Assembly: GCA_027972325.1 (NCBI GenBank)
Contig: JAPMOS010000005.1
Location: 186,001-250,000, forward strand
Length of the DNA: 64,000 nucleotides
Source: Paratrimastix pyriformis
Taxonomy: Eukaryota; Preaxostyla; Paratrimastigidae
Direction of reading: 5' to 3'
In this document: one piece after another, positions 1 through 64,000 of the stretch
How positions within the stretch are numbered: the stretch's first letter is position 1
How the letters are laid out: each line of letters begins with the position of its first letter
Program-made: the position numbers and the translations under genes
Notes under the pieces: generated by a model
What the model saw: only the letters and a program-made list of their open reading frames with translations
Database searches by the model: none
Told to the model about the DNA's origin: nothing

Positions 1-1722
1 TTCCACACTCAGTATATGGCGGAGCTGCTGGCTCTTCAGGAGAAGTACCAGCGCATGTACGAGCCTCTCTTCGCCAAGCGTGCCCAGATCGTGAATGGTG
101 AGCACGAGCCCGCCGAGGAGGAATGCATTCCTTCTGAGACCCCCGCCAAGCCCGCTGAGGCTGGCAAGCCCGGTTCGTCGCCTTCTCTTGGCAGTGCCAT
201 TTTTCATCGAGGGCATCTTTCTTGGTTTTTTAGTTCCTCGTGGGATTCCCAAGTTTTGGCTCTCTGCCCTCCAAAAGTCTATTTGCATACGCACGCTTCC
301 CCAAAATGCTCACCACGACCCTTGCGCGTAGCTTCGATACCTGCTCAGAGCAGATTAAGGAGCACGACGAGCCTGCCCTGGAGTTCTTGACTAACATCGT
401 CTCCACTCCCGTCGCTGGCGAGCCCGAGAGCTTCAAGCTCGATTTCCGTCCGTCGTTAATGATGCCGTTTCCTTGACATCCTGATCTTCTGGTCGTTCCT
501 CTGCAGACTTTGCCCCCAACCCGTTCTTCACCAACACCGTCCTGAGCAAGACCTTCCACGTCATGCAGCAGGCTGGCGACACCGTGTCCCACGTTGAGGG
601 GTCTGTTCGACATCCATTCTGGTGGCGTTTTTTGGTGGCATGGTTCCCCAAGAGGATAACCTTAATCAGACCCTGCAAACATAAGCAACCTTGCGGGGGC
701 ACACTGAAGATCTCTGAACGCTTTCTGAGGGATGAATGTTTGTTTGGTTGTTTGGTGGTTTCTCCGCCTGGCTGCTCACCATCTCCTCCTGGTTTGGCCA
801 CCGCGCAGCACCGAGATCGACTGGAAGGAGGGCAAGGACCTGACCAAGAAGACCATCAAGAAGAAGAAGGGCAAGAAGGTGAAGACCATGACCAAGCCCC
901 GCGACAGCTTCTTCAGCTTCTTCGCTGACCCCGACACCCTCATGGAGCAGATGGAGCCCACCGGCGAGGAGGAGGAGGACGAGATGGCCTTCAACGTCCG
1001 TGCGCGTGCTCCCCCCTGTTGCCGTGTCATCCCCCCAGGAGGAAATCTGAGGCCCCACCCTTGGTGGTTGTGTGGGCCTTCGTTCCCCCTCCAAGATTCC
1101 CTTTCCTCCGCCCCCTCTGCGGCGACCCTCGGACGATTTCTTGCTGATGATTTGTTCTTGCCGACCGCCCCCCTCCCTCCGTCCCTGTTTGGCTTCCCAC
1201 AGCAACTGCAGGAGAACTTCGAGCTTCACCTGTACCTGGGCCGGTTCATCAGCCAGACCCTGATCCCCAACGCCCTCATCTGGCACACGGGCGAGGCCCT
1301 CCGCGAGGAAGGCGACGAGGAGGACGAGGAGGATGATGAGGACGACGATGAGGACGAGGAGGATGAGGAGGCCGAGGAGGAGGATGAGGACGAGGAGGAC
1401 GAGAAGCCCAAGGGCAAGGGCAAGCCCGCCAAGAAGGCCGGCAAGCACCACGACGATGAGGAGGACGACGAGGACGACGACGAGGAGGAGGATGAGAAGC
1501 CCAAGGGCAAGGGCAAGCCCGCCAAGGACGAGAGCTTCGTCCCCACCTCCGGCGCCGCGGTCTGTCGCCCCCCGTCCCCCCACCCGCCATTGAGATGCCG
1601 TGTGTTGTGTTGGTTGGTCCATCCATCCTCACGCCTGACCCGAACTCCGCGTGTTGGGTTGGTGGTAACCGGTGCAGAAGCCCGCCGCTGCCGAGATCCC
1701 CGCCAACTGCAAGCAGCAGTAA
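1..1722 (+). CDS. NAP1: Nucleosome assembly protein 1 (NAP1), 5' end missing
   Basis: Histone H2A-H2B chaperone of the NAP/SET family. Exons 1-172, 234-276, 332-447, 507-600, 809-995, 1203-1559 and 1678-1722 join in one frame to 337 visible residues; the N-terminus lies before the window. Family landmarks in order are KYQRMYEPLFAKRAQIVNGE (dimerisation helix), RGIPKFWLSAL, KEHDEPALEF, FHFAPNPFFTNTVLSKTF, EIDWKEGKDLTKKTIKKK and ENFELHLYLGRFISQTLIP. Then come two strongly acidic Glu/Asp tracts separated by a basic KPKGKGKPAKK stretch that is itself repeated. The protein ends CKQQ before TAA, the same terminal tetrapeptide as human NAP1L1, a possible prenylation signal. Introns are 55-213 bp. 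The acidic tail is coded by GAG/GAC-rich DNA. Identity is firm from domain order; the number of NAP1 paralogs cannot be judged here. Confidence 0.95.
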
Positions 1723-2269
1723 GCTCCCCCTCGGCTTCGGCTGCCTGGGCCATGACGCAATCTCTTTCACCTCTCGCAGCACGTCCTTGCTTTCGTTTTG
1801 GCTGTGCGCTTTCCTTCTTCGGCTGTTCTCGGCCTCCCCCCCAATAATGAGTGCCGTCTGAGTCTTTGCTGGGCGTTTTGTGGGGGCAGCGAGAGGGAGG
1901 GCGACGGTGTTGGTGTTTTCCTTTTCTGCGACACGCGACGACACTGCGACACACACCCGAACGAGAGAAACGTCAGGCCGGGTAATTTACACCCTCTGTG
2001 CAATGCAGACACCCCTCGGGGGTGGGGACAGGAGGCCGGGGATCATCAATGGACCCTCCGCGATCAAGCGAGCCGCCCCCTCCTCGGGGTGGAGCGTTCA
2101 GGGCCGAATGGCCCCAGAGAAAGTGGGAGAGAGGATAGATTGAGCGGACGCTCAGAGCAAATAATAGCGAGAGAGGCGGGCAGTGGCCGGGGGTGCTCAC
2201 ATCTCATGCTGCTCCTCCTTCTCGACCTCGTCCTTCTCCTTCTCATCCCAGTGGGTCGAGAAGAGCTCG

Positions 2270-2570
2270 GTCGATTCAGGCCCCGGGATGGGAGTCGGAG
2301 CGGGGAAGAACCGATCCTGGAAGATCTCCGGCTAAAAGGGAAAATGCAGTGATGGGCGAATCCCACACCCGGAGGGGCGCAACCGACCGCATTAGGGCCC
2401 GGGATAGGCGAGGGAGCCGGATAATAATGACCCCGGAAAATCTCAGGCTGTCTCAGAAGTGAGATCACGGTAAAAAGAGAAAAGCGGAACCGACTGCATT
2501 TGGGCCGGGAATGGGTGAGGGGGCCGGATAAAAATGGCCACGGAAAATTTCGGGCTATGAAAAGATGGTG
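2270..2570 (+). repeat. Three diverged direct repeats, period about 110 bp
   Basis: Similar 65-70 bp segments begin near 2268, 2383 and 2491. Each has a lead of the type gaaccgactgcatttgggcc, then a gggat/gggaatggg block, ggagccggata, and a ccccggaaaatctcaggct-like end. Spacing is 108-115 bp. A weaker fourth fragment (gaacccggaatgggcgaagg) lies near 2668. This could be an old satellite fragment or regulatory repeats of the NAP1/ALG6 gap. Confidence 0.5.
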
Positions 2571-2968
2571 TCAGCATCCGCATCTTGGGGAACTCGAACA
2601 GCGGACAGCGCGAGGTCCTAAAGAGGGAATGTCGAGGTGTTAATTGAAATCTGCTGGCGAAGGTTGCGAACCCGGAATGGGCGAAGGAGTCACGTATGGT
2701 TGAAGTGTCCTCCGCACCTGTGGTTGTTGTGCCTGGGTCTCAGGGAAAGATGCTGATTGCCCCATGAAATTAGGCTTTCGTCGAAAGATCGGCGGGAAAT
2801 TTGGCTTTGGGTCTGCAGCACCAGGAGCAAGGCGGGTTCTCCCTGAAATTTGGATACAGTTGGGAGGGAAGGACAGCCCGGGAGATGAAATCATGTGAGT
2901 GGCAAAAACGAAGCAGAGAAGCAGCGAGAAAAGGTCTGGAAGCGGAGAACGGCCGAGGGCCGGGTTTC

Positions 2969-4061
2969 CCCCTTAATGTACCTAAGAATTGGAAAAACCC
3001 CATTTTGACGCCCTTCCGGTCTCCACCACCTCCCACCCGTCCACCGAAGGCCCAACCTGAATTGCGCAGTATAAAGAGGCCGAGTGGGGCTACACACAGG
3101 TATCTTGAGTTCCCTCCGGGGGGGGTCGGGGGGATGGTGACACCACACAGAACCATCGAGGGGGCATTTGGTCTGGAGACCAAATGGGTTTGGTCCGTTA
3201 TAGGATGGGGGGATGCAGCCGTCGGGTCGACGGGGGCCGGGGGGCCGGGGGGAGGAGGAGTGGTGTGCTGAACGCGAGGAGAGTTGGGTCTGCCACTCGG
3301 CAGGGTGTCGCGTTTCGAGTCGATCAACCATGTGACCCCCCGGGCGGCCACCTCCCCTTGATGCGAACCCCTCGATGGGGGCGATCCGGAGCGGGCCGCC
3401 TCTTTCAACCGTCGCACTCGTGAGCCCTCAGCCCCGAGACCCTGCCGGAGGATCAGTGGCAGATTGCACCCTTCACGAACCCGGACAGGGTCGTGACGAT
3501 GGGGCAGGGGGTGCGAAAAAGTTGACAGGGGAGGCGAGTTCCGGGCCAGCCTGGGGGCACGGGCGGGGTGGCCGGGCTTCCCCCGGGCACCGAGGTGAGG
3601 GGAGCCTCTAGTGAACGCGCCGACTTGGGGGCATGGGGGCTGGGCGCATCGGGCCAGGAGGCGGGCCGAGTGATGACCGACACCCTCCGAACGACCCAGC
3701 AGCATGACACCGGGGCAAACTCCGAGGGACCCTACAGCGGGGGCCGGGAAGTCAATGGTCTTTTCTCGCAATAATGTAGCAAGGGTGCCTTCCCTCAATG
3801 CACCGAGGGTGTTTGGACTCCCCTGCGAAGCACCCGAGCCGCTTCGAGGTCAAAACCTGATATCGCCCATCGATGTCTTGTGTGGTCGCGGGTCGGACTC
3901 GATCACCGCGGATCAATTTCACCTTATGTCCGTTCGAGAAGACCACGAGGACGTCCGAACGCCAAGAGAAATTTCCTTTCCGGCCCCTTCGAACCGGCTG
4001 AATGGCGGGCGCAACCTTGTCAAAAATTTGAATTTTTCAAAACCTTAGGTACATTAAGGGG
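2969..4061. mobile_element. Putative non-autonomous DNA transposon with terminal inverted repeats
   Basis: The left end reads ccccttaatgtacctaag (2969-2986) and the right end is its exact reverse complement (4044-4061). Similarity continues inward for about 25 more bases (ggaaaaa...ttttgac on both ends), giving inverted repeats of 41-43 bp around a 1.1 kb unit. The trinucleotide ttc abuts both outer ends and could be a 3 bp target duplication. No transposase motif was recognised; the interior is GC-rich, unlike the AT-rich ends. The family cannot be assigned from one copy. Confidence 0.5.
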
Positions 4062-4237
4062 TTCTCTTTTCACGATTTTTCTAGACCCATGGCCTTTTTT
4101 GTCCCTTCCTGGGGGCACGGACGTATCATAGGTGCGACATTCACTGCCCGAAAAGGGAAAGGAACTCAAAAAAAATGTGGAGCACAGTGTTTGTACCCCG
4201 ACAGGTGAAGCAAACAGTCCACAAATCGTGTGCCCTT

Positions 4238-6960
4238 ATGCGTGCGCCTCCGCTCTGGGTCGTCTCGATTCTTTTCGGGTTCACCCTTAGGGCAATAGTG
4301 ATGCACCACCCATATTCCGGTTCGTCCATGCGTTATTCTGTGGTGGTGCTCATTCCTTCCTCCAGGCCAAGGGCAGCTTCCAATTCATGGTGATTTCGAA
4401 GCTCAACGGCATTGGATGGAAATTACGATTAATCTCCCTCTCGAAAACTGGTATCGGAATGGCACCCATAATGATCTTCAATACTGGGGCCTCGATTATC
4501 CCCCTCTGACGGCATACTTCAGCTGGGTCGTGGGAAAAGTGTCTGTTAATTATTGTACCATCGGGCCAAGAATATGCTCGCAGGTTCGAGGTTTTCTATC
4601 CCCCGATGGTGGAGCTCGAGACATCCCATGGCATTGAGACCTATCACGCCAAGCTCCTCATGCGCCTCTCGGTGTTAGCATGCGATTTGCTTATTTTTCT
4701 GCCTGGTTTGGTTGCGTTCGTCGTGTCGGTCTGCTTCTTCCAATCAATGGGTGAACTCTAACGAATGATGCCGTCAGGTCGGGAGGAGGGCGGCTCTCAC
4801 CGAGGTGGAGGTGGCCCTGTGGTTGCTGATGGTTGTGGTCAACCCGCCCTTGATTCTCATCGACCACGGCCACTTCCAGTCCGTCGCTTTGCCCGGGGTG
4901 ATGCTAACCCACGGGCCCGGTTTCACCCCAACTCGGCCGTCCCCTTGTTCCGCACCCGCAGGTACAACAACGTTTGTCTGGGCCTGGTGGTGTGGGCCCT
5001 GGTGGCCCTGATGCGCTCTCCGGCCAGCCCGGGGTCTTCTGAGTACTGGGCGGCCCTGTTTTGGGACGCGGCCGCAGCCCTGTGCTACTCGGGGGCCCTG
5101 CAGTACAAGCAGATGGCCCTCTACTTCGCCCCGCCCTGCGCCTTCTACGTCCTCGGGCGGGCCTGGGGATGGGCGCGCCGGGGTCGGCCCGTCAAAAGGT
5201 CCGTTCGCTGTGCCCACTTGATTGCGCAGTGATGGACATGGCCGGGGATGAAGCCGCATCCCTGCCCCGCACATCCCCGCCATGATCGGGGCGCAGTCCT
5301 CACACGCCGCCTGTGCCACTGCTCGTTGTTCGCCCCAGCCTGGTCTACATGGTGGCTGTTCTGACTGCCTTTGCAGTGCCTGCCGTCGCGTGCTGGGCGC
5401 CGCTGTGGCCCGTCTGGCGGGACGTGCTGGGGCGGGTCTTCCCCATCGCCCGCGGGGCCTATGAGGGTCCGCCCCCGGCACCCGGACGCTCCCCTCGCCA
5501 CACACCCAGCCAGCCCCCCCCCATGGCACCGCTCACCGCCAGCGTCGTTTCGTTTCTTCTTCGATTTCGGTTGGGCTGGCAGACAAGGTGGCCAACCTGT
5601 GGTGCAGCCTGTCGCCTGTGCTCAAGATTAAGTCGCTCCCCCTGCCGGTCGGCCTCCGCATCAGGTCCGCAGCCCCGCCCTGCCCCACCATTCTGGGGTT
5701 CCTCATCAGCGCCAACACATCTTCGTCGTTCCAATTGTCATCCAATCGTCAGAATCACCATCGCCATCATCATCTTCGTTCTCCAGTCATCCAGTCATCA
5801 TCCTCATCGCCTGATTATCATCAACATGGACTGACATCTGGGGGTGTCGTGTCGGGCGATGAATCAGCCTGGTGAGCACCCTGCTGGGGCTGGCGCCCAG
5901 CTGCCTGCTGCTGCTGCGGGACCCGCGGCCCGTCCAGATGCAGGCGGCCATGTTCACCTCGGCCATGGCCTTCTTCCTGCTCTCCTTCCAGGTCCTCCTC
6001 CTGCCCCACATCATCCCATGCCTGCCCCTGACGGGTCCGGCGTGCATTCTTCACCACCGCACTCCATCCGGCTGGGTGGGGGGGGCAGAAGACCATCCAT
6101 CCGCATCCCGGTACTTCTCCGCCCTGGCACACGCACATCCTCTGCAGATGCAGACCATCCTCTTCCCGTTCCCTTCTCTCTCTGTCTTGACCCACACGCC
6201 TTCTGTCCGGGGTGCAGGTCCACGAGAAGACCATCCTCTTCCCGCTGCTGCCGCTGATCCTGCTGGGGCCCCGGACGGGCCACTGGCTGGCCCAGTTCGT
6301 GCCCTGGCTGGTCGCCGTGGCCACCCTCAGGTCCGCACCGCCCCCGCCAAGCAGCAGCGGGTTGTTGCGACTTGCCCTGCCTGGCCTGCCCACCTCCCTC
6401 GCCCTCCATCGAGTTTTCATCATCAAATCAGCGCATCATCCCCAGCCATCATCAAATCAACATCATCAAACCAAACGACATCCTGGGGCCCGATCCCTCG
6501 GCTGCTATCTGGTGGGGGCTGCAGCATGTACCCGCTCCTGGCCAAGGACGGCCTGCTGGTGGCCACGTACCCGCTGACCATCCTCTTCCTCCTGCTGCCC
6601 CGCATCCTCCCCACCCTCGCCGGCCCCACCCCCACCCCCACCACCTCGGCCGCCCCCGGCTCGCCCACCGAGGACTCCCTTCTGCTGCGGGCCTTGCGCC
6701 TGGCACGGGTCTGGCTGTTTTTTCCTCCGTTTCCGGGCTGACCTGTGGACGGATAGTGTCTCTCCTGGGTGGGCGGCCCGGCCCTGGTTGTGCTCTTCCA
6801 CTGGGGGCCCCGGGTGCCCCGGCTGCCCGACCTGTGGCACCTGCTCCTCACCTCCGCCTGCTGCGGCTGCTTCGTGCTCGCGTGGGCGGCCGGCATCGCC
6901 TATCAGCGCTCCCTGCTGCGGGCAGCAGCCACCCCGGCCGCCCACCCCAAGAGGTGCTAA
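4238..6960 (+). CDS. ALG6: Dolichyl-P-Glc:Man9GlcNAc2-PP-dolichol alpha-1,3-glucosyltransferase (ALG6)
   Basis: Adds the first glucose to the lipid-linked Man9GlcNAc2 oligosaccharide in the ER lumen; GT57 family multipass membrane enzyme. Eleven exons: 4238-4319, 4366-4540, 4584-4728, 4778-4878, 4962-5198, 5339-5466, 5583-5664, 5868-5991, 6218-6330, 6525-6708 and 6757-6960, giving 524 residues, close to human ALG6. Hallmarks are [17 protein letters not shown] (luminal acidic/His loop), [51 protein letters not shown] and [15 protein letters not shown], between hydrophobic helices. The start at 4238 gives the short N-terminus usual for the family; an in-frame ATG at 4175 is possible. The exact donor near 4729 is the least certain junction. 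HGD, HGHFQ and QVHEK motifs favour ALG6 over ALG8. Confidence 0.95.
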
Positions 6961-7244
6961 TTGCGGAGGGATGGGGAGCGACGGGCAACTGTTGAAAAAC
7001 AGAGGCCAAACCACCAAGAACCATCCCAAAACCGAAAGCAGGAAAAACAAGGGAGCAACTGCGGGGTGGCGGAACGACCACAAGGAAGAGAAGAACGACC
7101 CCAAGGGGAAAGACATACGCTCAACACAAAAACCCAACGGCCGTCTCAGCCCCCCCACAAGGGCGGCGCATTTTTCGTGGTTCGCCCTCGATGCAACACT
7201 CAGTTAAATCTCATCAGCCAGGTGTGGCGCTGCGGCGACCTCGT

Positions 7245-8159
7245 TTAGTCGAGGTCCATGGGCTGCCGGCTCGGCTCCGGGCTTTTGGGGCTGGGGGAGG
7301 GCATGGGGGAAGGGGTGCTCGGGGCGGCAGCGGGGGCGGGTTCTTCGGCTTTGGGAGCGACGCCGGTGGCGGCCTCAGCGGGGACGGCCTCAGCAGGGGC
7401 GGGGGCGGTGTTGGTGGCGGCAGGGGCATCGGCAGCCGGGGCAGGGGCAGGGGCGGCAGCGGGCTTGGGCTCCTCCTTCTTTGGGGGCGGAGGAGGGGCG
7501 GGCTTGGGGGTGTTCAGGATGGGCTCGCAGTACTTTCGGAGCTCCTCGCTCTTCTTGCCGATGTCGGCGCAGGTCAGGGCGGGAGGGGCGAACTGGGGCA
7601 GGGCGTTCTGGGCGGTCATCTTGGCGTCCAGCCAGGCCATGGCCTCGTCGATGTGCTTGACGACGTCGTCCAGCTTGGCCTTCTCGATGTGAGCGCGCTC
7701 CTACAAGAACAAAACGGGCAACAAGGCAACAGTCAGCAATACTGAACAGAGGCCCTCCTCCCCAGGGGGCGGCGTGCGGATTCAGGGGTGACAGACGGGA
7801 GCGGCGGCCATGGCCTTGAGACGGGCGGTGGCGTCGAGGAAGGTGGCGGCAGCCTGGGGCCGGTCTTCGAATTCGCGGAGGCGAGCCTGGGCGGGCTGCA
7901 GGTAGGCCGTCAGGGTGGCCACCCGGTCGAGGAAGGCGCTCTTGGTGACCTCGGGCTCCTGGCCGTCGCACTCGAGCCACTGACGGGCCGTCTCCATCTT
8001 GGTGAACAGGGCAGCCCGATCCTGGTCGGAGAGGTAGGCGTGCAGCTTTCCGCCAGGGGTGCAATCGCGGGGAATCTGGTACGTGTACTGCTCCAGGGTG
8101 TTCTTGGCATCCATGGTCTCAATCCGCAGGCGCTCCTCGGCCAGCATCTGCAGAGCGGT

Positions 8160-8254
<95 letters not shown>

Positions 8255-10993
8255 AAACGAGTTGGATGAGCCCACGGGTTGTTTCTCTCGCTGCCAAGGG
8301 AAGAGGAGGAGGAGGGCATGCAGACCTGCAGGTGCCGCTCCACGAAGGCCTGAAGGATCTCCTGTGGAAGCTCCTGCCCCAGAACGCGGGCCTTCAGGGT
8401 GACGTTGCGCTTCTTCTTCACCAGGCGGGTCTTGGGCGGCTCGGGCTTGGCCTCAACGGGGGCGGGTGCGGGGGCAGCGGGTGCGGGGGCAGGCGCAGCT
8501 TCAGGGACGGGTGCGGGGGCTGCCTCGGGCGACTGGGGGGGAACCGAGGTGGCGGGAGTGGGGGGAGGCACCTGGGGCGATGGAGGCGGAGAGGCGGGCA
8601 CGTGGGCCGGAGGGGTCAGGGGCTCCTGCGGAGTCGTGGGGGGCTCAACGTCCATTGGGGCTGCGGCAGGCTCGGTGGCCGTGGCCGCCGGGGCAGGCGA
8701 GCTGGTGGCGGGAGGGGCGGGGCTGGTGGCGGGGGCGGGGCTGGCTGCGGGGGCGGGGCTGGTGGCGGGAGGAGGCTGCTGGGCGGCCGGGGCTGGCTTC
8801 TTCTCTTCCTTCTTCTTGGGTTCGGGCGGGATGACCTCCTCAACCTCATACTCCTCCGTGATGAAGGCATCCTGGAAGCGGATGATGCCGTTCAGGTCCA
8901 TCACCAGCCGCACCTTGACCAGAACCCCCTTCTCCTCCGTTGGGGGGCAGGGCAGATCGTTAATGTCAATGCGAGCTACAGGAAACAAGGGAAGAGGTCA
9001 AGATAAACGCCCAAGGGAGGAGGGGACGGACAGATCTGGGTGGCGGTGTTGGCGGGAAGGGAGGCATCATGGTATTCGGCGATGAGAGCAAAGGGACCCT
9101 TCCGACGGAAACTGAGCAGCTTCGAGACGGGGTCCTGGAGAGTCTGGGGAATCTGGAGCCGAGAACGAAATGGGGTGCGGAACGGGACGTGAGCGATTGA
9201 GAGAAGCGAACCCACACGGAAAAAACGCGCGGCGCGGGCCAAGACGACAAACCTTGCAGTTCGACGAGAAGACGTCGAGGGCGTTATCGCCGGTTTCACC
9301 GGGGGCGAGCGGCCAGCTGACGCGGACGGCGTAAGGGTAGCAGTCCACCAGGGTAATGTCGCGGCCCGAGAAGAAGGGGGACAGTTGGACCGACTGGAGG
9401 CAGCAACCCCGGGGGATACACTCCTCCGAGTTCAGGGTGGTCGAGAGGGGCCGCCCAAAGATACGCTCGACAGTCTGGCGGATGAGGGGCACACGTGTCG
9501 AACCGCCCACCATCTCGAGAGAGCTCACCTGGGCAATATCGGTGATGCCGGCCTCGGTGAGGGCGCGACGGAAGAGAGCCTCCAGTTCGGGCAGCATGGG
9601 GGCGATCAGGCCCTCGAGATCTTGCCTGGGAAGCGGGGGGGGGGGGGGGGGGGTCGTTCAGAAACCAAGAAACCGCCTCGTGCAATTGTGCAAGTCCACA
9701 ACCCCACAAAAAACCGACGGAAGGAATTGGAGGGGAACGGACCGCTTGATCATCACGGAGAAGTCACGGTCCAGGATATTCTCCACGGTGAACTGGGCAA
9801 CGGCATTGGCGCTCAGGACCTGGAGGGCCCCATAACGAGAGTTACGTCTTCGTCCTTTCGACCGCCACCCGGCAGACCTTCTTGCACTTGTGGGCGGCCA
9901 CGAGGAACCGCATGCGGTAGCGAGGGTTCTGAAGGACACCCGTCTCATGGAACTTGTCCTCGAACAGCTTGGCGGTGTATCGCATCAGCAGGAGGTCGAT
10001 GTTGGACCCACCGATCATCACGGTGGGCTGGGCCACAACGCGGAAATTGTTCTTCTTGAGTTCCAGAACGCCCACCGTGGTGTACATGTGGCCCATCTGG
10101 AAGACCATGACGTACGTGGGAGTGTCTGCGGGCAGGGTCAAACGGGGGAAGCCATACTCGTAGGCAACTGCGCAAAGAGAAGGCGGGTCGAAAGAAGAAG
10201 ACTTTAAGTGCAAATGGGAAGAAACCAAGCGCTTACAGACTTGCAGAAACGTCGGACATGATGCGGAGGACGTGCAGGCCACCGATCTTAGCGGCATCCA
10301 GAAGAGCCTGCCGTTGAGCGTTGGTGAAGTAGGGGGGGACGGAGATGACGGCGTCGAGAGGCTGGGAAACGTCCCGGTGCCCTTCGAGATGGAAAACGCT
10401 GATCTCCTTCAACTTGGTGAGATACATTCCCATCAAGGAAGTAATGGAGAAGTCCGTCTCCTCGTCCTTGAACATAACCTGGGGAGAAGGTATGGGCGAG
10501 GGGAACCCCGCAGGTTCGAAACGGACCCGCACACCCACATCACCGGTGGGCATTTCAATCAGCTGATAGGGCGCAACCTCGCGGAAAGCCTGAACATCGG
10601 CATCAGCAAACTTCTTACCGAGCATCCACTTGAAGTTAGAAATGGTGTTCTTCGCATTCATGATGCGCTGTTGTTAGCAGTTGTTGGGAGGAAAATCAGC
10701 CGAGGCGGCGGGCGTGAACAGGAAGGGGGAAAACCAACAAACCATGTTGTCAGTCACATCGTTGCCAACAAAGAATTGGTTGCCCTTGAACGCGACCCAT
10801 GTCCTACCCCGGAATAAAACAGTTCGAAAACGGAGATGGCGAAGATAGTGACAGACGGAGTGACAAGGTCGCCCCCGTCGTTGGAAAGGATGCACACCTG
10901 ACGCCCCTTGGCTGAGGCGCCGGGTTTGTTGGACTTCATCAAGGTGGCGACTGTGCTCACTTCTGAACCAAGATCAATGCCAACTGCTGCCAT
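7245..10993 (-). CDS. HSP110: Hsp110 (Hsp70-superfamily nucleotide exchange factor)
   Basis: Cytosolic Hsp110/SSE-type chaperone that acts as nucleotide exchange factor for Hsp70. Ten exons on the minus strand (10857-10993, 10743-10803, 10241-10667, 9878-10167, 9743-9819, 9253-9625, 9032-9152, 8326-8975, 7797-8147, 7245-7700) total 980 residues. The N-terminal ATPase domain starts MAAVGIDLGSEVSTVATL and includes LDAVISVPPYFTNAQRQALL and VGGSTRVPLIRQTVERIFG. The substrate domain follows, then a long Pro/Ala-rich acidic insertion, the helical domain (TMDAKNTLEQYTYQIP) and an end PMDLD matching the MDID end of human HSPA4. The divergent phosphate loop and long insertion separate it from Hsp70. 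Introns are 53-178 bp; the largest carries a hexanucleotide repeat. Confidence 0.95.
8156..8254 (+). repeat. (CAGCAA)n hexanucleotide microsatellite in an Hsp110 intron
   Basis: About sixteen uninterrupted cagcaa units lie between Hsp110 exons 8 and 9. They would encode long homopolymer-like peptides if retained, but both flanking splice junctions keep frame only when the tract is removed. Confidence 0.9.
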
Positions 10994-11208
10994 AAAAAGA
11001 GGGGTTGGCTTTCGGAAGGTGTTGTGCTGCGCGAGTTGGAAGAACCGAGTCGGAAGCGGCTGCGTTTTTTCCGTGTCCGTTTTCCCCGACTCTGCTGCGG
11101 ATGGGTCGGACTTGGTGAGCAGGCGGATCACATCATAATTCAATAGAGAATCTTTCCCAACATACAATCTTCCGTGATGATATACACAAACAAAACTCAG
11201 CCGGAGGC

Positions 11209-17615
<6,407 letters not shown>

Positions 17616-18299
17616 CACGGCCCGGAAGTGCAGGCATTCAGGCAAAGCGAAAATTCACCTCCCCCGGTGCCTAGGGGGAAATCAAATTCTTGACTGAGTT
17701 GACGTCCTCTTCACCTTCCCCTGGAAGTTCCAGAATTCATTGCATTGCCCTTTCATTGCATTGTCTTCTGCTCGAGGTCCTGACATGCATGGGGCGGGAT
17801 GGGTTCCACCTTTTCACCCCACTACAACAGCATGGGCCTGGCATACTTCAACGTGGCCCTCGACCAGCACAAGATGGAGAGCGACCCCGACGCCAAGATG
17901 GGCTAAAACGGTGAGTGGGGTAAAACCTATCTTTTTGTCCCTTTCTTGAAATGAATCCTCTATCGTCCTTTCGTATCGTTGAGACCCGCCTGTCGTTTCG
18001 TCGTCGTGTTCTTCCACCTGGTATGAGCAGCTGTCAGCCCAAACACGGAAGGTCCTTTGCCATTTTCGGTGCCACCAGACAATTTCGCACTGTGATATGG
18101 CGCTCGGGCCCATGATACAAGCGCGCGTGCCGATTTGATGATCGAGAATTTCCATGTGGATTGTGGGGACCTTCTTTTGTTTCTTCCAAACCATTCCAAA
18201 GCAGGATCGATAGTCGCTCGGCTCCTTTTTCACTCCGAACAGCCATCAACGCCGGCGGGTCTAGCACCGAAGCAGGAGAGGATCGATCGTGTCATTGGG
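17616..18299. other. Divergent gap between EF-hand-like and SAM-domain genes
   Basis: About 680 bp of lower GC content. At 17851-17907 a short plus-strand frame after a CAG acceptor-like site reads MGLAYFNVALDQHKMESD and stops at TAA. It looks like the last exon of some gene, but I found no preceding exon and assign no identity. The remainder probably holds both promoters. Confidence 0.4.
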
Positions 18300-21002
18300 A
18301 TGCTCAATATCCAGGAACCTCTCCAATCCTGGAGTACTGCGAAAGTTGTCCAATGGCTCTCGGCCAATAATTTTAGCCAGGTCCGAACCGGCTGGTTTGA
18401 TCTTCGTTTCCCACTCACGATTTGCCCCGGTGTAAAGTATGCCAACGAATTTTCGCAGCAAGGGATTGACGGTTCGTTTACTTTTCAGTTTCCCTTTATC
18501 TTTGCTTCCTTTTTCAGGAGAGTCTCTCATGATCCTGATTCAAACTCGGAACCAATCCGCCGATTTCGCAAATTTGGTCACCCAGTTGGGTGACAGGTTG
18601 AAAATGGCGGCTCGAATCGAGAAGATTATCGAATCTCAAAAGAACCAACCCTCAACTCCACTCCCCCCTTTGTCGGTTGTCTCTCCGCTTCCACCTCCCC
18701 TCCCAGCAAACCCGCAGCCCGCATTTTATCCATTTGGCATGCCGTTCCAAAGCAACCCCTTCCAATTGCCTTCCGTTTCCGGAATGTTCCAAATGATGCC
18801 TCCGTTTTTCGCTCCACCGCCCACCGCCAACCTGGTACCTCCTGCCGCACCTCGCCCTCCGTCCCCTCACCCACCGTCTCCTCCACCGATCAGCAACAAC
18901 GACTCCCCGTGGTTGGTGGATCCACCTCCGAAGAGCGGAGATGATGATGATCCACACGAAGAGACACCCGAGTGGGCCGAAGACCAATCGGAGCCCTACA
19001 CCCTCGAGAACGCCCTCACCTTGGAAGAGATCGAACGCCTTGTCGAGCCGAAACACATCCGCCCTGTTGCTGTGCCGCCTCTTCCAGAAGCCCCTCTTGT
19101 TGCTCAACGCTCCATTATTCCGGCTCTGCCTACTCAGTCCTCCCAGTCCCCTTCACCAACCACTGCTCCGACCACTGCCGCTCCGGTCCCTGCTCCTGCT
19201 CCGGTGGTCCCTGTGGCCCCTGCTCCGGTGGCCACTGCTCCAGCTCCGGTGGCCCCTGTTCCAGCTCCGGTGGCCCCTGTTCCAGCTCCGGTGGCCCCTG
19301 TTCCAGCTCCGGTGGCCCCTGTTCCAGCTCCGGTGGCCCCTGCTCCGGCGATCCCTGTACCTGCTCCGGCGGTCCCTGTTTCGGTGGTTCCTTCTCCGGC
19401 TGTTCCTGTGGCCCCTGCTCCGACGTCACAGCCTCCAGCGGTTTCTCCGGAACGCTCTCAAGGGCGCGTTGTTCTGGCCATGGGAGATCTCATTTTCGTT
19501 CAGGTCTCTCGGCCAGCCGAGACCCGGGTCCGTGGCAAGGGCAACAGCTCGGCCCTGGTCGACACGAGGTATTATCCACCTTGCGATCCTGGTCTTTCTC
19601 TATTTTTTGATGCGACCGCCAGCAAGCTGACTCGTTCCTTTCAGGGGGTGCCATCTACATCTTCCACAACCTGGCCCATATCCCGCTCCTGGTGGCCTCG
19701 CTTGTCGAATTCAGTCTGGAAGTGGCGCCACGCCTTCTGGTGGTCCAACCCACCCCGGAGCGCAACACCCGGGTGTTCGCTCGGTGGATCCACGACCTAA
19801 CCATCACCGAACATCGTAACAGCGACCAGCAACTCGTTTTCCCTCCCCGGGTCGCATACCAAGGTCACCGGTTTTTTTTCTGATTGAGATGACGACTCAC
19901 GGCTACCTTCACTTCGATTCCAATCCGATAGGATATCTCTATCGCATTTTAGATGTCAGTCGGTGGGTCCGCGAATTCAATACCGGAATCGAGGCCTATT
20001 ACTCGACCCGCGACCCCGAGGCTCCCTCCTTTGTTGGCGACGTAGTGACCTTCCAGGTCTCCCCGCCAAGACGCCCAGCCAACGACTGATCCCCGCTTTG
20101 GTGTTTGTCCAGGGCCGCTGGAAAACCGATCGGCAGCAGGTTTGGCAGCCTCGGGCCGAGGAAGTCCACACGACGGAACGGCGGGGTGGCCGGCAGGATT
20201 ATGGGACCTTGATCGCTTATAACTTGGACACCAAAGAGGTTCGCCGCTGGCCCCTGCCACCACCCCACCACTGACTGTCTTCTCTTCCTTGCTCCCCTCT
20301 GACAGGGCTTTGTGCAAAGCATGACCAATCGGGCTCTCGTTCTCCGGTGTCGGCCTCACTTGGACGCGGCCGCTGGGGCGACCTTCGAGCAGCAAACACT
20401 CCCGGATGTGTTCATCTCCCGCCCCCTCCTGGAGCGGCTGCTCTCCCATCAGGTGGTCCTCAGCTACGTCGAGGAGGTTGGCGCTGCCATAACCCTACCC
20501 ACCCCTCACCTGCATTCTCCTCCCTTTTTTCCAACGCCTCATTCTCACATCCCTCGCATCGCTCCGTTTTTTTGTCCCGTCTGAACGACATCCTCATCTC
20601 AGCATCAGCCGTTGCGCTACGTCACCACCGCAATCGCTAGTGGGCACGCAAACCCCTGGGATGGACGCCCCTGGTGCTCCCGCCTGCAGCTGGTCTCACG
20701 CTCCGAGGTGACCCCGACCAAGCTGCAGCAGACTCAGGCCGCATTCGCCCCATCCGATGCGACCGACCGCTTCTATGACGGCCTCGAGCCGCCCAACAAC
20801 AGCCACAGCCAGGCACCCTCACGCCCCGTGAAGAAGGAGCCCACAATTCACCAAGCTCCCGTTGTGCACCAAGGTCAGCCCGGTCTTGTTGCTGTTCGGC
20901 AGCCCTCTTCATCACCCGCTCTTGCTCTCCGTAGGCCCGGTGGTGAATCGGCCGATCTCAGCGGCGGTCTCCTACGCGGCGCTGGCGAAGAAGGCCAAGT
21001 GA
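18300..21002 (+). CDS. SAM-domain protein with Pro/Ala repeats and possible cold-shock-like folds
   Basis: Nine exons: 18300-18380, 18438-18471, 18518 to about 19531, 19645-19863, 19953-20056, 20113-20238, 20306-20476, 20603-20873 and 20935-21002. The N-terminus is a SAM domain (SWSTAKVVQWLSANNFSQ, YANEFSQQGIDGESLMILI). About 200 Pro-rich residues follow, including a 7-residue VAPVPAP repeat coded by 21 bp units near 19200-19340, and an acidic stretch. The C-terminal half has segments such as GRVVLAMGDLIFVQV, YIFHNLA, LVEFSLEVAPRLLVVQP and YGTLIAYNLDTKEGFVQS. These resemble RNA-binding cold-shock (OB) folds in tandem, as in UNR/CSDE1; this is inference. It ends ALAKKAK. The donor of exon 3 is uncertain; only an end near 19531 keeps frame. 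The start codon is also tentative. It may be an RNA-binding regulator. Confidence 0.6.
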
Positions 21003-21545
21003 GCCTCACGCCATGCTTAGAAATCAACACAGTCATTGACGAGCTTCCTTCCGCCCCCCGGCGGGGACAACACTTCGCGCCTTCCTCCCATTTCTCATCC
21101 CCCCTCCCCTCGCCCCGGCCTGGTTGGGAGGCGGAAAAGATTCGACTTGGGCACAGCGTCTTGACAAACGAATGAACAACGGCGGCCACCACCGACAAAG
21201 GCGGCGCCACCAATAAAAATCCAAGACACCAACATGAACAAGAGAACGCAACGCAGCCAGGGGGTGGCAGCCGACCGCCAGACAAGAAGCGATCGCCCAC
21301 CATCCCCCCGGCCAGCAGTGAAGCATGATCAAATTTACACCAAACCATGTCAACCCTTGGCCAGGACAGCCACACACAGACAGAGATGCACAGATATAGA
21401 CATACACATACACAGACATACACAGACACGCACGTGCGCAGCACAGACACAGACGCACACAAGAAATCCTTGCGCTGTCAGAAACCGCGACAGCGCACCC
21501 GTCCTGGCCATCGCCGCCACACGACTGGCTGCCCATTGCGGCAGC
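21003..21545. other. Convergent gap between SAM-domain gene and membrane-protein gene
   Basis: About 540 bp shared between two 3' ends. It holds a conserved 110 bp block (21130-21240, repeated at 40996-41100) that includes aataaaa near 21214, which could serve as a polyadenylation signal for the SAM gene. A short irregular caga/caca-rich stretch follows at 21368-21460; in copy 2 it has grown to about 240 bp. Confidence 0.6.
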
Positions 21546-23548
21546 TCACACCTTGGACTCGGCCTCCGGGGGCGGGGGGATCGCCGCGGGCTGCTTGGCG
21601 GCCGGGGCGGCGGCCTTCTTGGCGGCCCGCCGGCGGAGCAGCATCAGCCCCACGACCGCGGCCGCCACCAGGGCAACGGCGCCCACCGAGCCGCCCGCCG
21701 CGATGGCGAGGGTCGTCCCCGTGCTGGCCACGGCCGGGTCCACGGGCACTGCGGGTGGCGGGTGGAGTGAGGGGAAGAGAAGATGGGAATGTGGGATGAA
21801 GAAACCCGCGAGAGGAGGACGTGGGACTTGAAGGGGGCGGGGGCGTGGAGCGGCGGCGGGGTGGCGGACCGCTGATGCCGGTGATGGGCAGGATGGCCGC
21901 CAGGGCGGCCTTGGGGGCGGGCACCAGGTCGCCCGCATCCTCGGCGCTGTTGGCGCCGGCCCGCAGCAGGAAGCGCACCTCGGACACGTGGCCCGGGACG
22001 AAGTTGCCGAACTCCGCATCGAACTCTGCCCAGGGGGTGGTGCCAATGTCGAATGGTGAGACGAGTGTACCAGCGGAGGTGACAATGGGGGGCGCGGGTG
22101 GACGGCGGGGGCGGGGCGGGTGGTGGGTTGCGGACCGAGTTCGGTGATCAGGTTGGGGTTCATGTCCACCCCGAGGGCGTAGTGGAAGGCCAGGATGTCC
22201 AGGTGGAAGGTGACGTTCCAGAGCATGGTACCCGTCCGGGTGACCTCCTCGTGCAGCTCAGGAATGGCCCCCCAGAAGGCCGGCGCGTTGTTCACCACGA
22301 GGATTTGGCTCTCCGCCTCGGGGCACGTCTCGCCAGCCTGCGAATGAGGGAGAAGGGTTCCGGTTGGAAACCAAGTGTGTGGAGGCGGCGGCAGTGGCGG
22401 CAGTGGGGGCGCCCGGAGTGACGGACGTGGGGCAGGGTGCACACCCGCATCCGAAGCATGTCGGCGTTGCTCAGGGGCACGTCGGCGTACAGCTCGCCCA
22501 TGACGGTGCAGTGGCGGCCCCAGGCCAGGGCCGTGCCGCCGTCCATCTCGACCCACAGGCGGCCCGTGACGGTGATGTTGATGACGGTCGCCTCGCAGTT
22601 GCCCGGGATGATCTCATAGTCGGCGAAGTAGTCGCCCTCGGTGCCGCTGGGGCAGTGCTCAGCCTCGCGGCACGTCACGTGGGACCCGATCCGGTAGATG
22701 CCCCCCAGCAGGCAGGTCGTGGGCTGCTCCCGGATCCGCATGAAGTAGGCCCGCTCGCAGAAGCTGTGGGGATGGGGGATAGGAAGCAGGTGAGGAAGAG
22801 GGTCGGACACGGGCGGGAGGGGTGCAAGCAGCAGCAGCAGCAGCAGCAGGCCGGGGGCGGACCGGATGGGGTCGGCGCAGTTGTCGTCGGCCGGCTCGGG
22901 GATCAAGTCGATCAGACTCGGGTCCACCGGGGCCGACACCAGGAAGGGCAGGCCCTGCTCGTAGGGGAAGTTGGTCCAGATGGAGAAGTGCAGGATGTAC
23001 TCCAAGTCGACATGCGAGTAGTACGAGTCGCCCTTCTCGAAGCCCGTGTAGTTGACCACGTGCATCACGTCGACCGTGGTCGAGGCGTCCACGCTGATGG
23101 TCTGCTCGATCAGGATCTCCATCGACTGGTACCGGCGCCCGTAGACGGGGTCCCCGTTCGGGTCGATGCCCGTCAGCACCGTCGACAGGACGTGCAGCGG
23201 CACGTGCCAGAGCATCTTGTCGTCGATCACCTCGGTGATGACCGAGGGGCACGCGGCGATGGTCGTGAGGAGCTCCCGGAAGGACATCTCCACATCGCAG
23301 GGCATCGCCGGGTCGGGGACGACGACCGTGGGCACCGGCAGGCAGGCCGGGTCGGCCACCAGCGGAGGGGGGCCCGCCGCAATGACGAACTCGCTCAAGC
23401 TGAAACCGTCCACCTTGACGACCAGCTCGTCCCCGTCGACGAGGGCCTCGCTGAACGTGGCCGCGTGGAAGGACGCGGCCGGGCAGTCAAGGGCCGATGC
23501 GACGGCCCAGAGAATCGACACCAGGAAATAAATGGTTGTTGCCTTCAT
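21546..23548 (-). CDS. Type I membrane protein, unknown family, copy 1
   Basis: Five exons on the minus strand (22863-23548, 22427-22763, 22136-22337, 21870-22025, 21546-21748) give 527 residues. A clear signal peptide (MKATTIYFLVSILWAVASA) leads into a large Cys-containing ectodomain with NYT, NIT and NVT glycosylation sequons. A single membrane helix follows (GSVGAVALVAAAVVGLMLL) and a short basic, Pro/Ala-rich tail ending ESKV. No domain was recognised; the beta-rich ectodomain with spaced Cys is compatible with many extracellular folds. A paralog with identical exon lengths lies at 41592-43716. The start is fixed by the signal peptide. Likely a cell-surface protein; partner and role unknown. 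Confidence 0.85.
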
Positions 23549-24193
23549 GATGATGAGGCGGCGATCGTAAACGATCGGTAGTTGGGGAAGATAAAATTGA
23601 GTTGCAGTGGGAAACGGCGCTGTTTTCTGAATTTCATTTCATGGGGTTCTTGCCATTGCCAAAATTTCGTAAATTTGAAGATTGAGCAGCGCCCCACCGG
23701 CATGAATTTTGAGTGCCGAATCGCCCCCCTCATCCGAAAATTTACCGGCCCTTCGAACCCTTCAATCATTAGCATTCATTCGTTCCCGCACCCATGCTTC
23801 CCTCCTATCCGAATCCACGAACCAAAGTCCTCTCACCCGAATTGCCGCCCGTCACGAATCGTCGTCCATTTGCATAACCCTATGTACCATGTCTCCTCTA
23901 ATCAGTTCTTGCTCCCTCCTCTTCTCCTTCTTCGCGTTGCTTCGTGAGCTGTTCCCGACCAGAAGATGAAAATCCTGTAAAGGTCGAATTTTAAAGAAGA
24001 TAAGTCATGCGATTGAGAGAGAGGTGGTGCAGATTGATGATGAATTCCAGCATTTCACCTGCTATTGCGGCGAATTTACGTCTTAGGAATATGCTCTATT
24101 TGTTCGAGAAAGGTGGGTTGTTGGAAGCCAGGCTGTGCTCGTGGGGACCTTGCCGGCCAGCCCCAGATGGAGCGCGGCTGACCGCGGGAGAGG
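23549..24193. other. Divergent gap upstream of membrane-protein copy 1 and NMT
   Basis: About 645 bp, the most AT-rich stretch so far. The first ~200 bp (to about 23745) is conserved at copy 2 and so may carry the membrane-protein promoter. The rest is unique and should hold the NMT promoter. No further gene seen. Confidence 0.6.
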
Positions 24194-26442
24194 ATGTCGG
24201 ACGCTCAAAGGATCTTGCAGACGCAGCAGGAGGCGATGGTGGAGCGCCAGATCAACGAATTGCTGAGGCGAGAGAAGGGCCCCCACGCATTCTGGGACAC
24301 CCAACCCGTCCCCCATCGGGAATCCGAGCTTGCCCCTTCAATCTCTGGCATGCGCCCCTTGGAAAACGCCCAGACCAAGGTGATCCGTCGTGACCCCCTG
24401 CCACTTCCCCCCGGATTTGAGTGGTTCACGGTGGATGTGGACAACCAAAGCGAAATGCAAAAACTTTTCGACCTCCTCAGCGAACATTATGTCGAGGACA
24501 CTGAGGGCATGTTCCGGTTCCGTTATTCGATCCCCTTCCTTCGCTGGGCGCTGAAACCGCCAGGGTATCTGCGCGCTTGGCATGTTGGGGTGCGTGTGAT
24601 CAGCACGGGGAAGTATGTCGGGTTTATCTCCGGGGTTCCGTCGACCGTCCGCACGGACGCCCAGGAGCACCGCATGGCCGAGATCAACTTCCTCTGCGTC
24701 CACAAGGCCCTCCGCGCCAAGCGGCTGGCTCCGGTGCTCATCAGCGAGATCACGCGCCGGGTCAACCTGGAGGGGATCTTCCAGGCCGTCTACACGGCCG
24801 GGGTGGAGATTCCCACGCCCATCTGCCAGGCGCGCTACTTCCACCGGTCGCTGAAGCCCAAGAAGTTGATCTCGGTCAACTTCACCCACCTGCAGCCCCG
24901 CATGACCATGTCCCGCACCGAGAAGCTCTACGCCCTCCCCGCCACGCCCGCCATCCCCGGGGTGCGGTCCGCCTGCTCCCCCGATCCGAACATCCCATTC
25001 TCATGCCCGTTCCCATGCCCATTCCCATGCCCATTCCCATGCCCATTCCCATGCCCATTCCCATGCCCATTCCCATGCCCATGCCCGTTCCCATGCCCGT
25101 TCCCATGCCCATTCCCATGCCCATTCCCATGCCCATTCCCATGCCCATTCCCATGCCCGTTCCCATGCCCATTCCCATGCCCATTCCCATGCCCATTCCC
25201 ATGCCCATTCCCATGCCCATTCCCATGCCCATTCCCATGCCCATTCCCATGCCCATTCCCATGCCCGTTCCCATGCCCGTTCCCATGCCCATTCCCATGC
25301 CCATTCCCATGCCCATTCCCATGCCCATTCCCATGCCCATGCCCGTTCCCATGCCCGTTCCCATGCCCATTCCCATGCCCATTCCCATGTCCATTCCCAT
25401 GCCCATTCCCGGGGCTTGGCCAAACAGGCCCCTGCGGGCGGAGGACGTGGCCGTTGTCCGGCCGCTGCTGAACGCGTACCTGCGCCAGTTCCAGGTGGCC
25501 ATGGTCTTCAACAGCGACGAGGAGTTCGCCCATTGGTTCCTGCCACGCCCCGATGTCCGTCATCATCGCCCAATCAGCATCAGCATCATCCAGTCATCAG
25601 AGGAATTCGCCTGGTTCCTGCCCCGCCTCCGCACCGTCGCTGCCCCCAGATGTCCCCATCCCCGCGGGATCCCGTCCCCGCCATCATCACCCATGACTGC
25701 ATTTCGTGGGGTGGCCATGCGTGTGTGAGCAGGTGGTGCAAAGCTTCGTCGTGGAGGACCCGGCCGACCACCACATCACGGACTTCTTCTCGTACTACGT
25801 GCTCTCCTCGTCCTGCCTCCACAACGCGTCCGTCCGCCGCCCATCTGCCTCATCCCCGACCATCTGCCTCACCCCCATCACCATCTGTCTCACCCCCGGC
25901 ACCATCTGCCTCACCCCCATCACCATCTGCCTCACCCCCGACCATCCGTCCCACCTTCACTACCACCATTGCATCGCCACATCCATCTGCATCACCCACC
26001 CACTCACCCGCCCGCATCGCCCGCATCACCCGCATCACCCGCATCACCCGCATCACCCGCATCGCATCGCCCGCATCACCATCTGCACCACCACCCACAG
26101 CCCACCACCCCTGCTCCCCCCCCCCCCCCCCCTTCACCCCCGCCCTCACCCTCACCCTTCACCCCCCCCCCCCCCCCCCGCAGGCAATACCCCACCCTGA
26201 CGGCCGCCTATGGGTTCTACTACTTCAACAACGGGCACCCGCTGGCCGAGCTGATGCGGGCAGCCCTGGTCATGGCCAACAACGGCAACTGCGACGTCTT
26301 CAACGTGCTCGACCTGATGCACAACCGCGAGTACTTCGACGAGCTCCGCTTCGGCCAGGGCGACGGCAACCTGCACTACTACCTGTACAACTGGGCCATG
26401 CCCCGCATCGACTCGCCCGCCCTGGGGGTGGTCCTCGTGTAG
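24194..26442 (+). CDS. NMT: Glycylpeptide N-tetradecanoyltransferase (N-myristoyltransferase)
   Basis: Transfers myristate from myristoyl-CoA to N-terminal glycine of target proteins in the cytosol. Four exons (24194-24966, 25428-25554, 25733-25827, 26184-26442) encode 417 residues. NMT landmarks are PLPPGFEWFTVDV, LLSEHYVED, FRFRYSIPFLRWALKPPG, VGFISGVPSTVR, EINFLCVHKALRAKRLAPVL, EITRRVNLEGIFQAVYTAG, WFLPR, VVQSFVVEDP, DFFSYYVLSS, AAYGFYYFNN and FGQGDGNLHYYLYNW. It ends LGVVLV, where the C-terminal carboxylate is the catalytic base in known NMTs. The N-terminus is short. Intron 1 (461 bp) is almost all a 12 bp minisatellite; intron 2 contains a partial copy of the preceding exon end; intron 3 ends in two C-runs before the acceptor. 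Confidence 0.95.
24998..25411 (+). repeat. 12 bp minisatellite (cccatgcccatt)n in NMT intron 1
   Basis: About 34 copies of a cccatgcccatt unit, with scattered cccgtt variants arranged in a periodic pattern that suggests higher-order duplication. It fills the intron between the IPGVR and PLRAEDV coding segments. Read through it would give PFPC or MPIP repeats, but splicing restores the family sequence. Confidence 0.9.
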
Positions 26443-27586
26443 GACCGACAACCCCACCACCGGGGCATGCTGGGGGAGGGGAGGGGAGGGGAGGGGAGGG
26501 GAAGGGGAAGGGGTCTCGGGCCTCCGACCAGAGATCCGGCACCCCCCTCATCTCCATAAGAAACCATGTCTTATTTTCGCTCCGTTTCCGTTGCGTGTTC
26601 GAACAGGATTTTTTTAAAATCAGAAGATCGTGCAAGCCCGGGGGGGCGGGGCCAGAAAATGGGCATTCGCGATGGGAGCGCGCACGCAGGTCGGGACCAA
26701 GGCCTGACCCGCGGTTGCCGGCGGGGTGCGGCGGCGGCGGCCCGACGGAAGGCGGAGCTAAAACGGTTGGCTGGGGCTGGACGCTAGGACGCTGGGACGC
26801 TAGGACGCTAGGACGCTGGGATGCTGGGATGCTGGGATGCTGGGACGCTGGGACGCTGGGACGCTGGGATGGCGGCGCGTTGGGCGCGTCGCCTGGGAAC
26901 GGAGCGGAGGGGAAGGGTGTGTGAGCAAGCGACACCTGCGCCCACCAGAATCCACACGGCCTGTCCCTCCTCGGGGGTGGCAGACCGACCACATTCTGGC
27001 TTGCCTTGAGCCCATCGAATCAAAAAAGGCGCCGACCCAGCAGAGAATGGGCACACCAAGTGGCGGGGGCACTTTAGGCTCCCGGGCACACCAGTGGTGT
27101 GCTTCCCCGAGGCTTTGAGCTGGCTGCCCTGCCCACACGGTCAGATCGCAATCGCAAGGCGGGGCCTGGGGCATTTGGCCACAGCGCCATTTCACCTGGC
27201 AGTTCCACGGCGGCGATGCTGTGTCCCCACCCGATGGAAGGATGCCGGGGGGACGCCCACGAGCCCTCCGAGGCGGAGTGGGAGGATGCCCGCTGATTGG
27301 CATTGGCAGGTGTGCGCCTCTCCAGGGCCGCGTCGTACCGGCTGCCGCACCAGACCAGAGGCAGCCCGCGCCGGCCACGCTCTGGGCGCGTGGTCAGCAG
27401 CGCAGTTTTCAGCAGGGGTCCGCGCGCGAGCGGATGGGGGCAGGGACTCACGGCGACGTGGGTGAAGCGACCTGGCGGGAGGAGGCCCGAGGCAAAGTGG
27501 CGCGAGACGATGACGATGATGGGTTTTGGTGGCCGTGGGTCGATGGGTTTTCGCTGAAGGCCGGCGCCATCCATTCCGGGGCCTTT
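26443..27586. other. Convergent gap between NMT and Rrn7/TAF1B genes
   Basis: About 1.1 kb with no supported gene. It begins with a (GGGGA)n run at 26473-26505. A minisatellite of ctgggacg/ctgggatg units lies at 26775-26872, followed by unique GC-rich sequence to 27586. Long open frames here follow from GC content and show no known domain. Confidence 0.6.
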
Positions 27587-30500
27587 TCAGAGAAGCATCT
27601 CGGTGGGCCGGGTGCTCTTGGGGCCCGTGGGGGCAGGGGCCGTCACGATGCCGGCTGCGCTCTGGAGGAGGGTCGCCGCCAGGGCCTGCCGTTGGGCCGC
27701 CTGGATGGGCGGCTGGACGGCCATCCGCCAGTGGGGCCCGTGGGGCCAGGGGCGCAGCGAGCGCGCCTGCAAGGCCGATTCCAGGCGGCTGACGTAGTTG
27801 AGGATCTGGGGGGTGCGCGTGCGTGCACGCATACGGGGCGACACCCAGAGAGGAAAGGCAAAAGCGGCGAGGACGACCAACGGGTGAGGGCAGGAAACGA
27901 AGAGAGGCAAAGGGCAGTGTGGACAGGACAGGTGAGGAGGGGCGAGAAGCAGGCAGCGCAGGGACGGAACGGGAACGGACCTCGAAGCTGTTTGCCCACT
28001 CGCCCATGCACACCCGGACGACCGCGTCGCAGGCGGCGCTGAGGAGCAGCGGGACGCGGCCGCCGGGCCTTCCCGAGGTCTGCTGCGGAGTGGCGGCGCT
28101 GTCCCCCTGGTCGGCGGCAGCAGCAGCGATGGGCCACCAGCGGTCGGCCGGGGGGCCGCCTTCGGCCGACGGTTCGAGGGCTGCGTACATGCAGAGCGGC
28201 GGGGCCACGAAGACCACCGGGGGCGCCGACTCGGGGGCCGGGGCAGCAGGGGCCTCCGTGGCGACCAGAGGAGATGGAGAAGAAGGGGTGGACGGGCTGG
28301 GGGGGACTGGCGTGGCGCTGCTCGCGGGCTGGTCTTCGGATGGCGGCGCCAGTAGGGCGGACTTGTGCAGGGGCGAGGGCGGGCGGGCGGGCAGCGCGGA
28401 TGAAGGGGCCAAGGGCGCCCTGGGTGCGAGCGATGTTGATGGGATGGTGGTGGTGGTGATGAAAATGATTGGATGATGATTGGGGATGATGATTTGATTG
28501 GGTGCTGGTGATTGGATGAAAATAATGGGATGCTGATTGCTGCTGCTTGTGGGGTTGTGATGCTGGTGATGACGTGTTTGATTTCACCGAGGGGGCCGGC
28601 TTCCCAACTCCGCCCAAGGAGCATCCCGGGCAGACCGAGCGAGGACGGCCACCTCGGGAGGCAGCACCCGCCCCAACGGGCGGACGGAGCCATCGCCCGG
28701 GTCGGCATCGCCCAGCCCGTCCTCCCCGTCGGCATCCCTGGGGGCCGAGCCCCGCCGGGGGACGGCGCCCTTGCGCAGGGTGGGCTGCTCCCCGCGCCGC
28801 TTGTACGGCTCCTGGCGGGCCTCCCAGATCTCGTACTGCAGGGGCGGCGGCAGGGGCGGCTGGGCGGGGAGCTGATCGGGCGGGGCGGGGCCAGTGTTCC
28901 CGGCCAACGGAGGCTGAGAGTCGGGGTGCTCGGGGTCGGAGGGAGCAGGCGAGGAGAGCGGAAGCAGCGGCTTGGAGGGCCCCAGTGGCGAGGGGGCGGC
29001 CAGGGCCCGCTCCTCCTCCTCCTCGGCCAACTTCCGGGCGGCCTCGTCGAAGACAACCTGCGCATCGAACGAGACTGGGCAGCGTGCGGAAGAGCGGGCG
29101 GGTGGTGTGGGCGCGTGTGGTGAGCAAAGGGACCGATCATGCGGACAAGAAGGGGCCTCTCAAATGACGCACTTGGAGCCTCTGTGGCGAACAAAGAACC
29201 GCAAAACGAACAATTCGCAAAAAAACACAAACTCGAACGCAGACCGCCATGCGAATGAGGCAAGGAGTTCACATTCGGACCGATCAGGGTCAGGAGACGA
29301 GGCTGGGCGAGGGGGGAAGGAGGCTGGGACGGACAGGCGGATGTGGTGGGCAGCAGCGGGTCGGTCCCATCGCTCTCGGGCTGCATGGGCGCGCCGTCCT
29401 CGTCCTTCAGGGGGCGCTGGGCCAGCGGCTGCGACAGGAAGGACTGCGCGAAGGGCTGGCTCAGGGGCGAGGGGGCCCGTTGCTGTTGGGCCACCGCGGC
29501 GGCGCAGCCCCTGAAGAGCCGCGAGACGGTCGCCGTGGCGGAGGGCGGGCCCGGGATGAAGTAGGGTTGGGTGGGGGCCGTGGCGCTCGCCGGGGCGGGG
29601 CTGGTGGGCGCCTGCGAGGGGAAGGACGGAGGCGGCGGGTGGACAGGAGCGGAAGGCGCCTCGTGAGCCCGGGTTTGATCGGGGATCTCCCTCGGTGGCA
29701 ATGAATGGGAAGAAAGGTTGCCGGGCAGGCGTAGGAGGCCCGTCAAGGCGCACATACAGCAAACGAGTGCCGACCTCATCAACATCGGCACTGGCACAAA
29801 CACACACAGCAAACGAATGCCGACCTCATCACCGGGAGACTTGGAGATGGCGGGCGACTGGGCGGGTGCCGAGAGGGACTCGGCCCTGAGGGCGGTGAGC
29901 GCGGTCGTCGTCTGGGCCTCGAGGTCGCGGCCCAGGTGGCCCCCGGCGCACCGAACGAAGGCCGCCTCGGCCGCACCGCCACCGAGCAGGGGCAGCTCCC
30001 TGGGGGCGGTAATGGGGAGGGTGGGCGTCACCAATCATCATCCTCATCCTCATCATATCCACATCAACCATCATGGGGGGCCAGCAGACGCGGGGTTTTC
30101 GGGGAATCGGAGCCCGGCTTCGAGGGGCGACGGCAACGCGACCAGCGTCTGCCAAGCATCGGAATGGGACATCCACAAAAAAAAAAAAAAAAACAAAGTG
30201 TGGGTTTGGGGTTTTTTCTCGTTTCCAATTTCCAATCATTTTCCCCTTCAATTGAAAGGGCGCTTGGTGGGAACATGAGGTCCCACCCATGTCAAAAAAA
30301 AAAACCAGGACCCCCCCCGACGGACCTGGAAGTAGGTTGCCCACGGGGGCAGGCCGGCCATCCGGGGGCAGACGCACTCGGGGCGGTCCGTGTCGAGGGT
30401 CCATGCGAGGTGCATGGCCGCCACCAGGCAGGCCACCAGGTGTGGGGTGGGGTTTGCATAGTACGTCTCGAAGCCGCGCACCTGCAGGAGCGGGAGGAGG

Positions 30501-31652
30501 CCCATCACCAAGGGGTACAGGCTCGCTGTCGTGGGGGAAAACCCAAGGAGGTAGGAATACGTCATCATTCAGGAGATCGTAGGTGTGGGCACAGGCATGG
30601 CGGGCGGGGGATCCGGCGAGGCGTGCGGACCGGGGAGGGCGATGGTCCGGGCCAGGCGCAAGGCCAGGGCGGGTCCGTTGGGAGGGGGCAGGGGGAAGGG
30701 CATCAGGGTCGCCAGGCGGCCGACATCCCCCTGCACCTGCTCCACCCGGATCTGGGCCTGCGCAATGCAACGGGCAACCGAGAACAAGAACGGAGATGGT
30801 GAATCGACCGCGCTCACGTGGCGCTCCAGCAAGCGGAACGGACGCGAACGGTAAAGAGGCGCCGCGAGGCCAGAGATCCGACGAGTTCTTCATGGAAACG
30901 CAGCAGCGGCAGCTGCCCGGAGAGAGCCCACCTGCGGGGGCGACAAAAACCAGAGATGCGTGATTCATCCGTGGGCGCGTGGTAGTTGTGGTTGTGGTTG
31001 TGGTTGGTGCGTGTGACGGACCACACCAAATCTTCGAGGAGGACAGGCTGACGTGCGAGGAGGCAGCCCACGTAGACGATGGCGAGGGAGAGGCTGGGCT
31101 GGACGCCTGGGGACAGCGCGACCAGCGACAGGAAAATGATATCCAGAAATAGGTGACGAGAAGGTTCCCCGACCGAACACGGCAGACCTCGGATGGTGTC
31201 AGATTGAAGGGCAGAGAGATATGCATCCCACACCCGACGGACGCCCTCTTCCACCCGGAGAGTGAAGCCTTTTTGCTAACGAGGGGATCGAAATTTATGA
31301 CCAAAAAGAAAAATGCATACCTGAATCAAGGCAAGAAGCTGAGCCTGAAGGAGCTGTTGAAAGGACGAACAATACTCGATGTGCGAGAGGACATGATGAT
31401 CAATGAAACCCCCTGGAGGAATAAAGATCTGCCGCTCCGAATCTACAGAAAAAAAGTCGTAAAAAGGTGGGACATCTCCGAAGAACCTGAATCGCTTGTC
31501 CGGATGCGGATCATCGATGCATTGACAGCATCGCCCTCTCTGTCAATTTTTGCGATCACCATTCGCTTGACCTGCGTGCCACAATCCATGCACACCATGA
31601 CGCCATCTTCATCTTCGAAAAACTGAGATCCTTTGCACACAGAGCAAATCAT
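27587..31652 (-). CDS. RNA polymerase I transcription factor Rrn7/TAF1B-like
   Basis: Promoter-selectivity factor subunit for rRNA gene transcription, TFIIB-related. Thirteen exons on the minus strand give 866 residues. The N-terminus is a zinc ribbon (MICSVCKGSQFFEDEDG, then CMDCGTQ). A B-linker-like segment follows (GFIDHHVLSHIEYCSSFQQL, QAQLLALIQ), then cyclin-fold sequence (VEEGVRRVWDAYLSAL, PSLSLAIVYVGCLLARQPVL, DLVWWALSGQLPLLRFHEEL, ASLYPLVMGLLPLLQ). The C-terminal half is Pro-rich and unlike other families. Exons: 31487-31652, 31321-31442, 31188-31275, 31022-31106, 30850-30931, 30631-30757, 30326-30525, 30090-30148, 29825-29999, 29335-29686, 28588-29074, 27981-28419, 27587-27805. The assignment rests on the ribbon plus cyclin-repeat order; a more distant TFIIB paralog is possible. 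Exon 8 (59 bp) was placed by phase. Confidence 0.75.
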
Positions 31653-31873
31653 CCAACAAAGCCCTGCAAGTCCCAGGAGCACCCCGGTGAGGCCGACTCT
31701 CCCTTCATGATGGGCCTTTGCCCACATTTGGGGCGCTTTCTTTAAATTTTGCTTTGTGGGTGATGCCCCACAAGAGGTGAAGTTGTTTTTGTCCGTCCCA
31801 GATCACCAGAGTCCCCCTCGGCATTTCCGGCACCCGTGCGAAGCTCCAGGGGGATACCATATTAAAGCCCCGA

Positions 31874-34158
31874 ATGCACGACAGGCTTGAAACAGCCAGT
31901 AAGGTCAATTTCCTGCACGAGGATCCTTTTTCCTGAGTTGTTTCCTTTTGAATAGGGATGTGTTGCGTGGGTATTTTGCCTGATTTCTCTCTTCGCCATT
32001 CTCGCCTGTGCCTTGGGCATTTTTTCACCCGCTTCTCTTGATGTATCAGCATCGACTGCGTGGAAATGTCCACAGGAATATACACGCTACAATAGTCTGG
32101 TCTTCGCTTTTCCCCCCGCCGCTTCACGACCCATCCAGTTTCGTGCATGGGCGTCGATCTCGTCGCGGGAAGCCACTCTGTTCAGATTGTCGGCCCTTTT
32201 GTTTCCTTCAACAACCGGATCCGGTTGACGGCTCAGGTGACGAATTTGGTCCGGCTTCTCGGCTTTTTCCCCTTCCGCTTCATTCCATGCTGGACAGCGA
32301 CCTCTGCTGGGATTCTCCAAGGCCCTCGGCTGGGCGGTTGAAGTCGCCACCCTGGAGACGGAGCATTCCGCGCCCACTGTGGTCTACACCCAGACATACA
32401 CCCGTCAGTTGGAATGCCCCGAAGGTAAGAGCCACTGTGCGGCTATGACCCTGTACTTCGACGACATCATCCGGGCGCCCTACTACCAGTTCACGGTGCA
32501 GCTGGCGAATGGCACGACGGGAGGCGACCTGGCGGGTTGGTTCGGGGACGTCCTCTTCCGGACCGAGACACAGACCGCAGCCTTCAGCACCTTCCAGGTC
32601 GTCTTCCGCTACACGCTGCTCGTCCTGGCCCTGGCGGCCCTGGCCAGCTACCTGGCCGTGTATTGGGTCTACCTCCGCCGCTCCCGGCACATGCTCAACG
32701 CCGAGGCGGCCATCCTGGAGGCCTCCGACACCCCGGTCACATCGGGCGGGGCCTCCCTGGCCCGGGCCTTCGTGGGCTCGCTCGGGGCCCACGCCACCCA
32801 CCGCTGGGCGCTGCTGCTGCTGGGCGGGTCGTGCCTGTTGGTGGACCCGCTCTTCCTGTGCCAGTTCTTCGCCCCCTCGGTGGCCTTCCCGCTGCTGGAT
32901 GCCCTCTGGGTGGCCACCTTCTTCGCCCTGGTGCTTCTCCAGCTGCCGGTCGTCTTCGGCCGATTTATGCTCCGCGGGGCCACCCGGGGCCACGCCCTGT
33001 GCTACTCGCTGCCCCGGGGCATCATCGTGGTCCTCATCTGGATCGCCCACGTCTTCAGCCTCCTGTGGACCGACCGTCTGTCGCCCCGCCGCCTTTCCAC
33101 GGCCATCCGCACATCCGACAGCACCTCTGCCCCCCACCCGCCCCTTCGGCCACACATGTTCTCAATGCCCGCCGCCTCACCACTTAATTCGTTCGCTGGG
33201 GGCTGGATGGATGGCGGGACAGTGCAAGACGAGGCCAACCCTGCCACCTCAGGTTCCATCATGTCCGCATCCACACCCCCATTCCCCAACCCCCCGCCCC
33301 GCGTCCACCGGTCCCGACCTTGGGTTCGACTGACCGCGGCCTGGCGTGGTGGTCCCTCTCTCCTCTCCCTCCGCACTGCAGGTGGTGGCTGCGGGTGGTC
33401 GTGACGGGTCTGCTGGCGCTGTATCTTGTGGTGCACTTCTACTCGATGGTTCGCCTGCTGCTGATGCTCCGCGGCCGGGGCGGGGTGGCCACCCTGGCCG
33501 GCCGGGTGCCGCTCCGGTACCGAGTGCTCTTCGTGGTGGTCCACGTCTTCCTCTTCCTCTACATCCTGCTGGCGGGGTTGGTCACGTACGGGCCCACCGA
33601 GTCCGTCAACGGGCTCGACCTGTCCATGATCGCCGTGGTCTGCATCCCCACCCCACCCCCCCCCCCATATGCACACGCCTGCATCCCCCTGGGCGACTCC
33701 TCACCGATCGACCTTCCCCCTTCCATTCCCTCTGGCCCCCCGGGTCGGTCCGTGCGGCGCAGGGGCTCTGCTACGGCTGGCTGATGGGCTGGTGCTACCT
33801 GCCCTCGCTGGGGGCCCTGGTCCAGTCGAGCCCCTTCGAGCCGGCCGGGGTCTCGGAGACCTTCAGCATGGCGCCCCCCGCCCTCTCGCCCTCCTTCCTC
33901 TCGGCCTACCCGGCCGCCCGCAGCAGCCCCTCCGAGATGGAGTACCTCACGGGGACGGCGGGCGCGCCCCCGGCGGCCAGGGACTGGGCCGAGGAATCGC
34001 CCGCCGAGAGGGGCGCCATCGCTGCCCAGGTCGACGAGTTGGCCGGGGGAACGGCGGCACCGCCCCCGGTCGACGGAACCCCGGTCGCAGTCGGCGAAGG
34101 CGAGGGCGAGCCGGAGAAGAAGGGCGCGGCTGCCGCTGCAGCTTTTGTGGTGGAATGA
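31874..34158 (+). CDS. TMEM181-like multipass membrane protein
   Basis: Six exons (31874-31903, 31956-32094, 32139-32236, 32322-33079, 33382-33637, 33763-34158) give 558 residues. A short cytosolic start is followed by an N-terminal helix (WVFCLISLFAILACALGIF). Then comes a luminal domain with HSVQIVGPFVSFNNRIRL, CPEGKSHCAAMTLYFDD and RAPYYQFTVQL, and seven or so helices beginning FSTFQVVFRYTLLVLALAAL and including HRWALLLLGGSCLLVDPLFL and LPRGIIVVLIWIAHVFSLLW. This order, a GOLD-like luminal domain before a Wntless/GPCR-like bundle, matches TMEM181. The tail is acidic and Ala-rich, ending AFVVE. The two 5' exons were chosen because they supply an ATG and a signal anchor in phase; they are the least certain part. 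Function in this organism unknown, probably secretory pathway or plasma membrane. Confidence 0.75.
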
Positions 34159-34639
34159 ACGACGGACTGAGTGGGGGCCGATGATTTTTTGTGACCCTGT
34201 GAATCGTATTGTTTTTTTGGCCAACCTTGGGCTTCTCTTCCGGATCTTCTCTTCGGATTTCTCTTCAATATGTACCATTCGAATTCAAATTTGAGTCCAA
34301 TGCAGCGGGCTGAGACCAGGAGAAGCAGCGACAGGGAAGTGCTGTTTCCCCTCAGGCCACAGCGAGACAGATTTTTTCTGCGCAGCACCAATGAGCTCCC
34401 TTGACTCACCACAAAAGCAGGGTCTGCCAGTTCAGCATTCTCTCCCTCTCTTGACATCATACACAATGATTGTTCCCTTTCAAATTCTCTCTGTCCCTAC
34501 TTTGTGATACTCTCTCTTTGATGTTTCATTGGGTCCGTCTTTCCAGGCCCTCGAGATCGTGGTCCGATTAATTGCATTTTCTCTCCAATTTCAGATTGTT
34601 CAACCTCACCTGGACCTCTTTTGTCCCGTTTCGCGCCAA
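34159..34639. other. Gap between TMEM181-like and eIF4G genes
   Basis: About 480 bp, clearly lower in GC than the flanking genes, with T-rich runs. It should hold the 3' flank of the TMEM181-like gene and the eIF4G promoter and leader. No other gene seen. Confidence 0.6.
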
Positions 34640-35022
34640 ATGTCCCCTCCATTTTCCGGAACAGTTGGCAATTCCAACCCGCCCGCCTCTCCTCCGTCTT
34701 CGTCGTCGGGATCGGCCTCTCCTCCATCTTCTGCATCTCCCACCACCACTCCGACTCGGCACTCCTCAAAGCGCCAGCCGCGTTCCTCTCGCTTCACATG
34801 GCGCCCTCCTGCCAAGGAAGGCGCTGCTGCTGAGCGGCAGGCCACACCCTCCTCCCCTCCTCCTCCTCTTTCGCCTGTCCAGCCGATATCCCCCGCGGCG
34901 GAGCAGACGGCATCCCCGGCGGCCGAGTTGGCCTCGGCCGTGGGGTCGCTGAGTCTCGGCGAGTTACCAAGACCCACGAGCGCGGTCTGTCGTGGTCCAG
35001 CCCACTCGGCCTCCTCCTCCTC

Positions 35023-35053
<31 letters not shown>

Positions 35054-38000
35054 CTCTGCCTCTGCCTCTGCCTCTGCCTCTCGGGGTCTGCTCACTGGTT
35101 CCCCTTCTTGTGCCTGTCGGGTCATCGCGTGGTGTCTGCGCGCCCACCCCAGAGCCGCTCGGGGATCTACAAGTACAGCCTCGAGTTCCTCCGCCAGTTC
35201 CGCACGGTCCGTCCCCCGCCCGGTCATCCTCTGCCTCATCATCATCTCCCTCCCACACTCCGTCGCTGCCCCCCCCCCCCCCCCCCGGCCAGACCTGCAC
35301 ACGCAAGCCCGCGGATATGAACATGCCCAAGTACCCCACCTACCCCATTGTCGGCCAGGCCTCCCCGGCCCGCGCCACCTCGCGCAGCCCCACCCGCATG
35401 GTCTGTCTTCAGACCCCCGGCTCGTGGCATGGGCATGGGCATGGGCATGGGCACTTGGGCATGGTCGATCCAACCGCCCCGCCTTCATGATCTCCCTTCG
35501 TGGTCGGTGTGTCCGTTCTTCCTGCCGTAGAACATCCCCCACGCCTCGCCGTCCCGGTCACCCTCACGCTCGCCCGTCCGCAGCCAGCCCCTGGTCCTCG
35601 TCCAGGGCGAGGTCCGCCTGCCCTCCCACTGCCCGCCCCTCCCACCCCTACGTCCCGCCTCTCCTGACAGCCATCCTTGTGTTGGGGCATGCAGAGCATC
35701 CTGGCCTGGCAGTCGCGGCATGCGGTGACCCCCGTCGAGCCGCTGCAGCTCGCGCTGGCCCGCCAGCGGCTGACCATCGAACGGCTGACCGCCGATCGGA
35801 TCGACCAGACCGCCGCGGCCCTCTGCCAGGCCCTCACCAGGTCCCGCCACGCTCCCTCTCGCGCCCTCCGGCCGACACGACGCACACAAACCATACAGAC
35901 CATACAGACCAGACAGACCAGACAGAATACAGACCATACAGACCATACAGACCATACAGACCATACAGGGCAGGACACCTTTCATCCGATTTGGCCTCAT
36001 TCCGCCCTCGCTTTCCCCCCTTTTTTTTGCGCCCGCGCGGCCCTTGGTGCAGCCCCGAGCTCGTCACGGGGACGGCCGACCTGGTGGTGGAGCGGGCCCT
36101 GCTGGCGCCCCACCAAGCGGGCCTGCTGGCCTCGCTGGCGCTGCTCATGTCTACGGCCGCCCTGCCCTGCACGTGCCCCTGCCCGACCCCGGGCTCCCCC
36201 TGCTGCCCGGCGACCCCCAACTCGCCCGTGGTGACGACCCTGCCCATGATCGCCCAGGACTCCCCGATCATGGTGGGCCCGGCGCCCACCGTCTACACCC
36301 CCCCGCCCGTTATCACCGCCCTGCCCGCCCTGAGCATGGCCGGCCCGGGGCCCACCAGCGCCATGTCGCCCCCGAGCCCCGTCAAGACGGCCCGCTCGCC
36401 CCTGCTGCCCCTGCCCGCCACGCCCCCGCCGCCGGCCCGGTCGCCCCGCAGCAGCCCGCTGAACACGCCCACCCGGTCGCCCGCCTCGCCGGCAACCTCG
36501 GCCTCGTCCTTCTCGCCCAGCGCCCTCCTGGCGGCCCTGTCGCCCTCGTCCCCCGTGTGCGGCCCCCAGAACGTCTGCTGGCCACACAGACACAGAAAAC
36601 ACAGACCGGACACCGGACACCCGGACACACACCGGACACACCGCATGGCCCTTTTCTGTCCGACACAGACCCGTTCCGCACCATACCGGGGCACCATACA
36701 CGCACACACCAGGGCATCATACACAGACACCGGCCGGGGCACCATGCACACACCGGCCGGGGCAATATTTCCGCTCGCTCACCTGCCCTTCCCTTTGCAG
36801 GATTTCCGCCGGCTGTTGGTGAACCGTGTGGAGCGGGAGTACAAGCGGGGCTACAGCCCCGAGCAGGGCCTCTCCCTGACCGAGCGGACCAGCCTGCCCC
36901 CCGAGGAGAAGGACCGCCACGCCCTGGCCGTCAAGCGCCGCTACCTCGCCAGTCCGTAGCCCCCCCCCCCCCCCCCCCCCAGGGACCCTGCGGCTTTGAT
37001 GAGGACGGGGTTCAGGCCACTGCTAGTGCCCCAATTTTTCTTTCCCCCCCCCCCCCCCCCCCGCCGAATGCGGCCTCGTTTCTTTTCTTTGCCCAACCCC
37101 CACGCCTTTGCTCACCCGCACTGTGTCTTTCGTTCGGGTGTGTGTGTGTGTGTGCTGTGGGATTCTTGCAGAGGTTCGCTTGATCGGGGAGCTCTTCCTC
37201 AGGGGCCTCGTGGCCCGGCGCACCGTCCACGCGATCCTGATCGACCTGCTCAGTCTGCTCAGGCCCACTCTCCGCTCCTCTCCGCTCATCCCATCTCATA
37301 CCCATCACGCACCCATCACGCACCCATCACATGCCCCATGTTTCAAGCATCACATGCCCATCACATACAGACCCATCCCATACCCTTCACATGTCCACTC
37401 CATGCCCATCGCATGCCCATCGCATGCCCATCCTGATCATCCTCCTTCCCCCCTGCCTCCGCCCAAAGCGACCGACGTGGACCAGCCCGACGCCCCGCTG
37501 GAGCGTGTCGAGGCGGCCTGCGTGCTGCTGGCCGTGGCGGGCGAGCGGATCGACGGGCCCCAGACGGCCCGCCACATGCGCAGCTACATGCGCCGCCTCG
37601 ACCAGTGGGCCGCCGCCCCCAAGATGCCCGCCGCCCTGCTGGCTTGCATCGCGGTCCGCAGATGCTCCCTCGCACCTCGTCCCGGCCACCACCACCCACC
37701 CACCACCCACCACCATCCCGTGCGCGCGCACGGACGGCACAGAACGACACCCGGTGCGCAGTAGATGTCTGACACATCATCATCATCATCATCATCATCC
37801 AGCTGCCACCATCCCACCATCATCATCACCACCCTGTCGGTTTGCGGTCTCTCCACAGGAGGTGAAGGCCCTCCGCGAGCGCAGCTGGGCCCCCGCCGCC
37901 ACCCCGTCCGTGCTCTTCGGCGCCTCCGGTCCCGACGCCCCCGCCGCCGCCGAGCCGCCCGCCACCGAGCCCGAGCGGACGGTGGCCCAGTTCATGGCCA

Positions 38001-40455
38001 CCCGGGACGTGGGCCAGGCCCTGGCGGCCGTGGTGCTGGTCCGGGAGGAGATGCTGGCCGGCCCCCAGGGCCCCCACGTCTTCGCGGGCTGCATGCGGCG
38101 CCTGGTGGGCGGCCTGCTGACAGAGGCCCTGGTCCACGAGGGCGGCATGCATCTGGACAGCGCCCTCTGCCTGCTGGTGGATCTGTTCGCCCACGGGCTG
38201 GCCCCGACGGGCGCCTTCCTGAAGGGGTCTGCTCGCCCCACCCTGCCCACATTCCCCCTGCCCGCATTCCCCCCTGCCCACATTCCCCCCTGCCCGCGTA
38301 CCGGGGACCGCGACCACCCACTGCCCCTGCCCCTGCCCCTGCCCCTGCCCCTGCCCCTGCCCCTGCCCCTGCCCCTGCCCCTGCCCCTGCCCCTGCCCCT
38401 GCCCCTGCCCTGCCCCTGCCCTGCCCCTGCCCCTGCCCCTGCCCCTGCCCCTGCCCCTGCCCCTGCCCCCATCATCACCAACATTTCCCCACTCACCTCA
38501 CCCGGATGTCGCTCCTCCCTCCCTGGGCTTCCCTCGCCCCTGGCGCAGGCTGGGCCGGCTGATGGACGAGTACAACGCCCTTGCCGCGGGTCACCCGCAG
38601 CTGCCGGGGCTCCTGGGGACGGCCCTGGGGGTCCTGGTGGCCAACCGGGTGATCCCCCTCGCCAGCGCGGCCACCTTTGACCTGACCAAGAGCGTCCACA
38701 CCATCCCGGCCATGTTCAAGGTCCGCCCAAGCACCCAAGGCACCCAGACGCCTCGTCCAGAATCGACAACATGAAAGACCAGCTCACCAGCTCCCCAAAT
38801 TTGCACCCACCTGCTCACGGAACGGAACGGAACTGACCTCAACCGAACAACTCAACTCACGGAACTCAACCGAACTCACGGAACTGAACTGACCTCAACC
38901 GAACGGAACGGAACTGATCGACTCCCCGCTTCTCCTGCCCCCAACCTCACTCGACTCGCGTCTCTCTGCGCTCTGGGGTGGGGATGGGGTCGGCCCAGGC
39001 GATGGAGGGCGAGGTGGTCCGGGGCCGGGAGGACGTGCTGACCATCCTGCGCGCCTCGGACTTCGACCTGGTGGGCCTCATGCTCCCCTGGGTCCAGACC
39101 GCAGGCATCGTGGCCTTCTTCGCGGGCGTGGTCCGCCCTTCCCACCGCCCGGCCCACCTTTCCTCACGCCCCTCCTGCCTTCCTCACGCCCGGCCCACAT
39201 TCCTCACGCCCCTCCTGCCTCCCTCACGCCCCTCCTGCCTTCCTCACGCCCCTCCTGCCTTCCTCACGGCCCTCCTGCCTTCCTCACCACCTCACCCCCC
39301 CCCCCCGTCCTCCCTTTCATACATTCCCTGTCGGCATCCCCACCACCGTCCTCATCCCCCTCCCGCGGCTCCCGTCTCATGTTCTTGTCCCGTCCCCCCC
39401 CCCCCCCCCCCCCCCGGCGCAGGGCCTCGAGTGGGTCTACTACTGCGCGGCCGAGAAGTACCTGGCCCAGTTCCTGCTGCGCCCCGTGGGCAAGCCCTCT
39501 TCGGGGAGCAGATCAGGCGGATCCACCCCAGCCCGCCTGCGCCCCATGTGCGCCACCGCCCTGCGGGCCTCCTCAAGGCGGCCCTGGATAAGTGCGGCCC
39601 CGGTCTGCGCTCCCCATCCCCCACACGCTTGCCCCCCCACCACCACCACCACCACCACCACCACCACCACCACCACCACCACCACCACCACCGGGCCATT
39701 CCAATACCGAAACGACGGCATTGTCCCGCATTGCTCTTGTTTGATGCCACGACCTCCCAGGGTTGGGAATGGGGTCCTTTGCGCGCCTGCTGCCTTCATT
39801 GGGAGCAAAGCAATAACAATCATCGTCCCTGGGCCGTATTTCAATCATCGCCCCTCCCTGTCTCAGTATCGCCAAATGTCCCTCCCATCTTCACCCGTTT
39901 TCCCGGCCCGGCTCCTGCCCCTGCCTGCCGCACCCCCAGGGAACATTGGGGGCGTGCTCTACCAGCTGGACCAGTACGTGAGCGCCCTGCGGGACCTGGT
40001 GGCCCACCAGCCGTCCCCCATGCACAGCTGCCTCGACGCCATCGCCGACTTCTGCGCGGCCCACCGCTACCCGCGAGGTCCGTCACCTGATCCCCACTAT
40101 GGCCCTATGGCCCGATGGTCCCATGCCCCTATGGCCCCATCATCTCATCATCTCATCATCTAACCCTGCAGAGCTGCTGACGGGCCTCTTCCGGTGGATC
40201 CGCGACCGGGACGTCTGCACGGCGGGTGCCTTCCACACCTGGACGGAGGCGCCCCTGACCCTGCGCGACCGGGCCGTGGCCCGGGTGGCCGCCCTGAACT
40301 ACCTCGCCTCCGCCGCCACGGGGGGCCCCGCCTCGCCCGCCCGCCGGTCATCCCCAACACGCAAGCAGGCCGGCTCCCCCGCCAAGGGCCCCGCAAGCCC
40401 GCCAGCCACACCCCCACAGGCACCCGCGGCCCCGCTCGCCACCCCAACCCAGTAA
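34640..40455 (+). CDS. EIF4G: Translation initiation factor eIF4G
   Basis: Scaffold that joins cap-bound eIF4E to eIF4A and the 40S-bound factors. Fifteen exons: 34640-34984, 35153-35206, 35293-35400, 35531-35611, 35695-35840, 36053-36572, 36801-36951, 37172-37252, 37469-37653, 37859-38226, 38549-38720, 38999-39130, 39423-39602, 39940-40077 and 40172-40455; about 981 residues. A Ser/Pro-rich N-terminus precedes an eIF4E-binding helix (IYKYSLEFLRQF), then CTRKPADMNMP. The MIF4G domain has DFRRLLVNRVEREYKRG, VRLIGELFLRGL and RSYMRRLDQWAA, with a long Pro/Ser insertion. An MA3-like domain (FMATRDVGQALAAVV, LGRLMDEYNAL) and a C-terminal HEAT/W2-like part (ELLTGLFRWIRDRDV) follow. Exon 13 appears to lack one base near 39493: the frame changes between LLRPVGK and LFGEQIRRIHP, while both exon ends fit their neighbours. 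Confidence 0.88.
35884..35968 (+). repeat. (cagaccata)n repeat in an eIF4G intron
   Basis: About nine copies of a 9-10 bp catacagac unit in the intron between exons 5 and 6 of eIF4G, followed by a short T-run before the acceptor at 36052. Confidence 0.85.
38318..38468 (+). repeat. (cctgcc)n hexanucleotide tract in an eIF4G intron
   Basis: About 25 near-perfect hexamers, interrupted twice by single-base losses that shift the frame of the tract, in the intron between exons 10 and 11 of eIF4G. Confidence 0.9.
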
Positions 40456-41591
40456 TCCCCCAACACACCACCACCTGCGCCGTCACGGCGGCCGCCAACC
40501 CGCCGGCGCCAACCTCCCCCAGTGGGCATCAAACCCCCCCCCCCCCCCCCCCCGCATTCCGCTGTAATTTTGGCGACAATTCAATTCAACCCCCCCCCCC
40601 CCCCCCCCAGAGGCGCCCTGCTTGGAGCAGAGGACCCTGGGCGGATGACTCCTCTCCCTTCCTTGTCTCCATTCTCCATTCCCTCTTCCTCTTCTTCCCC
40701 CTTTCCCTCGCTCTGTCGGGCGCCGTGAAACACCACGCGCTTGGCGCGAGGGCCGGGGCTTCTCAGCAAAGAGGCCCCCGAACAGCAAAACAAGCCACCA
40801 AATGATCATCGCCGATCAGGGGGTCCCATGATGAATTGGGGGAAACCCGGCCCCCAGAGATTGGCAGACCCCCCTCGTGTTCACACTGGTCCAAGGGGCG
40901 AAGAAGGCCAAGCGAGCCTCAGCTCCGCTTCGAAATCGTAGGCGCAACGTCTCCCTCCCCCCTCCCCCTCGCCCCTCACCCCTCGCTTTGGGAGGCGGAA
41001 AAGATTCGACTTGGGCACAGCGTCTTGACAAACGAATGAACAACGGCGGCCACCACCGACAAAGGCGGCGCCACCAATAAAAATCCAAGGCGCCAACATG
41101 AACAAGAGAACAAGCCATGCGGCCCAGGGGGGGCAGCCGACCGCCAGACAAGAAGCGATCGCCCACATCCGCCCCGGCCAGCAGAGAAACAATTAAATTT
41201 ACATCAAATCATGTCACCCTCTTGGGAACACAAAGACACACAGAGACAGACACACAGACGCACATACATACAGACGCACAGACGCACAGACGCACAGACG
41301 CACAGACGCACAGACAGACACACAGACACACAGACACACAGACACACAGACACACAGACACACAGACACACAGACACACAGACACACAGACACACAGACA
41401 CACAGACACACAGACACACAGACACACAGACACACAGACACACAGACACACAGACACACAGACACAGACACAGAACATCCGATGAAAAGCTGGATCATCG
41501 AAGCCGACAAGGGCAGTCAGCCATCGACACAGGAGACATCTTCATGCAAGCGCATCCGGCCCTTGTCCCACGGCTGGCCGTTCGCAGCGGC
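40456..41591. other. Convergent gap between eIF4G and membrane-protein copy 2
   Basis: Contains two C-runs (40537-40552 and 40591-40608), then from 40898 the left arm of the segmental duplication with the captured end of the SAM-domain gene. The conserved 110 bp block is at 40996-41100. A (cagacaca)n microsatellite of about 240 bp spans 41231-41472. No gene beyond the truncated 20-odd bases of the SAM coding end. Confidence 0.75.
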
Positions 41592-43910
41592 TCACACCTT
41601 GGACTCGGCCGCCGGGGGCGGGGGGATCGCCGCGGGCTGCTTGGCGGCCGGGGCGGCGGCCTTCTTGGCGGCCCGCCGGCGGAGCAGCATCAGCCCCACG
41701 ACCGCGGCCGCCACCAGGGCAACGGCACCCACCGAGCCGCCCGCCGCGATGGCAAGGGTCGTCCCCGTGCTGACCACGGCCGGGTCCACGGGCACTGCAG
41801 AGTGGATGGGAGGGTGGGGAAGGGGAATGTGGGAGGAGCTGGGACTTGAAGGGGGCGGGGGGAGGGAGGAGGGGGTGAGGGACGGACCGCTGATGCCGGT
41901 GATGGGCAGGATGGCCGCCATGGCGGCCTTGGGGGCGGGCACCAGGTCGCCCGCATCCTCGGCGCTGTTGGCGCCGGCCCGCATCAGGAAGCGCACCTCG
42001 GACACGTGGCCCGGGACGAAGTTGCCGAACTCCGCATCGAACTCTGCCCCAGGTGGCGGTGGGGTGGGTTGGCACAAGGTGAGGTGGGCGAGTGTACGGC
42101 GGCAGAGCGAGGAAGGTGCGGGCAAGCAGGGTAGGCCAGAGCCGCGGGGCGGGCGGCGGCTGGCGGCTGGCGGCTGGGGAGAGGGCGGACCGAGCTCGGT
42201 GATCAGGTTGACATTCATGTCCACCCCGAGGGCGAAGTGGAAGGCCAGGATGTCCAGGTGGAAGGTGACGTTCCACACCATGGAACCCGTCCGGGTGACC
42301 TCCAGGTGCAGCTCAGGGATGGCCCCCCAGAAGGCCGGCGCGTTGTTGACCACGAGGACTTGGCTCTCCTCCTCGGGGCACGTCTCGCCAGCCTGTGAGG
42401 AAGTGGGGGGCGGGGCGGGTGGCGGTTGGTGAGCGAGGCTAACAACGGCGACGAGAGTGCGTGAGAACGCGATGACGCTGACTGGATGATGAGGCGAGCG
42501 GATCGGAGGGCGGCAGTGGCGGCAGTGGGGCGCACGTCAGAGAGGCGGGACGGACGTGGGGCAGGGTGCACACCCGCATGCGGAGCATGTCGGCGTTGGC
42601 CAGGGGCACGTCGGCGTACAGCTCGCCCATGACGGTGCAGTGACGGCCCCATGCAAGGGCCGTGCCGCCGTCCATCTCGACCCACAGCTCGCCCGTGACG
42701 GTGATGTTGATGACGGTCGCCTGGCAGTTGCCCGGGATGATCTCGTAGTCGGCGAAGTAGTCGCCCTCGGTGCCGCTGGGGCAGTGCTCAGCCTCGCGGC
42801 ACGTCACGTGGGACCCGATCCGGTAGATGCCCCCCAGCAGGCAGGTCGTCCGCTGGTTCCGGATGCGCATGTAGTAGGCCCGCTCGCAGAAGCTGTGTGG
42901 CGGATGGGGGTGAATGAAGCGGGTGAGGGCGGCGCGCGAGGAAGATGGTCGTACACGGGATGGCGCGGTGGGCGGGAGGGTGCGCGGGTGCGGGTGCGTG
43001 TAGCGGCGGCGGCGGCAGGTGGGGGCGGACCGGGTCGGGTCGGCGCAGTTGTCGTCGGCCGGCTCGGGGATCAGGTCGATGTCACCCAGGGGCAGCGGGG
43101 CCGACATCAGGAAGGGCAGGCCCTGCTCGTAGGGGAAGTTGGTCCAGATGGAGAAGTGCAGGATGTACTCCAAGTCGACATGCGAGTAGTACGAGACGCC
43201 CTTCTCGAAGCCCGTGTAGTTGACCACGTGCATCACGTCGACCGTGGTCGAGGCGTCCACGCTGATGGTCTGCTCGATCAGGATCTCCATCGACTGGTAC
43301 CGGCGCCCGTAGACCGGATCACCGTTCGGGTCGATGCCCGTCAGCACCGTCGACAGGACGTGCAGCGGCACGTGCCAGAGCATCTTGTCGTCGATGACCT
43401 CGGTGATGACCGAGGGGCACGCGGCGATGGTCGCGAGGAGCTCCCGGAAGGACATCTCCACATCGCAGGGCATCGCCGGGTCGGGGACGACGACCGTAGG
43501 CACCGGCAGGCAGGCCGGGTCGGCCACCAGCGGAGGGGGGCCCGCCGCAATGACGAACTCGCTCAAGCCGAAACCGTCCACCTTGACGACCAGCTCGTCC
43601 CCGTCGACCAGGGCCTCGCTGAACGTGGCCGCGTGGAAGGACGCGGCCGGGCAGTCAAGGGCCGATGCAACGGCCCAGAGAATCGACACCAGGAAATAAA
43701 TGGTTGTTGCCTTCATAAGGCGGCGATCGTAAACAATCGGTAGTTGGGGAAGAAGAAGATAAAATTGAGTTGCAGTGGGAAACGGCGCTGTTTTCTGAAT
43801 TTCATTTCATGGGGTTCTTGCCACTGCCAAAATTTCGTAAATTTGAAGATTGAGCAGCGCCCCACCGGCATGAATTTTCAGTGCCGAATCGCCCCACATC
43901 CAGAAAATCC
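40898..43910. repeat. Segmental duplication, copy 2
   Basis: Direct-orientation copy of 20985-23745. It starts with the last ~15 coding bases of the SAM-domain gene, whose TGA is changed to CGA here, and carries the full membrane-protein gene plus about 190 bp upstream. It is about 250 bp longer than copy 1, mainly through growth of a cagacaca microsatellite. The rest of the SAM gene is absent, so this is the derived copy. Confidence 0.85.
41592..43716 (-). CDS. Type I membrane protein, unknown family, copy 2
   Basis: Five exons on the minus strand (43031-43716, 42556-42892, 42191-42392, 41888-42043, 41592-41794) give 527 residues, with every exon the same length as in copy 1 at 21546-23548. 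By eye about 20-25 residues differ, for example DGFGLSEF for DGFSLSEF, KGVSYYSH for KGDSYYSH, and SAPLPLGDIDL for SAPVDPSLIDL. Signal peptide, sequons, single membrane helix and the ESKV end are all kept. Introns differ in sequence and length except at their splice sites. Intact reading frame and equal exon lengths suggest that both copies are functional. Confidence 0.85.
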
Positions 43911-44643
43911 ACCGCCACACCACCCCATATCGGCATATCGGCATCATCTCTCAGTCGCCTGTATTCTGGATGATTTGCCACTGATCGCCCCGGGTGTTCG
44001 GGGCGTTCCACCTCAACATGGCAGGCAGAAGGCGCCCTTCAACAGCGATGCGGCTCTTTCAGGGAGCCCTCAAACAGGATACGGCCCGTCGACTGCCCAC
44101 ATGGGGTCCAGCCCCGTCCCCAGCCTGGCCCAGCCACGTGGCTGGGGGAAATCGGGCGGCATCTCTTCCAACTGGCCATTACCACATTGCAAAATCCCTC
44201 CGACCAAGCCGACGGCCAGGACACAATTGACGCGGCCACTCCCAATCATCATCGGTCGTTGAATGTCGCACAGCGAGGGGCGCAGCACGAAAACAACAAC
44301 AATTGCAAAAAAAAAAAAAAAAAAAAAAAAATACAACGCAAATCACAAAAACAACAACATGGGAAAAACCGGGTTTTAAAAAAAGAGGGATTTCGAGGGG
44401 GCTTGCACCACCAGCCCCCCCCCGAAAAAACGTGAATAAAGACGGTGGAAACATGAATAAAGATGGTGTGCATCGTCAAGAGGCGGCCGGCGAACCCGGC
44501 GGCGAGAAGGACCCGCCGCCGCTCCATGAAGGAGGAAGGAGGTCGGTTGGGGTTGAAGTAAGGGCATATAAATTGGTGGTCCAGCAACACGGTGGGTATG
44601 GCGTGGCTGGTACCTTGGGGTGCTATTGCCTGAGCGGGCTGGC
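43717..44643. other. Gap between membrane-protein copy 2 and CUB-like surface protein
   Basis: About 930 bp. The first ~190 bp is the conserved upstream flank of the duplicated gene; the rest is unique and includes a 27-base A-run near 44306-44332. It should hold the promoter of copy 2 and the 3' flank of the minus-strand surface gene ending at 44644. No gene seen. Confidence 0.6.
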
Positions 44644-49357
<4,714 letters not shown>

Positions 49358-49858
49358 GGGGGAAAAGAGTGGAGGGAACCGACGGGACCAGAAATTCAAA
49401 CGGGCCGAAAGTCGGTCAGTCGCGTGCGAATGCAGCCTCGTGAGGCTAACTCAGGGGATAGAATAATGACTACAAAAGGTCCTTTCAAATGCTTTGAAGC
49501 AACGAGAAAATCACAGTCGAGATTCACAAAATGTGCCTTATTCTCCTCACTTCCCCCCAACCCATCATCTTTTGTGAGCAATCGCGCCCTGGGGACACCA
49601 AAACCACATGACCCTCGGCCTGACAGTTCGGCCTCGGGCCTGACAGTTCGTTTCCAATGGCCATCCTCAGGCCGAACATCCTCTTCATGCCTACAAATCA
49701 GCTCCGCCAATCGATCCAACCCGACAGAATATCCATCTCCAAGTTTCTCGGGCAACCGTCATACGTCACATCATCGTCAACTTGACGTCACGTTTGACCG
49801 AATGAATATTGCACCGGGGAAAGTCCACTGTCTTCGTTGGGGCACCACAGCGTCGCCT
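49358..49858. promoter_or_regulatory. Divergent promoter region of the two surface paralogs
   Basis: The two genes start 500 bp apart in opposite directions, each with ATGCG(A/G)TT(T/C) opening a signal peptide. The gap is AT-richer than the genes. It contains a direct repeat, cctgacagttcg twice at 49619-49651, but no core promoter motif I can name. Confidence 0.5.
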
Positions 49859-52810
49859 ATGCGATTCTGGGTGTCCTTCTTCTTGCCGGCTCTTGCCCTC
49901 GGCATTTATTGTGGATGTTTGACTGAGCGTTCAGCGGGAATTGATTCAGAAGAGTGCTGCAACACAGATGGTTTCTGCACCTGGAATGTTGTTCCGCCTC
50001 TGGGCCTTAACGAAGCCATATTCTACGAGGTGAAATCAGTTTCCGTCTGTACTGAACATATAATTATTTGCAAGTCTCATTGCCGAACGATACATTTGCA
50101 GGAAGAAGGTGCAGCAGCACTCGTTTTCTCCAATTTGGAAGACCACCGCGTCTTCCAACGACTGGACAGCTTTAATATGACCATGCGAGGGTCCACAGAA
50201 TTCAGGGGACTCCAGTTAGCGTTCACTCACGACCAAAACAACAACGCGCAGTTCTTCTTTTCGTACCACGTGGGAAAGACGCCCCTTCATGGTCTTCGGT
50301 CCTTGTTCGATGTACCTGATTTCCCCCCCCCAGTGGCAATCCCCAAGGAACCATCGACCCTCAGTGTGACCGTGAGCCTGGATTTGTACGGGGTGAATTC
50401 CACGTCCGGATCCCTCCGTCGTCCCGCCACCATTTTTCACTTCCCATTGCTGCCACATCAGGGACCTGCCCTTGGCGGGCACTTTGCACATCCACACGGC
50501 CCTGCCCGCGGCGTTGGGCCCCAACTCCTCGGTCCTGCTCGAGCTGATCGACATGGACACGGGGGCCCGGGCCGCCCTCATCACCCCGGCCACCAACGCC
50601 ACCGGTCTGTACCACCCACCTCCATGATGTTCACCCGACACGCGTCCCACAGGGGGCGAGGGCTTTCTGTGGCAGGCCAACGAGCCCAACGTGACGGTGG
50701 GCCAGCGGGTGGCCGTCCGGGCGACGGCCCTTGCCGACACGTCTCTGGTTGGCCTCTCCGCCACCCTCACCGTGCGCGGTCCGCATGCCGCCGGGTGTTC
50801 GGCGGAGTCACGGGTTCGATCCCTGTCTCCCGCGGATTATTTATTTGCTGTTTGTGTTTTTTTTTTCCCCCTCGCCCAGCCGGCGTGCTGCTGTTTCCCT
50901 CGCGGCTGACCACCTGGGCCGCGGGCGTGGGGAACGTCATCTGGGCGGGGCTGCCCCCGGCCCACTACCCGTCCCTGTCGGTGGACTTGGTCCAGCCGGC
51001 CCGGGGCGCCCGCCACCGCCTGGCGGAGAACGCGACCACCCCCGGACCCAGCCCGGACGGATACTCGGGTCCGTTTCTCATCTTCCCTGCGGCCCCCGCC
51101 CCCCCACAGGTGCGCGTTGTTTGATGATTCTGCGGGAACTCGCGCATCTTGTTCCCTCCTCCCCCTCCCCTCCCTCCTCCCCCCCTCCCCCGGGCGCCCA
51201 CCACCATGAAATGAGGATCAGCTCAGCTGGCCGTCTCTCTGGCTCATCTGGGAAATCCGAGGCCACGAAGAGACCGACCCGGACACGGGATGGGGGGGAT
51301 GGGGGGGATGGGGGGATGGGGAAGGGCAGCGTCCCGACGTCATCATCACCGCTCTCTGGGATTCCACACATCTCATCCGCCTCTCCCCCGGCTCGCCCAG
51401 TGCTGGACGTGGCGCTGCCCTGCATGCTGGGTGAGACCTGGGAGCTCGTCATGGAGGCCGCCTCGGCCCAGCCGGGCGAGCCGGCCATCATCATGCGCAG
51501 CAGCCCGTTCTACATCGCCCGTCCGCTCCGCCTCTGCCCCTGCCCCTGCCCGTCACCCTGAGCGCCCCGCTTGGCACTCCCCGGCCCCGCTGTCGCCCTG
51601 GCCCCTGCCCTGCCAGCCTCCCCCTGCCACAGTTTTTGTGGGGTCCCAGGAAGGAGATGCACACATGCGGACAGCAACCAAACGGCCAGGGCGCTGATTC
51701 CGCTCCTCGACTCCCCATCCTCCCCAGGCGGCTTCTACAGTTACTCGACGGCCCCCGAGGTGGCCGGCCAGCCGATTGGGCTGCGGTGGCGCTGCGAGGG
51801 GCTGCCCGAGGGGGCGGCCACGGTGGAGCTGCTGCTGAACGGCAGCCGGATGGCCGCCTTGGAGGACTTGCCCCTCGACCCGCGTCCGTAGCACGCGACG
51901 TGAATGTGCGGGCACAAGGACCCGAATGTGGAGATGAGGCTGATTGGAGAGCGATTGGATGATAAGTTGATGGCGATGACGATGACGGTGACGGTGACGG
52001 TGACGGTGACAGTGACGATGACGATGAGCGATGACGGTGAGCGATGATTGGATGATGATTGGATGATGCTGGTGCTGGTGATGATGCTGGTGATGGTGAT
52101 GGTGATGGTGATGGTGATGGTGATGGTGATGGTGATGGTGATGGTGATGGTGATGATGCGTGGGCCATCTGTCTGGTGCTGTTTGTCTGTGCTCTCTGAC
52201 TGTGCGCTGCGCTCGTCCTCATGGCCTTCGTCGTGCCGTGTTGGGTGTCTGGGGGCGCCCCTGCACTGCCTTAGCGAACGCCTCGATGCCGACCGCCCAG
52301 GCCTGGCCCACGGGGTACTACCAGCTCCGCTACAGCACAACCGCCTTCGGGGCACGGGACGAGTGGGAGGGCGATTGGGTCACCATCCGCAACGGTCCCT
52401 CACCGTCCTTCCCTTCGCCGCTGCCAATCGTCACCAATCATTCGTCATCACCACAATCATCACCACCCAATCATCATCACCCAATCATCATCACCCAATC
52501 ATCATCACCCAATCATCATCACCCAATCATCATCACCCAATCATCATCACCCAATCATCACCCAATCATCCAATCACCATCCAATCATCATCATCACTCA
52601 ATCATCTTAACCACCACCACCGCCATCATCCACTCGTCATCATCCGTCATCCGTCATCCGTCCTCCATCCTCCAACCATCCATCATCCAATCATCTCACG
52701 ATCACCATCAGATCATCCTCACCACCACCATCATGGGTGAGCATCTTCTTTCGGCCGTCCGAATCTGCGTGGTATCGCCCGCCCCCCACCACTTCCACTT
52801 GACTCTGCTG

Positions 52811-52841
<31 letters not shown>

Positions 52842-55092
52842 AGAGGTGGACGCGTTCTGCTACCCGCGGGCCACGGCCCCCGTTCGGGACTCGCTGGGCG
52901 CCATGTCCGCTGAGATGGGGCCCTTCGGGTCGCCCTGCCCATGGCGCTTCGATGTGCGCAACCCGCTGCGGCTGAACCCCTACGTCAGCATCAAGTTCAC
53001 CGTCAGGTCCGCCCGCGCCTGGCGCCCAGTGGGTCGCCTCGGAGCTGACTGACCATTCCCCCTGGGTGGCCTGTCTGTTCTGTCTGTTCTGTCTGTCTGC
53101 CTGTCTGCCTGTCTGCCTGGCTGTGCTGGCTGTGCTGGCTGTGCTGGCTGTGCTGGCTGTGCTGGCTGTGCTGGCTGTGCTGGCTGTGCTGGCTGGCTGT
53201 GTGTGCAGCGTGTATCCGATCACCCCTGGGTCGTTGCGCATCTACGATGGGCCCACGAACGCGAGCGCACTGCTCTACTCCACGCCCGCCACCCCTCCCG
53301 TTGCCTCCACCACCCCAGGTCTGGCAGCTCCCCCCCACCATCCTCCGAGTGCATGTGGTTGGAAAGGATGGAAGGATGGGGAGGATGGAAAGGAGATGGA
53401 AAGGATGGAAAGGGGTGTGTGGAATCTGTGTGTGGAATCTGTGTGTGGCATCTGTGTGTGGCATCTGTGTGTGGCATCTGTGTGTGGCATCTGTGTGTGG
53501 CATCTGTGTGTGGCATCTGTGTGTGGAATCTGTGTGTGGCATCTGTGTGTGGCATCTGTGTGTGGCATCTGTGTGTGGCATCTGTGTGTGGCATCTGTGT
53601 GTGGCATCTGTGTGTGGCATCTGTGTGTGGCATCTGTGTGTGGCATCTGTGTGTGGCATCTGTGTGTGGCATCATCGTGTGTGGCATCTGTGTGTGGCAT
53701 CTGTGTGTGGCATCTGTGTGTGGAATCTGTGTGTGTGGCATCTGTGTGTGGCATCTGTGTGTGGCATCTGTGTGTGGCATCTGTGTGTGTGTGACATCTG
53801 TGTGTGTGACATCTGTGTGTGTGGCATCTGTGTGTGTGGCATCTGTGTGTGACATACGTGTCCGGGGCGCAGGTCTATTTCACCTCGCCTCCCTCTCCCC
53901 TCCTTCCCCCGGGGTGCAGGCGTCTATTTAACCTCGACGCCCGATGCCCTGATGATCTTTGCCCCCGCATGCAGCCAGGACCTCCTCGAGGCCACGTACA
54001 CCGCCCTCACAGGTCTGCACATGTTGATCAGGCGAGGGCGATGATTGATGATGATGATGGGGTGATGATGATGGGGTGATGATGATTGGGATGATGATGA
54101 TGCTGGTGGTGGTGGCGGTGACGATGATGATGATGATGATGATGGATGATATGATGGATTGATGATGATTGGATGGTTGGATCATGATGTGGATGATGAT
54201 GGTGATGATGGCTGGATGATGGTGATGATGGCTGGATGATGGCTGGATGATGGCTGGATGATGGCTGGATGATGGCTGGATGATGGCTGGATGATGGCTG
54301 GATGATGGTGATGATGGCTGGATGATGGCTGGATGATGGCTGGATGATGATGGGGAGCCCAGTTCGCCCTCCCTCACGCTTCTCTGCCGTCTGGGGCCGG
54401 GTCTTGCGAGCGCAGCCTCCGAGCATCCCGGGCCGAACCTGTGGTGGCTCTGGCTCCTGGTGGCGGGCCTGCTGTGCGGGTGCGCCATCCTGGGCACCGT
54501 CAGCGCGGTGCACCTGCTCAAGGCACACAGGCTCAGGGTCTGCGCCCGCTCTCGCTCTCGCTCAATGCGGATGATGGTCGGATGATGGCCGGATTTTTGA
54601 ACGAGGATGGGGGGGTCAAGTGTGATGGTGATGAAGCTGGTGATGATGATGATGATGGTGGTGATGGTGATGGTGGTGATGGTGGCGATGGTGGTGATGG
54701 CGGTGATGGTGATGATGATGCAGAAACCGAGGGGAATAGCCAATCCATCAATGAGACGCATTCGCCAAGGGGGGAGCGGGATAGCCATCGCCATAACCGC
54801 CCACCAATGAGGTGCATGGAATAGCCACCCCGCCGATCGTCAGAGCCCCATGGTGATGATGCCGACTTTCTTCTCGTCCCAAAACGGGCGTGCTGCCCTT
54901 TGCATTCCTTTGGGGTGGGCGGGCTGATGGGGCGCGCAGCACCTGCGGGCTGCCAAGGCGGCCGCCCGGCGTGAGGCCCGCGAGCGTGAGCCGCTGCTGC
55001 CCCCGCCCAGTATCTCGCCCCCCGTGTCACCCGCGCCCTGCGGCGGCCTGCCCCCGGTGGCGGAGGTCGAGGAAGGGACCACGCCCGTATAA
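49859..55092 (+). CDS. CUB/Ig-like type I surface protein, paralog B
   Basis: Fourteen exons (49859-50029, 50102-50291, 50334-50403, 50462-50604, 50653-50778, 50880-51068, 51401-51520, 51728-51883, 52275-52394, 52844-53006, 53209-53318, 53920-54012, 54416-54537, 54940-55092) give 641 residues. Signal peptide MRFWVSFFLPALALG; a Cys-rich head (EECCNTDGFCTWN, ALVFSNLED); Ig-like repeats (STDLPLAGTLHIHTALPAAL, GFLWQANEPNVTVGQRVAV, QLRYSTTAFGARDEW); a CUB-like unit (PGSLRIYDGPTNASALLY, TPDALMIFAPACSQDL); and a helix (NLWWLWLLVAGLLCGCAI) with a basic tail. Its domain order and several motifs match paralog A on the opposite strand, so the pair arose by inverted duplication. Introns 8-12 are bloated by GAT, ATC and TGTGTGGCATC repeats. 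Likely a cell-surface receptor or coat protein; ligand unknown. Confidence 0.8.
51964..52570 (+). repeat. GATGGT/GACGGT arrays and an atcatcaccca array in paralog B introns
   Basis: A ggtgat/ggtgac hexamer array at 51975-52155 lies in the intron after exon 8. A run of about ten atcatcaccca undecamers at 52440-52570 lies in the intron after exon 9. They have opposite strand sense although they are in the same gene. Confidence 0.85.
53075..53862 (+). repeat. ggctgtgct and tgtgtggcatc minisatellites in paralog B introns
   Basis: Ten or so ctgtgctgg nonamers at 53120-53195, before exon 11. Then about 38 copies of an 11-13 bp tgtgtggcatc unit at 53412-53862, with variants ggaatc and gacatc in ordered blocks, in the intron after exon 11. 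Confidence 0.9.
54050..54350 (+). repeat. gatgatgatg and gctggatgatg arrays in a paralog B intron
   Basis: Irregular gat triplets to about 54200, then about twelve gctggatgatg undecamers to 54345, in the intron just before the transmembrane exon. Confidence 0.85.
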
Positions 55093-55383
55093 AAACCCCT
55101 GCTGGCCCCGTGATTTTTTTGCGAAATTGTACAGCAAACGTGGCGGGCATGCACAACAACCAACAGACGGGTGTTGGTCCCCCCCGATCCCCCCATTTGG
55201 TGGTGAGGGGATGCGTGGGATTCTCTGGCTGGAATTCTCCCCCCCCCCCCCCGGCGCTGTTCTGAGAAGACCAGACAACAGCGCGTGCGGTGCGGTGGGC
55301 GATATATGACAGAGGAGCGGGAGTGTGGGGAGAGGAGAGGGACGAGAGGGGATGCTGACGGGAAGGGGAAGCGAACTCGGTGC

Positions 55384-57506
55384 TTACGGCCGAGGGCCAC
55401 CGAAGCCGCCTAACGAGACCCCCCCGACACAGACAACAGGGGGAAACGAGTCGTCAGTCAGCCCCCCATAACGCCGCCCCCCACTCGCAGCCCCAGGCAG
55501 CCCAGCCAAAGGAGGAAAAGCAGGGGGGGATGCAGACCAGGTGGCATGAACCCGCCGGGTGGAGGAGGCGGGGGGTGGAACCCACCCATGGGGGGCATCC
55601 ACCCGCCCGGCCCGCCGAAGCCGCCCGGAGGGGCACCGGGGAAGCCGCCAGGGGCGGGGCCGCCGAAGCCGCCGAAGCCGGGCGGGGGCGGCGGGGCGCC
55701 GCCGAAGCCACCGGGGGCAGGAGCGCCGCCGAAGCCGCCAAAGGCGGGCGGGGCGGCGGCCGGGGGTGGCGGGGCGGGGGCGGTGCCCGTACGTGGGCGG
55801 ACGTCGGCCTCGAGGACGGGCCGGATGTAGATTGTGTCTGGCGGGTGGCTGTGCGAGGCAAGGGGGAGGCAGGGGGAGGGGAAGCAGAAGAACAAAGGAG
55901 GGGCCGGTGAGCAACGGGGTGTTGTCTTGTGTCGTGTCGTGTCAGAGTGTTGTGGAGGGCTGAGCAGACTCCATGTCGCCCTGCTCGAAGGTGTACGAGG
56001 AGGCGATCGCCAGCAGAGAGCCGTCGTTGCTGAAGGCGCACGAGCTGATGCTGCAAGGGGGGCGAGTGCCAGAGGACAACCGACGGCGGCGGGTGGGGGC
56101 GTGGTGAGAACGACATCATCGGGGTGGGGGGATGGGGGATGGAGATGACCGAAGGGGGGGCGCGCGGACCTGGTGGGAAACCGCTGGAACTGGCAGAGGC
56201 GCTTCTTGTTGACGGGGTCCCAGATGTTCACCACCGCGTCGCAACCGCCCGTGGCGAAGGTGCCGTACCTTGATAAGGAAAGGGGAGTTGGGATGGGGTT
56301 GGGGTTGGGTGGGGTGGGGGTGGCGCGGACTGGGGATGGAAGGCCAGCGCGTTGACGGGGTACACGTGGTCGACGCCATCCTGGTTGACGCGGTGACACT
56401 TGAAGGCGTACTTGCGGGCCTGCGAGGCCGGGCTGGGGTCGAAGAACTCGATGGCCACGCGGCCCTCGATGCTGCTCAGGGCGTACCCTGGGGGAGGGGG
56501 GGAGGGGGGGAGGGAGGAGGGGAGACGGGAATGAGCGGGGAGGGAGACAGAAGGGAGGCCCGTATATTTTGACCGGATTCCGCGGGGTGGTTCTGGAGCA
56601 CCTCCCACATGGGGGGCGTGGGGCGTGGTAGGGCGTGTGGGCATCCAGACCGGTGCCGTCGGGGAAGGCCTTGATGGCGCGGGTCTGATACTTCAGGGAG
56701 GACTCGCGGGACTGCTCGGGCTCGGACTGCCACAACGAACCAGAGGAATCGTTCGATGCGCGGGATGAGGAGGACAGACCATTTGACGGAGGTCATAAAT
56801 CAAAATATGCCGGCCGGCAGTGCCCACGACCACGCGATCGCCCGAGATCGTCATGGTAAAAACTTTCTCGGGGAGGTCATGTTTGCTGACAGCCCCCTTT
56901 GCCCGGTAGTCCCAAATTTTAAGGGAGCGGTCCCAAGAACCCGAAACAACAATGCCTGAGGTCGCAATCAGATCGAGCACCGCGTGTGCCAACGAGTGTC
57001 CGAGTCACAAACCATGCACAGACACGAAGATGTATGAGTATCCGAGCCCAAGAAGAGGATGGGTGACACAGACCCCGAGCCTCGTTGAACTCCACCGAAC
57101 GAACGGCCTTATCGTGCGAACCCAGAATGGATTCCTGCCCAGAGGTGAACTCATACCTGATCCCGGAATGTGTATGGAGAGGACTACAAGAAAACACAGA
57201 CATTTTCACAGTCTTATCCACACTGCCCGAAAAAGCCATAGTGTCATCCCCAAAACAGCAGTCCAGGACACCAGCCTTGTGATAATACCTCGATTTCAGA
57301 GTGTTCGAAGCCACATCATAGAGCCGGACACCCTAGCGAGGGGTGATAACGGGAAATACACGGAAAAAGAACGAAGGGTTGGCCGAAAAAATACAAAAAA
57401 TGCGGACTGAATCCCATGAAGAAACCAGAAGCAAATTCTGGGTCTTTGCAAATCTGACGGTTGTAATACCGTCGGCAGGAGGGTGCGCAAGTTGGAATTG
57501 CGACAT
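55384..57506 (-). CDS. BUB3: Mitotic checkpoint WD40 protein BUB3 with Gly/Pro/Phe-rich tail
   Basis: Seven-bladed WD40 propeller that binds BUB1 and MAD3/BUBR1 at kinetochores. Ten minus-strand exons (57408-57506, 57198-57332, 57074-57134, 56780-56955, 56651-56726, 56331-56487, 56170-56268, 55970-56050, 55538-55848, 55384-55409) give 406 residues. Matches along the family are [117 protein letters not shown] and [31 protein letters not shown] and the KYAFKCHR spacing favour BUB3 over the related RAE1. After the propeller there is an unusual tail of about 100 residues rich in GGFGG, PPPP and PGGF. It is joined in frame to the propeller and reaches a 26 bp last exon ending GGPRP. Confidence 0.92.
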
Positions 57507-57783
57507 CCTTGTCCCAAAGGTCCAATCCACTATTTCCAATGCACCGGCCACGGTTGAACTTGCCGTCCTTTCAGCAGCAACGGACTGCCGTTGAAGGCCT
57601 GCGCACTTTGGGTGTGTGCCCAAGGTGTATGCTCTTGATCTTGAACCACCGAGAGAAAGGTGTCTATGAGAGCATTGAAGCCTCCACACGCTCCGTTTCG
57701 AACTTCCTTGAGCCGGCCCACCTTCCCCTAACTTACCCCCGTCTGGTTTCTCCCTTTGGCCAATTCTAAACTCGTCTACTGAC

Positions 57784-60700
57784 ATGCGGACGATAGCCAA
57801 CAATCTGTGCCCCTGCTGTTTGGGGATTTTTGATCTCCTCACCAAGGAAGAAACTGTCCAGAAACTCTACCAGGATATTCTGAAAACAGATTACGAGGTC
57901 CACTCGAGCGTCACTGTTTCTCGCGCCCCAATGTCCTTCTTCCACGCCCCCCAGTTTCCCCGCTACACGCTTCGGATCGTGTGCCCGCACTCCGTCAACG
58001 TGCGCGTGCTTTGCTTCCAGATTTATCTTAAGGACCTTTGCGGGTCCGTGTCCCCCCGGTCATGCCATCCATCCTCACCCCATGCCAGAATCGACGTGCC
58101 CACGATGCGGGACGCGGACGTGAAGGACGTGGCGCGGCTGATCCTGATCGACCGGCTGGATCGGCTGCTGCAGAAGCAGCACGAAGTCGAGGTCGACATG
58201 CCTCCTCCCCTCCCTCTTGCCGATCACCTGTTCCGTCCCCTCCCCCCCTCTCCCCATGATCCCTTGGGTCGACATCCCCCCATCATCCCTTGGTCGACAT
58301 CCCCCCAAAATGACGATTTGGAGGCATTCCCTGCAGATGTGTCGACATTGCCCCACGCTGATCCTTGGGTCGATATTCTCCCGGTGCTTCCCACCCCCCT
58401 CCCCCGGCACCCCACCTCCCCCGACCCCAGGGCCCCTTCGGGGTGACGGTGACCATCGAGCACCCGAGCGCCACCGAGTTCGACTTCCTGGCGGAGAGCA
58501 TCCTCAACCTGAAGGAGAAGCAGGCCCTGCAGACCCAGCGCCGCCAGGCCCACAAGCACGCCCTCTTCAAGGAGGAGATGCAGCGCCAGCTGCGGGCAAC
58601 CTCGGGCGCTGCCATGAGGGCCGCAGCTGCTGCTGGTGCTGGCGCCGCACAGGGGGCGAGCGAAGGTCGGTCGGGGGGCATGGCAGACAGGCATGCGCCC
58701 TGTCTCTTTCACCACAGCACCCTCTCTCTGGTTGTTTGTCTTTTTTTTCCTCATTTCTTCAAGCTGTTTGGTCGCTGTTCCTTCTCCCCGACACCCACCT
58801 GTCGCCGGATGCCTGCCACCACGCACACGCATACGTTCTTTTGTTGTTTTTTTGAATTTTTCCCCTGACGGCCTTCTCCCTCTCTGTCTCAACACCCACG
58901 CACACACACATGCGTTGACCATCTCCCTCTCCGGCCCCCCCCCCCCCCCCCCCCCCCCCCCTAGGCGCCTCTCCGCCAGCCCCGCCCTCGCGACCGACTC
59001 CGCCTCAGCCGCCTCGATCAGCGTCACCGCCTCGGCCACGCCCTCCGAGGCCCCCACGCCCTCGCCCTCGCCCCCTGCGGGCAGCATTTCCTGGGGCAAG
59101 CTGGGCGGCGGGGGAGACGCCGACCCTGACGAGGCAGACGAGGAGGCTGCCGCTCCGCCCCGTGGCGGCGCTGCTGCTGGTGCCGAGGGGGCGGCTGAGA
59201 TGCTGGAGGTGGACGAGGACGATGAGGAGACCAGGCGCAAGCGGGCCAAGGCCGGTAACACCCCCCGCATGTACAACACGCACACCCGAGCCCCCGCCGT
59301 CGTCATGTCCAATGTCCCGGCGCCCGCTCTCCCCGCACGGACACAACAGTCGACGTCACGTCTCGCCCTGTCGCCTCCACTTGGTCTCGCTATGTCTTTG
59401 ACACGCCCTCACCTCCCTCTGCTCATCACCTCCATCCGACACGTCTCCACACCCCACACCCCCACTTCTGCCCCTTGGCGCCCGCCAGCCGGACAAGACG
59501 GTCGGCCTGACGAACACCGTCCTCAGCCGGATCTTCGCCAAGCCGCCCCGAGACGCCCTCCTCGCGTCCGCACCCGCACCCGCCCCCCCAACACTCGCCC
59601 CCCCGCGCCTGTCGCCCGCACGCCCCACTTCCAACACTCCGGCACTCCGACCCCCCCCCCCCCCCCCCCCCCCCCCCCGGGCACAGAGACACACGGCATC
59701 GGCACCTCCTTGCAGCGTCTCATGATTTCCCACACACCCGTCCCGATGTCCCCCCATGTTCCATATGGCCCCATGTCCCCCAATCTGGCCCCATGTCCCC
59801 ATCAGGCACAAGATGGTCCCGCCGCCCCCCGTGGCGGAGCCGGTCAGCCTGCAGCTGGAATGCGAGATGGAATCGGTCCTCGTGGGCGGTCCGCAAGCCA
59901 CCACAACCCCCACCCCCACCCCCTCCCCGTCGGGGCTTTGATTGCGACACCTGTTGGGGACGCAGCGTGTCGGTCGCTCAGCGCCTCATTCTCAAGGCCT
60001 TTGGACGCCAAGGATGGGCAGGCAACGACTGCAAGTCCTCGCCCCCCTCATTCCCACCGCCTCATTCGCACTGCCCCGATCTGGGCCCCCGGCAGCAAGG
60101 ATTCCCCCTCATTCTCATTGCTTCGGCCTCAATATCTGGACAGCCCGATCTGGGCCTCACGGGCAGGCAACTACTGCAAGTACTCGCGGATTCTCATTCT
60201 CACGGCCCCTTGTTGTCCCTCTCTGCTCACTCACGGGCAGGCAACTACTGCAAGTACTCGCGGATTCTCTCGCAGACGCCCTGGCTGATCGACGGCAGCC
60301 GGCGGACGGCCGACTCGGTGCAGGAGCTCATCGGCGAGCCCATCGCGGCCCACTTCAAGACATCCCGTCCGCCGCAGCCCCCGCCACACACGCACACCAG
60401 ACACTCACACTCATCACATCGGCGAGCCCATCGCGGCCCACTTCAAGACATCCCGTCCGCCCCAGCCCCCGCCACACACGCACACCAGACACTCACACTC
60501 ATCACATCGGCGAGCCCATCGCGGCCCACTTCAAGACATCCCGTCCGCCCCAGCCCCCGCCACACACGCACACCAGACACTCACACTCATCACATCGGCG
60601 AGCCCATCGCGGCCCACTTCGAGACTTCCCGTCCGCTCTGGCCCCCGCCCCACATAGGCACACAGCACAGCAAAAGCAGCACCCCGTACACTCCCACCCA

Positions 60701-61581
60701 CCACTTTGACAAGCCCATTTGCGCATTGGACTCTGGGTCACTGTGTGGGGGGGCCCTCGTCCACTCCACCCGTCCGTATGGGGGGCAGGGTACCTGTTCC
60801 ACTCGGCCGGCCGGGAGGACGTCGACGTGCGGATGCTGGGCGAGGGCCGCCCCTTCGTGCTGGAGCTCGTCCGGCCTTGCCCCCAATATGCCCCCGCCAA
60901 TATGCCCCCGCCCCCTTATGCACCCAATCTGCCCATGCACCCAATCTGCACCATTCACCCAGGATGCACGCAGGCCCCCAATATGCCCCCATCCCATCTT
61001 ATGCTGCCGTTATCTGGCCCATGTCACTCCCCATGCCCCTCTGCGCCGCCCCATGCCCCAACCACCCGACGATGCTCGATGTCACGATGCCTTGCGCCAA
61101 CCAACTTGCTCACCTTCGTTCTTTCTGCCCATCCGTGCGTCTGCCCATCCGTGCGTCTGCCCGCCCCTGCCCCGCCTGCCGGCCAGCAAAACGCGCATCG
61201 GGTCTGCTTCAGCCCAGAGGAGTACGAGCGCTTCGCGGCTGAGGTCAACGGGGCCACCGACCTGGTCGCCGTCAGCCGCCTCCGCTCTGTCACAAAGTCC
61301 GCCCCCACCACAGGCATACAGCATCATCTCCATCCCATCACATCCGTTCCCATGCCATCCCATGTCATCCCTCTCCCAAGCTCACTTACACATTGTGGTG
61401 CTGGGCTGGATGATGACTGGATGATGACTGGATGATGACTGGATGATGATTGGATGATGTTGGTGATGATGGTGTTGGTGATGGTGATGTGATGATGATG
61501 ATGATGGTGGTGGTGATGGTGATGATGATGATTGGATGATGGTGATGGTGATGGTGGTGGTGGTGGTGGTGGTGGTGGTGG

Positions 61582-61659
<78 letters not shown>

Positions 61660-62010
61660 CGGCTGGGCAGGGACGAGTTCACGGTGCTGAAGGAGGGCGA
61701 GAACAAGAAGCGGAAGACCTACCAGGCCGTCGTCTGGCTGAGCCAGGCCCGCTCCCAGGCCCAGCTGGTCTGCCGCCACCCCCACCTGCCCCGCCCACCT
61801 CACGCACGCCCGCGGGTGCCCAGTGACATCCGTGCTGGCTCGAATATATTTTCCCGTTCCTTCTTCTCCCTTTCTGAATTGACACGCCCACGGGTGCCCA
61901 GTGACATCCGTGCTGGCTCTTCGACCTCTCTGCTTCCCCGTTCCTTGTCCCTTTTCGTAGTGGCACGCACGCGTGCACACCCACCCATCCGGCTTGCCCC
62001 TATCCCCCCC

Positions 62011-62041
<31 letters not shown>

Positions 62042-63027
62042 ACACCTCTCTGGTTTTTGTTTTATTTTCCCGTTCCTTCGTTCCTTCTTTACTCGACACA
62101 CACACACACATACACACACGCACCACACGGGTGTGAGACGGGATCGACCACTCATCCCCCCGCCTCCCCTCCTCTCGCACCACAGGACGAGGTGCTGTCC
62201 CGCGTCCACGACCTGCATCTCGACCAGCTCACCCCCATCCGCGTCCTGCACCGGTCCGTCCGCCCCCCGATCCCGCGCCCGATTGGGCGTGCACAACCCT
62301 GATGGGGGCGAAGGGCTGTTCCATCGGCTCTTCGGTTGGTGGGCTCACAACGGGATTCCTCCGGGTTCGTCGTCTGTGCTCTTTTGGCTGTGCTGTGCTG
62401 GCCGTCTGTCTGGCGCCCCTGTCTGTCTGTTTGTCTGGGTACCTGTGCCTCTGTCTGTCTGTCTGGACCTCTCTGACTGTCTGTAGCCGAACGCTGGCCA
62501 CTCGGGACAAGATCATCCACAGCGCCCAGGGCCGCTCGCTCAACCCGCACTTCTTCCTGCTCACCCTCGACACCTCCGCCGGCACGTCCGTCCCGCCGGC
62601 CGCCCGCCTTCCCCTTCCCGCCCAACCGCCGATTCAAAAATCGCCTCCCCTTCCCGGCCACCCACCGCCACATCCTGTTTTCATCCTTCTCCCCATGTCT
62701 GTCTCTGTCTGTGCTGCCTGTGCTGCCTGTGCTGCCTGTCTTTGTCTGTCTCTGTCTCTGTCTGTCTGTGCTGTCTGTCTGTCTGTACTGTCTGTGCTGC
62801 TGTCTGCGGGGCGCAGCTACGTCAAGGAGTTTGTCCACGGAGACCTGGGCCGGACCCGGCCCAACGTGGGCACCCTACTGGGCTGCGAGGCGGACATCCT
62901 GCAGCTCGACGTGCGCGACCTGAGACTCGACCTCACAACCCCGACCACCACAGCCACCACAGCCACCACAGCCACCACAGCCACCACAGCCACCACAGCC
63001 ACCACAGCCACAGCCACCGGCAAATAG
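57784..63027 (+). CDS. PUS10: tRNA pseudouridine synthase Pus10
   Basis: Converts uridines 54/55 of the tRNA T-arm to pseudouridine; Pus10 family of archaea and many eukaryotes. The N-terminus has a CPCC Cys pair (NNLCPCCLGIFDLL) and a THUMP-like part (57784-58043, 58089 to about 58185, 58431-58669). A long Ala/Ser/Glu-rich insertion follows (58965 to about 59253). The catalytic domain exons are 59806-59888, 60241-60366, 60789-60868, 61187-61296, 61671-61767, 62186-62253, 62487-62585 and 62817-63027. Key motifs are GNYCKYSRILSQTPWLIDG, AGREDVDVRMLGEGRPFVLE (catalytic Asp in the REDVDVR segment), LTPIRVLHR, and TYVKEFVHGDLGRTRPNVGT. It ends in about 25 Thr/Ala residues coded by a (accacagcc)n repeat. 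Exons between 59250 and 59806 are only partly resolved (PDKTVGLTNTVLSRIF lies near 59487). Confidence 0.9.
60330..60660 (+). repeat. Four 88 bp tandem copies of a PUS10 exon-intron junction
   Basis: Copies start at 60330, 60418, 60506 and 60594, exactly 88 bp apart. Each opens with atcggcgagcccatcgcggc and contains ttcaagacatcccgtccgcc, i.e. the coding end IGEPIAAHFKTS plus its GTCCG donor, then intron sequence. Only the first is in frame with the upstream exon. The fourth has drifted most. Confidence 0.95.
61411..61664 (+). repeat. (GAT)n/(GGT)n microsatellite in a PUS10 intron
   Basis: ctggatgatga units, then mixed gatggtgat, then about ten ggt and about 28 gat triplets, ending only a few bases before the acceptor at 61670. 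Confidence 0.9.
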
Positions 63028-64000
63028 AGCGGATCGGCTCATTTTGGACGATGGCTGGGGGGGAATGACCATTTTTGGGGCGAAGAGACATCTGGGACGA
63101 CTCGGACGAGAGATCGGGCGAGACAACACAAACAACTCCCGCTCTCGAGCTGGTGATAGACTTGACCGACGCCCGCCTGGCAAAGGCAAGCCCCTGGCAC
63201 CCAGGGGTGAACCCCGATAGTCGGTGTCTCCCCCGCTCGGTTTTCCGGAAGGGAAAGAAGAACCGGTAAAAGGCCAACCCAGCAGGTAGGTCACTGGGCG
63301 CCAGAAACGTGGCGGTCAATCCGCCAAGCCCTGACACTTCGCAGCCCCCCACCAGATTCGCCAAAGTCAGTCCTGTCCATGGGCCCCTGATATAGGCCCG
63401 CAAAGGCACCCCCTCATGACCGGGGGATGTTGGTCTGGCAGTCGAGGGGTCTTGGCCCGCACTAACGCCCTCGCTCGTCATCGATTTTCGCGAGCATCCG
63501 TCGGAGGTGGCTCCCACTGTCCCCACCGTTCGGGCTGAGCGCCTGGCCGATCTGCGCGAGGAGCCTGGAGGCGTCGGGGTACTGGAGGGGGCACAGACAC
63601 CCCATATGGAACCGCCCGGCAGGGCTCCAACACAGGGGTGCAGCAGCATGCAGGGGTACCAGCGACAGGAGGTCGAGGGTGCCCCCTGGGGGGAGGGTGA
63701 CACTCGGCGAGGGGGGGGCAGGGCTGGCGATGGTGGGGGTGGAGCGGCCGGGGAGTGGGGAGGCGGCGGGGTGGCTGAGGAGGGGTCAGGGATGGGTCAG
63801 GTGAGGGACGTGTGCTCTCGGGCATCACCGCCGAGGCTCGCGCCGTTTCCTGGGTCGGCAGTCCCCCCGGCCCCGACTCCGGCTCTGTACGCCGTCCGCA
63901 ACCGGCTGGGCGTTGCGGCCCGCCCGCCCCGTGGCCACCGAGGCGGAGGCGCGCAAGGTCGCCCAGGCGGAGATCTGTCCTCCAGAGCCAACTCACCCCC
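63028..64000. other. Unassigned region after PUS10
   Basis: Nearly 1 kb with no gene I can name. A perfect 7 bp stem with a 3-base loop (cccctgg-cac-ccagggg) lies at 63190-63206. From 63420 to the window end the plus strand is open for about 190 codons, including HPSEVAPTVPTVRAERLADL. The last 60 bases also read EAEARKVAQAEICPPEPTHP in another frame. Either could be the 5' part of a gene that continues beyond the window; in DNA this GC-rich such openness is weak evidence. Confidence 0.35.

Follow-up and report, generated by a model that had tools for sequence, protein, structure and literature searches.

The 5′ end of the U1 snRNA and the donor sites of this genome have very probably been rewritten together, co-evolving in introns that are otherwise ordinary U2-type GT-AG introns. 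Few known RNA segments are as conserved as the ACUUACC end of U1, and the change described here, as read from the sequence, appears to be a natural recoding of a signal that is regarded as almost invariant among eukaryotes. All U1 copies that we found are changed along with the donors, implying that a fixed U6 does not prevent the code from being rewritten. The assembly that was searched comprises 56,060,509 bases in 495 contigs; the window, that is, the whole 64,000-base stretch of DNA that was analysed, corresponds to contig positions 186001-250000.

A covariance search with the U1 model (RF00003) gave eight matches over model positions 1-166, with E values from 3.7e-13 to 2.0e-10. Their scores (50.8-60.2 bits) are below the Rfam gathering score of 69.5; when three of the copies were compared with the whole of Rfam, U1 was the sole family at E<=0.01. 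The first pass with RF00003 scored 41 of 992 candidates, a depth at which more diverged U1 copies could escape. The predicted fold of one copy (z = -3.41, 1 of 200 shuffles equally good) fits the arrangement of the Rfam alignment, with stem-loops I-III round a junction and a 3′ stem-loop. In addition, a putative Sm site (CAUAAUGUUUGG) aligns with CAUAAUUUgUGg, and a putative U1-70K loop (GAUCACACAG) aligns with GAUCAaGAAG.

All eight genes start with ATACAGACCTTG, where the Rfam consensus reads AUACUUACCUG (given in the alignment as AUACUUACCUGG). Positions 5-6 are AG in every gene instead of the consensus UU, while positions 1-4 and 7-9 are standard. The initial annotation had proposed from the donors either a U1 with compensating purines, to be found by a search by structure, or donor recognition mainly by U6 or proteins, and the first proposal was borne out: A5 and G6 are both purines in 8/8 genes, ACAGACCUU is present in 8/8 copies and the unchanged standard end ACUUACCUG was not matched. 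A pattern search in which positions 5-6 were left free came back to these eight sites alone, with no alternative letters at 5-6. CCATAA lies 58-59 bases upstream of each of the eight genes, and ATACTTACC was found nowhere in the assembly at a distance of 40-70 bases after CCCATAA. We also searched for a U1 with G at position 5 (CCCATAA N40-70 ACGGACCT), which gave 22 places (1 with the reversed pattern as a control); ATACGGACCT was present at 1 of the 22, and this candidate was rejected as the next 200 bases did not resemble U1 by eye. The element CCCATAAT, often after a run of T, occurs upstream of the eight U1 genes, four U6 genes, one U5 gene and one U2 gene; it is found at many other sites too and could be a promoter element of general use.

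The donors were recounted from scratch, as the 126 sites of the initial annotation came without a listing. We used our own spliced-alignment program, in which GT and AG were compulsory and no preference was set at the other donor letters. The PRP8 gene, which lies outside the window, was found via PF08083 and aligned to a profile of 13 PRP8 sequences. All 17 of its introns begin with GTC (11 GTCCG, 5 GTCTG and 1 GTCGG), and masking the donors singly cost between 10.8 and 105 score units per donor. In the window, the N-myristoyltransferase gene (profile of 12 sequences) has GTCCG at 3/3 introns, all on the plus strand and all with a CAG acceptor: 24967..25427 (donor GTCCGC, phase 2, masking cost 30.7), 25555..25732 (GTCCGT, phase 0, 24.8) and 25828..26183 (GTCCGT, phase 2, 23.8). 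With the environmental sequence P0203 alone as the guide, a fourth, N-terminal intron with the donor GTCACG was predicted in a stretch of low conservation, and it was omitted from the homology donors. Eight chaperonin (CCT) loci, for which reference sequences were lacking, were left out of the donor counts. The pooled set from PRP8 (17) and N-myristoyltransferase (3) thus consists of 14 GTCCG, 5 GTCTG and 1 GTCGG, with C at +3 and G at +5 in 20/20 and with C, T and G at +4 in 14, 5 and 1 donors, respectively; GTRAGT was absent (0/20).

For a larger sample we used a two-strand gene HMM whose coding, intron and acceptor parameters were derived from PRP8 and whose donor model was flat beyond GT. 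It was applied to 264 kb, i.e. the 64-kb window and 20 other 10-kb stretches. At a posterior >0.9 there were 165 donors, 106 of them GTYYG (83 GTCCG and 21 GTCTG) and 2 GTRAG; within the window (1..64000) the corresponding figures were 53 GTYYG (77%) and 1 GTGAG among 69 donors. At a posterior >0.5, GTYYG made up 167 and GTRAG 3 of 355 donors (71 GTYYG of 118 in the window), a lower share that is expected if errors are more frequent among junctions of lower certainty. In the background of all 27,840 GTs on both strands, 8.6% were GTYYG and 2.0% GTRAG. The initial annotation had counted 102 GTYYG among 126 donors (81%) in fourteen genes, a claim that is confirmed by the window sample and by +3 C throughout the homology donors. 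The donor consensus, however, is GTCCGY and not an evenly mixed GTYYG: the letter frequencies were C 0.80 and T 0.10 at +3, C 0.61 and T 0.19 at +4, and G 0.74 at +5. The ratio of C to U at +4 was 3.2 to 1, compared to a C:T ratio of 1.3 to 1 (0.33 to 0.26) in the introns. No dependence between donor positions was seen in 24 Fisher tests (smallest p 0.13), and an early impression that +3 T was coupled to +4 T was not borne out.

Could GC-rich composition or bias in the gene models have produced this pattern as an artefact? The GC content is about 63% over most of the window and positions +7 to +9 are C-rich, as such an artefact would have it. Moreover, the total likelihood of the HMM was slightly higher with a GC donor than with GT, so that likelihood alone cannot single out GT, and a first, unsupervised training from long ORFs gave a +3 C frequency of just 0.40 at the first pass and 0.67 later. 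This training was rejected as drifting because the acceptors lost their pyrimidine signal in later passes. Further training from the PRP8 seeds drifted too; therefore only the flat-donor counts, which precede any donor learning, were used, and the trained-model path through the window (139 introns, 82 GTYYG) was kept out of the evidence for the pattern. However, the 20/20 homology donors with +3 C were set without a donor preference, and purines at +3 are depleted even though G is equally GC-rich. Furthermore, when CT, GA, TT, CA, GC, AT or TG was forced as the donor, none of these seven dinucleotides had an excess of YYG, which came next in 8-14 of 97-141 confident sites, compared to 109/170 when the same control was run with GT (duplicates from overlaps were kept). 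An artefact is thus extremely improbable.

The preference for C at +4 is also seen in two paralogous genes on the minus strand of the window, at 21546-23548 (a) and 41592-43716 (b), which encode a predicted secreted or membrane protein. The paralogues are 88.5% identical over the aligned positions and have four intron positions in common, and GTCCG is present at all four shared donors in both copies, although the introns themselves have diverged widely, with many gaps and substitutions. The donors of introns 1 to 4 are GTCCGC (22857..22862), GTCCGT (22421..22426), GTCCGC (22130..22135) and GTCCGC (21864..21869) in paralogue a, and GTCCGC (43025..43030), GTCCGT (42550..42555), GTCCGC (42185..42190) and GTCCGT (41882..41887) in paralogue b. 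For introns 2 to 4 the pairwise alignment and the HMM path agree in both copies; the intron 1 donors were placed by the point of divergence in the pairwise alignment, this intron being absent from the HMM path in a and read through by the HMM in b. That +4 C was kept between the paralogues suggests selection for C and not mere drift.

In other respects the introns look conventional. The acceptors of PRP8 are CAG or TAG at 17/17 introns, with a pyrimidine-rich stretch before many of them by eye; the GT and AG ends themselves were imposed by the spliced-alignment method and so are not an independent observation. The U12-type donor RTATCCTT was found at 0/20 homology donors. An all-against-all comparison of 156 introns gave no sign of introner-type introns, i.e. 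of similarity over the whole length: there were 12 hit rows (10 pairs) at E<1e-5, which came from paralogues, from three adjacent copies in one gene and from short inner stretches. The three adjacent copies are near-identical predicted introns ∼88 bases apart, at about 60366-60600 on the plus strand, and are probably a tandem repeat.

Next, we considered how the altered U1 would pair with these donors. In the usual register, C9, C8, A7, G6, A5, C4 and A3 of U1 lie opposite -1, +1, +2, +3, +4, +5 and +6 of the donor. The mature U1 5′ end as predicted from the genes is AUACAGACC, and such a U1 (5′-AUACAGACCUU) would bind the donor via -1G, +1G, +2U, +3C and +5G (to C9, C8, A7, G6 and C4, respectively), with +4U pairing with A5 in a minority of donors. 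Compensation as originally proposed thus holds at +3, where G6 pairs with C, and holds in part at +4, where A5 suits the U minority only (Watson-Crick pairing in 19% of the HMM donors and 25% of the homology donors). For each of the two donor sets, AG comes second by mean predicted duplex energy among the 16 letter pairs at U1 positions 5-6 (-5.66 and -7.38 kcal/mol, compared to -2.40 and -2.90 kcal/mol for UU). That GG, and not AG, comes first (-9.00 and -11.5 kcal/mol) counts against co-evolution, as does the result that donor positions showed no mutual dependence. As a change this good or better would be drawn 2 times in 16 a priori, the energy alone is modest evidence, and the case rests chiefly on all eight copies being identical and on the direction of the change at +3.

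The other snRNAs of the assembly include four identical U6 copies with GATACAGAGA (stretch GATACAGAGAAG), in which the ACAGA box is unchanged, nine full copies and one partial copy of U2, and seven copies of U5. In the one U2 copy that was read, the stretch that reads the branch site is GTAGTATCTGTTCT, and in one U5 copy the loop is GCCTTTTAC; we take both to be standard. The usual U6 register places the G of the ACAGA box opposite +3. At the hand-over to the U6 ACAGAG box, +3C would therefore meet a G again, and a G opposite +3 C in both U1 and U6 would account for +3 varying least among the variable positions. In this way U6 may act as a helper in donor recognition.

A stronger role for U6 has also been weighed, in which U6 and proteins mainly choose the donors, as proposed for Entamoeba, and the change in U1 is incidental or came after a drift driven by U6. 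GUCUGU does complement the unchanged U6 ACAGAG box except for its last letter, the fit of U1 to +4 C is no better than that of U6, and in Entamoeba, with its GUUUGU donors, U1 is reported missing (PMC6018208, PMC13292270). On the other hand, U1 persists here in eight copies that all have the same 5′ end and are preceded by a shared element, and G is the best of the four letters at U1 position 6 for restoring the pairing with +3 C. We consider it very unlikely that U6 and proteins lead in this way, and return to a U1 that changed with its donors.

The majority letter at +4 then asks for an explanation of its own, as +4 C faces A in both U1 and U6 and would have to be tolerated or favoured there. 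Candidate causes are an A+.C wobble flanked by G-C pairs, a need to keep the U1 duplex from becoming too stable, a protein contact, or an RNA modification at A5. The last of these would mean that A5 of the mature U1 is chemically altered and thereby comes to prefer +4 C, e.g. by conversion to m6A or to inosine, which reads as G. It would fit the presence of A5 in 8/8 copies despite the donor preference for +4 C, and a G-like base at position 5 would give the best of the 16 duplexes. Moreover, the U1 end UACAGA resembles the m6A motif of U6, and the genome has a gene with a Methyltransf_10 domain (G000:C332:38824-39153). This gene, however, may not be METTL16, since PF05971 matches E. coli and other bacteria as well; m6A has no obvious preference for C; and no enzyme is known to deaminate U1 position 5. 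Such a modification is, in our judgement, quite unlikely. The first seven letters of U1, AUACAGA, are identical to the U6 stretch round the ACAGA box, while the standard U1 shares just AUAC with it. This likeness would allow a single code, in which U1 and U6 read the donor by the identical AUACAGA with +3 C as the anchor and a modified A favours +4 C, giving a new genome-wide code; taken as a whole, this conjunction is unlikely.

The system can be compared with others in which donors or U1 have changed. With standard pairing between U1 and GTRAGT it shares the U1 fold, U1 positions 1-4 and 7-9, GT-AG ends, +5 G and the YAG acceptor; it differs in AG for UU at U1 positions 5-6 and in donors with C at +3 and C/U at +4 in place of a purine and A. 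Engineered suppressor U1s, in which a change of the 5′ end is matched to changed donors, have been made in laboratory cells, but here the change is natural and is present in every U1 copy found, together with the bulk of the sampled introns. In a survey of Saccharomycotina (Parker et al. 2023, PMC10581693), lineages switch between +4 A and U donors with U6 unchanged. Donor letters next to the U6 ACAGA box have changed by lineage against a fixed U6 both there and here. According to the same survey, U1 ACUUACC is invariant wherever U1 was found (227/230 species and 9/10 outgroups), whereas here U1 has changed, and +3 as well. The survey also ties SNRNP27K and a Methyltransf_10 protein to the +4 switch, and both families have matches in this genome too (SNRNP27 at G000:C9:25886-25972). 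Elsewhere, SNRNP27 and Methyltransf_10 are linked to donors with A at +4, although few donors of this genome have that letter.

The diplonemid S. specki, as described in PMC12621601, is likewise a protist that has a U1 with an altered 5′ end, but there a copy with a C stretch stands beside a conserved copy, whereas the eight copies found here are all altered and alike. In Fritillaria borealis 5′ splice sites have also changed genome-wide, yet PMC13326754 reports a strictly kept U1 5′ end and proposes a U2AF duplication and m6A changes; its authors point out that the change there did not go by way of a divergent U1 and ask why not. Entamoeba histolytica GUUUGU shares the pyrimidines at +3 and +4, but in contrast to the U1 reported missing there (PMC6018208, PMC13292270), U1 here is full and multi-copy with a fitting 5′ end. 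The Guillardia nucleomorph has a standard U1 (PMC6461891) and Giardia U1 reads ACUUAC (PMC3510501). We found no description of a U1 of the present type in the literature searched, with subscription journals mostly outside it, and an earlier description is possible.

A genome of this kind would permit direct tests of the pairing partners at +3 and +4. By sequence, the two usual pseudouridines of U1 are absent here, making their role testable, and the same would hold for the way in which thousands of introns come to undergo a change of this kind. In this genome, introns would be misplaced by gene-finding software built on GTRAG donors.

Finally, PRP8 is 75-80% identical by BLAST to the animal, fungal, plant and Acanthamoeba sequences chosen, with a partial Haematococcus sequence (65%) as the exception; its best full-length match is 79% identical, and none is near identical among the best 120 of 2820 matches. 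For the N-myristoyltransferase gene (24284-26439, plus strand) the nearest protein is the environmental sequence P0203, which is 75% identical, indicating that relatives of the organism are present in public environmental data.
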